Assembly: GCF_019059575.1 (NCBI RefSeq)
Contig: NW_024881615.1
Span: forward strand, 989,756 to 1,053,755
Length of the DNA stretch: 64,000 bases
Source of the DNA: Amphibalanus amphitrite
Taxonomy: Eukaryota > Arthropoda > Thecostraca > Balanomorpha > Balanidae
Direction of reading: 5' to 3'
Shown: positions 1 through 64,000 of the stretch, piece after piece
How the letters are laid out: each line of letters begins with the position of its first letter
Position numbering within the stretch: the first letter of the stretch is position 1
Made by a program: the position numbers and the translations under genes
The notes under the pieces: model-generated
Seen by the model: only the letters and a program-made list of their open reading frames with translations
What the model was told of the DNA's origin: nothing
Database searches by the model: none

Positions 1-3000
1 ACGGCAGGAAGCCTTGAGAATTTTAGTGATCTGGTTAAATACGATAGTTAGATGTCATAGGTATTGTTGTTTCATAAGCTGACTGATGTTGCCTGAACAG
101 CTGCTGGTGAAATTCGTTCGAGTAGCGAAACAATGTTTCAGATATTTTTAAGCTACATGCATCTACGAACGCAATGTTGTCATAGGGATAAGGTTTACAA
201 CGTTCGCGGATTCTTTTCAAGATAACGAATGTAGTGAAGTCTTCTAGCTGCACTGTTATTGACTCACTGGTGGCCTCCACTTGGGGGCTCCTCGTTGAGT
301 GGACTCCGAAGTCGTGGAGGATCTTGATGAGGTCCATGATGATGGCCTCCAGGCCTCCGTCGACGTCAATCTCTCCGTGCTCCACGGCCTCGAGGTCCTT
401 GATGAGCTGGTCGATGTCGGCCTCGATGATTTGAACCTGCTCATCGGTCAGGCCCAGCAGCGGTCCGAGGGTGTCGAGCAGGGCGTCCAGGGCTGCCTCC
501 AGATCAGCCAGCAGGCCGTCGAACGGCGTCGGGGTCTCGTCGGCTGTAAAATGGATAACTGAACGCTTGTATCGAAGTCTAGTACGTTTTGCGTGAAAGA
601 TGCTTGAGTGTTGAGTAAGATATACATAATCCAATGCTACACTTACGTTGGTTTCATTTCGCTGCGTAGGCGTTCCAGAGCAGTTTTGTGTAGAGCAGCT
701 GTATTGGGATGGGAAACCCTACATACCAGGGTCTCGAAGAATCCCCTTTCGCTTAGCCCGATCTTCACGATTCCAAAGTGTCCCATATGCGTCTCTGCGG
801 ACCCTGAACTAGAAGCGCTACGCACTTCTAGTTCTCGTCAAAATTGGTTGCTAGAAATTGCCTTACATCATCACTTACTGGGCGCAGTCCAGTCGATTCC
901 CAGGATCCTGAGGATCTCGAGGATGTCGTTGATCATGGCGGCCAGTCCATCGGTGACGTCCACCTGTCCGTGCTCGAGAGCCTCGGTGTCGGCGACAAAC
1001 TTGTCGACCTGCCTGGTGATCTTGATGGCTTCCAGCTCAGTGAGGCCGAAGAGAGGTCCGATGAGGGGCAGCCACAGGTCGATAAGCGCTTGGAACTCCT
1101 CCAGCAGCACGTCCAGGGTAGATTTGGGGGCTACGGAAACGGCAGGAAGCCTTGAATCGTCCGATACTGTCATGTTTGACCATGTAACTGATGTCAAAAA
1201 TTGTTATTTCCTTTTTATGAAAGAACAATCAACAAGTAGTGGTCCTTGAAATGAATTTAGATCGGGAAGCGATTAAGATGTTCTCACCATTTTGTGCGTT
1301 ATTTAGTTGAAATGCTGTAAGTTTTGACAAAGGAACTAAGATACTCGTTGAATCTTGTTCAAGCATCTAGAAGGGTTGAATATTTTATTTAGTGACGGTA
1401 TCGACTCACTGGTGGCCTCCACGTCGAGTTTGTTCGGCGAGTAGACGCCGAAGTCGTGCAGGATCTTGATGAGGTCCTGAAGGATCAGCTCCAGGCCGCT
1501 GTCGACGTCGATCTCTCCGTGCTCAATGGATTCGAAGTCCTTGATGAGGGCGTCGATATCTCCCTCGATGGTCTTGATTTGTTCGGCGGTGAGTCCCAGG
1601 AGCGGTCCGAGAATGTCCAGGAAGGCGTTGAGGGCGGCCTCCAGCTCCGCCAGCAGCGCGTCGAACTCGGTCGGGGTCTCGTCCGCTGGAGGGATTGTAG
1701 GAGACGGTGAAGCACTGTCATCATCGCGAACCTAGGGAGTTGCTTGGAACACTTACCTGCCAGTGCTGAACACCCAGTGTCGCGGATGTATGCTTCTAGG
1801 TATGCTGATAATTAGCAGACCCCGGAAAGTGTTGCTTGTTTTGTAACGCTCAGTGCATCCCGCTTGTAAAAGGTATCCTTTTGTCATCAATCTCCAGTAA
1901 CAATAGGCATCTGTTGTATAACCACACTTTTTGTGATGGTCCTCTACTCTTATACGCATCGACATTAATTGAAATGATTGAAATACTGTTTCCTTTGTTG
2001 CTTCTTGATGACTAGTATTGAAGGATTTGGCATCATGTCACCTTACCTGTGAAGGCCTAAGCCCTAATAAGTAAGTTACCTGTATTGTTATCAGGAGTAA
2101 AGCATTTCTCGTTGAAGATGCCACTTACTGGGCGCAGTCCAGTCGATTCCCAGAATCCTGAGTATCTCGAGGATGTCGGTGATCATTGCGGCCAGTCCGT
2201 CGGTGACGTCCACTTGTCCGTGCTCGAGAGCCTCGGTGTCGGCGACAAACTTGTCGACCTGCCTGGTGATCTTGATGGCTTCCAGCTCAGTGAGGCCGAA
2301 GAGAGGTCCGATGAGGGGCAGCCACAGGTCGATAAGCGCTTGGAACTCCTCCAGCAGCACGTCCGGAGTAGATTTGGGGGCTACGGAAACGGCAGGAAGC
2401 CTTGAATGTTTTAGTGATCTGGTTAAATACGATAATTACATGACATATTGTTGCTTCATAAGCTGACTGATGTTGCCTGAACAGCTGCTGGTGAATTTCG
2501 TTCGAGTAGCGAAACAATGTTTCAGATATTTTTAAGCTACATGCATCTACGAACGCAATGTTGTCATAGGGATAAGGTTTACAACATTCGCGGATTCTTT
2601 TCAAGATAACGAATGTAGTGAAGTCTTCTAGCTTGCACTGTTATTGACTCACTGGTGGCCTCCACTTCGAGGCTCCTCGTTGAGTGGACTCCGAAGTCGT
2701 GGAGGATCTTGATGAGGTCCATGATGATGGCCTCAAGGCCTCCGTCGAGGTCAATCTCTCCGTGCTCCACGGCCTCGAGGTCCTTGATGAGCTGGTCGAT
2801 GTCGGCCTCGATGATTTGAACCTGCTCATCGGTCAGGCCCAGCAGCGGTCCGAGGGTGTCCAGGAAGGCGTTGAGGGCGGCCTCCAGCTCCGCCAGCAGC
2901 GCGTCGAACTCGGTCGGGGTCTCGTCCGCTGGAGGGATTGTAGGAGACGGTGAAGCACTGTCATCATCGCGAACCTAGGGATTTGCTTGGAACACTTACC

Positions 3001-6000
3001 TGCCAGTGCTGAACACCCAGTGTCGCGGATGTGTGCTTCTAGGTATGCTGATAATTAGCAGACCCCGGAAAGTGTTGCCTGTTTTGTAACGCTCAGTGCA
3101 TCCCGCTTGTAAAAGGTATCCTTTTGTCATCAATCTCCAGTAACGATAGGCATCTGTTGTATAACCACACTTTTTGTGATGGTCCTCTACTCTTATACGC
3201 ATCGGCACTAATTGAAATTATTGAAATACTGTTTCCTTTGTTGCTTCTTGATGACTATTATCGAAGGAGTTGGCATCATGTCTCCTTACCTGTGAGGACT
3301 AATAAGTAAGTTGGTCTGTATTGTTATCAGGAGTAAGGCATTTCTCGTTGAAGATGCCACTTACTGGGGGCAGTCCAGTCGATTCCCAGGATCCTGAGGA
3401 TCTCGAGGATGTCGGTGATCATGGCGGCCAGTCCGTCGGTGACGTCCACCTGTCCGTGCTCGAGAGCCTCGGTGTCGGCGACAAACTTGTCCACCTGCCT
3501 GGTGATCTTGATGGCTTCCAGCTCAGTGAGGCCGAAGAGAGGTCCGAGGAGGGGCAGCCACAGGTCGATGAGCGCTTGGAACTCCTCCAGCAGCACGTCC
3601 AGAGTAGATTTAGGGGCTGAAAGTTATTCAGTTTTCGTGAATTACAGTATTACGTCTTATTCCTTAAAAATACAATGGATGTTTTCTTACATGTATGCAC
3701 TTGAATTGCGCTGCTTTTCAAGACAATTGACGGATGACCCACAAACACTTCTTGTTCTAATCGATAGAGATAATCCATTCCTTAATTAACCCGGCAGTTG
3801 CTGGGGTATTTCGCCACCCACCGTTTGCTGGGGGGGGGGGGGGCGTTAAACGCCCCCCGCCGATAACTCGAGAACCAATAGGCGCAGCGAAACGCACGAG
3901 GCGGCAAACGAAAGAGGGCGACAAGACGCTTCAGATGAGTACTTTTAAGTTGAATTTTGAGGTCACAGGTCGGGTCAAAGTCAGGTCAAACACCTGAAAT
4001 CGGGCTTTCAGTAGCATGGACTTCAGGGCTTCGCAATGGGCGCCTCTCGTCATAAACTCTGTCAAAACGGTGCACAATCCATCATATAAGGCCTACAAGA
4101 GTGTTACCTCCATGTAGGGGTCAGTCAAGCATAGGTCAGGGTCAAGGTCAGGTCAACCGGGTAGGCACATATCCCCGAAAATCAAAACTGATATTCGCAG
4201 CCTGTGACACATGTTTTATGGGTAATTTGGAGCGTAGAACACGATGGTGACATTCATTTTATCATATGTGTACGTGGTTGGCTCAAAAAGTTCAATTTAA
4301 GAAATTCATGTATCATGGTCGTGAAGTAGTCACGAGAAATTGCCAAGATTCAGTTCAAGATTTTGGAAAATGCGGAACGATAATCAATAATCGGAGATAG
4401 CCATTTGATTGTTCATGGTATTGGCAGTCTAATGGCGTTTACGGCATGTCTTTATGTCTGTTCTGTGATTTTATATGATTTTTTGAACATATGCCGTTTT
4501 TGGTCGAAAACTCAGAAATTATGACGTCACTAAAACCTCGATATCTCAAAAAAAAATTTCCAACCGATTTTTTTGAAACTTTGCCACAATAAACTTCAAT
4601 GAATTCCCTACAGGTACCCAAAATTTGGCGCGCCTGCGGCGCGCCGTTTTTATGCTATGGCCCGGCGAAAAAAGTGGGGGCGTTTAACGCCCCCCCCCCC
4701 CAGCAACTCGCGGGTTAACGGCACTTCTGCTACATAGCGAGATGTGCGAATGTCGCACGAAGTAGGTACTCCGACCAAATTTAATATACATATTAGTCTA
4801 ACATGAGATCCAGCTTCAGTAAATGCGTAGACTCACTTGTGGCCTCAACCTCGACCTTCTTCTCGGACTGGACACCGAAGTCGTGAAGAATCTGAATAAG
4901 ATCAGCGAGCACCTTCTCCAGGCCGCCGTCGACGTCAATCTCTCCGTGCTCGATGGCCTCGATGTCGAGGACGAGCGTGTCGATGTCAGCCTCGATCTGC
5001 TGAATCTGCTCATCGGTCAGGCCCAGCAGCGGTCCGAGGGTGTCGAGCAGAGCGTCCAGGGCAGCCTCGAGCTCCTTCAGCAGGGCGTCAAACTCGGTCG
5101 GAGTCTCGTCGGCTGAAGACAGAGAACAAGAGTGAGGTTCCACCAATGGTTGAATTATGGTAGCAAACGAAAGATGCCCGTACTTTGTGGACGCCTGCGC
5201 GCGGTCGTATTCGTTTTTGAATGACTTACTGGGCGCGGTCCAGTCGATGCCGAGGGCCTTGAGGATCTCGAGGATATCGGTGATCATGGCCTCGAGTCCG
5301 TCGGTGACGTCCACCTGTCCGTGCTCGAGAGCCTCGGTGTCGGCGACAAACTTGTCGACGTTCTGGACGACGCCCTGGATCTGTTCGTCGGTAAGACCGA
5401 GCACCGGTCCGATGATGGGCAGGTAGGTGTCGACGAGAGCCTGGATCTCCTCCAGCAGCACGTCGATCACAGACTTGGGCGCTGGGGGTGGCACACGGTT
5501 TTTGTGTTAATCCTTAGTAGTTTTATGGCTATGGACAATTGTTATCATTTCCTGGAAAACATGGCTTGGAGTTACTGTGATCTCATGGAACTTGAGCATT
5601 ATAACTAGAAGTATGATTGCCTTGAATTTTACACGTCTAACCTTTTCGGCTCTACCTCATTTCCCATTTCCTTGACATAAATGTCGACACAGAATGTTTT
5701 GAATCCCTATCTAATCTTTATTTTTATGGTTCATAGACTATCAAAGTAGAGGCTGTACTGATAAACTGGTTATGCTGCAGGTAAATTGGTATGTAACTGC
5801 TCGGCAATCTCGATTCCCTGCAGCTGTGGATCCGTATTTTTTCGCTAAGTTGTGTGTAATTTCTAGTCGATTGGTATTAATATGAGTCATCATTGATTTA
5901 AAAAGCTTCATATGAAATCACTGACGTTGACCTTAAAAATTTGCAATTAAAATTATATGGAAAGTGACGTGATTAATCTCCTATTTCAACCAAAAGAACA

Positions 6001-7602
6001 AGCTGAAAAATGAGTGCGTGTCACTGCTGAGCCGCTGGCACGGACACTCACTGGTCTCGCCGAGCTGCTGGTGGCTGCTGACGGCGCCCAGCTGGTGCAT
6101 CACCATCAGGATCTCAGTGAGCGCCGACTGCAGGCCGGACTCGACGTCCGTGGCGCCGTCGGCCAGCGCGTGCAGCGCCTGGGCCGCCTGGTGGACCGTC
6201 GACACGGCGTCGGTCTTGCCATGACTCACCAGCAACTGGTCCACCCGCCATTCAGCTTGTCTGATGAGGTTTTTGAGCTCTTGCTGGGCTGCAGTGTGAA
6301 TTGGTGCATGTTACATTTGTGTGCATATTCAGTACGTTCCATCTACAAGAATTGAAATTTCTAAGCGTAGTTGAGAGTAGTAATGGGATGTGTGGACACT
6401 GGACAACTGTGGTGCTCCAACGGTCGCCTAGATGTTATGCAGGCAAAGGTCTTTCGGGATTCATCTACACATGTAGGAACCGGGGCTAGATGGCAGCTGT
6501 TAACATTTAATTTGCTGAATGCATAATGGTCTGTGACAGCACAAGACGCTTTCTATCCCTATTTTTGGTTATGATGATCTTTTCTGAACTCGTCCTTATT
6601 ACTTTGTTGAATCTGTTTTTACCCCAGGCAAGAAAGCATTCAGATCTAAATGTACACATTCCTTCGCCATTGTGTGAGCGCTTACCGCTCACGGTCGTTC
6701 CTGGCTGAGCAGCTCTGGATCGTCCCGCAGTTCTTACCGTGGCTCTGCTGCCGGAGACGGACATTGCTGATCTGCGACTGGATCAGTTTGATGGAGTCGA
6801 TGACGGTTTTGGCGTGCTTTCCGACATTGTGTGACAGCTGGCGCGGCGGCGGTACTGCGGAACAGATAACAATGGTAGACGATCAGACAGCAGTCACAGT
6901 CACACCGATGTTAGTCAATAAAAAAGCCGGACCATACTTAAGCACTGGTACCTGGGACTCATGCCAATTTCTAAGTCATAAAATCATATTACTTTTTCGC
7001 TATCACACCAACACTGACTAAAAATGTCCCCAAGGCACTGAGAGACTCATTTCAGTTGATGAAAGCAGTCCTTGTTTCCGCGGCTGGTGTTCTGACTGTC
7101 CGGTTAGGCTGTGCCGCAATGCATCGCTGCCAGGCGGAGCAGACGGGCTACAGGCGGCAGCGGAGTCGCCTCGGAGCGCGGGTGGCTCCGTGGATCAGTG
7201 AGTGGCTAATGGGCATTGATTAGAAATGCCCCACCACAAGGATAGGTTCGAAGTGACACAGGAGACCACACAGTACAGGGTGGCTGTGTTTCAGTTCCGT
7301 GAATGTAAAAATGTGTGGATGGTAATGATCGATTAGGTACGTATTGGTCAGTGGCTTTCGCCCTTACAAATACCGTTCCTGCCGTATAGATGAGTCCACT
7401 GCACGGGCCTGCGCGGCACACACGCAGTCACACTGCCGGGGCTATTCGTCCGCGATCACGGGCCACTCGCGTCGGACCGCCACTCCGACACGACACACTG
7501 TGTGTAGACGCGGCGCGCTCGGGGGCCGCGCTACTTACGGGGCAGCCGCAGGGTGGCCGACGACACCAGGACCGCCAGAAAGGCAACCGCGATCAGCCGC
7601 AT
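1..7602 (-). CDS. Gene 1 (3'-partial): secreted tandem helical-module protein, unrecognised family
   Basis: Eleven coding exons are visible: 7539-7602, 6738-6854, 6052-6288, 5230-5481, 4837-5112, 3365-3616, 2653-2928, 2129-2380, 1410-1685, 879-1130 and 268-543. All introns are phase 1 with AG/GT borders. The product starts with a hydrophobic signal peptide (MRLIAVAFLAVLVSS), followed by a proline-containing linker. Nine acidic, leucine-rich, cysteine-free modules of 79-92 residues follow, predicted to be helical. Modules alternate as type A (ending GIDWTAP) and type B (starting DETPTEFD, ending VEATS). They share an EHG-hydrophobic-DV-GL core and a following helix ending in G-I/V. About 843 codons are visible. 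The next A exon should begin about 11 bases beyond the left edge, because bases 1-20 match the sequence just upstream of another A-exon acceptor. Function is unknown; an extracellular or lumenal structural or carrier role is only a guess. Confidence 0.85.
268..543 (-). CDS. Gene 1 exon 11: module B4
   Basis: Type B module of 92 codons (DETPTPFDGLLADLEAALD..., HSTRSPQVEATS). It is the last complete exon in the window. The donor GTGAGT leads to an intron that continues past the left edge to another predicted A exon. Confidence 0.88.
879..1130 (-). CDS. Gene 1 exon 10: module A4
   Basis: Type A module of 84 codons, nearly identical to A3 (MINDILEIL here, MITDILEIL in A3). Splice borders are intact. 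Confidence 0.88.
1410..1685 (-). CDS. Gene 1 exon 9: module B3
   Basis: Type B module of 92 codons with diverged residues (GLTAEQIKTIEGDIDAL, IEHGEIDVDSGLELIL, YSPNKLDVEATS). Frame and splice sites are intact. It supplies the upstream parent type for chimeric B2. Confidence 0.88.
2129..2380 (-). CDS. Gene 1 exon 8: module A3
   Basis: Type A module of 84 codons, almost identical to A4. It starts after a CGTAG acceptor and ends at GTAAGT. The spacing to A2 (1236 bases) and A4 (1250 bases) shows the size of the duplicated unit. Confidence 0.88.
2653..2928 (-). CDS. Gene 1 exon 7: module B2 (chimeric)
   Basis: Type B module of 92 codons. Its N-terminal third (AELEAALNAFLD) matches B3, while the remainder (TDEQVQIIEADIDQL..., HSTRS) matches B4. 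The flanking introns follow the same split: upstream like B3, downstream like B4. It looks like the product of unequal exchange or gene conversion. Confidence 0.88.
3365..3616 (-). CDS. Gene 1 exon 6: module A2
   Basis: Type A module of 84 codons, nearly identical to A3 and A4. It differs mainly by WLPLLG where A3 and A4 have WLPLIG. It is a member of the recent duplication series. Acceptor CAG, donor GTAAGT. Confidence 0.88.
3786..4718. mobile_element. piggyBac-like non-autonomous element in gene 1 intron
   Basis: The element spans 3790-4714 and is flanked by TTAA at 3786-3789 and 4715-4718, the target duplication typical of piggyBac transposons. The ends are inverted: CCCGGCAGTTGCTGGGG on the left against the complement of CCCCAGCAACTCGCGGG on the right. 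Just inside each end lies a G/C run with GCGTTAAACGCCCC. I see no transposase, so it is probably a 925-bp MITE-like derivative. It lies in the intron between modules B1 and A2. Confidence 0.8.
4837..5112 (-). CDS. Gene 1 exon 5: module B1
   Basis: Type B module of 92 codons (DETPTEFDALLKELEAALD..., ending VEVEATS). It carries the GLTDEQIQ and EHGEIDVDGGL cores. Acceptor TTCAG, donor GTGAGT. It is separated from A2 by an intron holding a piggyBac-like insertion. Confidence 0.88.
5230..5481 (-). CDS. Gene 1 exon 4: module A1
   Basis: Type A module of 84 codons (PKSVIDVLLEEIQALVD..., ending GIDWTAP). It differs from A2-A4 at many positions (for example GVVQNVDKF where A2-A4 have IKITRQVDKF), so it predates the later duplications. 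Acceptor CCCCAG, donor GTAAGT. Confidence 0.88.
5482..6051 (-). other. Gene 1 intron 3
   Basis: An AT-rich intron of 570 bases between the first divergent module and A1. I see no repeat or coding signal in it. Confidence 0.7.
6052..6288 (-). CDS. Gene 1 exon 3: divergent first module
   Basis: This 237-nt (79-codon) symmetric exon has a CTGCAG acceptor and a GTGAGT donor. Its C-terminal half (ADGATDVESGL, then ALTEILMVMHQLGAV) aligns by eye with the EHGEIDVDGGL and LIQILHDFGV segments of the B modules. It is best read as an old, divergent copy of the same module. Confidence 0.8.
6289..6737 (-). other. Gene 1 intron 2
   Basis: An intron of 449 bases with ordinary AT-rich content. Nothing recognised. 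Confidence 0.7.
6738..6854 (-). CDS. Gene 1 exon 2: linker/helix
   Basis: This 117-nt exon has a CCGCAG acceptor and a GTAAGA donor. It continues the frame of exon 1 and encodes LPPPRQLSHN followed by a probable helix rich in K, I, S and Q. There are no cysteines. It lacks the A/B module core, so it probably joins the signal peptide to the repeats. Confidence 0.8.
6855..7538 (-). other. Gene 1 intron 1
   Basis: An intron of 684 bases, GC-rich in its 5' third. Nothing recognised. Confidence 0.7.
7539..7602 (-). CDS. Gene 1 exon 1: signal peptide
   Basis: The start codon is the first ATG downstream of the TATA box. It encodes a charged residue followed by a hydrophobic stretch (LIAVAFLAVLV) and small residues suited to signal peptidase cleavage. 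The exon has 21 codons plus one base and ends at a strong GTAAGT donor, setting the phase-1 pattern used by every later exon. Confidence 0.85.
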
Positions 7603-7651
7603 CTTGGGAGCGCTGTGGGACCGTTCGGCAGAGCTGTGCCCCGCCGCCGGC

Positions 7652-7657
7652 TATATA
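7652..7657 (-). promoter_or_regulatory. TATA box of gene 1
   Basis: A TATATA core flanked by GC-rich sequence lies 50 bases upstream of the gene 1 start codon on the minus strand. This predicts transcription start near 7622-7627 and a 5' leader of only about 25 bases. Spacing fits a core promoter. Confidence 0.7.
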
Positions 7658-8410
7658 GGCGGCCAGCGCGGCCGGCCAGGTGGAGGGATCCCATGGCACG
7701 GCCTTATCGGAGCACCTCTGAGACACACCCAGGGCGCCGGTGGGCCCGACAGTCCACCCCTCACCCCCGCACCCTCCCCGGCCCAGGATGGCGACGGGTG
7801 CTAAAGTAGCTTTTTTCAATAAAATACTGAGAAAATAGGAAACTTTGTACACGAGCCACAATTGCTTTTGCCATATGTTTTGTTTGTAATTTTTGGTATT
7901 CCTTGTTCGATAGTTCCAATACTGGCCGAATAAATAAGTTTGCTTTTAAGCCATTGTTTTATTGAAGCCTACCTTATCTAAATAGGTCGATACATTTGAT
8001 TACGCAATTGTATATTATTACATGTCTCGTATGTAAACAGAGTATGTGATAATTTTTACTGTTGACCGCTATTTTCATCTTTAATTTCCTTCTGAGGGGT
8101 TACATGTTATTGTTTATGACATTGGGCAATAGTAATCCGCCGGTGTTTTTATCTTTTTTCAATTGTCTCCCGAAGCATGTTTCGTTCTTCACCCTCGGGC
8201 TGCAGTGACGTCACATCGGGAAATATTTTTTATCATTGTCCCTACCGCATACAATTGTCAATTTTCATATAATTATGTCATAGTTGGAAAATTACTCATC
8301 GTTCATATCATAGTTTGATGTAAATGACAAGATATGGCTCGTAATTTTATGGAGGCATGGTTATAATAGATCCTAGTCGGCTCGGTTAGGTTGGTTCGAG
8401 CGAAGCCTAA

Positions 8411-9033
8411 GCTACACTAGCATGAATTCCGACGTTTTTTCGGTTTCTGCAGGATTTCGGTTCGCGTCGTCAAGTTCGCCTCATAACGAATGCATTGCGC
8501 AAGCTACACTGCCAGTCTGGCGTCCCGTGGAACGAAAACCCGCAAAAACCGACGAGTCGGAACCGAAAAAAAGTTCAGAGCTGTGAACTTTTTCTCGGTT
8601 TCTGCGGGATTTCGTTTTAGTGATGAATGATTAGAAGTTATTGTTGCTGATAATATTGTGACGATGGAACAGTTTCAAAAGTAAATGATGAAAATGGTGT
8701 AATTCATGATTAAAGAAGACAAGATATGTTTCAAAGCTCTTCATTCTACTTCAAATATGATAATACAGAAAATTGTATCTAAGCTGACAAATGATTATGA
8801 TCGAAAATGTATTTTGGTTAGTTGTAAAATCTTTAAAACAATTATTCAATTATAATTTTGTTAAAATACAATAATATTTAACATGAATAATTAATTAATT
8901 CGATCACTTATCCATCACTATGCTATAAACAACAGCGTCCACTCGGCGGCCGCCCGGAACGAAAAAACGCAGAAACCGTAAAAACGCGGAAACCGAAATC
9001 ACGCAGAGACCGAAAAAACGCTGACAGTGTAGC
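8411..9033. mobile_element. Putative MITE with imperfect terminal inverted repeats
   Basis: The left end reads GCTACACT, then GACGTTTTTTCGGTTTCTGC and GATTTCGGTT. The right end is the inverted complement, ending in AGTGTAGC after GCAGAGACCGAAAAAACGC. Arms are about 55 bases with mismatches and small gaps. An internal copy of the AAGCTACACTG motif lies near 8500. No coding capacity and no clear target duplication are visible. Confidence 0.55.
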
Positions 9034-9379
9034 CTGAGCTTTGATATGCTGAGCAGAACGAAGTTGTGTGCTGCTCGTGCTTACCAACACCCTTCCATGT
9101 CCTAACCCGTGCCCTTATTGACGCAAAGCTGAGGGCATGGTTTTAAAGGCCCCGAATGCGAGCAAGAAAATGCGTGGAACATATTTTCCTGTTTGCTCAG
9201 CGCTGTAATCCCTTTGTCAAACGCATTTACTCAGCTCATGTATCTCCGGTCAAATTACGGCTAGTTCCTGAGTCGCTGGATGCAACCCATGACATGTCCT
9301 GTGCTGGTTTTCTGCCGTGCACCGCTCCTTCTGTGAGTCTCCGCCTGTGTGACGCGCCGCGCGGCGGATCGTCGGCCGG

Positions 9380-9546
9380 CGGGCCGCTCCAGCCCCGGGC
9401 CATGTGAGGCGGCCGGCCGTCGGCGCCGACGATCGGCGGCCGGGCGGCTGGCAGCGCGCCGCGCCGGCGCCGACGCGGCCGGCCGGCCGGTCTCGGGTGT
9501 CAGTGACGCTCGCTGCGCGGTGTCGCTCGGTGTCGCGTCCGTCGCG
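9380..9546 (+). promoter_or_regulatory. CpG-rich promoter/5' leader of gene 2
   Basis: Very GC- and CpG-rich sequence with GGCCGGCC runs and no TATA box precedes the start codon. A TCAGT initiator-like motif lies near 9499. The exact transcription start cannot be read. Confidence 0.45.
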
Positions 9547-9691
9547 ATGTGGGTCCCGCTGCTGCTGCTGCTGCTGGCCGTCGGCGCGCCGGCCGACGCC
9601 AAGAAGAAGGAGGAGGCGGTGATCGAGGAGGTGGGCGCCAAGCAGCTGGAGCAGCTGGTGGAGCAGCACGACTACGTGGCCGTCTTCTGGT
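9547..9691 (+). CDS. Gene 2 exon 1: signal peptide and first strand
   Basis: Encodes a leucine-rich signal peptide followed by [19 protein letters not shown] and the strand YVAVFW. It ends in phase 1 at a GTGAGT donor. The H-exon-like ending shows that domain 1 is assembled as the later domains are. Confidence 0.9.
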
Positions 9692-12600
9692 GTGAGTAGC
9701 CCCGCTGGCGGGGGATCGGGTGCTGGGGGCGATAAGGAGGATAAAGCTGCGGCGGAGTGTATGGGGTGGGAGTTAGGAGGGGGTTTGGTGAAACTAAATG
9801 CCAAGACTTTTACGGGACTGGATATTTTTGGCAAGTGCCTTTATCTTGAATAAATGGCATGCTGAATGCTGATGGCACAATGGGTTGACGAATCGAGGCA
9901 TGAGTGGTGTGCATGCATATTATGTATGTTAGCTCGTATGAAATTGTGCTAAGTGCGTGCTGTGTACGTGTGCTGTGCATATGCATGTAGCTGAATCTTC
10001 TAAAGAATATCGACACAGAATGTGTGTCAATGGCTGGTTGTCATCACGTCTCATTTCTATAATTTTCATCGCTGAAGCGCTGAAATATTGCAAACTCCAA
10101 GCCCTCACCATTTTACTAATTGCGCCGGGGGTTCAGGTGATAACAGACGCCCTAGCTTTCCCTCTGTGCGGTTGTTCAAAATATTAGATATTATGACAGC
10201 CCGACACAATATCCCCTCTAGCGTGGGTAGTTACGTAGTATAGAGAATAAGTCAGTAATGAGAGACGACTTTGCGCCAAACAAGACTGTCTCCCTCCACA
10301 GCTCTCTGTTCTCGCACGTTTCTGGACTGCGCTGGAACGTTGCGATTCGGCGGAGATACGGTTGACATAATCTTTTTTTTAAAGATGGTATGAATTTCTG
10401 AAATCGAACCACAGATGAGGGCGATAGTGAGATGGTCGTGAAAAATGTTTCCCGAAGAATTTATAGAGCTGTGTGCGTACTTATACATTATGAGTGTAGC
10501 ACGGATGGACGTTTATTCAAGCCCTCGGGATGAACTAGTGTAATTGAAAGGAGACGATAGTCATAGTCGGTGAGCTGCACGAAGCAGTAGGACGGCCAGA
10601 TGAGTTCCCAATAGGTCCAGTAGACAGCAGAGGACTAAAGAAAGTGTATGAACGGCATTGAGAACGGTGGTAAAAGATCGGCGCAGAATCAACTGTTTCG
10701 AGGCGCGAGACCATTAATGCTCTCCATCAATGCCACACATGCCCAACGCTTAGCACAACGGTGGACATTAGATGCAACACCTATGGTTGATTCAGTAACA
10801 GGTTTATAAGCCGAATGTGACTGCACCCATGAGTGGGCCGCGAGCCTCTGGTTAGTGCCTTTGTGCTAGTAGGATAAGAAATAGCGGAGCTGGGTTTCCG
10901 ATTAGTAGGACGGTTGGGTAGGTAGCTCTTTGGATGAAAGGCGACACGGGAGCGTCAGAGCGTGAAAAGGCTTCCAAGGCGACAGGCGACATCAAGGGTT
11001 AGGCGCCGGCCTGATAGGCGACAGGCCAACGTTGGCAGAGCGGCCTGCACTGAAGATGAATGAGGAGTGACATGGGCGGTGCCAGGTTCAGCGCCGGGAA
11101 GGTGGGGCGGCTGCCGATGTGACCGGGGCGGGGAGGGCAGTGGCCTCCCCCGAGTGATGGGGCCAGGTCGGCTAATGCGAGGAAAGGTGGGCTGTGGTCG
11201 GCGGCTGATGCAGTGTGGGTAGAGTGATGGCGGCGGCTGATGTGGATGATCAAGTGATGTAGGATGAGTGGCTGTAGATTTGATTTAATGTATGTAGGTA
11301 TAGTTATAGAGTGATAGGCGATGACTGTCGCGGCGTGAAGTGGACGACGCAGGACGGCTGGTAGCCACTGGCTGAAGTGATGTGAACAGAGGCGGTTAAT
11401 ATGGGGCGGCCGGCCCAGGGAGGTCGGCTGATGCGCTGCGGTCGGTGGGCGGCAGCTGATGTGGTGTGGGTGGGGTGAGCGGTCGACTGATACAATGTGG
11501 GGTGGTCAGCGGCCAACAGAGGCAGTTGATGCAGCTGATGCGAAGTGGGATGGTGGGCGGCGGCTGATGTGCTGCGGTCGGTGGGCGGCGGCTGATGCGG
11601 TGCTCTGCGGTCGGTGGGCGGCGGCCGATGCGGTGTAGGGCGGTCGGTGGGCGGCGGCTGATGCGGTGCTCTGCGGTCGGTGGGCGGCGGCTGATGCGGT
11701 GTAGGGTGGTCGGTGGGCGGCGGCTGATGCGGTGCCCTGCGGTCGGCCAGCGGAGGTCGTCGGTCGGCTGAAGCGATGCTCTGCCAGCTGGCCGGTGACA
11801 TTGAGCTGCCAGCTGCCGACCCGGCTCTGGCCGGCGGCCATACGGAGTGGTTAGCGGCCGCCAGAACAGCCGACCGCACCGCATTCTATTCAGATGTACG
11901 GACACTTTCCTTCAACGAGAGAGTAATGGGAATTACATTTCACATTTGCTTGCTTTTCATGTAATTGAGCAGGCTGCCAAATAGAATCGGCTACATTGCC
12001 CATATTTGCTTATCTTGGGGTTACAAAAGCAGCTTGCTAAGGAGCATCTTGCTAACACGTTGCATCTGCTGATCATTCCAATAGCTCTGCTACAAGGCAT
12101 GAAAACTGGTCTTCGCAATGGATAGCGACTTTTGCGAACGGTCTTCTGGTCGGCGCTGCCTGCTGCGGCCTCAGACCCGTTCCTCGCCGGTCGGTAGAAC
12201 AGCTGCTCGCCTGTCTCGGCGGCTAGTCCGGTTACAGCGCCCCTGTTAGGACCGCGCAGACCGCCGCTCGACCGACCGCTGCTGAGTGCTGAGGTCAGTT
12301 GCTGCCCTGTGTGCGGCGGAGCGCCGTCACACGACACCTCACAGCGCGCCGGCCGTCCGGACGCACCCAGCTAACCAGGCAACGGGCCGCCAGCCCGCCC
12401 CGACAACCACCGCCGCGTCGCCGCTGCCAACAGAAACAATCGCAGAGCTCGCGAAAAGCGCGGTTGAGCGCTGAGTTAGGTCTTCTAAAGAGATGTTATT
12501 TAAACTGTGATGAATCTGATGCCTTGTGCCATGGTGACGACGGCTCATGGAGCAGAAGTTCTCTTTGATTCTGTAAGAATATCAATTAGAGTCGAGAGGC

Positions 12601-15600
12601 AAAAAGTTATGTTTTGCTTCATGTTTGGACCACCATGGCTCACAGATCCATGCCCAGTCGATGCTAGTTGCGTTTGCGGTTTCCTCTGTGATGGTTCTGG
12701 TCCTTGGGTCGGCAGTAGGTCCTGGTCGGCGTTTCGGTCGGCGGTGGCTCCAGGACTCACCCATCAAGTAGTTTTTCCAGCTTGTGCGATTCTCGTCTCC
12801 CTATTGTAGTGGTTCTGGTGTATCGCACAGCCGATTGGCGCTCTGGCGCTGTGCGGGCGGACCCGCGCCCACCGCTTTGGCACGGCTGTGCGTCAGAGGC
12901 AGCCGCTCGGTCGGCGGCCAAACGCAACAAACCGCTCCGAGCCGATGGCACCGGCCGTCGGCCTTCCCTTCTACCTCTCCACGCACCGCCGCCCCCATCT
13001 CCATCCATCCACTAGCCACCGGATCTTCACGAGGTAGTCGGCACCCCTGCCCTTCGGCCTTCACTGGCCGGTTCTCCGTCTTTTTAAGAACCGGTCCTCC
13101 GCCTTTTGAAGGACCGGCCCTCCGCCTTTCTAAATCGGCTTCGCCTCTCCACCACTCCGTTGCTTCACGGCCTTCTTCCGCTTTTCCTACCGGCGCCATC
13201 TACCCCAACACAGGCCACCACGCTTCTATTCGCGGTGATTTGGCCAGCTCATCTCAAGTTGCCAGTTGCCCCTCTGTGCTGTTCAGGCTTGCCTCTTTTC
13301 CTCCTCAGCTCGTCTGGCGGGCTGTGTGCGCTGATCGGGCCAAAGGTCGGCTGGGACCATAGCTTGGACACTGTTTGTGTGTTCAGTCGAATAATGACCC
13401 ATCGCCCGGGGCTCGCCTGATGATCGACGCCCTTGTTAAGTCTGGGTGGATAAAGGTCCACTGTGCGCCCTTGGTGACGCTGCTAGATGGCCTATCTCGT
13501 CCGTGGTTATTCGGTCTCGCCAGGTCCGTTTTGGACCTGTATTTTACGTTGGTGCTTTGAACGATTTGCTAGTTATTGTCTGCTTATTTCCGCAAACTAT
13601 CCCAAGGGCCAGGCAGGGCTCCTTATGTTTTCCATAGCTATCTATGCTGCGACATGTTCAACAACCTCGTCGTCGTCGTCATTTTCGTCATCATTCTGGT
13701 GTGATCATGATACGCTGTGGTCGTCTTTTTTACCATTTCAACCAAACACTAACTGGTGAGGCAGATACTCGAGACTAGAGACTAGAGAGGGTCGTTCAAT
13801 GTAAAGACCGTGGTTGGTGATCGAGCCTCCCGGGGAGACTCGACTCGTGCCAGCGATTATCATTATCCTCATAGTTTTTCTGTTAATGTGGTGTGCTTCT
13901 TCGTGATGAATATGGGCTTCAGTTTGATAGCAGAGCTCGTTATTGTTGGCCTGAAAGTATTTTGAAGTTAAAATATATATGTTGACATTGCTTTCAAAAG
14001 TAATTTATTCACGTCACGCAGCTTATACTCTCCGTTTTTCGATGCTGGCGAGGTCATCGTCAGCTATGTCCTACATGGGCTAAATGGTGCCTGCCGCGGC
14101 CCTGGCAGTGACGCCCCCTTTCGTCCATCGGCGCGAGCGTGCCATGCAGCGGCCGGTGGCTGGCAGAGGCGGCCGGCCGGCGCGTTGCCCGTCGGTGTCG
14201 ACACGGTGACGTCATCACGTCGGCTGCCAGCCGGGCGGGTATAACCGGACCGGTCCCTGCCCGCCCCGCCGGCAGCTACCCCTCCCCTGCCCGCGTCAGA
14301 CCGGTCCTTGCCCCCACCCGACTGTCAGTGTTACTCACTGCACCGCCCCGGATTGGGCCCAGTGCATATGCAACCTCCGACAATTACAAGCTCCGCATCA
14401 CGGTAGAGCGTCGTTGCATCCTTTGGGCATCATCACCTTTTCCCGTGCCAGGCCGATTTTCATCGAATCCTTTCCGACTGCCAGTTTGTCTACCTCCTGT
14501 CGACTAAACCACCCTCTCACGACGGTCAGCGCTTAGGGCATGTGTAGCTATTTCTGAAGCGGGTTTCAAAGCTGGATCTCCTGTATAAGCGGTAACGCTT
14601 TGTTTCGACACCCGGCGCGATGAGCCGTGTCTAGACCGTGGCAGACATGAGCGGCTGGTCGGTGGTCGGCCAAGCTGCCGCTCCGACGCTGCCACTGCTG
14701 TGGTGCCACGTATTTTTGGAGGTCGCCAATGCCACGTATCTTTTGGAGGACGCCTGTGCCACGTATCCTTGCGTCACGTCGGTGGAAATGTCCTCGACGA
14801 CTCTGGTGCCACGTCTCTGTGGAGGACGTCGGTGCCATGTATCTTTGGACGTGCCTGGTGCCACGTCGTCGCGGAAGACGCCGGTGCCACGTAGGTATCC
14901 TTGGAGTACGCCGGTGCCACGTATCCAAGGAGCACGCCAGTGCCACGTACCTTTGGGCGAACCTGTGCCACGTCGTCCTGGAAGACGCCGGTGCCACGTA
15001 TCCTTGGAGCACGCCGGTGCCACTTGTCCTTGGAGCACGCCGGTGCCACTTGTCCTTGGAGCACGCCGGTGCCACGCATCTTTCTAGAATGCCCGTGTCA
15101 CGTCTCCCTAGGAGGACGCCTGTGCCTCGCCTCTCTGGGTCGCTGACGACCCCCGGACCTAGGTCAGACGGTGACAAACCGGGTCATTGGGCCGCTCGAC
15201 TGCCGGGGACTGGCCAGTTGGGTTACGGCTGTCCAGTGCCGCTCGGCCGGCTCTCTGGACTGCCAAGGCGCTGTCACCTGGGTCAGGATGACGTACGGCG
15301 ACTTTGGCAGGGAGTCGACTGGATGAGACATCGCGGGACGGCTTGATGACCCTGGCGGGACTTAGTCGTTTGCGTTCAGTCGCACGTCATCGATAGTTTT
15401 TTTTTTAAAATAATTTGTTCGGGAAGCGCAAGCTTGTAAGACGCAATACGTTGTGACAGGAAGAATATCAAGAATCGAAGCATATTGATCTTCTGTGCTG
15501 CCGCTTCTATCGGTTTTTTTATGCGGGCGTTCAGTTCAACGTTTCACTCTTTTATTCACTTAACTTTGGAAGTAGTGAGTTATACTGTATTTCTTATTAA

Positions 15601-18600
15601 AACAATTGGCTATTATATCCGCTCTCTCATGATTCATCAAATTTTCATATTACTTTCCTTAATATTTTGGCCGGTAACCAAGTCCATCCAACCCATTGAG
15701 CCGTCTCTCTGGTGTGTCACGTCACCGCGCAGTGCTGCGACTGTCAGACGGCAGGTGTCCCCGTGGCAGCAGGCCGCGGCTACTGCCGTGAGTGCGACTG
15801 AGGTGCCGTGGCGTTGCTAGACACAGCGAGACCACACCATGCAGACCAGACCAGACTGGTCGCTTGCCCTTTTGTCGTTTCTCGGCTGCAGAGTCTGCTA
15901 TCCGAGCCATGATGTATTCGCTTAATGCACGAGCGGGCGAGCTGCTGGTCTACGGACGTTCTGCCGTCCAGACTCTCACTTGTCAACTGTGGATGACGGC
16001 TCTCGTATATTTATCATGTGATATGAGGGAGAGGTTCAATGAAAAACACATTTTTCCATGAAAAACACATTTTTCATCGTGACATTTATAACAGGCGTTG
16101 ACATTTTGTCAAAGTTGTTTGCATAAACAACATCATCTGACGGACGTCAGCTTTCGGTGTCTCTTTCTTGGCACATGCATGATGCCTGCATGTCGTCCGA
16201 GCAGTGCTGTATGACTAGGAGGTGTCAAAGGACGAAATTCCAAAAATGGAATTCAGTCGGTTGGGCTCTTGCCATGCCATGCCATGCTTATAACTCATGT
16301 GTCGTTAAACGAATCATATTTCGTAATCATTTTCCTAGTACTTGTTGGAAATCATGGGTACCTATTGTGAAGCCCCATTCCCCACCCCGAACCCAGCCGC
16401 TGCTCATGGGTCTGGCAGGCCGGGGCCCCACAGCCGGTCGGTAAATAAGCAGTCGGCGGCGGCCGTCAGACAAACACTGCCGATCGACGCACCTGGAGTG
16501 CGCCGACCCTCCCGTGGAGACGCCTCCATCGCCTCGCCGCGCAGTCTCGCTCTCCGTTAGCTGCCCCGTCTCACCTCCGCCATGAGTCAGATGTGGGACA
16601 TCAGAGTCAACTCCTGTGACTCAGATCTTGGGCGCGCGCGCTTTCATCCAACAGCGTGCAGACAGTCTTAACTGCCACATGCAAAATTGCTGTTTTTCAG
16701 GAAGAAACCGGGAAGTGTAAGCAGCTTTATGATAATTGTTTCCTTTTAAAATATCTCTACAATGCAGTGGGCTAACCTGTTGCATGGCGGAAGTAAAAAG
16801 ACATGCCTATTTTTCATCAAAACCGTGCGGCGTCAAGACATCGACGGTGCCACAGACTTATTGCGTGTTTGTGTTTGTGCGTGCGCCCAGCTGGTGAGTG
16901 CGTACTCTATCTGAGCAATCTGCGGCCAGTCGCTCCGGCGCGGGACCAGAGCTGAGCGATGTGCCAGTGACGAGAGTCGGCGGCCCGCTCTATTTATACC
17001 AGGCAGTCCGTCCGTCCCAGCCACCGCCTCTGCCGCGGCGCGTCGACACCCTGTCTGGACGGGAGGGGCAGGTGCGGGTGGAGACGAGAGATGAGAGGCG
17101 AGAGACGAATCGAGAGACGAGAGCCGCGAGCCGATAGAGGAGAGGTGAGCCTAGAGCCGAGTCGAGAGCCGATAGCCGAGAGCTGAGAGCCGAGTCGAGA
17201 GCCAAGAGACGAAAGACTAGCTCTGCGAGCCGAGATCCAAAAGACGAGAGTCGAGCTCCGAGAGACGAGAGCCGACTGAGAACCGAGAGCTTAGCGATGC
17301 CCTGAGAGCCGAGCTGAGAACTGCAGAGAGGGAATCGGAGAGACGAGTCAAGAACCCATCCGAGAGCTGAGGACCGAGCCTAGAGACGAGCTCTGAGAGA
17401 CAAGAGCCAAAAGCCGGAGTCGAGAGCTGAGCTATCGTTGAGCCGAGAGCGCAAGCTGGAAGCCCCGATGATGCTCACTTCTTGGTGTCTTCAACTGCTT
17501 GTTTATACCAGCGAGCAGGCATTTGAGATCTGTTTCTGCCGGTTTGGCTGGACCTATGTCAATCGCCAGTTTGGTGGTATGAATAAACTTTTATGAGGCT
17601 TGATTTAATCACGTTTATTATTTATTCAATATTGACTCATCGTGGCGTATCCGGCTAAACCGCAGCTGTATGACTATCAGCGTGTGATCTGGCTGTCGGG
17701 GGCTGATTTGAGGTTTCCCTCCACGTGCTAGCGACAGAGCAGATATGACTCTGAGTAGTCAGAGACTGGCGTTTCTGAGTCGGAGTCACCTGCGACGCGG
17801 CCTCCGATAAGCTTCCGTCGGTGGCACGAGAGGGGCCTGTGGGTCGTGAGAACCCCCATGCCGCCCGGAGACTTCTCTCACCGGGGAGTGGGAGCCGGCC
17901 ATCTCGTCACCAGGAAGTGTGGATGGTGGTCAGGGTCGCGCGCCAGTCGCAGCTGACGAGGAGTCCTGCAGGGTCGTGTCGCAGGTGCCGCGCCGCCCTG
18001 TGAACACACAACGTGACTTCCGGCGCTGCGGGGGGAGGGGAAAGGCATTGGGGACGAGTCACTGGGCTACCGGAGCTCCCACCCCGCCGAAAGCACACAC
18101 ACATACGCATGCATGTAGGCTGAGAAATATCTGGTTTGTACCGGATCGGCCTACGGCTCGGCGGATGAGAACGGTCATATGTCGTCTGGGAGATAAATGA
18201 TATGGTCTCCGGTGACGGACACGGTGTGCTGTTGGTAACCGACTAAAATTGAAATCAGAACATATTGCCTAAGTTTTTTATTAGGTATACCGCAATCGTT
18301 CCAATGGTAATGTATGGTCACTCTATTAGGCGACTGGATTTGCCACCCAGTGCCACCTGATAATTTGACATTTATATTTTCTGTTACCACTGATTTCTTC
18401 TGCATACCAGTACATGTTCTACGATCAACATTTATACGAGCATCCTATTTTTAATTATTCTTGAAGTAATACAATCCATCTTTATATCGCCGGACGCCGA
18501 TTCAATTTTTTCTGTGCGCGATAGGAGAATGGCCGTAGAAAAAAAAACTCGTAGGCATGTTGTTCTGTTCTTTTCTGTTCGTGTGACCTGAGGTGACTGC

Positions 18601-21600
18601 TGAAGCCATATTCCGCTGGAAAATGACTTGTTGAGTGCTCTCATTGTTTCTATCCTCGATTAACCCCGACTCCCACTTTTTTTGCCCGGCAGACGGCCGT
18701 CGCTGTAAGATCGACTGCGACGCTGTGCTGACCGAACTCGAAACGATCGACGATGACACGGACAAGTTCGGAGTGCAGTTTGTCAAAATCAACGACAAGA
18801 AGCTGGCCAAGAAGTACGGCATCTCTGAGTTCCCGGCGCTCACCTACTTCAGGAACAAGGAGCCCATCAAATACGAGGGTACGTACGTGTGTCGATCAAC
18901 TGACTCAGAGGTGCGGCTAGAATAAGTACAGTCGTGCGGTCAGTAACCAGGCAGTTTTCTTTCAGCATTTGCTAATCAATTGATAATCAAGTCAGTCTTA
19001 TCGATTTACGTGATAACGCAATTGATTACCAATCTTTCTTGCCACGCGATGTTTCTCGCGTCACTGTTTATGTGTTTGTACCGATCGCTTCTTAGCTATT
19101 CCAAGATAATGTACCTATGTATTTGTCATCGGGAAAACGTGTGCCTCACGCTCAACATGACCAGTACTTCTCACTTTGCTAATACACTGCTTCTTTTGAG
19201 AAAATTGCTGGCCATTGCTACTTGCTGGTCTTGGTTTGGCTCACTACCTCAACCAGCGTAACTCCAAATTCGGTGGTTTCGGCCCGTGGGGGTTTCAGTT
19301 ACTAACTTAAAAAATAATGCTTCTCGACGGTTTGATTTAACGCTGTCAGTCTTGTGACGTCAGCAAAGACCCTCCAGAGAGCGTAAATAAACGAGGGCAC
19401 CTGTCGACCTGCCGCTGGGCGATGGGCGTCTCTTCCCGCCTGTCGACGCCATCAAACCATTGCCAGTGCCTTCAGCTTACAGAGAGAGTGCCAAGCCCAG
19501 CAAACATGCTTAATTCGACGGAAGCGCGCTGGCATGCGTTGAAGCCATTTCACTCGATCATCAAGGTACTGCAGTGAGAGGGTGTTAGTATGTACACCCA
19601 GTACAATGGCTGCCTGTAGCGCAGTGACTGATCATCAGTTGCGGTCAGAAAACGGCTGCAGTTTCGATCACGAGTGCTCTAAGCCCTTATGGTGGCATGG
19701 ATGGACTGGCCTTACTTTAGGGCTGTTTGGCGGCAGTAGCTGCGACAGTCGGCAGTAGGAAAATCACGTCGAAATGCATGTGTTTATATCGCTTATTTAC
19801 AAAAACGGAGCAATAATTATGAACCCTTACAGAGGCTATTTTTTGACAACCAAAATAAGAAGCGTTATGAAGTCCCTAAGCGTTTGTTTCACAGGCCAGG
19901 CTAGCTTAACTAGATTGATTCTTTTTAAGCGTGGTCTTTATCATTTCTCAATGTCTTCATGATAAAACTTTGTTGGCACGTCACATCCCCTCTTTAGTCT
20001 GACCCAGCTATCCGCGACGTGCGAAACGCTGCTGTCGTGGACGGTATTCGAGCGTCACAAAACGCTCCACTGCTGTTCAGCACCTTGTCGTCGGGACACC
20101 CAACGAGCTTTCTATCCACCTAATGGCAGTCAGCAGTGCATCTATCCGGCTGTCTGTCAGTTCAGCGTTCAGCACTCAGGATGGCCGTTGTCTTGCACCC
20201 AGCTCTCCATGCACCTTACCAATCGTCAGTGTGCTGACAGTCAGCATCCTGACAGTCAGCAGGTGTCAGCACCCAGGTGCTGGTCCGCGGATTCCCTAGG
20301 AAATCCACGGATCCACGGATTTCGCAAACTCACTCTAACATCGGCACCTTCTGGCTGTTCACTGCTCCCGACACCCAGATGTCCGACACCCATTCACTCG
20401 ACCGTCCCCCAATATTAGCCTTATGCCGTCTAATGGTGCTTAGTCGGTGTTTGTCTGTATTTGGAACCACACTCCCTGCTCTGTCGTGCACAGGTGACCT
20501 GATGAACGAGGATGAAGTGCTGGAGTTTCTCACCAGTCTGGACGCCATGGAGCTCCCAGACCAGATCGAGGAGGTCAACGCCAAAATCCTGGATAAAATT
20601 GTCGAGGAACAGCCCTACGTGGCCGTCTTTTTCTGTAAGTCCGTCCAGTTCGACACAGTTTGGGTTTAATGCGAGTGAGTTGGATGACATATGATTTCCA
20701 TTTAGTGATTTATTTTGTGTTTTGTCGCCGTTTTTGGTTATTGGGTTTGTAAATATTGTAGCTTGGTTTTATTCGGCTGAAAGTGTTGCTCTTGGTTCGC
20801 GTTTTGAGAGTTCAATGCACCCTTTATCTCGACTTCGGATGTATATTTGTATGTGAGTTCATTGTGATTGTCCAACATGTGCTGTTTGTCTTGCTTTGCA
20901 AATACGTGGTGTTTACCCCTGTGAAATGGTCATCAAGCACGAATCTGTTCCGTAAACCAAGAACAATCCAGATCGCCTTGAATCCCCTCTCTGCAAAAGG
21001 AGAGTGAAACTTCCGTTTACATATCTGTAATTCAGGCCATTTAGGAGGACGTTTTCGTATTGAGACCGATTTAGGTATTCCGGCGAAGCCCGCGTCGCGC
21101 GGCGGCGGCTGAGTGCGGCCCCCCGTTTTGTGGCCACAGGTCCGTCGGTAGAGAGCTGCCGACTGTCCGAGTGTAAGTAACCGTGCGCCGACCAACGTGC
21201 TCACTTAACGCTCTTCTTTTCGGTTCTTTTATTTCTAGGCGGTGTTTCTACCTATGTGTGGAACTCTTTTAGGGCGTTCGGTGTTTAATTTCGGACCCTC
21301 CAAAGGCTTTTAACAGCTTCTTACCTTCATCCCACGGACCATGTTTCTCGAGCAGCCAATGGCAGCAACTGATCTAGAGGCCCGTGTCTATATCTGCTAG
21401 TTTTCAGACACATGGATGACCCATCTCCACACCACAGTAGCCCCAGTACTGCCCTTCAATGCTCCCCTGTAGCGTAGTAGCCTCGCGACTGCTCTACAAC
21501 TTCCATTACATACTTCGCACGACCACTCATTGCCCACCCGGGCCCTGCTTGAAGAGTGTGGGTGCACATTTACAGGTATATAGCATGGAGCTAGCACTAA

Positions 21601-24600
21601 CAAAGAACGGACACAAACAGCGCATTTGATTTAGTAAGTACCTACAGTGTCATCGTCTCGGTGTTTCAGCACGGTTGGCGTACCTGTTGCTTGTCAGCAG
21701 CATGCTCACTGCTCAGTGTATGCTTACCAGTGATGTGAACAGTCATGTGAATGAACCCGACAAATCCCTCACCACACAACTGCAACTCCCTGCGTGACAT
21801 TCCATTTACAGAGTCCCATGACCTGTCTGCATTGAGGATCGAACCTTCAACAGTTGTTTCACGGTGATGTTAGCTCATTTCTCTTCATCCATGCTTTCTT
21901 GTTCAGTTCGAAAACTCCTTTGTTCATTCGGTGCCGTTCGAGCCGCTGCGGAGTCGCGGTGTGTATGGGGAAGGTCACCGGCCTGTAGTGCCGCCGACAG
22001 AAGCCACGGCGGCCGATGACACTGCCAGCTCGCCGGTCGCGCTCGGCCGTGCTTTTAGGCGTGACTGGCTTCGAACTGTCTGTATCGGGTGCTAATTTTA
22101 GCGTCTGCCGGCACTGACTGGCCAGTCTGGCAGCGGCCGACTGCCGACCGGCCGGCCGAGAACCATCAGCCGGCCACCGGACACAGCCGACACTGGCGAG
22201 AATTTATCACCGAAAATCGCTCCCTCGGAATCCGCCGGGCGGCTCAAATTTTGCCGATGGCTCTGCCCTCTGTTATTACAGATAGTACCGTGACATATAA
22301 CGCTGCCCTCTTCGTCACCCTGGTGATAAATAAACATGGGCTTCAGGTAAATGTTAGACATGACTGGAATGTATTTTGATGGCTGGTGGGCCATTTGTTA
22401 GTCCTAAATTCAGGTTATGAATAAACCCTTGCAGATGTGCGCGACGTGCATTTGGACTTCCTGTCGTCGTGCTACGTAAGCTTACGCAACCACGGCTTGA
22501 GCTTTCGGCAACTGTAGGTTTCCATTTCACCAAATCCAAACCGTCTAGTCGCTGGCGATTTGGCACCTGGCACACTCGGGTCACGGCGGGGATCGAGGCT
22601 GGCTGGAGCCGCCGTCATCGCCGACGGTGCAGCCGCCGGTGTCGGCTCGGCTCGGCGACCGGCACCACCTGACAGGCCGGCAGCGGCCGGTCGGGGACCG
22701 CCCCCGCCCCCGCCGCCGCCGCCGCCGCCCCCGCCCCCGCCCGGAGACGGACGGCCACATGCCGACGGCTATTCTTGAGACGCGGCGGGCCGTCGCCGCG
22801 CCCGCCGCGGAGCCGCTGGAATGCCCGCTGCTACTAACGGTCCTCCCAGCGAGCGGCGCGGACGGCGACCCGGTGGACGGCGACCCGGTGGACGCCGTTT
22901 TACATGGAGACTGAATCGTTTAAAGATGCATTTTTGGGTGACCTGAATGTAGGTATGATTGGTTTTTAGCTGAACAGATTCTTACCTATTGTTTCAACGG
23001 AAATTTTGCATAGCGTAGTGTGAAAAAGGCTAAACTGATAATGCGTCTATACAGTGGGGTCCTGAAATCATGGTCCGCTCACCGAGTTTGACGTGCCGGT
23101 AACTTGACACAAAAACAAATACCTAACGGGTGACGAAACATAGAAGTCGCGCTCGAGCCACGGGTCGCCGGAGTGCTGAGCGCCCCACTGGGTTTGCACT
23201 CCACTTCTGATCTATGTGGGCAACCTGGTTCAAGTTTCTGCTCCAGACCATCAAATGATGGCCAGCAAACCAATTATCGAACGAAAATCGTTATAGTTTC
23301 AGATGCTCTGAAAACCTCGTTCAAACAGTTGAGTTTCGCAAGTTCAGAAATGGAGACATCTGAGTGTACCCCTTGGCAGTGTCCTTTGGCAGCCGACCTT
23401 GGCATTTGTGTCTCACGCCGGCTGCCAGAACCGAGAATAACGCTTTGAACAACAATAGGTTAGACCTATTGGCAGACCGTTCCACGCAACGCTCGCCGGA
23501 ATTCGATTTCGTCATAGACAAATGCAGCTCCTGCTTGTATTGAAACTGAAATGTGTCAGCAGCGCTGATTTCACACACGGCACGTCTATTTTCTCCCCGG
23601 TTAGGACGGTTTATTCAGCACCATGCATGGTTGTAGACCGTCTGGCCGGGGAACCGCCTACGTACATATGTACCTGACGTGCGAGCTCAGAGTTTGGTGA
23701 TTGGTGGCGAGCCGGTGATAGCACGCTGCTCGTCCCTCCACTCCACCTCTGATAGTCTCTCGGCCGCCGTGTCTGCTGCTGAACTATGCGCCGCCGCCTG
23801 CAGGCGCGCCCGGCAGCCGTCAGCGCTGCGTGCGGCGCGCCCGCCCGACAGTGACGGCTGTAAGCGCGCCGGCTATGTCCGTCCGGTTGTCTGGCCCGCG
23901 TGGCGACGGCGGCCGCCGGCCAAATCGGTCCTGCCGACCGTCCGACGGCGACCTCCGCAGCGGTCGCCACGTATACTGGTGGGGAGGAGCGAGTGGGAAA
24001 CTTGACGGCGTGCCGTGGAGCACCATGACCTCTGCAGGCTGTCGCGGTCTGCCGGTACTGCAGGGTCAAGTCTGTACCTCATCCCCTCCAAGACTCTACC
24101 TGTCTTGGCTCAGAGCTGGAGCGCTAACTCCGCGCGACAGAGGACAGTCCGGCGCTGCTGCCGTCTGCCGAGGCGTGGCCAGGCCTGTAAATTGTCCCCA
24201 GGGCACGAAGTATTTCGGCCGGACAAGGCTGAGTACAGAGGAGGGCGGCCTGCGGTGCCAGCGCTGCACTGCTGTAAATACACCGGTGCTGCCGTCAGCG
24301 CTGCCGCGTTCCTGGCTGCGCCCCGCCCGCGGCCGGCTCCGGACCGGCCAGTGTAGGCTGGCCGGCCGCCTCAGTATCATGTTACGGGGTCGGCATGCCG
24401 CCACTCCCGCTGCCCCCACGCGTAACCCTGGAGTGTGTCAAATTATGGTTTTGACACGGCAGAGTCAGCTACAGCTTCAGACTGTCTGGTATAGGGCCAC
24501 TGGTATTTCGATGGGTACAGGTCACCAGAGCTTCACTCCCATCCAACGATGCCGCGATCCATAAAGCAATCGCTGTCCAGTGTCCACTGAGCTCATTCAT

Positions 24601-27600
24601 TATTGTCGAGAATGCTACCGATGACGCTTCAATATAGCCGTTTGCTCAAAACGCTCCCTCTCACCCGCTGCATCCATTTTTACAGACAGTCTCACCTTAC
24701 CAACCCAGTTCCTAAAATAGCCACCTCATCTCGATGACCCGGCTGCAATGCCCCCACCCCACTCAGCCCCGCTGCTGCAAACTCGACGCCCCCCTCTCCG
24801 AGACCTCCACCAACGCGAGACTTTTCCATCCCTGTACCCGACCTGGCCGTCCGAGCCCTCCTCTTAGAGCACCCGTAACCCTTCCCGGGGCCATATTACA
24901 GACAAGTCGAGCTGCCGTAAGTGCGAGCGCGCGCTGAAGGAGCTGGAGAACATTGACGACGAGGCCGACCAGCTGGGCATCGCGTTCGTCAAGATCAACG
25001 ACGAGGCGCTGGCCGACGAGTACTCTCTGGACTCGCTGCCGACGCTCGTCTACTACCGGAACCGGATTCCCATCGTTTACGACGGTACGTGTCGGCTGGC
25101 GACTGGGGAGGGGGAGTGCGGGGATTGACGAGTCAGGGTGTTGAGTGAAGGGCTGTGGAAGAGCCATGGTGAATGATGAAGGGAATGGGTGGAGCAGACC
25201 CGGACTTGCAGCTTAGTTTTTGTCTCCGAACCGAGATGGACTTGAAACATTCTAGATATATATACACTGACGGGACATTCGATCCTCAAGCTGGCCTGAT
25301 TTAGCCGCTCCTGAGAGGTGTTGTCTCTAACCTTCCATCACCCCGCTGTGCCCTCAGGCGACCTGACGAAGGAGGAGGACGTGCTGGACTGGCTGGTGCA
25401 GAACAAGTCCACCGGAGACGACGACGACGAGATCGAGGACGTCAGCGAGACCATGCTGGAGGCCATGATCGACTCGGTCGACTACCTGGCCGTCCTCTTC
25501 TGTGAGTGTTCAGTGGGGGAGGGGACGGTTTGTGAGGGGAACTGCAAGAGGAAAAGGTGGGCGTGGTTTTGATCTGGTTGTTTTATTTCTCTTTTGCGTA
25601 GTTTGAGGGACGTGTTTTATCTTTTTCTTTAGGATTATTACATTTCTTAGGCAATGTAAATTATAAAAGAGGAAAATAGCCTATAGCTCCAGGCCAGCTA
25701 TGCTGAGCCGTCGACCTGGTTTGTTTTCCTGTTCCCTTCCATGAGCTTCTGAGCTTTGAAGCAGGATCATTGATGCGCGGCGTTTTGGTTTTAGCCATTG
25801 AAGTCAGTCATATTTTCGCCGATCCGAAGCCATTCATGCAAGCTCGGGCTACTCCACCCTGTCTGTGCCGCGGCCCACACCCCGTTGCGCACGGCACGTC
25901 GGAGTGGCGCCGGAACCCACCGACTTCCGGTTCGTCTCCGGGGGTGGCGCGGCGCCCGGTGAGAGGAGCCGGCGGCGCCGTGACAGCAGTCACATTCCGG
26001 CCGTGTCAGCCGCTATCGGCGTGGTGCCGGCGCGGCGGTGTCACCCCACCCGGCCACGGTGGCTCCAGTGGCGCGATGATCACGCCAGACGGCCGCACCT
26101 GATGAGAGACCGGCCTCTCCCATCGCCGGAGGTCGCCGAGGGGCGTATCGCCGCTGGGTGTGGTGGCCGCGCCCAGTTTCCGTCGCGGGGTGCGCCGCAC
26201 CTCGGGCCACCAGGAGCTGTCGCGCGTCACGTGGGGTAGGTCAGTTCGAGACTCGAGACTCCCAGGGAGCAGCACAGGACAGGCTATTGTTCTCACGCAA
26301 ACGATGCCACCGCGAAGTTGAGAGACGTCACAAGGCGTTGGCGTTCTAAGTTGGGCGCTCCGAGTCGAAACGGCCTGTCACCCTGACGGTTAGTAGGGCT
26401 CCGAACTTCCATAGCTGACGGCCGGTGGGACCGTCAGGAGCTGTCACCTGCTGGTGGTTGGTGGGACGCCACTGTCGGGCGGTGGGGTTGTCTGCCTGCC
26501 AGTCGACAGCTCGATTTCTGACAGATAATGGAGGTTCACTGTGGGGCCGTGGCTGTTTCTGTGAAGTGCCCACTGAGATAAGGTCAACGCCGAACTTTTC
26601 ACGAGGTCATCTGATGGCTGTTTGGCACCGACACGCCCGCTGAAAACACTGATTTCCTCGGCGACACATTGAGAAATTCCTGTCTATCCTCGCTGACGTA
26701 TCGTAATGATTTTGTATGAAAAATTGTCGCAAAATCATAAAAATTACTGTTTGTGTAAAGCGATTATTCTTAATGTGTATAGATACCTGTTAAAAGATTC
26801 TTGGTTATATCACCAAAAGTTATCCGATGCGTACTCCAGAAGAAGACGCATCTCTTTCAATCACCCCAGACGGTTACGATTCAGCTCACCACCACCTCTC
26901 ACTAACCCCTCCCGACCGGTGCAGCTGACGGGCTTATGACGGCGGCACGATGACGGAGCTGTGATGACGGCCGCGTCTGTGTGTCTGGCCGGCCGTCTAG
27001 TGGCGGCGGCCGACGACGGATCGCCTGCTCTCTGTATACTCCCGGTCTCCACTGGGACCGGCGCCGGTATATTCTCGGCCAGGTGCGCCCGGGCGCCGGC
27101 TGCTTACAGTGAGAGCAGCGGGACGCTCTCGGAGCGAGCGCGGCGGTGTCACGCTCCTGGGGAGGTGTGTAAACACGGACCGCTGCCCCGCAAACGGCGA
27201 ATGGGTGCCCGGCACGACGGGTGGTCGACTTCTCTCTGCTGAGGCGCGGTCATTTAGCAGTTTTTACAGTTGGCCAAATATTGACCGAATTAACTAGTCA
27301 CTAGTCTACATATTTAGTTGCAATCAAATTGGGCAGTCGGCAGATACATCCGTGTTAGGACGTCATTGCATAAATAATTTGTGTGGTCCTTTTCAAGTGA
27401 TTGGCTCTCCGGAAAACCGCTAGCGAAGGAGCCACGGAAGGTGAAGGGTCGGATACGGCCTTGCGTGTGGCAAACTAAGCACGATGAAGCTCACTAAAGC
27501 CCGTTTTCCCTCCCATTCGTTACCGGATTCATCATGTTGCTGCAATCTCTCCTAACTTATCAATCAGGAGGCATGTGAAATCCCTCTTCTTGGACTTCCA

Positions 27601-30600
27601 TTGGTGACCCTAATCCCTTCCCCCGTCCTCGTCCATAGACCAGGAGGACGACGAGGACTCGGAGGCGGCGCTGGCCGAGCTGGAGAACATCGACGACGAG
27701 TGCGACGACCGCGGCATCCACTTCGTCAAGACAGATGACGAGGACGCGGCCAGGTCCTACGGCATCGAGGAGTTCCCCACGCTCGTCTACTTCGAGAAGG
27801 AGATCCCAAACATCTACGATGGTGAGACTATGCTTCTCTTGGGTATGAATGCTTTGAATCGTGCAAAGAAGCAGCTCGCGCAAAGAAGCAGCTCGCTTAG
27901 TTTTCTTTCGCGCAGTAATGCGTTAGGTTTAGCCCAATGAAATCATCGAGCTATTTGTGTTACATGATTGTTTACTTTGTATACAAATATGCATCTCCTT
28001 AGTTTATCTAGAGCGAACAAACACGCCTGCCTAGTTGTCTCTCATGTGTGATTATTTGATTAGACTATCAATGTCGTTAAACCCAGGTGGGAGGGTTGTA
28101 TGTATAATGTAGGTATGATTACAATAGTCCCAATTTTAATCGATTGTTGACATCTTCGACTCCTCATGTGCGGTGATTATAACAGTCCCAATAATCGACG
28201 GTTGACATTCATGTGCGGCCGATAGCCTGGAGGGCTGGTTATGAGCGGGGCCTTTGTTTAGTTTGGATATGGGACCAAGGTTCGATTGATGGACCCCGTG
28301 AGGTGCCAGCGACGTAGGCATGCTGTTTAATTGTTTATATGTCTTGTAGTACGCATCTCTACAGCACAGTGACATCAGATGACCTGACTCGACTCTGACC
28401 TGTCAGAAGGTCTGGCTAAAATATGAAATCTCACGGAAAGCATCAGAACTATGACCTCTCTAGTGACCTGACCCCTGTCACGTGACCTCCCAGGTGACCT
28501 CACCGATGAGGACGAGGTACTAGCCTGGCTGATCCACCAGCTCGAGTCGGACGAGATCGAGGACGTGACGGACGAGATGCTCGACAAGCTCATCAAGGAG
28601 GAGAGCCATGTGGCCGTCCTCTTCTGTGAGTAACGAGTTTACCTCTCTCATAGTGTATTAGCGCTGCGTTTAATCATAGGTATATCGAAAATGCTTTGCA
28701 ATGCCGCAGTTTTCGGCAAGAATGCCACCACAATGCGGAAAGTAATTGCAATGAAATCGAGGACTGCTTATGGTTAGTTTTTTTTTAGTGCATTTGGTTG
28801 AACAACAGATATTTTGTACTAGAAATTATTTCCCTTCATCCCTTGCAATGTCTCTATACTGTTCCCGTTCCAGACGATGAGAACGACAAGAAGTCGCAGC
28901 GCGTGCTGGTCGAGCTGGAGAACATTGACGACGAGTGCGACAAGAACCGGATCGTCTTCGTCAAGATCGACAACGACGACGAGGCGAAGGAGTACGGCAT
29001 CGAGGAGACGCCGACACTGGTCTACTTCGAGGACGGCGTGCCCAGCGTCTACGATGGTGCGTTCGCAGAACGCGGTCTTTTTTACCCACGACAGGTTATG
29101 TGTGTGATGGAAGGCATATGTGGGAGTAATAACAATGGAGACCACCTCAGGGCTCTGAAGACTTGCATCTTTACGTCTTTTTGCTATGCTTAACGTATTT
29201 TTTGGGCATTTCAAAATAAATTTGCTCTCTAGAATATGAAGGTTTGGTGTTGGCGATACCGTGTGATGAAGTGCTAATGCACCATTCGTTTTTTTGCCGA
29301 TATGACCGTGGTGACCTGCGTAGGTGACCTAGGACCGTGGTAGTGACTGCCAGCGCCGGATGACCAACAGGCGACCTGATGAAGGAGGAGGAGGTGCTGG
29401 CCTGGCTGCTGGACCAGGTCGAGAACGAGATGATCGAGGACGTCACCGATGAGATGCTCGACAAGCTGATTGACGGCACCGGGCACCTGGCTGCGCTGTT
29501 CTGTACGTATCGCCGACAAACAGGGCTGGGCGGGGGCTGGCTACCCGAACACAGTAGAAAGCTGCTTTCAGGCAGAGAAAAACACACGGTCATCCACAAA
29601 GGAAGGCCACACAATCGCTTTGTCTCTTCATCTACACAAAGAGCTTTATCGCATCGTGACCTTATTGTTGGGTTGTTATGGGACACCAATCAGCAGACCC
29701 AAGAACACGTCAGGTGAATAATTGTCGTCGATCAATCCATTCTCAATGTGGCTGATCGGGGATAGGGTATAGTGACTATCCCTAGAGAGGCTAACCCTAT
29801 CTAAACGCAAGGAAATCGGGACCGGGCCAGGTCTACTCGTAAACACAGCCGGGTCTAGTTCGAGTCAGGTCTGACCACAAGTTCCGATGCCGCTCAGACT
29901 CTGCTGACCCCACCCAGGCGCCCTGCGGTCGGCTCACACGCATACACGGCCGCTGCGTCACAGCTATACCGTCAGGTGTGTCGGCTCCAGGCCAGTCCGA
30001 CTCAGAGTTTGAGCCCGGCCCAGATCCCCTGCTGGCGGCCCGGGCTGGCCCAGTTCGCCGCCGACAACAACCAAATCGACACCAACTTCGCTCAAAGTCC
30101 GATGTCCAAGTTTTTCTTCGTGGGACTACCCAGACGATAGTATTCGTTTCATTATTGTTAGGTTTGGTTTTGCTGTAAACACGGTAGTGGTATGAAAGCG
30201 TCAGCTGTGCCACGATATATCTGGGTTTTACCGACCGGGCCAGGAAGTCAGTGCCGGTCGCCAGGACCATTTGTGCGTCATTCGCAGCTACTAAATCCAC
30301 AGCTGACTGCGGTTCTTGGAGGGATGCTGTAGGCGGGAGAGATCAGCTCCGTCTGCGTCTGAACTCAGGCCGAGAGTCATGGTATAAAGAGCTGAATTGT
30401 GACGTCTTTGTTTGCTAGAGTTCATCGAAAGACATTTAGTTTGATGATCGTCGAAATATGCAGCATTCATGGGGAGCAGAACTGTTATGAAAACCACGCA
30501 TGTTTGGTAAAACAATCGGGTCACAATGTCATTTGCGCGCAGAGAGATTATGATTTGATGATGTTTCGAGGTTATAGTACTTGCATTTCGAGTATGCATT

Positions 30601-33600
30601 GCTGTGTTTTCTCATAATAACTATGTACGTTCGGACGTCATCTCATTGGTCTTTAACGAAGGAAAGCCATTTCCCTAAACGCGGTTATCAGGAATGCGTA
30701 AGTCACTGCGATAGAATGTCTCAGTTAAGAGCGTGTTAAGTATATGCCTGCATCAGTTATGCTTGTTTTGAGCGGCATCTTCAGATGTAGTAGAAAGCTT
30801 GTGAGTTGACGATGTATATGATTGTCAAATGTAGTATCTCGTTTAAGCACGTTTCTTTACGATAATGCATCGAAGAGCGGTGATCTTCGTTCTATAAAAC
30901 GTATGGGGTGAAATAAGAATGGAAATGTGGCCTTTTGTGCTCTCTTATTGGTTGGGGCTGAATGTAATTTTATGGCAGAGCACGGTAGTTTATTTGCCAC
31001 TTATCTGTCTCTCTGAGTCTGTCCGGTCTGTCTGCCTGTTCGTCTGTCATCTTCACCCTTCCACCGGCCGCCCGTCCATCCGTCTGTTCCTCTCCCTGTC
31101 TGCCGACTGACCTTCCGTCTGCCCTAGTCTCTGTGTGTGTCTGTCTGTGTGCGTCCTCGGTGGTCCGTTACGTCCGTCGTCTGTTTCCAGCGGAACACGA
31201 TGATGTGACTGTACTGTTCTGTAAGTACCGCCGAGTCATCCCCAGCGCTGTCCCCGTAGGTCCGATTCGGGACACCTCGGTCCCTCCCCACTCCCAAACC
31301 CCATTCCATCAGCACAGGACCAGACATACACGTGTGGAACAGCTTACAGCAGCGCTCCGTCTCTCACCGTCCTTTTTAGTTCCCATGGGCACGGCGACAG
31401 TGCGCATGCGTCAATCTCAGTTTTCATGTCGAAAATCAGCTGCATTTTTATTCAGTAGTCGCTTGATTTTGCATGACAAGACATTCCTTCGAAGATCTTT
31501 TAGAGTATTTTGTTGAGAAGATCCGCATGTAAGTTGTTCTTAGGGTTTCGACGTTAAAATGAGTGTGTCTTTAGGCCTCTATTCGTGATTTTTCTTTCTT
31601 CATACACAAGTTTATCTTTATTTACCGGCTTTTACCCGATAGTCAGCTTAATAAAATAGGTGTGCGCAGTTGCAGTGCCACGTCGTTCTGACTCAAATAT
31701 TTGTTTTCCTGATTCCGTAGGTCGACACAAGTAGTAAGCATGCATGAAATGTTTGAGAACATAGTTAAGCCGCCTTTATGCAGGAAGGTGGAAAAGTAAT
31801 AATGGTGGATAAAACAAGCCATTCACTCACAACGGAAAAAAGCCATTCTGCGCATAATTGTCACCGCCTGGAAACGATTGAGCTATAAAAAACACGAAAT
31901 ATTCAGTGAGGAGTTCATGCCTCAGCATGTGCTCGAGGTGCTCACTGGGAGCCTTTGACCAGTATCTGCTAAAGAGCTGCAGCTGATTGCATGTTACAAG
32001 GAGCCACGATTTGCTTTATTGGCACCTTCCCATTGCGCCGAGTTCCACCATCCGTGCGGCCCTCCCTGCCTGCCCCTCTCCTTGCACCCCTCTCCACACC
32101 AGCCCCCTCACCGCTCGCCCGTCCCCTAGATGACAAGGGCCAGAAGAAGTCGCAGAAGGTGCTGGTCGAGCTGGAGAACATTGACGACGAGTGTGACGAG
32201 CACGGCATCGTCTTCGTCAAGATCGACAACACGGAGGAGGCGATCGAATACGGCATCGAGCAGCTGCCGACACTGGTCTACTTCGAGAACGAGATCCCCA
32301 GCATCTATGACGGTGAGCGCTGAGCGCTAAGCGGTGACAACAGCTGCTGCCGAGTGTTGTCGACGATTTAGTAACATGAATCAGGAAAATTGAGTTGTGT
32401 CAATTGCTTAGGTAACGAAAATCGCCAGAAGAAGGGAGCATTTTGTATTTGCTTTTATCTGTTTTCTTTATCGTCTTTGTGCCGGGAGTAACAGTTTAGT
32501 CGAAATATGCAAGCACGCCCGTCCATGGTACCGTAAACACTCCCAGATGGTAAACAACTGGGGCGATGGCCATCCATCAGAGGGGAAGACCTCTGGTGTC
32601 TGTTTTGTTTTTCTCGTGTGTGTTCCGGTGATCGACACTGCCTGACAGCTGGCACTAGTCTGCTCTTCTGACATTGATGACCTGACTTGCTCACCATAGT
32701 GACCAAATGTCCTGATAGATCCGCTATTATAACTCGATAAGTCTACCCCGGCGAATCCTGAGACCCGGTGACCTGACGGATTCCACCCCTGGACCTGACG
32801 AAACTGATGATGCACAGGTGACCTGATGAACGAGGAGGAGGTGCTGGCCTGGCTAGTGCGCCAGGTCTCCTCGGACGAGATCGAGGACGTGACGGACGAG
32901 ATGCTGGACAAGATCATCGAGAGGAACCCCTACGTGGCGGCCGTATTCTGTGAGTACCCGCCGCCCGCTCTGCGTATACTGGTCTTGGAGGTGGGATGGA
33001 AACTGGGTGCCTAGTCTCCATTCTTTTAGCCGCTCTGTCGTTTGAGTCAAGCCACGTCTTGTCATGGTGACTGAATGCGCGCGTATATCTACCGGTGTGG
33101 TGTCAGGTGTCTCCTTTCCCCCACTCTAGTCACGCATAGTGAGCAGAAACGATGTGTGTTTCGTCATCCTTAGTAGACGACAACAGAACGATTGACTGAT
33201 TTTTACACAGCATCATGACTCATTTTCTTTCACGTTTGAGGTAGCAGAGAACATTTGGTTTTAGGTAGCTGCATGAAAACCTATTTAAGGTTAATGTGTA
33301 CGTGAATGCAGTTTAACCAGCTACCGTTAGCCTGCTAGTTCTTTGATGTCCACACTGTTCGTCATATACTCTAGAACCCTTGATTGCCAATTTGATCACT
33401 CGTAAATGGGTATCGTGGCACCTTAGCGCGTCATAATTAACAAATATGAATGCATATGATACGTATGTTTGTTTCTTAGTTTCAATATAAATGCACGAAC
33501 GACGATCATTAATCAAGCGCCAGGGAAAATATTGTCTACAAGTATGCATCATTGATGTTACTATATCTTGGATGCATGCCACATCTCATAAAATAACACT

Positions 33601-36042
33601 ACACTACACGTACACTGAAATGTGTTATTCTGCTAATGGTCCGGCGTCTAACCTTATTATCTGGCCTTCTGATTTTCAGGGGGTAAGTTAGTTTGTTCGT
33701 GAGTACTAGCTTTTGAGATTGCCCTCTCTTATCAAAAGAAGTATAATAGAGTTGTATGCATGGTTGTGTGAACTTGTTCCCCGCTTTTCTGTTAAAAAAG
33801 AAACCTCAAAAGCGGCATTTTCTGTTAACATATTGGTTATTTAGATATCGGGACCATTGCTGAGTGCAATATTTGTTTCGTAGCTAGATTTCATCTTCCG
33901 TTTGCGTTCTTTATGATTTATAAAAATAAGTTGAAATAAATCTTTGAATACCTGAAGGCAGTTACTTTTGTTTCCCTTTCCTCTCACTTATTTCCTTTCT
34001 TACCTTCCTTATCTTATTTCATGACCGATATTTTAATGTGTACTTTATAATTTTGTCAGGATCGAATGGAAGTGCTTTGTTGTGATTTTGTTTCCGATCT
34101 GCGACCATCTCAGTTATGCGGGTTATCCATGAAGCACGAGTGATATCGCTCCCTGTTTGCAGTGGTGGAACCCCCATTCTTATACCCAGTTCTTTTTTTT
34201 TAATAAATAAACTGCATTTCTCTATTCATCTGTGATCGTAGTTGTTGTGTACTGCTTTGGTCATATTTATGAGACAATAGTGTTTTGATATCTTCTTTTG
34301 AAACGCAGGGCAGTAGATAAAAAGAAAGTTATGTGTAAAAAGAAAAAAAAACATTTTGAGAATATCACCTCTTTCTTGTGACCCCGAACGTCTCAAATTA
34401 CCAGCGGAATAAGATAGAGTGCTGATTAGTCGCCGCTGTTCTTCAGACGACAAGGATGACAAGCAGGACCTGAACACGCTGGTCGAGCTGGAAAACATCG
34501 ACGACGAGTGCGACAAGCACGGCATCGTCTTCGTCAAGATCGACAACGACGAGGAAGCCAAGGAGTACGGCATCGAGGAGCTACCGACGCTGGTCTACTT
34601 CGAGAACCAGATCCCCAGCATCTATGAAGGTCAGTGATGTGCAGTATGAGCATATGTCCGGTAAATGAAACACAACTGCAGCTCGTATCCGCTCTACATA
34701 TGCATGATTTTTCTTTTTTTCTATTAAGTGCTTGATTTCCGCAGCATTCTTCATTGCTTTGAATGAACAGCCTCTTTCCGACAAATGAATACCTCGCTTA
34801 TCTCGTTTTGATGACATGTCGAGCTGTCTGTTGCCGTCTGACCGATACTGGCCGCGCCCTCAGGTGATCTGAACGACGAGAACCAGGTGCTGGAGTGGCT
34901 GGTGGAGCAGAAGGAGTCTTCCACCATCGAGGAGGTCACTGATGAGATCCTGGACGACCTCGTCAAGGATCACGGCTACGTCGCCGTCTACTACAGTGAG
35001 TCGGCGACACGGCTGGCACGGGTGGGCGTGCGTGCTAACAAACATGGCTCATGTCCTGTCAATCACTTGCAAACATTCACATATCTTATATCCAGATCAC
35101 GGACAACTCTAATTGGCAGTGAAAATTGTGTTCACCTTAACACTGAAGATTTAGACTAGAATAAGTCACGCTGAAGTAAAAGAATAATTGTGCAAATTAT
35201 AAGTATATAAGTGCCGTTATAGGTTCAGTTATTTTTCCATTTTTTTTTTTTATTTGTACCTCAAATACGGTGCCTGGTTTATTTGAAATTCAGCGTGGTG
35301 GTCATGACGTATTCTGGTCACTTTCTGTATAAAGTAGCTAAAAAAGGTCGAATGATAGCATTATAAATGTGAACATGCCACTCCACTAGTTAGTCGAAGC
35401 CTATCCTTAACATTTGACTTTTTACATGGTTCTAACATTTGATTGTTAAATGTTTTTTTACCGACTCATCTGTGAATATCAAGGCACTGGTGCACATTTT
35501 TGTATTACGCTCGCACATTTGTATAATGCAATACATTGTCGGTAATACAAATACAAATGCGGTGTTTAAGAACTTCGAATAACGCCATATTTTTACTTGA
35601 TTTTCAGTCGGTAGGTTTTCGTGGAGGTCGTGAGTACGCGAGTGTTACAGTGTTCCCCGTATGAGCCGCTTCAAATGAGTTATTTCAGTTGGCATGCGCA
35701 CCACTTTCTCAGTTAAAGCTCTGCCCGATCACTATTTGCGTAAAGAAACGATTATGTTCGTAAAAATTAAACGGTTGTTTTTCGTTGCTTTCATTCTACC
35801 CCACGGTCATTAGGTTGTTTTATTTTAATCGATTGCCATATGGTTTGTGATATGATCTATTTCATTTATTAAATGATTTGTTACAGGTATGCTTCCGTCT
35901 ATTCCTACTCTTGAGCTGAACCTTTATTTGCTTTATACATAAGTGAATGACTATCGGCATTGTATGATTGTGCATAAATTGCTTGCTAAAAGTGTTTGGC
36001 TCTTAGCATAGACCCTCGACCCACACCCACGTCATTCTATCT

Positions 36043-36116
<74 letters not shown>

Positions 36117-36300
36117 TCTCTCTCTCTCTCCCCTCTCTCCCTCTCTCCCTCTCTCCCTCTCTCCCTCTCCCTCCCCCTCCCCCTCCCTCTCCCTCCCTCT
36201 CCCTCTCCCTCTCCCTCTCCCTCTCCCTCTCCCTCTCCCTCTCCCTCTCCCTCTCCCTCTCCCTCTCCCTCTCCCTCTCCCTCTCCCTCTCCCTCTCCCT

Positions 36301-36353
<53 letters not shown>

Positions 36354-39300
36354 TTTCCACCTCTATCCCCTCCCTCACTCCCTCCATCCCTCTTTGACGG
36401 TACCACTACCATCACTCGCCCCCTCTCCCGCTCCCTCCCACCGCTCTCAGGCGGTCCATGCAAGAAGGGCGACCAGTGCAGCCGGCTGCTGGACGAGTTA
36501 GAGAACATTGACGACGAGACGGACGAGCACGGCATCATCTTCGTCACCACCGAGGACACCGGCTTCGCCAAGAGCTCGGCGGGCATCAAAAAGTTCCCCG
36601 CACTCGTCTTGTACAAGAATGGTCACCCTCTGGCCTATCCGGGTAAGTGGATTGTTTGCAGATAGTGCAAAGGTTTGATTACGTGCGAATATCCGGATAT
36701 TGCTGTCAGCTTGAATTCAATGAACAAGTGTTACATTTTTTTATTATAAGGTTACTCGTTCAAGCACCAGCAGCACTTGAGACACGACGTTACGACGCAA
36801 AATGCAAATCCACCACCACATCTATCTAACCGTGTGTACACGCCTGGGTGGTATTTTCTGCAGGTAAGATCGCAGACGAGGAGGCCGTGCTGAAGTGGCT
36901 GACGGACGACAAGACTCTGGAGCTGCCCGACCAGATCGAGGAGGTCAACGGACGCATGCTCAAGAAGTTCATCGACGATGACAGTGACGACGTTGTCGCC
37001 TTCTTCTGTGAGTCAGATGGGAAGATAATGTCCTGTGATCTGGCATCGATTACTTGCTTCAGTGACTTACGGCTTCTTACGTTATGTGGGTAGTCTGTTT
37101 ATGTGACATGGTGAATCTTTTGGCCAAGTTATTCGCACTAAATATGCTCACTTCATGATACATTATACGACGCCTCCAAAAGCCAAAACAATTTCAAGCC
37201 TGCTAACTTTTACCGCTCCCTTTCCCTCCGCAGACAAGAAGAAGGACAAGAACGCGGATGCGATCCTGGCGGAGCTGGAGCACATTGACGACGACACGGA
37301 GAGGGCCGGTATCACGTTCGTCAAGTGCTCCGACTCGCTGGCCGCCAAGCAGTACCAGGTCACCCGGCCGGCCATCGTCTTCTTCCACAATGACAAGCCG
37401 GTCGTCTACAAAGGTACGCAAACATGCATGGGTCGGGTTTTGTGAATGAAGAATCCGCTATCGGGAGGATTTCATGTTTTTTGTGGTGCTCATTTAAAAT
37501 TTTGTATTCAGTAGCGTAACATTTCCGTTCATTCTTATTCCTTGATGCTATTTTGAATGCCTCATTAGATATCATTGCTGTGACCTTTGTCTGGATATTA
37601 TAACTAGCCATTTCGGCGAAATTTCATTGTTCACGCTTTTATGGTGTCTATAGGCGATCTGAAGGACGAGGACAAGCTGCTCGAGTGGCTGATGGAGATG
37701 AAGGACACGGTCGCCGATGACGTCATCGAGGAGGTCAAGGGCGCCCAGCTGCAGAAGATGGTCGACGAGCTCGACTACCTGGTCGTCTTCTTCTGTACGA
37801 AAACCCAGACACTTTCACTTGTTTATAATTTGTGCGACATTCGAATTATCTAGTCGAAAGATTGTAGGTCATTCATGTAATAAAATTGTATGTTGCGCAT
37901 TAGCGTGTCGTCCTAACGCCGCGACTGTCGGGCAGATGACGAGAAGTGTAAGAACTGTGACGCCATCCTGGCCGAGCTGGAGAACATTGACGACGAGGCT
38001 GACGACGCCGGCATCCACTTCGTCAAGACCATGGACACGGCGTTCGCCAAGAGCCTGGGCATCCACACGTTCCCCACGGTGGTCTACTTTGAGGACTCGG
38101 TCCCGATCGTCTACAACGGTGAGGGAGGCCGGTCTGATGACCCGGCCCGGGGTCGGGTGGGGGTCAGAGGGCAAGCTGTAGTCGGTAGGGGAGGGGCTAG
38201 GATAGCGTATTGTATGGGGTTTGGAAATGGAGACCGACCGGTACCGGAGATGGGATACCGGAGTATTATGTAGTCAGTGATTGGTTTGTTAGGATGGTAT
38301 AATGTGCATGGCATTGAGCTGATGGCAAGTTAGCTGTTAAATGGGGAGGGTTTCGTTGCTGGGTTCTGCCATCTAAGAATCTATCATTGCGTTCTTATTC
38401 TTAAGTCAGGCCAGATTTTGACTGTCACTTATTGCTTTGATATTCCACTTGATAGGCATACGGGTGTTTGTTATGTGCCTGCTAGTTCCATCTAAAAGTA
38501 GGCAGGGATAGTTTTAGGATAGGCTTCACGGCTCTATGCTTCATCAATGCTGTTGCGCATAGCAGCAGCCAGCAACATGCTCGTTTCTGACGCAAACCAC
38601 ACGACACAACGCCTTGTTGGTCTGTGTCATTTACCATGTGTGTGCCTTTGTGACGTCTTTAGTATCCGACCACCGGTAACTGATGATGTTTTAGTCGCAA
38701 CTTTCTGTTTTTTGTCTAGCTAGTTTACCGTTTATTTTTTAGACACACTGTAACCCAGCGTGTTTTCGTTCCTGACCCCTGAGCGAACTCTGTTTTCGCA
38801 CGCCCATCTCTGACCCAATGCCATCCCGAACATTCTAGGTGATCTAAAGAAAGAAGAAGCCGTGCTACAGTGGGTTTTGACCCAAAAAAGTAAGCACCTC
38901 TCTTCACTCTTTCTCCGCTATTCGACTCGCTATCCGGCGCGTAAAACTGCGAAAATTCGGCGCGAACCAGAGAACATTAACGTCGAGATAAATTGTGGGA
39001 AAGCACTGCCGATGCTCACTCTGGCCCGCTGGTGGCTCAATCCTCGGTTGTAACTCGCCTCGGGCTGTGTCGTTTTCGGCATTTGGCTGCTTCACTAGGC
39101 CTCAAGGACTCGCTAGAGTCCTGTGGTGGCACGAGCTGCTCGTCTCAGTCTCGCCGTTGGTGTGGCCGCGCCTGGCCCGGCGCCGGAGACCGCTGACCGG
39201 GCGGTGTGTGTGCCTGCAGGCGACTCCGACACCACAGCCACAGCGCCCTTCTCGAAGGAGCAGTGTTTCTCGATGAAGGTGGACGGCGGCAACGCTTACC

Positions 39301-39437
39301 AATGCTGCCCGCCGCCGGACAGACGGCAAGGCAAGCAGGGGTCAGGCCGACCGAACAGTGTTAGTGCTCCGCCGACTCCGGGCCGCGTGCATGCCTTCTG
39401 TGCCGTGGTCTGCTGGACTCTGCTGCGCCGCCTCTGA

Positions 39438-39469
<32 letters not shown>

Positions 39470-42400
39470 CTCGTGCGTACATGGTGTGCAGTGTCGTCTG
39501 GCGGCCGGCCGCGCCGCACCGGGCTGGCTCAGCGCCAGCGCGCGCGCACGGCGGCGGCGGCGGCCGGCGTCCCCCAGTCAGCCCGCCGCTCACTCCGCTC
39601 ACCCTCGCTCTCTGTCGTTGTGCTCTATCTTCTCTTGGAACTCACACACTCACTTATCTTCTTCGTTCTGTCTATTACTCTCGTCCCTGCTATTTTTTCC
39701 CGTGCACTTTTGTCTCGCTTTGGCCTGTTGTGGGTGTAGGTGTGTGCCTCGAGCGCAGTGAGGAGCCAGGGCGCGGCAGTGCTTTCCTGCATGCGGTCAG
39801 ACGAGGTCTTTCTGTTCTATCTCTCGTTGTGGCGTGATGGTCGCCTTGCGAACGAGGGCGGCCACCTTTTGGATTGGTCTTTGGAAGCGCAGACGGGTCG
39901 CCGCTGGTCTGAGCGACCAGCGTCTGGTTCAAGGCAAACTAATTGGCGCGCTCGACTCTCGGTGCGCACTTTTGGTCCAGTTGGTGGCTGGGATATTTTT
40001 GGACCGGATGCGCAGATTTTCTAGGCAAATTTTCGAGACCTGGCCAGTATAGGCTGGGTGCTCTAGCTGCAGTCTTTGAGGATGGCCTAACACCTTGTCC
40101 GCGTCTCTTCTCATCGTTGTCCGTCGTATTCGTTTGTTCTAACCTGCTGCGATACTCATTTGTTTCAATAGCCAGTGAGTCCCGTTACCTCAGCTGATAT
40201 TCGTTTGCGTGACGTGTTCTATTTCCTTGGTATCCCCTGCAGAATATATCCTGTCGAGGTCTAGTCACTCTAGATGGCTAAATATGAATCCTTTTCCTCC
40301 CAAGACCAGGTGGATGCAGTGCTCCTTCTTAATTCTATTTCAGGTTTGAACGCAGTATTTTATTCTGCAAATTTATTATCATAGCACGTTTTACCCCAGC
40401 CCTTTCCCACATTGTTACCCTTCTTTATTTCATGCCCTCTCTTGCTGTGACTTTTCTTTCTTTTTACCCTTGTACACATTAAAGCGAGGATCATTGTAAA
40501 AGAATTACTTGAAACATAGCAGCAATTTACCCTAATGTAAGAAAATAATGAGTATATCATTCTGCTGCTTTAAATAAGTGTCATTTAAAAACAACTTTTG
40601 CCATTTAGACTATTGTGTTTCGAGCGAACATCTGCTGTTGTGGTGACTATATAAAGCAGCTTTCGAGGCCATGGATCCGACTATGTCTGCGCGGCTCGCC
40701 TGTGTCTGCCCGAGTCGCACGACACCGTTGTGCGACTTCCCTACGGCTATCAGTGGGAGCTGACGCGCGCCGCCGACTCCCGTGGGAGGGCCCAGCTGGT
40801 CACGTGCCGCCCTGCACGTGCCCCTCCCCCCCCCCCCCCCCCCCCCGACACCCCTGATAAGTCCCCCCGCTGCTCCGGTAGGCGAACTCACGGACGAAAA
40901 TTCGGTCCTAGACTGGGCCATCAAAGTGAAAGATGACGACTCCATTGAAGAGATTGATCGCCCTACCCTCTTGTCCCTGATCGACAGCGAGGACTATTTA
41001 GCCGTCTATTTTTGTGAGTTGACCACCTCACTTGACTTGAAGTATATGTTGAGTGTGAACCTTGTCAGCTCTTCAATTGCAAGCTAAAATGATTATTGTT
41101 GTTACAATCTTAAACTAAAGTTAAGTTATTGTATCTTCTCAGAACTCTATTTGGGATGCTCTTTTATTTCATTATTTGCAGTGTTCATGGAGCAAAATAC
41201 AGTAGAACTGATGTTGTATTCTCACTTAATTGCAGACGTAGATAACTCTGAGAGTTCCAGTGTGCTCAAATACATGGAAATGATTGATGACGAGGCAGCC
41301 GAGTACGGAATCCGGTTCGTGAAAATCAACGACAAACTGATGGCCAAGAAGTACGGCTTCCGCGACCCGCCCGGCCTGGCCTACTTCAGGAAGGGAAAGC
41401 ACATCAAGTTTGACGGTAGGTGCTGCTGCCTGCAGACGCTCGGCGCTCACATGACACTGACGCCAGTGTATGGGCATCTGCTTCCGTGTGGCTGCGTGGG
41501 ATCGGGCATGTGCAGCCTTATCGCCTATCATTATCATTTGTTGACGTTATTTCATAATATCCGTTTTTCAACACATTTCGTGAGAATTCAACAAACGGAG
41601 CCTTTGTCTGACTTCATTCAGTTACAGTGGCATTGAATTTAGTGTTTAATTTAGTGACATCATATTGGTAAAAGCAACGCGACGTTGAGCTGTACGTACG
41701 TTTCACATTCCCTGTTGCATAGTTAGGTACTGATAAAATTGTCGCACAGTTCTCGCGTCAAGAGGTGAAATTGGCAACGAAGTATTCTACATAACTTCTT
41801 GCCAGGAATAAATTGTGCGCTTGTCCGCGAAACATAGGCTCTCACCGTTATGTGGTACGTTCTCTTCTTAAACGTTGTACAACTGGGTTTTGTAAACCAC
41901 ACTCGTACCCCGCCACACTTTGCAGGTGATCTTTACGACGAGGAGGAAATTCTCGACTGGCTAACGAACCCCGATAATATGGAGCTCACCGACGCGATCG
42001 AGAAGATCAACCGCAAAATGTTCGCCCGCCTGGTGGAGCGAACCGACCACTATTTCGCCGTGTTCTTCTGTAAGGCCCGAGGGCAGGGATGGACTGTGCG
42101 CAGCCGCAACTCAAAGTTACTCCTATATTTTGCCTAATGGTGTTTTTTATAGCCTATCAGGATTCCTGCTCAACGTATGTTGATATGTGATATCAGTCCA
42201 TCTTCATTTTCTATATTATAACGGAGTAGTAAAATCGGAATTAAATTGAATGGTAAACGAACCATTATAATAGTTTCGCACTGCAAAATTAGATAATGAA
42301 GTGAAACAGCCAAAGCTGTCGTGCGTTTCTCCTGCTGAAGTATCCTGTGTAATTCGCTGTGCTGCGTCAGTGCCCCTCCCGTACTTGACGATTACGCATC

Positions 42401-45400
42401 CGGTCATTGTTTCACCCGTCAGACACCGAGAAGAATTGTAAGCAGTGTGAGAAGGTACTGCAGGAGCTGGAGCACATTGACGACGAGGCGGGCGCGGCCG
42501 GCATCGACTTCGTCAAGATCGACGACATGGAGCTGGCGCGGCAATACGGCGTGTTCGCGCTGCCTGCCGTGGTGCTCTTCCGCGGCGACGAGGCTGACCC
42601 AGTCATCTACGCCGGTAAATATAGTGCCCAGCTTCGATTGCTCGGCTAAGTTATCTTTGGGCTTCACTGAATCATGGTTAAGTTATCCGTGCTTCTTAGA
42701 AAAAGAGACATACCTCATTACTTAACGGTAAGATGACATTAATTATCAGTGTTGATACGATTTTAACGAAAACGGATGGATGTTTTAAACTGAAACAGTC
42801 GTGGCTTAGCTTGCGATCGGTCGCTATCTGATCACTGATCTCTCCCGTCTCTTGCCGCATCTACAGGTGACCTGAAGAACGAGGAGCGGATCCTGGAGTG
42901 GCTGCTGGTCGAGAAGAACCCCGGCTCGGAGGTGATCGAAGAGCTCTCCGGCCAGGAGCTGCAGAAACAGATCGACATCTCAGACGCCATCGCCGTCTAC
43001 TTTTGTGAGTTGCTGGGACTAGCGAGCAGAGAGGGTTGATTTAGAGCGCCATCACATTTTTTCAGGCGGCAGGACTAACGAAATGTGTGCATCGAAGTTT
43101 GATCATTCTTAGAACTGTAAATGGTAATTGTAATTGTAAATAGTAATTGTAAATGGCTTACATCGTAAAATAAAACAACGGAACATCACGAAACAGATCC
43201 ACCCACTAATCCTCGATTTTGCTCTTCCTCGATTATCTACCACTTTCAACACTCAGGTGGGACAGAACAGGGCAAAGTACTTACATGCTTGTATATGCAT
43301 ATGTATATATGTGAATGGTACTGATTTTGTGTCGCCTTTGTGTGTCGGTCATTCATGCTCGCAACTCCATGTTTCCCCGCGCGACACTAGCTGCCTGCTA
43401 GTACGTTTGACTGTGGGTGTTCAAGCTTTCAGTCCATTGTCTAGCTTACAGTGCATGCGCCTTTTAGGGAACGCTTCAGTCTGCGACGGCTGTGACATGC
43501 AGCAGCTGGACAAATATCTAGCGGCTCTGTACAAATCCCCCGCTCCTGCCAAACTCGACCGTAAGGCGGCGCCGGCCGCCGGGCCAGATGACGACCAAAA
43601 CGATGACGATGATGAGGAAACTCCGGACTGTGAGCCGGTAGACGATGATGAAGAGCCAGCTGAAGCGGCCGCTGAAGAGGCTGACGGTAGATGAGCACGC
43701 CTCACCCGAGTCTGACCCAGCCTCAGTTGCACCTGATGCCACCCACTCAGTTGACTTTGCGTTGCCTTTCCTGGGCGGTACCGCGTGAATTGCAGTGTAA
43801 TCCTGCGCGTGGTTCGATTCGGTTGACCTGTCGTTATTTCAGGTATTTCAGGTGTTTGCCTGGCGTAGCTGCTTATTCGCCCCTCATCCCTGTATGCTAC
43901 GAAGTTTTTTTTTTTTTCTCGCCATACCAATACTCTCTTTTCTGCTCTATTTTCAGTCCATTTTACATTCTCATTTGCATATTTTTCGCTGATTATTTTT
44001 GCTACCGATATACACACCTCTTGCAACACCCACTTTATTTTGTGAATTGCTTTACATCTCCGTACTTCTTCAGAAATGATTTGAGCTCATGCACTTTCTT
44101 TTGGTATATTTTTCTGTAAATTGTTGAAGACTTCAGTACACTGATACACACAACCATTATATTTCATTTTACAATCGATCGATCTCTATCAAAAAGTGTT
44201 TTGTGTATATCTGAGACGTTTTCATGTCAATATGTGTGCCTTTATGTAACCCCAGTCTTTGCGCCTGTTCCTCGAGACACCGCCTCACCAGACCAGCCCC
44301 CACTGCTCCGGCCGTACTCCGCTGTACATACATTCACCTCACTGACGGTCCGTTCCCCGCAGACAACGACTCGTGCGCCGACTGCGCCATCATTCTGCAG
44401 GAGCTGGAGAATATTGACGACGACACCGACCGGCACGGCATCAAGTTCGTCAAGACACAGGTGAGTGGTCATAGTCTGCAGAAATGGACCGAACGAATGA
44501 CGTTCTTTAGCTTTATGGCGCTTTAGCCTTTTGTCGTGGTGGGTGCTGCTCCTGGGTTTCCGGTTAGAAAGCATCCGATCATATACCTAATTAAATATTC
44601 AAATGCGTTGATAGGTATCTTCCCCTGTTCTGTGGATGTTTATGGCTAAACTCTCGACTGTGTGCCTTTCCAGGATATGGAGATGGCCAACTCGTTCGGC
44701 GTGACAGAGTTCCCCGCACTTATCTACTTCGAGAAACAAACGCCTAGCGTCTTCGAAGGTAAGCTGAAGCCTGCCTCTACAGTTCTATGCTATTAAAGAT
44801 CCATATAGAAATGTGACATCCATTAAAGCCTTCCAAGTTGAGCTGGCTTCAACGGATTTAATTCTTATGCGGTTCTACCTAGGCACCGCCTACCACATTA
44901 CATGACTCTCGCCTCACCGTGACCCCACCCCGACCGAGGTCTGTCCCGTCTTTAACCTCTCCGACCCTGTCCGACAGGCGACCTCCGAGCCGAGGAGGAC
45001 GTGCTCCAGTGGCTGGTCCTGCAGAAGACCGAGGACAGGATCGAGACCGTGAACCGGGGCGTGCTGGAGCAGATGTTGGAGGACACCCAGTACCTCGCCG
45101 TCTTCTTCTGTAAGTACTGTAAAGTCAGGTAGATAGTTTGCGCTTTGATTCGATGGTGTTCACTGCCAAGAATCGATATTCTACCCTTCTACCCGTATAT
45201 TTACATAGTTTGTTACGTTTCCACTTTCTTTACTGCTCCTCAGACAAGCCGAACTGCAAGGCGTGCGACGTGGCGCTGTCTGAGCTGGAGACGATTGACG
45301 ACGAGTGCGACCTCTACGGCATCCACATGGTCAAGATCCAGGACCCGCAGCTGGCCAAGCGCTACGGCATCAAGACTCTGCCGGCGCTAGTCTATTTCCG

Positions 45401-48400
45401 GAACGGAAACCCGCTCATCTACGAGGGTGAGCCGCCGGGGCTAGCATGATGAACTCGGAACACACGTGTCTTGAAGGGTCATTCAATGCCGTCGCGGTGA
45501 AGTATTTGCATTTTATTAAGGAACAATGATTTACTGAAGTTCAATCATAGTGTAGAGTGTAGTGTATGAGACGTCATATTCATTACTCAAGGGATGTACG
45601 TGATGTTTTGTACGTCTTGATGTCTTTTGTGCTAATGTACTAATGTTTTACGCTCTTTTTTGTGATAACTTGATATTTTTCGTCAATGAACGTTTAATAA
45701 TGTTTTATGACTCAATTAAAATTGATCTCTTTCTGTTCGTTTTTAGTGAATAGCTTTACTGTTTTGTTTTTCTTTGTAATGTTCTGTTCTCCTCATGTCC
45801 GCTTCTTTCCTTTCGTGCGTCCACTTCTTTCCTGTGTCGTCCTGTTTCATCAGCACTGGGCGCCGCCGTGATCTCGTTCTACTTTTGGTTGTATCGTCGA
45901 CATACAGTTGCTGTACGTTGTTGGCTCGTCTTTCCAGCTGCCATTTCGTCGTCGATTCTCGGCTCTCAGCTTAAACAGAAAGGATGCTGTTGGACCATCG
46001 ATTTCATCAACAGAGTTATGACTTCAGTCGTCTGTCGCTGCCGGCTACTTTTTTTCGCAGGCTGCAATTATAGCTTGTTTACCGAATGGAAAAGTGTTTT
46101 GCTGGTCTCCATTTTTATTTCCATTGAGGCTCCTTAGCTGACATGCAGAATGACGCATTATGTTTGGGGCCCTTTCGCCTTAATATGCTCGAGTAAAGCT
46201 TCTGACATTTTTGCGGAGACAATAATTGCATTATTCGATGTGTGGTTTTCATAAAACGTGTCGCAATTTTGAATAAACTAGTTTTGTAACAGGTGGCCTT
46301 CTTACCGCATTCTGATGCCTTCCTTCCTCTTTACTGCGGTTACCTGGCTTAGCTGTTTCAACACTATTTTGTTCTCTCACTGCGTCTTTCGGAGGGCATC
46401 CTTACTCTTAGAGATCGCACCAGCTTTGGAGTCCGTTCCAGCTGCTGCAGAGGGATTTGAAGACTTCTTTTCCCTTCACCATATTGGTGGGAAGCTGCAC
46501 CATCTTTCTAGGATGTCGGCTGCTGCCTGCTGGTCTGGTCGGCATCGGCTTCCTCATGCAAATGCCAAGACATTAGGAACATACATGCGCTATGCTTGCC
46601 GTCCCAAAGCAAGTTTCGCTTGCGTTTTGGTCTTTTAAATCGCACATAACTCTGCCTGTTTATTTCTTTTTACACTTACTTTCGATTAATTCAACCTCCT
46701 CGGTTTGCTTTGGTTTGTTGCATGCGTTAACCACTCAGTTGAGATTTGCATTCGCTTGTTTTGTTTGCATTTTTTGGTATTGCATCATAAGCATGCTGGC
46801 ATAAGTGACGATTTTAAGTTATGCTCGAAATACATGATTCACGTCTGTGCTGTTAGGCGAAATTTAAAGTATGATGTTTGGTGCTGTTCGCCTCTTGATG
46901 TTATTGCCACGTAGAGCTTTCTTTCGGCTGAGCTTGGGCTGAGTGAACTACTTTCATATTATTCAGTTCGATAAGGTGATAGTTAAGTGTTGCTGGGTAC
47001 CATTAGATGCTTCAAATCTAAGATAGGAATAAAGTATTAGGTTTTATTGATAAAGTTTTGTCGCATAATCATGTGGCGTGGATACTCGCTATGATATGTT
47101 TCACTTTTATTTCAAACTCTTGATGATTAATAAGCTTATCCCGTATGTCTTACATAGTCGGAAATATAAGCCCATATACCTAGGTAAAGGTTAATATATC
47201 AGCGACGGTACGCATTTAAAGTTATTCTTTGGCGACGTATTCATTTTATTTTTAATTATTGTAATTTTGAGATTAACTAATGCAACAGTTGACACTAATT
47301 TGCATTCGCATACGAGCTTTCCAGCATACCTTTTATTACAGATACATAATGTTCATTTGAATATCGCTGTAAATAAACAGTATCGCTGTAATAGTATCGC
47401 ATAAATATCGCTGTAAATAGTATCAGTTTTGCTTTGAAACGTTTCCTTAAATAATTTTGAAGAGAACATCATATCGGCTGCATTGCTTGCTCGTTTAGAA
47501 TAGTGTATGCTACGCACATTCGCCAATGTAAATCTTTTATGATGCTTGCTCAGACATCAACATGCACACACACATTTTTAATTCATTGCATTGTTGATGA
47601 TTCTTTTATTATCCATGCATTTGTGTCCGAAAACTTCGCACGGACATAGCGAGAAGACACTACGAATGTCACACCAGCTAAATTCCGATCGCCATATGCT
47701 GCAGATTATACAGGGTGCTGCAGGTACTACCGGCGGCTGGTGCCGGGTTGTCCCGGACGGGTCGGTGAGCTCGTGCCTGTGGTGACCGCTGGCGCCGCCC
47801 GGCCCGCAGGCGACCTCCGCTCGGCCGACCAGCTGATGGAGTGGCTCTTTGACGAGGACAGCCGAGAGCTGTTCGGAGAGATTGAGACCGTTAACCGGGC
47901 CATGCTCGAGCGTCTGATGGAGGTGTCGCCGTTTCTGTGCGCGCTGTTTTGTGAGTGCGCCGCAGCCGTGGCGCGTCGGTGTCGTGCTGTGGTGGCGTCC
48001 TCTGCTGGTGACTGGTGACCCTGGCGACCCGCTGCACCGGCCGGACCGCGAACGGGGCCGGTCGGCGCACACCTCCGGACCCACCGTGCGCCGCTCCCGC
48101 CCTCTCACCCTACGGCGTGCTCTCTCTGTGCTCTCTATCCGCACCTTAGCCGGTCTAACACCCGCTCCGACCTGACCTGACCTGACCTGAACTCTGGACC
48201 TCACCAGTCGAGCTCAGCCGGACCCGAGTCTGCGGCGCTCTCCACTAGGTGGCAGTGAAGTCGGACTTGACATAGACTACTGCCCTTTCGTCTGAGACGA
48301 ATTTACTCATCTGTGACTAAACATTGGCCTAGTTATCGACAGGCCTGCCACCTAGTGTGTGTGGGCCGCACTTCCCTTCTCCCCCGGTGAACGTCAACTG

Positions 48401-51400
48401 GTCCATGAAAGGCACTGTCAGTCACCGGGCTCGCACGGATATTTACTAAATAATATCGATATTCGATACACTTTCTAACCACTTTCTCATTACATCTGTC
48501 CGTCAAACCACAGTCCACCGTTCCGTGCTTCTATCCTCAGGATACTGAAATCCTTCTCCACGCCGCAACCCTCCTCCGGGCTGGACAGGCAACTTTATCT
48601 CATGCGGGCTGCTCCCTTGGAGCGGCACCGCTGCTCCTGAGGGAGTGCACCACGTAGCCGGGTGCAGTGAGTGCCTTGGGGCTGGGTGGCCTGTCCTCTG
48701 GACGGGCTTAGCCCCGGCGACTCACTAGGGTGCCTGCCCAGACCAATGTCTCCCCCTATATCCTATCATCCTCCCGGCTCTGAAATGGTCTCATTGGACC
48801 GAAAGGGCCTAACCCAACAAAACAAACAAAAAACCACAGACCATTCTGCACGAGTTCGGTGTCTGTTCAGTGCCATCCAGCGGACGGCGGCGGTCCCGGG
48901 TGGGTGGTCCGGCGGGGCCGCGGCTGGTTCCCTTGCCCTCCCCTGTGGGGAGACCGCGCTCGGTCGGACTCTGTGTGCATGTGGCCGCTGCCGGCGACCG
49001 GCAGGAGACCCTCGGAACGCCGCCGGTGTGCTCGAGTGGCTGCTGGATGACGAGAACCGAGAGCTGGTCGGCGAGATCGAGGAGATCAACGCGCGCATGC
49101 TGGAGCGCCTGCTGGACGAGTCGCCGTTCGTGGCCGTCTTCTTCTGTGAGTGGTCTCCGGGGGACTGGGGAGTAGGAGGAGGCGCGGGCGGCGAGTGGTG
49201 CAGGCGGGTGGATAGGGGAGGGCAGGGATAGAGGTGTGCGCATTGCCGGCTGTTTTTATGTGATGCATGTAGTTTATAAGTTTCTGGCTAATTTTCCCGG
49301 GGATGGCTATTTCGTCTGAATTGTCGACGTCAGCGTTGGAACCTTTGGTAATTTTTGATAGCGTATAATTTCCTTGTATTGGACTACCATTCCTAGGCTC
49401 CCGAATAGGCGGGCATGTTTTGCTAGCAAAACGTCACCATTACGTCACCAAAAGTGAGCTTAGTGCCTACTTACTATGTAGTATGCATAGTTGTTTCTTG
49501 TACGGGGATCTATATCAATTTGTGGGGCTGACTACTTCATGTAGCGTGCTTCTCGTATGTCATTGGGCTTTTCGTGCGGCTACGGGGAATAGCAAATAGC
49601 GGATTTCGGTTGCTTAGCAGAAAGCCAAATAGTTACGACTCGGGCTGCATTACAATCACTACCGCAGTTAGGCGCGAACGAATCCGATATTAGCCTCAAG
49701 CCTGTTTGCCATCGCTTTGGCAGGCCATATAGTGTAAGCTCGATTGATGCATATGTAGGTATGTGTGCTGTATAGTGTATGAAGGGCGCCAGTGAACTTT
49801 TAGATAGCAGCTTATGGATAGCGGATTATTTGCTGCTAGGATCCAGCGTTATATGCTTATACAACGCTACATTTGTGCATTGCAGCCGGCGGAAAGGACC
49901 TCTGTAAGTTGACCGCACTGACCCACGTGACCCACAGACACACCCTGTAGGTCTGTGCCTGTGGCCCGACCTCTCCGCCACTAAGCGCTTCAGTACAACG
50001 CCTGGGCACAGTCACTGTTAGATGCTTGTCTTTGTGTTTGCCACTGCCCTGCTTTTACTGTTACTCTGATCGTTCGCGAGTCAGTCAGTGGGAATGGCTT
50101 AGTTCGGAGGAATTAACGTACCGTCTCTGTGTTATATGTCGGGCGCTGTCCGCTCACCCTCCCTCTCCCGTCCATTTGGTACTCGGTAGTTTTGTTTAGT
50201 TAGTGACGGATGGTCCAAGTACGGTACTACTATCTACTAATGAGATCAACGCATTCGCATGACGTTGAGTTTAGGTATATCTTAGTTTCCGACATGTATA
50301 TTTGTAGACTGAAGTAACTTATCAAAATCATGCGCTTATCAGGCGCCTCTCGCCAGTGTCCTCACTAGCGGTTTATAACTGTGTTTATTGTTTATTGTGA
50401 ATACCCACTTAATTATTTCATGGTAAACCATTTCGTACTCGAGTTAGCTTGGTGAATGATGATTTAGTTTCCATTCCAGTCTAATCTAACGTAAAATATC
50501 ATCTCACCTACCTAAGCTCCCATTCATTCGTGATTTTTTTTTGCGCATCTCAGTCGACTGATGATGACATGGTTTGGGTTTGTGAATTTACTTTACAGAT
50601 CACCTGAATCTTCCCAAAGACCGGTCATTGGACGGATCTTGATAGATACAATCATTTTTGTCAATGCTCTGAACCCCCGTTACCGCGTTTGCAGGCTCTT
50701 TGGTGACACCTCTGTCCGTGACCTGCCCTGACCCCTACCCTGACCTCTGCCCCGTGGTGACAGATGACGAGGAGTGTAGTGACTGCGGAGCCATCCTGGA
50801 GGAGCTTGAGAACATCGACGACGAGGCTGACATGTATGGTGAGTGACGGTGGGCGCTGCTAGACCCACGCTTTGGGTCACTACAGGCCGGTCACGCGATC
50901 ACGGGATCACGGGTCGTGAACTTGCAGCCGCCAGGGTCGGGCGTAGACAGCACTGGCAATGTTGCGAGGGTATTTAACCAGGAGAGGAGAGGGATCATGC
51001 ATCATTGGAAGTTTTATCAAGCGAACACGTCTTGAGCGTTCATTACTGGAACTTGCATAGTCAAAGATTCTACTTAGCTTGCAATATTGTTTGCAGAGTA
51101 CTTAAACGACGACGCTCGGAGTGCTGTGCATCTGACCAGCTTCTTTGTCCCGGTTCCCACCAGGCATTGACTTTGTGAAGATCAGTGACGAGGAGGCAGC
51201 CCAGAAGTACCACATCTTACACACGCCGGCGCTCGTCTACTTCAGGAAGAGGATCCCCATCATCTATGAAGGTAGGGGCGGTTGATGAGAGAAGCGAGGA
51301 CATAAGCAGCACACGAAGTTATGGGTGGCTGCTTGGGCCGCTAGTGGCTTCGCTAATTTTAGCTCGTTCAACTCTGGAGCTCTTCAATAAATCATCGATG

Positions 51401-52494
51401 TGGGGTCGTCCGGCAACTGTGACTGTTGTACATACTCAGGCATTATAATAACCGTGTCTGTTGCCCACAAGTGTCATATTTACCATGTTTCTTGTCTACT
51501 GACGTCAGTCGTCACGTTGTACTGTGTTTGTTGTTGGTAGTTACGATGTTGACGTTTGTTTATTTTCCCGCAGGTGACATGACCGACGACGAGAAGGTGC
51601 TCTCGTGGCTGACCTCTCAGGACGTGTTGGAGATCAAAGACGAAATCGAGGAGGTCAACCGCAAGATGCTGGACAAACTGCTCGACGAGAACGACTTCGT
51701 CGCCGTCTACTTCTGTACGTTACACCACTTAGCTTGTCATCATTTATGATGTGTTGATACTTTAGACGAGAGCGAATATTGTTCTGTGCGAGTTGTAGGT
51801 TGTGTGGGCTGCCAAGACGATTTCCCGAAAATTTGCCACCAGTGGAACAAATAGCCCATTTTGCCGCCGTTGTACGGGACTGCTGACTGACGAGTGACGG
51901 TGCGTTCGTCTCTGATAACTAACTCTCATCGCTCTCAGATGAGAACGACTGTCCGCGCTGTGACGAGGTTCTCACCGAGCTGGAGACCATCGACGACGAG
52001 GCCGACAACCTCGACATCACCTTCGTCAAGATCAGAGACACTCGCTACGCCAAAAAGTACGGCATCAGCAAGCTGCCGGCCATGGTGTATTTCAGAAGGC
52101 GCTTCCCCAGCATCTACAGAGGTCAGTTCGCAAAGTAACTAGATGCGTTATAAATACCTCCCAAAAGGAATTACCATGACAAATGTGAGGCAATGATGTG
52201 CGCATTGGCTCTATGTACGATACGATAGGGAAAGGGGGCCATGCTTAATTTGCTTATTTTTCAGTCAATATTTATCGATTATCACCCGGCCAAGGGCGGC
52301 AGTTAACGACCGATGTTCCCGCAGGCGACCTGCTGAACGAGACGGAGGTACTCGACTGGCTGCAGAAGAACCGCTACAAGCACCCGGAGCTCAACCTGTT
52401 CATGTACGCCATCGGCGCCGTGTCAGTGGCCTTTGTCGGCTACACCACGTTCCTGGTGTTCTGTTTCCATGGCAACCAGCAGAAGGCGGCGTGA
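9547..52494 (+). CDS. Gene 2: giant multi-thioredoxin-like ER membrane protein (calsequestrin/PDI-like)
   Basis: Joined exons: 9547-9691, 18693-18878, 20494-20634, 24902-25084, 25358-25501, 27639-27821, 28494-28625, 28874-29056, 29371-29502, 32130-32312, 32818-32949, 34447-34629, 34864-34995, 36451-36642, 36864-37007, 37234-37413, 37654-37794, 37936-38118, 40882-41013, 41236-41415, 41926-42069, 42423-42614, 42867-43004, 44363-44460, 44674-44758, 44978-45109, 45244-45426, one of 47810-47950 or 49005-49145, 50764-50838, 51164-51271, 51574-51714, 51939-52121 and 52325-52494. The sum is 5001 nt, 1666 aa. The product has a signal peptide ([18 protein letters not shown]), 15 thioredoxin-like domains and a C-terminal membrane segment with a short tail ending NQQKAA. 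Each domain combines the end of an H exon (helices plus a strand such as YVAVFF) with a T exon (active-site region, ENIDDE helix, FVKI strand, cis-Pro segment LPTLVYF). Seven domains keep CxxC. Arrayed acidic thioredoxin folds recall calsequestrin and PDI proteins. A lumenal role in ER redox, chaperoning or calcium binding is inference. Confidence 0.9.
11572..11736. repeat. 33-bp minisatellite
   Basis: Five consecutive 33-bp units share the core GGTCGGTGGGCGGCGGC and GATGCGGTG. The ends alternate between GCT and GTA, giving a 66-bp higher-order period. Degenerate copies extend left to about 11400. Confidence 0.85.
14701..15130. repeat. 26-27-bp minisatellite carrying TGCCACGT
   Basis: About 16 degenerate units with a core such as CACGCCGGTGCCACGTATC and CTTGGAG. 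Three units near 14995-15080 are almost identical. TGCCACGT occurs about ten times within 300 bases. Confidence 0.85.
17080..17460. repeat. Degenerate GAGAGCC(GA) tandem tract
   Basis: Irregular purine-rich repeats of GAGAGCCGA, GAGACGA and GAGCTGA over about 380 bases in intron 1. No coding signal. Confidence 0.75.
18693..18878 (+). CDS. Gene 2 T1 exon
   Basis: 62 codons. Encodes GRRCKIDC, a CxxxC in place of CxxC, then [17 protein letters not shown], the cis-Pro segment EFPALTYF and KYEG. Acceptor GGCAG, donor GTACGT. Confidence 0.9.
18879..20493 (+). other. Gene 2 intron 2
   Basis: A 1.6 kb intron. Bases 19611-19680 show possible RNA polymerase III A and B boxes (TAGCGCAGTGA and AGTTTCGATCA), so a tRNA-derived SINE fragment is possible. 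Nothing else recognised. Confidence 0.6.
20494..20634 (+). CDS. Gene 2 H1 exon
   Basis: 47 codons. Encodes [16 protein letters not shown], a helix [17 protein letters not shown] and the strand YVAVFF. Acceptor CACAG, donor GTAAGT. Confidence 0.92.
20635..24901 (+). other. Gene 2 intron 3 (4.3 kb)
   Basis: Contains GC-rich islands at 22560-22910 (CCGCCG-type simple repeat near 22700 and a duplicated GACGGCGACCCGGTG) and 23760-24420. A possible minus-strand SINE B box (GGTTCGATCC) lies near 21838. No gene supported. Confidence 0.6.
24902..25084 (+). CDS. Gene 2 T2 exon (CRKC)
   Basis: 61 codons with a CRKC active-site-like motif, [17 protein letters not shown], cis-Pro SLPTLVYY and IVYDG. A GTAAGT inside the codons for CRKC is not used as a donor in this model. 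Confidence 0.9.
25358..25501 (+). CDS. Gene 2 H2 exon
   Basis: 48 codons. Encodes [16 protein letters not shown], an acidic run [10 protein letters not shown], a helix and the strand YLAVLF. Donor GTGAGT. Confidence 0.92.
25502..27638 (+). other. Gene 2 intron 5
   Basis: A 2.1 kb intron with CpG-rich stretches at 25860-26240 and 26930-27200. The second includes TATA-like motifs (GTATACT, GTATATTC), but no exon or promoter can be assigned. Confidence 0.6.
27639..27821 (+). CDS. Gene 2 T3 exon (Cys-less site)
   Basis: 61 codons. The CxxC position is replaced by acidic [11 protein letters not shown]. The DDECD cysteine is present after ELENI, as is cis-Pro EFPTLVYF. Confidence 0.92.
27822..28493 (+). 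other. Gene 2 intron 6
   Basis: 672 bases. The 3' third has several ATGACCT/GTGACCTGA copies resembling the start of the following H exon. Nothing else recognised. Confidence 0.65.
28494..28625 (+). CDS. Gene 2 H3 exon
   Basis: 44 codons. Encodes [31 protein letters not shown] and the strand HVAVLF. Acceptor CCCAG, donor GTGAGT. Confidence 0.92.
28874..29056 (+). CDS. Gene 2 T4 exon (Cys-less site)
   Basis: 61 codons. [11 protein letters not shown] replaces the CxxC region. Has [18 protein letters not shown] and cis-Pro ETPTLVYF. Donor GTGCGT. Confidence 0.92.
29371..29502 (+). CDS. Gene 2 H4 exon
   Basis: 44 codons. Encodes [31 protein letters not shown] and the strand HLAALF. Donor GTACGT. 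Confidence 0.92.
29503..32129 (+). other. Gene 2 intron 9
   Basis: A 2.6 kb intron. A candidate 30-nt micro-exon lies at 31191-31220, preceded by a long CTGT-rich pyrimidine tract. The rest is unremarkable. Confidence 0.6.
31191..31220 (+). CDS. Candidate micro-exon (10 codons)
   Basis: TTTCCAG acceptor and GTAAGT donor enclose 30 bases in symmetric phase 1-1. They encode EHDDVTVLF, closely like the strand ends of H exons (for example HVAVLF) and of exon 1 (EQHDYVAVF). It could be a cassette exon or the remnant of a lost H exon. It is left out of the main model. Confidence 0.4.
32130..32312 (+). CDS. Gene 2 T5 exon (Cys-less site)
   Basis: 61 codons. [11 protein letters not shown] replaces CxxC. 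Has [18 protein letters not shown] and cis-Pro QLPTLVYF. Closely related to T4 and T6. Confidence 0.92.
32313..32817 (+). other. Gene 2 intron 10
   Basis: 505 bases. Its 3' end repeats TGACCTGA motifs like the next exon's start. Nothing else recognised. Confidence 0.65.
32818..32949 (+). CDS. Gene 2 H5 exon
   Basis: 44 codons. Encodes [31 protein letters not shown] and the strand YVAAVF. Donor GTGAGT. Confidence 0.92.
32950..34446 (+). other. Gene 2 intron 11
   Basis: A 1.5 kb AT-rich intron. No feature recognised. Confidence 0.65.
34447..34629 (+). CDS. Gene 2 T6 exon (Cys-less site)
   Basis: 61 codons. [11 protein letters not shown] replaces CxxC. Has [18 protein letters not shown] and cis-Pro ELPTLVYF. 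Donor GTCAGT. Confidence 0.92.
34864..34995 (+). CDS. Gene 2 H6 exon
   Basis: 44 codons. Encodes [29 protein letters not shown] and the strand YVAVYY. It ends in A, not T, so the junction codon with T7 is Ser instead of Tyr. Confidence 0.9.
34996..36450 (+). other. Gene 2 intron 13 with CT-rich microsatellite
   Basis: A 1.45 kb intron. AT-rich in its first kilobase, then a CT/CCCTCT microsatellite at about 36041-36352 ending 100 bases before the T7 acceptor. Confidence 0.8.
36041..36352. repeat. (CT)n / (CCCTCT)n microsatellite
   Basis: About 310 bases of pure pyrimidine: CT dinucleotides, then CCCTCT hexamers in long uninterrupted runs, then CT again. Confidence 0.97.
36451..36642 (+). CDS. 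Gene 2 T7 exon (CKKGDQC)
   Basis: 64 codons. The site reads [10 protein letters not shown], with two cysteines separated by five residues. Then [18 protein letters not shown] and cis-Pro KFPALVLY, ending AYPG. Confidence 0.88.
36864..37007 (+). CDS. Gene 2 H7 exon
   Basis: 48 codons. Encodes [33 protein letters not shown] and the strand DVVAFF. Confidence 0.9.
37234..37413 (+). CDS. Gene 2 T8 exon (Cys-less site)
   Basis: 60 codons. [11 protein letters not shown] replaces CxxC. Has [18 protein letters not shown] and RPAIVFF with the proline kept. Ends VVYKG. Confidence 0.9.
37654..37794 (+). CDS. Gene 2 H8 exon
   Basis: 47 codons. Encodes [30 protein letters not shown] and the strand YLVVFF. 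Confidence 0.9.
37936..38118 (+). CDS. Gene 2 T9 exon (CKNC)
   Basis: 61 codons with [22 protein letters not shown] and cis-Pro TFPTVVYF, ending IVYNG. Confidence 0.92.
38839..38889 (+). CDS. Partial H-like exon (17 codons), optional
   Basis: A TAG acceptor and a GTAAGC donor bound 51 bases in phase 1-1. They encode [16 protein letters not shown], the first third of an H module. The second half (IEEV...VAVFF) is absent. Including it keeps the frame. It may be a cassette or a decaying duplicate of H9. Confidence 0.45.
39437..39471. repeat. (CCG)n microsatellite
   Basis: About eleven consecutive CCG units in intronic sequence. Confidence 0.9.
40882..41013 (+). CDS. Gene 2 H9 exon
   Basis: 44 codons. 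Encodes [30 protein letters not shown] and the strand YLAVYF. Acceptor GGTAG is weak, with a C-homopolymer upstream; donor GTGAGT. Confidence 0.85.
41236..41415 (+). CDS. Gene 2 T10 exon (Cys-less site)
   Basis: 60 codons. [11 protein letters not shown] replaces CxxC. Has [16 protein letters not shown] and DPPGLAYF with the proline kept. Ends IKFDG; donor GTAGGT. Confidence 0.88.
41416..41925 (+). other. Gene 2 intron 20
   Basis: 510 bases, AT-rich in the second half. Nothing recognised. Confidence 0.65.
41926..42069 (+). CDS. Gene 2 H10 exon
   Basis: 48 codons. Encodes [33 protein letters not shown] and the strand YFAVFF. Donor GTAAGG. Confidence 0.9.
42070..42422 (+). other. Gene 2 intron 21
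   Basis: 353 bases, AT-rich. Nothing recognised. Confidence 0.65.
42423..42614 (+). CDS. Gene 2 T11 exon (CKQC)
   Basis: 64 codons with [22 protein letters not shown] and ALPAVVLF, ending VIYAG. A short insertion (GDEAD) lengthens the last hairpin. Confidence 0.92.
42867..43004 (+). CDS. Gene 2 H11 exon
   Basis: 46 codons. Encodes [30 protein letters not shown] and the strand IAVYF. Donor GTGAGT. Confidence 0.9.
43005..44362 (+). other. Gene 2 intron 23 region
   Basis: 1.36 kb between H11 and T12 containing an alternative CDGC/acidic exon (43468-43686). The remainder is T-rich and shows nothing else. Confidence 0.65.
43468..43686 (+). CDS. Alternative T-like exon with CDGC and acidic tail
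   Basis: A TTTTAG acceptor follows H11 in phase 1. The exon encodes [17 protein letters not shown], then a proline/alanine linker and acidic runs ([21 protein letters not shown]). It can end at a GTAGAT donor in phase 1 (73 codons, frame kept) or read through two codons to TGA at 43692-43694. It has a thioredoxin-like CxxC but lacks the usual strand and cis-Pro. It is a cassette, an alternative to T12, or a terminal exon giving a soluble acidic isoform. Confidence 0.55.
44363..44460 (+). CDS. Gene 2 T12 exon, part a (CADC)
   Basis: First half of T12. Encodes [22 protein letters not shown] and the strand KFVKTQ. Ends in phase 0 at GTGAGT, the only non-phase-1 junction in the gene, consistent with later intron gain. 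Confidence 0.9.
44674..44758 (+). CDS. Gene 2 T12 exon, part b
   Basis: Second half of T12. Encodes [19 protein letters not shown] with the cis-Pro, ending SVFEG. The two parts together give 183 nt, the standard T length. Confidence 0.9.
44978..45109 (+). CDS. Gene 2 H12 exon
   Basis: 44 codons. Encodes [30 protein letters not shown] and the strand YLAVFF. Confidence 0.92.
45244..45426 (+). CDS. Gene 2 T13 exon (CKAC)
   Basis: 61 codons with [22 protein letters not shown] and cis-Pro TLPALVYF, ending LIYEG. It has both the CxxC and the DDEC cysteine. Confidence 0.92.
45427..47809 (+). other. Gene 2 intron before H13a
   Basis: A 2.4 kb AT-rich intron. Open frames near 45870-46640 lack splice or family support. 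Nothing recognised. Confidence 0.65.
47810..47950 (+). CDS. Gene 2 H13a exon (alternative)
   Basis: 47 codons. Encodes [33 protein letters not shown] and the strand FLCALF. Acceptor CGCAG, donor GTGAGT. It is a second H exon with no T exon between it and H13b, so the two are probably mutually exclusive. Confidence 0.85.
47951..49004 (+). other. Spacer between H13a and H13b
   Basis: 1.05 kb containing four adjacent CCTGA units near 48172-48190. No T exon is present. Confidence 0.65.
49005..49145 (+). CDS. Gene 2 H13b exon (alternative)
   Basis: 47 codons. Encodes [34 protein letters not shown] and the strand FVAVFF. Acceptor GGCAG, donor GTGAGT. Same length and clear homology to H13a. Confidence 0.85.
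49146..50763 (+). other. Gene 2 intron before T14
   Basis: A 1.6 kb intron with a candidate 18-nt micro-exon at 49886-49903. CCTGACC-type repeats lie in the last 60 bases before the acceptor. Confidence 0.6.
49886..49903 (+). CDS. Candidate micro-exon (6 codons)
   Basis: CATTGCAG acceptor and GTAAGT donor bound 18 bases in symmetric phase 1-1, encoding GGKDL plus junction codons. Inclusion would insert SGGKDL between the strand and the CSDC site of domain 14, recalling the SGPCKK start of T7. Confidence 0.35.
50764..50838 (+). CDS. Gene 2 T14 exon, part a (CSDC)
   Basis: Encodes [17 protein letters not shown] and DDEADMY, ending in phase 1 at GTGAGT. T14 is split by an intron at a different position from T12. 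Confidence 0.9.
50839..51163 (+). other. Gene 2 intron within T14
   Basis: 325 bases. Nothing recognised. Confidence 0.7.
51164..51271 (+). CDS. Gene 2 T14 exon, part b
   Basis: Encodes [16 protein letters not shown], cis-Pro HTPALVYF and IIYEG. Parts a and b sum to 183 nt. Confidence 0.9.
51272..51573 (+). other. Gene 2 intron before H14
   Basis: 302 bases. Nothing recognised. Confidence 0.65.
51574..51714 (+). CDS. Gene 2 H14 exon
   Basis: 47 codons. Encodes [32 protein letters not shown] and the strand FVAVYF. Confidence 0.92.
51939..52121 (+). CDS. Gene 2 T15 exon (CPRC)
   Basis: 61 codons with [22 protein letters not shown] and cis-Pro KLPAMVYF, ending SIYRG. Donor GTCAGT. Confidence 0.92.
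52325..52494 (+). CDS. Gene 2 terminal exon: membrane anchor
   Basis: Begins like an H exon ([15 protein letters not shown]), then continues into a membrane segment ([24 protein letters not shown]) and a short tail HGNQQKAA before TGA. This predicts a type I orientation with the domains in the lumen. The lysine is at -3, but a full dilysine signal is not present. Confidence 0.9.
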
Positions 52495-53886
52495 GACGCT
52501 CCACGGTCGTCTGACAGCGGTGAGCGGAGCGGGCCGTGTAGTTGGATGAGCCCCGATACAGCCGCGGCCGGCCACCACTGAACTGAACTGTCCCAAACTC
52601 GGCAGGCCGCCCGCCGGTCCCGGACTATGACCCATAGTGGCAATCGTGAGACGCCGTGGCGCGGCTGGACACTGACCGAGTGGTCGGCGCAATACTGCCT
52701 TCTGCGATATCAGTGAGGCGCCCAACACAACTATCGTCCCCGTCTTCCATTTGGACGACATTGACAATTGAGTCCCGCCTTTTCCGACATCTGAGGCATC
52801 CGTCTGAATCATGAGTGCGCTCCAGTGGACATCAACACGACTTGTTTCAGCTTCGATTGGAGATGGACAGTCGAACGGAGCCATTGCCCAAAGACGCTCT
52901 CAGAGTTAACTGTTCATGTGATACAAAACGTCCTAGTCGATCGTGTATGTGTGCGCGTGTGTTCCCATGCGACCGAGTGTGCGGCGCATAGGTGAGTGTG
53001 CAATCATCTCCGATGGAGTCGTCATCTTCGTGCGTGCGATTGTGTGTGCGTGTGTGTGAGCTGTGTGGAGCCGTCTGCGGCTCGCCGTTTTTTGTTCTTG
53101 TTTCCGGTTGTTGCCCGCGCTTGTGAGCGTGTGCACGGTCTGACCGGCCCCCGGACCGCCACGCCACGCTCTGCTTCGCTTGGTCCGACACATTTTTTAA
53201 CCGACTGACCGCTGCCCCGCGCCGTAGCTCTAACTCGCGTCCGTAGTGTGCTGCTCGCGGCGGCCGGAGTGCGACCGAACCCGTCCGCCCGCCGGCCGCC
53301 GCCCCTCGGCGCTCGCCGCCGGCCGGCCGGGCGCTCCGCCAGTGCCGGGACGCCAGTGACCGGCGCCGGCCCCGCCGCGCCCCTCAGGGTGACCTCAGGA
53401 CACGGTGTGAGCTCCCGGCGGCCGGCGGCAGCGCCGCCCGGCGTCAGGGGCCGGGAGGGGCCGCCCGCCTGACCTGCGCCCCTCTCGCTCCGTCTCTCTT
53501 CCCCTCCGTCCCACAACGCGACTCCGACGCGACGTGGGCGTCGCCTGTTGAACGAGCCGTGCCCGACGCTGGCTCATTTGTTTGTTCCATTGCAAGTGCT
53601 TTGTAACTTGTCAACAAAAGACGGGGAGGAATACACGATGGTTTTGGCACACCCTGGTTAAGTTGAAACTGCGCTGTGCGCGTCGCGGGATGACTTGTCA
53701 AGACGTGACGACCGTGACATTCGTCGTATTTGTTTAAGATATACCGAGAAGTCTGTTCATTGAAATGTTGTGGTAATATTTCTGTAGAATGGACGCGTCA
53801 CAAAGCGCAGTGAAATCCCGAGCATGTTGACTACCGTCCTCGAGTCTCGTCAGGCCAATCAAACATATTATTTTGAGTTCATTTTC

Positions 53887-53892
53887 TTTATT
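53887..53892 (-). terminator. Poly(A) signal of BiP gene
   Basis: AATAAA on the minus strand, about 395 bases after the BiP stop. An ATTAAA near 54032-54037 is an alternative. Confidence 0.6.
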
Positions 53893-54021
53893 TGTACAAA
53901 ACACGCAGCAACTGGAGGTATCACGAAATATTTCCTCTATCTGTAACTCTAGGAACCAGTGACGAACTTGAACGAAATTACCGCTCTGCCGTAACGATAC
54001 AACGCGCACACGCACGCATCC

Positions 54022-54027
54022 AATAAA
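54022..54027 (+). terminator. Poly(A) signal of gene 2
   Basis: AATAAA on the plus strand, the first after the gene 2 stop codon. It lies 155 bases past the predicted BiP 3' end, so the two transcripts would overlap. Confidence 0.6.
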
Positions 54028-54285
54028 ATAATGTCTTTAATCCCACGGCAACACAAAGAAAGACTGTAAACCTAAACACAATCAAGCCACTGCTGATAAT
54101 GCAGCAAATCTAACAGACTATTTTCTACATCAATCGTGCAATACCCGAATGAAACCCCTCCCGTGGACCACACTCTGAAAGCTCTACTCCATCCATTTCC
54201 TTCACTGACCATGTCCTCGAGTCCTTCAGTCCATATCACATGAGTACGCCGAGACTCGGCGGTGTGCGGCGGCCGCCGCGGACGT

Positions 54286-55890
54286 CTACAGCTCCTCCCG
54301 GTCCGAGTCGGGTCCGCCCGGGGGCGGCGCGCCGCCCGCGCCCTGGTACAGCTTGGCGATGATGGGCTGCACGGTGTCCTCGACCGCCTTCTTCTGGGCG
54401 CGGAACTCGGCCGTCTCGGCGTCCTGGTGGTCTTCCAGCCACTTGAGCTGCTCCTCGATGGCCGTCTCGATCTCGGTCTTCTCGTCGCTGGACAGCTTGC
54501 CGGCCAGCTTTTCGTCGCTCAGCTGGTTCTTCAGGTTGTAGACGTAGGCCTCGAGGTCGTTCCTGGCCTCCACGCGCTCCTTGACGAGTCGGTCCTCCTC
54601 GGCGAAGCGCTCCGACTCCTCGATCATGCGCTCGATGTCCTCTGGCGTCAGTCGCTGCTGGTCATTAGTGATGGTGATCTGCTTCTTAGTCTGGGTGCCC
54701 TTGTCCTCGGCCGACACCTGCAGGATGCCGTTGGCGTCAATCTCGAACGTCACCTCGATCTTGGGCACGCCGCGCGCGGCTGGCGGGATGCCGGTCAGGT
54801 CGAACCGGCCCAGCTCGTGGTTGTCCTTGGTCATCGGCCGCTCGCCCTCGAACACCTGGATGGTGACTGTGTCCTGGTTGTCGGCTGCCGTCGAGAAGAT
54901 CTGCGACTTCTTGGTGGGGATGGCCGTGTTGCGCGGGATCAGCTTGGCCATGACGCCGCCGACCGTCTCGATGCCGAGCGTCAGCGGGTTCACGTCGAGC
55001 AGCACCAGGTTGCCGGTACTCTTGTCGCCGCTCAGGATGCCTGCCTGCACAGCGGCGCCGTAGGCCACCGCCTCGTCCGGGTTGATGCCGCGGCTAGGCT
55101 CCTTGCCGTTGAAGAACTCCTTCACCAGCTGCTGGATCTTAGGGATGCGGGTTGAGCCTCCGACCAGCACAATCTCGTCGATGTCTTTCTTCTGCAGTCC
55201 AGCGTCCTTCAGCACTTGCTGCACCGGCTTCATGGTGGCGCGGAACAGGTCCATGTTGAGCTCCTCGAACTTGGCACGGGTCAGCGTCTCGGAGAAGCTC
55301 TGGCCCTCGAACAGGTTCTCGATCTCGATTTTCACCTGGTGCTGCGCGCTCAGCGTGCGTTTGGCCTTCTCCACCTCACGCCGCAGTCGCTGTACCGCGC
55401 GACTGCTGGTGCGCAGGTCCTTGTTGAACTTCTTCTTGTAGAGTTTGATGAAGTGTTCCATGACGCGCTGGTCGAAGTCCTCTCCGCCGAGGTGGGTGTC
55501 TCCGTTGGTGGCCACCACCTCGAACACGCCGTTGTCGATGGTCAGCAGCGAGACGTCGAACGTGCCGCCGCCCAGGTCGAACACCAGCACGTTCTTCTCG
55601 CTGCCCTCCTTGTCCATGCCGTAGGCGATGGCGGCCGCCGTCGGCTCGTTGATGATACGCATCACGGTCAGACCGGCGATCGCGCCGGCGTCCTTGGTGG
55701 CCTGGCGCTGAGCGTCGTTGAAGTAGGCCGGCACCGTGACCACGGCGTGCGTCACCTTCTTGCCCAGGTAGGACTCGGCCGTCTCCTTCATCTTGGAGAG
55801 CACCATGGCCGAGATCTCCTCCGGGGAGAACACCTTCTGCTCGCCGCCGGCCGTCACCTTGATGTGCGACTTGCCGTTCTTCTCCACCAC
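54286..55890 (-). CDS. HSPA5: BiP coding exon 3 (main)
   Basis: 1605 nt encoding most of the ATPase domain, the interdomain linker, the substrate-binding domain, the lid and the REEL terminus. Acceptor CCACAG gives [12 protein letters not shown]. Strongly GC-rich third positions. Confidence 0.97.
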
Positions 55891-56839
55891 CTGTGGATGA
55901 TTCAGAAATGTGTCACACACTGAACATGTGAAAACACTGTCATACACTGTCACACTGCATAATTATCAGTCCGATAAGCACTGGGTGATGTACAATGAGA
56001 TGACTTGACTTGTTGTTGCTCCACTTCTTTTACTCTGAGGCAAAACATTTTTTTTTTTTAATCATCCAACCAATGGACAATGAAGTGATGCTCTTTGCTT
56101 ATTATGTTAAAATAGAGATGATACAGCTTACAGCAGAGCTTATAAGCCTGCATTGGTTAATAAACAATATGGTATAGCATATGAGCTCCATAGAAATATT
56201 GAACTTATTGTTGCACATACCTTGAATGGCAGAAGTTTGACATCCTTCTGAACATTCTGGTCATTCCAGTCCCTTCCAATCAGCCTCTTCACATCAAAGA
56301 TGGTGTTCTCTGGATTACTGGTCAGCTGATTCTTTGCGGCATCACCAATGAGACGCTCACCCTCCTTGGTGAACGCCACATAGGATGGAGTGATGCGGTT
56401 GCCCTGGTCATTTGCTATGATCTCCACTCTCCCATTCTTGAATACACCAACACTGAAAGAAAGATGTGTCTATTTAGAAATAGGTTGTGATGATTGTCTC
56501 ACTATAAAATATAGTTACATCTCTAGAAGCGCTTGAACTGAACAGTATCTGTAACTGAAGAACTTGCAACCCTGTAACTATTTAACTTATTTACTTTGGT
56601 AAATCACTGTAATTCAATTTTAAAATGAGCAATAAAAGCCACTGAATTTGTACTAGCATCTCGCAAAAATTAATGCCTGCTATAAATTCTAACCTTTTTA
56701 AAAGAAAATTGCAATTAACTTACCATGAATAGGTTGTTCCAAGATCAATGCCAATGACTGTCCCAACATCTTCAGCTTCTGAAGACTTCTGGGCTGCAAA
56801 AGCAGCACCAACAAGGCACAGAAGCAGAAGAGTCCTCAT
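54286..56839 (-). CDS. HSPA5: Gene 3: ER chaperone BiP/GRP78 (Hsp70 family)
   Basis: Coding exons 56724-56839, 56221-56452 and 54286-55890 join into 1953 nt (650 aa, typical for BiP). The signal peptide is [15 protein letters not shown]. Hsp70 signatures follow in order: [11 protein letters not shown], the ATP-site loop [24 protein letters not shown], and the substrate-binding domain starting [16 protein letters not shown]. After a charged helical lid and a GGAPPPGG linker the protein ends DREEL. BiP folds and retains ER clients using ATP, works with J-proteins and exchange factors, and senses unfolded-protein stress. REEL replaces the usual KDEL-type signal but keeps its acidic-leucine end. 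The gene converges with gene 2. Confidence 0.97.
55891..56220 (-). other. BiP intron 3
   Basis: 330 bases, AT-rich. Nothing recognised. Confidence 0.8.
56221..56452 (-). CDS. HSPA5: BiP coding exon 2
   Basis: 232 nt encoding [18 protein letters not shown] and [10 protein letters not shown] to LLPFK. Acceptor TTTCAG, donor GTATGT, phase 0 at the 3' end. Confidence 0.95.
56724..56839 (-). CDS. HSPA5: BiP coding exon 1
   Basis: Contains the start codon, signal peptide and the beginning of the nucleotide-binding domain ([13 protein letters not shown]). Ends in phase 2 at GTAAGT. Confidence 0.95.
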
Positions 56840-56889
56840 GCTTGGTTTTGACATTCACCTCTTCTTCAGCTAGGTTTCAACAGTTTCAA
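56840..56889 (-). other. BiP 5' UTR segment adjoining the start codon
   Basis: A TTATTTCAG acceptor ends at 56890, so these 50 bases are 5' UTR joined to coding exon 1. The start codon lies in a favourable AAGCATGAG context. Confidence 0.65.
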
Positions 56890-58262
56890 CTGAAATAAAA
56901 CCAAACCAAGTTATGGCTATTGGCAAGGGCACACCCTTAAGCCGGAGATATACCTTGAGCCGGAGTTTCATAGCAATAAAGGAGGTGAAACATTGTGAAC
57001 ATTGGGCAATCTTTGAGCCAACTTTGAGCTCACTTGTGGGGCACCATCCCACAATTTTGAACTGGACATAGAGCAAACGTAAGCACCACACATTACATAC
57101 TCGCAAGATTGCTCACCTCCAAACTTTGCAAAATCTTAAGTGATAAATGTACTTTAATAATAGGCATGGAGTTGGCGTTGAAAAAGTGCCATTTTAATCA
57201 CCAATGTCCAATTCAGTTGGGCAAACTACGGGGAGGTAATCACGAACTTGATTAATCAAGTTCATGATTATGACGTCATGAAAATGGGGCGTGGCATGAC
57301 CATATAAGGAGTTGTAATCAAGATTTTGATTACTTTTCGTGCACCAAACTATTCAAGTGTTTCGTTTCGATTGTTATAATGTCCATATCGACACGATTTT
57401 TTACCAGGTGAAACGCAATATTCTATTCTCCCGAAATGATATGGACCGGTAGCAGTGGGATATGTACTTTAGCTCATATGGCGAAAGATAAACTGCTAGC
57501 CTAACTTTTTCAGAAAAGTGATATTTCTTAAAGCCCTTTTTAGGCGGATATTATTCTTTTATCCACATTTTTACGTTTCTAATTTAAAAATAAATAATTG
57601 AACATTCATTTTACACACGTCTTAAATTGGTCGTAATAAACATTTCTTCCAAAAGGCACCGTCGCCTGTTAGCACGCCGCCATTTGTGTGTTGTCGGTGT
57701 GTTGGTGAGGCCGGAAATTAACGCCGAATTATTGGTAATTTGGTTCTTATAGGTAAAAATTAGCATTTTTTAAATAATTTAGATCATGTTTGTAAATTTG
57801 AATAGCCTCAACGTTCATGTGCGTCGGTATAAATGTTGAAATATCGCGATAGAATTTATGATGATTTTGTAGGCTATCATGGCGCATGCTTTCCGCGGTA
57901 TAATATTTTAATTATTTACGAAATGTAATGCTATTTACAGGGTTATAGTTTATCTTAAAGTAAATAATAGGCCTATTTTGTTGTTTGGGGCAATTGTTGA
58001 TTAGAGAGACACATTTAACTGCCCACAGTAGCTAGAAATGTTATGGCCTGGCAGGTTGTGCAAAAGTTTGCAGTGTGGCCATATCATTTATTCAGTCAAT
58101 TGTCTGTGCAAGCAGGGACCGATAGGATATATCTTTTAGTTTTTAATGAAAAGTTAAATTTGGGCTTATGCTAGGTTATTCATACTTGCATTCTAAGTGG
58201 CTTTGTCATGGATTCATAGAACAATAATAGAAGTGGTGACTGCAAATGTGTGTTTTTCCACA

Positions 58263-58496
58263 GCTCATCAAAGTACCACCTCCTCGCTGTAGCAGTGGGC
58301 ATCACCGTCACCTCAGTATTGCTCAGGAAGCTCGTGATAATGGTACCTATCGTCCTATGTTGAGGAACGCTCAATCAAAAAATGATATGATGAACTTCTT
58401 TGGAATTAAGCGGACTAAGTACAGCTACATTTGTATTATGTGCATCGCTCATGCAAGACAGCAGGCCAGGATGCTGCTGAATTCATACAGCTGCAG
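58263..58496 (+). other. Exon-like open segment inside transposon
   Basis: Open from a TTCCACAG acceptor to a GTATGT donor. Translation has KVPPPRCSSGHHRHLS, an FFGIKRTKYSYICIMC run and ARQQARMLLN. I do not recognise it. It could be a captured host exon or part of the element's own gene. Confidence 0.3.
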
Positions 58497-59084
58497 GTAT
58501 GTATGAATTGTTTTTGCAATAGATGGTTGTAGTGTTTTGTTTTGTCGCTGGTGTGTCACGTTCAGTTTAATGCATCACGTTCAGACACTACAGTGGTCCA
58601 GTCCAGTGTACATTTTGCACACTCAAGCTGGGCATGCTGAAAATAATTCGCTGGAGCTCCTTCAGTGTGATCTCATGAAGTTGCCTGGCACAACTTTGGA
58701 ACTTTGCGAGCTCACATGACTCATCCCCAGTTTTGTCCTGACACAGCCCAATCTAATCCTTTTTCAAGATACAGGCATTGTCTAATGTTTTCAAAACAAT
58801 TCATTCTAATCTAAATGCAGAAACTTCTTCACTAATGCATGTGTAATTTGTACCTACATTTTCCAGACTGCTGAGTCTGAGGCATTGTACATTATTTTCA
58901 CATCATGTGCCGAAATGTAGTACCTATCAGTGCCCTGCGCCAACTCATCAGGTCCATGTCTTGTCTTGTTCGCCTTGTTACATCCGCCTACCTCTCCTCC
59001 ATCATTTCTTCCTTCCATCTTTCCTTGCTTCCTTCCTCACTCCCTCTCCTCTCGTCTCCTCGTCTCCTCTCCTCTCTCCCCTCC

Positions 59085-59268
<184 letters not shown>

Positions 59269-59361
59269 TTACTCTTTCCCTCCTTCTCTCATATTCTTCT
59301 CCTCCATTTTCTCCCACGCAATGTTAAGTGTACCTATAATTTGGTTATGAACATTTTGCAG

Positions 59362-59594
59362 GGGATGAGCTGGAGAACCTGCAGCGCATTCTCCAAGAGA
59401 CGACGGAAGCCAACGGAGGCCCGCAAAACTTTCCATCCCATAATCGTGAATGGAGAGCTGGGCGGGGAAGACGCGGTATTCGTCGAGGCCCAGGAGGTGG
59501 TATCGGCGCCACCAGACCAAGCATTCCTGCTGTGGCAGGCCGCATTTTGGATTTTTAACATCAAAACTCCTAAAAATATGGTCAATCTGAATTA
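59362..59594 (+). other. Second exon-like segment inside transposon
   Basis: After a TTTTGCAG acceptor, one frame reads DELENLQRILQETTEANGG, then an RGRRGIRRGPGGG-rich tail to a stop. Another frame is also open to 59595. The phase does not join cleanly to the segment at 58263, so pairing is uncertain. Confidence 0.3.
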
Positions 59595-60753
59595 GTTTCT
59601 GAGAACCAAAGTGTTTGGTGGGGTGAAGGCCGATGTGCCGCCATCAGCGGCGGCCATTGCGACCGTGAAGCAAGTAGAGTGAGATCCCCGTAGAGCATGC
59701 CGCTGCGGGGTGTCGGAAGCGTTTGCCAATTCTATGAGCCTTCCACCGGCAGGACTATAAATACACATTTCTTGAAATATATCTTTGATCTGTGCTTGGT
59801 TACACGGGCTCTGGGTTGTGACGCTATTCGTCCAATATATGTGGTCGACGGTCGTATGCAGCTTATCATTTGAGCTGACTTATGGTCAGGCCGCTTATCG
59901 CGGACAGCGGTGTTCTTGCTCGGGGTGGTCTTTTTTCAGCTCCGTGTTCGGCAATGTGAGCGAGCAAGCGCGAGAAGACGTGTGCTCGTGCACAAGTTCA
60001 CATGTGTGTGCCACATCCCTAACTCGTCTAAAGCTTACAGCTATTGAGTCTCTAGCCACCCACCAAAATTGAAAAACAATCGGTGACGCCGTTCTGGAGA
60101 TACAGAAATAAGGTGCGCGTGTGCAAATATATCTTATCCCCGATTCGTCCAAAGCTTATAGCTAATCCGCTTCCAAGTTCCAGCCACACACAAAATTTGA
60201 ACAGGCTCGGTCAAGTCATTCATGAGAAACATTAACTGCAACATAAATTCCATCCCACCAAAACTGATTGATTTTGTCTCTTATATACACCATTATCATT
60301 GTATCTTTTAATTAGCTGCATTGTTCAACGCTCGCCAGTAGCACGATCAGCGCGATCAAAATCGTGATTAGCCAGCTGAATGCGAAATCAAGATCATGAT
60401 TAGCCAGCTGGCTGCGTAATCAAGAAGTTGATCATCGGACTCCCGGGACGACGCCTCGTAATCAAGTTGTTGATTACGTTTTGGTTGCAATCTACCGCCT
60501 CACGATTTTCAACTTGAATCATTCAAAGATTACACTTGTAGAGTGACTTCTTCTCTATCGGTCTTAAAATTTTCGTGCATCTCCGTAGACCCTGAATCGA
60601 GATTCGGCCGTTTTCGTGACGGGCTGCAAACATGACCAAATATGGGCATAAAAAATCATGAACTTGATTAATCAAGTTCTTGATTACCTCCCCGTAGTTT
60701 GCCCAACTGAATTGCAATGAATAAGTGCAAAATGACACTGTCTAATCACTTAC

Positions 60754-60975
60754 CCAGATTATAACTTGGTCAATGCTGCAGCAAACTGCCCTAGGCAGGA
60801 ATACCAAATGTCTCTTCTCAACCTCAGATAAATGAACAACACCGGTTGACTTGGACGATCAAGCTTGAGAGCTGTCGACTTCAACTTTGTGGCAGAGCAC
60901 CGCTGAATTGAACCGCTTGCAAGCAAAGGCTTCACTCCACGATGAACTCACTGTGTCGACTCTGGGGCTCGGATT
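60754..60975 (-). other. Predicted BiP non-coding first exon
   Basis: A TATA box at 61001-61008 predicts a start near 60975. A strong GGGTAAGTG donor ends the exon at 60754. An intermediate GTGAGT near 60950 is an alternative donor. The matching acceptor lies at 56890. Confidence 0.5.
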
Positions 60976-61000
60976 GAATGCCACTACACAGCAACGACCG

Positions 61001-61008
61001 GCTTTATA
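61001..61008 (-). promoter_or_regulatory. TATA box of BiP gene
   Basis: TATAAAGC on the minus strand, correctly oriented for BiP and 250 bases upstream of a consensus donor. Confidence 0.6.
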
Positions 61009-61035
61009 CTTGTACTCGAACACCAATTGACGAAA

Positions 61036-61054
61036 CCAATCTAACTAATGCACG
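61036..61054. promoter_or_regulatory. ERSE-like element
   Basis: CCAAT, nine bases, then GCACG. The ER stress response element consensus is CCAAT-N9-CCACG, so there is one mismatch. It lies about 30 bases upstream of the TATA box, as expected for a BiP promoter. Confidence 0.5.
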
Positions 61055-61087
61055 ACTCCCATACAGCCCAGAGGGCTTTCACGGGCC

Positions 61088-61112
61088 CTGTGTGCGGTCG
61101 GACCGCACACAG
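61088..61112. promoter_or_regulatory. Perfect palindrome in BiP upstream region
   Basis: Arms CTGTGTGCGGTC and GACCGCACACAG are separated by one base. More inverted repeats follow: CACAGCGATCGCTGTG at 61162-61177, and CGCTGTGGCC (61171-61180) with GGCCACAGCG (61191-61200). Confidence 0.6.
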
Positions 61113-61222
61113 CCTCCAAGCTCCGCCCACTGCGTCCCTACGTCAGCCTTCCGTCACCGCACACAGCGATCGCTGTGGCCGGTCGGGACTGGCCACAGCG
61201 GACCGTCCACCGCACGCAGCCG

Positions 61223-61230
61223 TGACGTCA
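61223..61230. promoter_or_regulatory. TGACGTCA (CRE/ATF-type) site
   Basis: Full palindromic TGACGTCA upstream of BiP. CREB/ATF family proteins bind this core. A second copy occurs at about 62708-62715 beyond the hAT insertion. Confidence 0.45.
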
Positions 61231-61246
61231 GAGCCTTCTACCCATC

Positions 61247-62533
61247 CCCTACCCCATGGGCGTCGAAACCGGGGGGACGGGGGGACGCGTCCCCCCCGTC
61301 GAGGAATCCGGGGGACGTCCCCCGCAAAATATCCTCATGAATGATTAAAAAAGTGATCAACGAAATTGGTATTGTCGTTTTGGGATGAAATTGCGGATAC
61401 CTACTCGTATACAAATTGAATCATGCGAATTGCTGACACTGCACTTGCTTGCAGGGCTGCGGAGTATTGATTTTGGTAGCTCTGACTCCGGCTTTTAAAA
61501 AATCGCTCGGAGTCCCACCCCATCTCCGATCACGGCATCCCTCGGCCCGCATCGAGTGAAACATGTGATGTGATGCTTTTGTCTCTTTGAACATTTCTTG
61601 GGCACTTAAAAGATAACATTACCTACGAGGTGCAGCTCTGGACTGTCCGTCCCAGGTCCTCGATAGGGAGCCAAAGCTCCAGTTGTAGAGGCGACCATAT
61701 TCAACAAGGGCTGAAGATCTGTCCCAAAGTCTCAAGCTTGCAAAGACCACACATTTTATGTAGGATATTCGTAATAGTCAAGACCTTCAGCTCACTCTCA
61801 AACGGCCCTCTTCCCGTTCAAGGCCATCCGACAGCAGAAGGTCTCACCATGTCCTTTGAACGCTTGATGCTTGAGGGTGAGAGGACCTCGTCCTGGTCTG
61901 AGAGAGCCCAGGAGGATGTAATACTCAGTATGGTCCTACATTGGTCTTACCATGACCCGGCCTTCAATCACCACAGCCAACAGAATCTCCAGCTTTTATC
62001 CGACCCATCCTCGGGGATGACGTTGACTCTGACTTCAGAGTTGAAGTCTGGTACGACTTTGGTGACTCCAACTCCGTATCCGACCAAAACCGTCGACTAC
62101 GACCGAAGTCGACTCCGACCCCCGGTCCTGCAGCTACACTGCACAGAGTTTCAAACTTCTTGGAATAAGCTGTACCTATGGTTGACAGAGGACCACACGA
62201 TTTTTTAGAGGCAGGGCTGCTGGACTTGGTGACCAGATCCTAACTGTCCTGGTATCAAAGTTATTACTCGGGATGCAAAATTTATGCGTTTTGGGACTGT
62301 TTTGCCAAGAGTTTTTGCCAATTTTCGCGGCGCTTCGCGCCGCCAATTCATGCACAGATAGAAAAGAGTGTGACTAATAACGCCTCCACGCGAGAACATG
62401 AGAACATGTGTATTGTGTATGCGTTATAAGTAGTGCATAGGCCTGAAATTGTACGGTAACTAGCTTTTGGGTTTTTAGTCAGCCAATCCGTCCCCCCCAG
62501 TCAAAAATCCGTGGCGACGCCCCTGCCCTACCC
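61247..62533. mobile_element. hAT-like non-autonomous element
   Basis: The element spans 61255-62525 and is flanked by a perfect 8-bp duplication, CCCTACCC, at 61247-61254 and 62526-62533. Ends are inverted: CATGGGCGTCG on the left and the complement of CGACGCCCCTG on the right (CAGGGGCGTCG), with one mismatch. An 8-bp duplication and a CAGGGGCG-type end are typical of hAT transposons. No transposase is seen in its 1.27 kb. Confidence 0.75.
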
Positions 62534-64000
62534 CCACGCCTGCTGGACGCTCCGCACACACCGCACGCAGCAGTGTGCGGTGCCCGTGAACACCCCCAGA
62601 GAATTCGCCGGCAGCCTAACGTAAACAAACGTCACGCGTTTTCTAGCACATGTTCGACGTCGATTACCCTCAAGCACACTACCCGAAGTCTGATTGGCTG
62701 TGAGCTATGACGTCAGGACACTTCTGATACTCTCATTGGCTGAACAATGCTTCACCTGACGACGCCGTCTGTGATTGGTGGCGAGACAAGACATCAAAAC
62801 GAGGCTGATGCAATGGCAGTTGGTCTTGAACGCTTTCGAACACACGGGAAACCTCGAGAAAGTAGGAGTTAGAGCAGCCACTTACTCACAGAAATCAGAC
62901 CGCATGCCCGACGTTCGTTTTCCATCGCGGCTGATGTTTCCGCAGCCCCTCTTGTTTCATTTTGTTTTAACTGTTTTTAAAGGCTTAACGCCATCTCCCC
63001 CCCCCCCCAAAATCTCATTAGTTCAAAACTCCTCTGGATAATCATTAATCCGTATAATTTTCGACATGGGAAAAGGGGACACATGCTCCTTATTCCGAAG
63101 TGATAGAGCAACAATACTCTGACAAATTATACACCGGCTATATAGTATAATTTATTTTTGCAGTTGTTCTTGCAACTCGAGAGCAAATTTTCCAACATTC
63201 ATTCAGTACAGGTCGTCTTCGGGAGGATATGACAACCTGAACCATTAGCCAATAATATCGCAAAACGCCCGTCAGGCTCCAGAAACACTTTGTATTTGTA
63301 CATTGTTTGTGCGTCACACCCTTCACACTCTCACACGTGTAAAAACGTAGCTCACAGATGAGTGTCATTGAACTAGCTCCCCTCCCCACAAACGCAATCC
63401 CTGAGAAGTGACAGGCAGCCCGGACACAGCGCAAAGCCGATGGCGTTAATTCCCGCCCGTAGTTACGCAGCTGGGCTGATGTAACACACGACAGCCCGGG
63501 CCGAACACGTGGTATAGGACATCGACGGCTGCGGGTGATCACGTGATACGAAACGCCAGTGGCCTACGCACAGCCGCCAGCTGTGCTGACGTACATCACA
63601 CAGACATACACGAACACGTAGGTAACGCCAACCCTAGCCGCAGCTTGGCCGCAGCGCAGGAGGGTCCACAAAAGGGCCATCAGATTTCAATATAACATAC
63701 ATGTTACATAAACCGAGATGATATAAATCCATCCGGGTCAAAAATGTGATTCCATAAACAAAGACAGCATAATTAAAACAAAGTACAAACGTTCAAATAA
63801 TGGTCGCAACAAAAAGTCCATGTCAATATTGGAAATGGGGTGATTCCATGACAGATCACCTAGGCATGTTCACCATGACCTCTCCGATTTTGCTCAAATT
63901 TGGCATGCAAGTTGACCTATGGGCACTACTACGTCCCGTGAATTTTTAGTCTCTAGGTCACAGGGGTCATGAGATATGGGTCATACAAATTTTAAGGTTT
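62534..64000. other. Distal upstream region of BiP, no gene found
   Basis: Contains three ATTGG (inverted CCAAT) motifs and a TGACGTCA between 62690 and 62790, and a GTGTGCGG inverted pair near 62550-62580. The last 900 bases hold open frames without support. Confidence 0.5.

What the first reader, a model, noticed from the sequence alone, without database searches (positions are those of the whole stretch)
9547..52494. 15-domain thioredoxin-like membrane protein with a two-exon phase-1 code
Each domain is split at the same place into an H exon (132-144 nt) and a T exon (180-192 nt), all phase 1. The joined frame closes at 5001 nt. Such a long regular array anchored in a membrane is unlike ordinary PDIs, which have two to four domains. 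It may act as a lumenal scaffold, redox relay or calcium buffer.
Basis: partly seen in the sequence, partly recalled or inferred. Interest (0 to 1): 0.75.

Follow-up and report, generated by a model that had tools for sequence, protein, structure and literature searches.

The report
Giant acidic thioredoxin-repeat membrane protein
An animal gene encodes a chain of fifteen thioredoxin-fold domains, very rich in acidic residues and apparently tied to a membrane at one end; it may be a relative of a little-studied fruit-fly muscle gene and could be a calcium store used where calsequestrin is missing.

Summary
The gene is real. My own rebuild gives 33 exons at 9547-52494 (+), 5001 nt with stop, 1666 aa: signal peptide, 15 thioredoxin-fold domains, one hydrophobic helix, 8-residue tail. 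All 32 introns are GT-AG; 31 are phase 1, one phase 0. A second genomic copy, probably the other haplotype, keeps all exons and splice sites, with 48 synonymous and 2 amino-acid-changing differences.

Corrections: T12 and T14 carry an extra intron; H exons hold the last helix of the previous domain; two alternative H14 exons exist; a helix-only exon (Hx) could end the protein after domain 9.

Seven of 15 domains keep CxxC at the PDI position; D3-D6, D8, D10 have none, and D3-D6 are the most acidic. D+E is 24.2%. Ryanodine receptor is found, calsequestrin is not, but that search type also missed this gene. From recall, untested: the fly relative is l(2)01289/hulk, in print as striated-muscle specific.

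Best reading: a membrane-tethered lumenal ER/SR protein with an acidic calcium-buffering block and a thiol-bearing block. Function is inferred.

The parts
9547..9691 (+). Exon H1: start codon, signal peptide (by eye), beta1-alpha1-beta3 of D1
18693..18878 (+). Exon T1 (D1; CKIDC, CxxxC)
20494..20634 (+). Exon H2
24902..25084 (+). Exon T2 (D2; CRKC)
25358..25501 (+). Exon H3
27639..27821 (+). Exon T3 (D3; no CxxC, acidic)
28494..28625 (+). Exon H4
28874..29056 (+). Exon T4 (D4; no CxxC, acidic)
29371..29502 (+). Exon H5
32130..32312 (+). Exon T5 (D5; no CxxC, acidic)
32818..32949 (+). Exon H6
34447..34629 (+). Exon T6 (D6; no CxxC, acidic)
34864..34995 (+). Exon H7 (only H exon ending in A, not T)
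36451..36642 (+). Exon T7 (D7; Cx5C; starts GC, with H7 gives Ser)
36864..37007 (+). Exon H8
37234..37413 (+). Exon T8 (D8; no CxxC)
37654..37794 (+). Exon H9
37936..38118 (+). Exon T9 (D9; CKNC)
38839..38889 (+). Exon Hx: closing helix only; candidate alternative end after D9
39220..39437 (+). Candidate alternative last exon X39 up to its stop codon (72-residue tail counting the junction Ser); no H/T profile hit there
   Evidence: same-length frame in the second copy with 1 residue changed
40882..41013 (+). Exon H10
41236..41415 (+). Exon T10 (D10; no CxxC)
41926..42069 (+). Exon H11
42423..42614 (+). Exon T11 (D11; CKQC)
42867..43004 (+). Exon H12
44363..44460 (+). Exon T12a (D12; CADC), followed by the only phase 0 intron
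44674..44758 (+). Exon T12b
44978..45109 (+). Exon H13
45244..45426 (+). Exon T13 (D13; CKAC)
47810..47950 (+). Exon H14a, alternative to H14b
   Evidence: dN 0.354, dS 0.816 to H14b
49005..49145 (+). Exon H14b, alternative to H14a; starts GA, so H14a joined to H14b gives TGA; acceptor tract weak by eye
50764..50838 (+). Exon T14a (D14; CSDC)
51164..51271 (+). Exon T14b
51574..51714 (+). Exon H15
51939..52121 (+). Exon T15 (D15; CPRC)
52325..52494 (+). Last exon: closing helix of D15, transmembrane segment (best 19-mer: residues 1640-1658), 8-residue tail, stop

Best explanation
A single type I membrane protein of the ER or sarcoplasmic reticulum. Shown from sequence: signal peptide (by eye), 15 thioredoxin-fold domains in tandem, one C-terminal hydrophobic segment long enough to span a membrane, an 8-residue tail, strong acidity, strong purifying selection. 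Inferred: the chain lies in the lumen; domains D3-D6, duplicated from one another and without CxxC, form an acidic block that binds many calcium ions weakly, as calsequestrin (three acidic thioredoxin-fold domains; recalled) does; the membrane-near domains D11-D15, all with CxxC at the PDI active-site position, form or exchange disulfides; the anchor holds the store at a membrane site such as the calcium-release junction. Further inferred: splicing to Hx/X39 would give an unanchored nine-domain form that keeps the acidic block and drops the D11-D15 block. In this animal it would do in muscle part of what calsequestrin does elsewhere.
For: Architecture. Constraint: 48 synonymous vs 2 nonsynonymous differences over 1055 and 3943 sites, a ratio near 0.011. 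Acidity: net -241 over 1666 aa; D+E 24.2% against 13.1-16.8% in the longest open frames of two PDI-type genes of the same genome, each in two copies, with some non-exon residues and, for one gene, only part of the protein. D3-D6 net -32, -25, -22, -23 per H+T unit against -4 to -19 for the other 11. D3-D6 form one clade, support 96/97. Calsequestrin family: no match over cut-off, 2 sub-threshold matches that lie in a PDI gene and its second copy, while ryanodine receptor gives 12 matches over cut-off. In print: no calsequestrin found in insects (passages of PMC7582152); fly l(2)01289/hulk is striated-muscle specific (passage of PMC8331185).
Against: No calcium-binding, localisation or expression data for this gene. 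The calsequestrin absence is weak: the same exon-by-exon family search with PF00085 listed 65 matches and 0 of them on the two contigs of this gene, so a split family can be missed; none of the 14 control genomes rings for PF01216. D8 and D10 also lack CxxC but are only -8 and -9, so loss of CxxC and acidity do not always go together. Seven of 15 domains keep CxxC, which plain calsequestrin does not need (recalled). Pfam PF01216 is not among the 20 families listed for the whole protein. A passage of PMC5362240 calls CG9432 a protein disulfide isomerase, associated with lipid droplets and affecting their size in fat body and S2 cells, which does not fit a muscle-only store. Orthology to hulk is recalled, not tested.
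Confidence: 0.4

Rival explanations
1. A multi-domain oxidoreductase or chaperone of the PDI kind: CxxC domains oxidise or shuffle client disulfides, domains without CxxC hold clients, and acidity is just typical of lumenal proteins.
For: CxxC sits exactly at the PDI active-site position (alignment) in 7 of 15 domains; nearest solved relatives are PDIs; a passage of PMC5362240 calls the fly gene a PDI; an Hsp70 gene ending in REEL, so perhaps ER-type, lies next door.
Against: None of the seven dipeptides is GH: they are RK, KN, KQ, AD, KA, SD, PR. Six of 15 domains have no cysteine pair there. Acidity is beyond the two PDI-type genes compared. No KDEL-type end; C-terminal anchor instead.
Confidence: 0.3
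2. Mainly a structural spacer or lumenal scaffold: a long chain that sets the width of a cisterna or tethers release-channel partners; calcium binding and redox are side effects.
For: Long regular array of similar units with a membrane anchor.
Against: Does not explain the acidic D3-D6 block or the retained CxxC sites; no partner known.
Confidence: 0.18
3. The model is wrong: two or more shorter genes, for example a nine-domain gene ending at X39 and a second gene starting later.
For: Hx/X39 gives a possible end after D9 (1055 aa). I did not search for a second start exon between D9 and D15.
Against: One frame runs through 33 exons; all exons and splice sites are kept in a second copy; H7/T7 differ together from the rest (A and GC, Ser instead of Tyr), as expected if they are spliced to each other.
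Confidence: 0.07

Closest known systems
Drosophila l(2)01289 = CG9432 = hulk (recalled as the likely ortholog)
   Same: In print as having a thioredoxin-like domain (PMC2777252 table) and as striated-muscle specific (PMC8331185 passage).
   Different: No fly sequence was available to compare; domain number, anchor and exon pattern not checked here. Printed roles seen in passages: GS-element insertions there modify amyloid toxicity, and lipid-droplet association and size.
Calsequestrin (CASQ1/2)
   Same: Tandem thioredoxin folds and strong acidity (recalled); in print as an abundant SR protein with high capacity and low affinity for calcium (start of the abstract of PMC7582152).
   Different: Here 15 domains, a membrane anchor, CxxC in 7 of 15; Pfam PF01216 not matched.
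Protein disulfide isomerases (P4HB, PDIA4, ERp44)
   Same: Best solved-structure relatives; CxxC position and the proline before beta4 shared in the alignment.
   Different: Ordinary PDIs have few domains and mostly CGHC (recalled; two own-genome examples); this one has 15 domains and none with CGHC.
TXNDC16 (ERp90)
   Same: Multi-thioredoxin ER protein (recalled); PF24508 matches 2 of 16 rows at E<=0.01 and the whole protein at 2.4e-29.
   Different: No single stretch passes on its own for PF24508; domain number differs (recalled).

Membership tests
Thioredoxin-fold superfamily | Profile match to thioredoxin domain | tested here: met
   PF00085 220.5 bits for the protein, 8 stretches on their own; PF00085 in 10 and PF13098 in 11 of 16 rows at E<=0.01
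Thioredoxin-fold superfamily | Conserved proline before beta4 (cis-Pro; label recalled) | tested here: met
   Invariant P94 in 16 of 16 rows, D14 counted twice
PDI family (active) | CxxC at the active site | tested here: inconclusive
   7 of 15 domains CxxC, 1 CxxxC, 1 Cx5C, 6 none
PDI family (active) | Thiol-disulfide exchange activity | not testable with these tools
   Needs protein
PDI family (active) | KDEL-type retention signal | tested here: not met
   Ends in a hydrophobic segment plus HGNQQKAA; read by eye
Calsequestrin | Match to Pfam PF01216 | tested here: not met
   PF01216 not listed for the 1666 aa protein at E<=0.01; not filed as calsequestrin
Calsequestrin | Tandem thioredoxin folds with high acidity (recalled) | tested here: met
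   15 domains; net -241, D+E 24.2%
Calsequestrin | High-capacity calcium binding and polymerisation | not testable with these tools
   Needs protein
l(2)01289/hulk orthologs | Sequence and exon orthology to fly CG9432 | not tested
   No animal collection on hand; link is recalled. Only printed facts:
l(2)01289/hulk orthologs | Striated-muscle expression | not testable with these tools
   No transcript data for this genome

The most novel reading that the evidence does not exclude
This family is the missing high-capacity calcium store of muscle in animals that lack calsequestrin: an independently built, membrane-anchored, 15-domain acidic thioredoxin chain that joins a calcium sink (D3-D6) and a thiol-bearing block (D11-D15) in one molecule, with alternative splicing that can release the sink from the anchor (Hx/X39) and swap the helix/strand piece between D13 and D14 (H14a/H14b).
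Probability: 0.27. Interest if true: 0.78.

Novelty: new member of a known kind. Interest (0 to 1): 0.5.

Why it matters
PMC7582152 reports no calsequestrin in insects and says that arthropods may not require high-capacity calcium stores (passages; its discussion says Arthropoda lack the gene, while its results report one in a spider). A very acidic tandem-thioredoxin protein, with a possible fly relative that is muscle specific, in a genome with ryanodine receptor and no calsequestrin hit over cut-off, makes the opposite idea directly testable: the store is there but built from another gene. It also offers a clean case of exon-module expansion, with phase 1 introns on both sides of nearly every module.

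Tried and rejected
Calsequestrin membership: rejected on PF01216. Separate shorter genes: judged unlikely. H14a and H14b both included: rejected, makes an internal stop. That TGA depends on H14b starting GA; GGA is 8 of 69 Gly codons in the gene, so it may be chance. A missing second half of H for Hx between 38890 and 40881: no + strand H hit there at E<=10; one minus-strand 10-position match at 40196-40258, E 6.4. Extra conservation of Hx/X39 between the two copies: weak; Hx 1 change in 51, X39 region 2 in 201, but neighbouring non-exon stretches are also low (1 in 139, 5 in 330, 4 in 280; then 8 in 301 and 35 in 881), so it does not prove an exon. H14a/H14b cannot be judged from the two copies, which are nearly identical there. 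RNA fold around H14b: ordinary, z 0.93. Relatives in viral contigs: 16 pattern matches, none confirmed; in genome contigs: 143 pattern matches, none confirmed; neither collection is meant to hold animals, so this says little.

Paper searches: the three papers on CG9432 came, and PMC7582152. Searches found 0 papers; one search listed 4, one search listed 30 of 5571 (noise from article numbers), 15 of 23, 7, 5, 12 of 38; apart from the papers named here I saw only these listings and opened none of them except PMC3654919 (irrelevant). A first exon join had two wrong ends (T12a, T14a) and was corrected.

No structure was predicted: the stated rule accepts proteins read in one frame of the DNA, and a spliced domain is not one, so I did not send any.

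Full report
WHAT IS THERE. The window lies in an 808 Mb genome of 2644 contigs. Seeded profile searches of all six-frame ORFs show H and T exons in order on the + strand from 9592 to 52389. With exact GT-AG sites the corrected model has 33 exons from 9547 to 52494, 5001 nt with one stop, 1666 aa. All 32 introns are GT-AG; 31 are phase 1 and one (T12a/T12b) is phase 0; introns run from 134 to 9001 nt in the H14b form. Junctions fit one another: 15 of 16 H exons end in T and 14 of 15 T exons (first pieces) start AC or AT, giving Tyr; H7 ends in A and T7 starts GC, together giving Ser.

Two of 15 T units are split by an extra intron. Comparing the alignment with PDI, the H exon carries the last helix of domain n-1 followed by beta1-alpha1-beta3 of domain n, and the T exon starts just at the active-site loop. 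That is why the last exon starts with a '[13 protein letters not shown]' helix before the membrane segment, and why H1 has none. The secondary-structure labels are read from the PDI alignment and the known fold, not predicted by a tool.

IS IT REAL. The same gene lies on contig C418: all 34 exons (both H14 counted) are present with the same lengths and splice sites. Over 5001 nt there are 48 synonymous and 2 nonsynonymous differences (V856F, E908D), with 1055 synonymous and 3943 nonsynonymous sites; ratio about 0.011. In 23660-43140 aligned exon bases are 98.5% identical (3213 bases) and other bases 94.1% (15,999). I take C418 as the other haplotype because ryanodine receptor and PDI genes also occur as contig pairs; a recent duplication is not excluded. 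A search with exon T9 listed 30 matches, all on C118 and C418 within this gene, so no paralog was seen at E<=0.01.

DOMAINS. 16 rows (15 domains, D14 twice with either H14) have 54% mean column identity and 11 invariant columns, including the proline before beta4. Pfam: PF00085 220.5 bits in the whole protein; 10 of 16 rows match PF00085 and 11 of 16 PF13098 at E<=0.01. PDB profile search: best hits are PDIs (1.1e-11). CxxC: D2, D9, D11, D12, D13, D14, D15 (7 of 15). D1 has CxxxC, D7 Cx5C; D3, D4, D5, D6, D8, D10 have none. The D9 cysteines align with the PDI CGHC. D3-D6 are a supported clade (96/97); 10 of 12 inner branches are left open, so the rest of the order is unresolved.

CHARGE. Net -241 over the protein, computed pI 4.18. 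D+E 24.2%, net -0.145 per residue. Own-genome comparison: 13.1-16.8% and -0.026 to 0.0 per residue (six rows, but only two PDI-type genes in two copies each; longest open frames, so some non-exon residues, and for one gene only part of the protein). Per H+T unit the net is -32, -25, -22, -23 for D3-D6 and -4 to -19 for the other 11. D8 and D10 have no CxxC but are only -8 and -9.

MEMBRANE. The 19-residue windows with mean hydropathy above 1.6 are the six starting at 1635-1640 and no others, maximum 2.0 at 1640. The signal peptide was judged by eye. The tail is HGNQQKAA, 8 residues.

ALTERNATIVE EXONS. H14a and H14b lie between T13 and T14a with no T hit between them; both have GT-AG sites and intact frames, though by eye the H14b acceptor has a weak pyrimidine tract; dN 0.354, dS 0.816. 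Either alone keeps 5001 nt; both together create an internal stop, TGA at their junction. Hx (51 nt) encodes only the closing helix of D9, just as the last exon does for D15, and its donor can join an acceptor at 39220 to give a 72-residue tail and a 1055 aa protein; the frame has the same length in the second copy with one residue changed. Neither alternative is shown to be used.

CALSEQUESTRIN. Own-genome search for PF01216: no match over cut-off; two at E about 0.006, which lie in a PDI gene and its second copy. Ryanodine receptor PF02026: 12 matches over cut-off on two contigs. This absence is weak evidence: the genome search works exon by exon, and the same search with PF00085 listed 65 matches of which 0 lie on C118 or C418, so it missed the present gene. 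The 14 control genomes are prokaryotes; none rings for PF01216, so they are no positive control.

LITERATURE SEEN. PMC2777252: passages and one table; 7 GS elements at Lethal (2) 01289, CG9432, 'Thioredoxin-like domain', in a table of modifiers of amyloid toxicity, whose passage speaks of suppressors. PMC8331185: passages; l(2)01289 named hulk, striated-muscle specific. PMC5362240: passage; CG9432 called a PDI, with association to and effect on lipid droplets. PMC7582152: passages; no calsequestrin in insects, one in a spider, and a discussion line saying Arthropoda lack it. PMC3654919: one passage, irrelevant. That CG9432 is the ortholog of this gene is my recall. I saw no paper that proposes this gene as a calsequestrin substitute; that rests, mostly listings, within an open-access library only.

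HOW IT LIKELY WORKS. Shown: architecture, acidity, absence of CxxC in the D3-D6 block, constraint. Inferred: lumenal position, weak high-capacity calcium binding by D3-D6, thiol chemistry by D11-D15, placement by the anchor, release of the sink by Hx/X39. The PDI-type rival keeps 0.3, the scaffold rival 0.18.

VERDICT. Real, conserved between two copies, probably a member of a known but barely studied family; the calcium-store reading is attractive and testable, not proved. The species was not established.

Noticed in passing
window 54286-55962, - strand: Hsp70 gene (PF00012, 725 bits) ending in REEL, so perhaps an ER-type Hsp70, tail to tail with the thioredoxin array about 1.8 kb away.
   Followed up: partly
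window 35-5506, - strand: Tandem copies of a small acidic protein (ADETPTEFDALLAELEAALNAFLD and similar), about 1.1-1.2 kb apart; no Pfam match at E<=0.01 for the three ORFs scanned; pieces match the fetched part of the second contig at 75-81%.
   Followed up: partly
window 47810-47950 and 49005-49145: Two alternative H14 exons; double inclusion gives TGA at the junction because H14b starts GA, unlike the other 14 internal H exons, which start GT or GC.
   Followed up: partly
window 38839-38889 and 39220-39437: Helix-only exon and possible alternative tail with a cysteine-bearing stretch ([19 protein letters not shown]).
   Followed up: partly
G000 contig C418:285001-345000 (L011-L016): Second copy of the region: 99.4-99.7% identical over window 9.0-23.7 kb and 43.1-62.2 kb, but 83-96% in the pieces between and about 95-96% over 4.8-8.2 kb, as if a stretch of the two copies had a different history.
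   Followed up: no
G000: The PF00085 whole-genome search listed 65 matches but none of this gene's exons: split thioredoxin domains can escape exon-by-exon family searches.
   Followed up: yes
window 36036-36393 and 59036-59315: Long CT-rich simple repeats that give spurious Leu-Ser-Pro ORFs.
   Followed up: no
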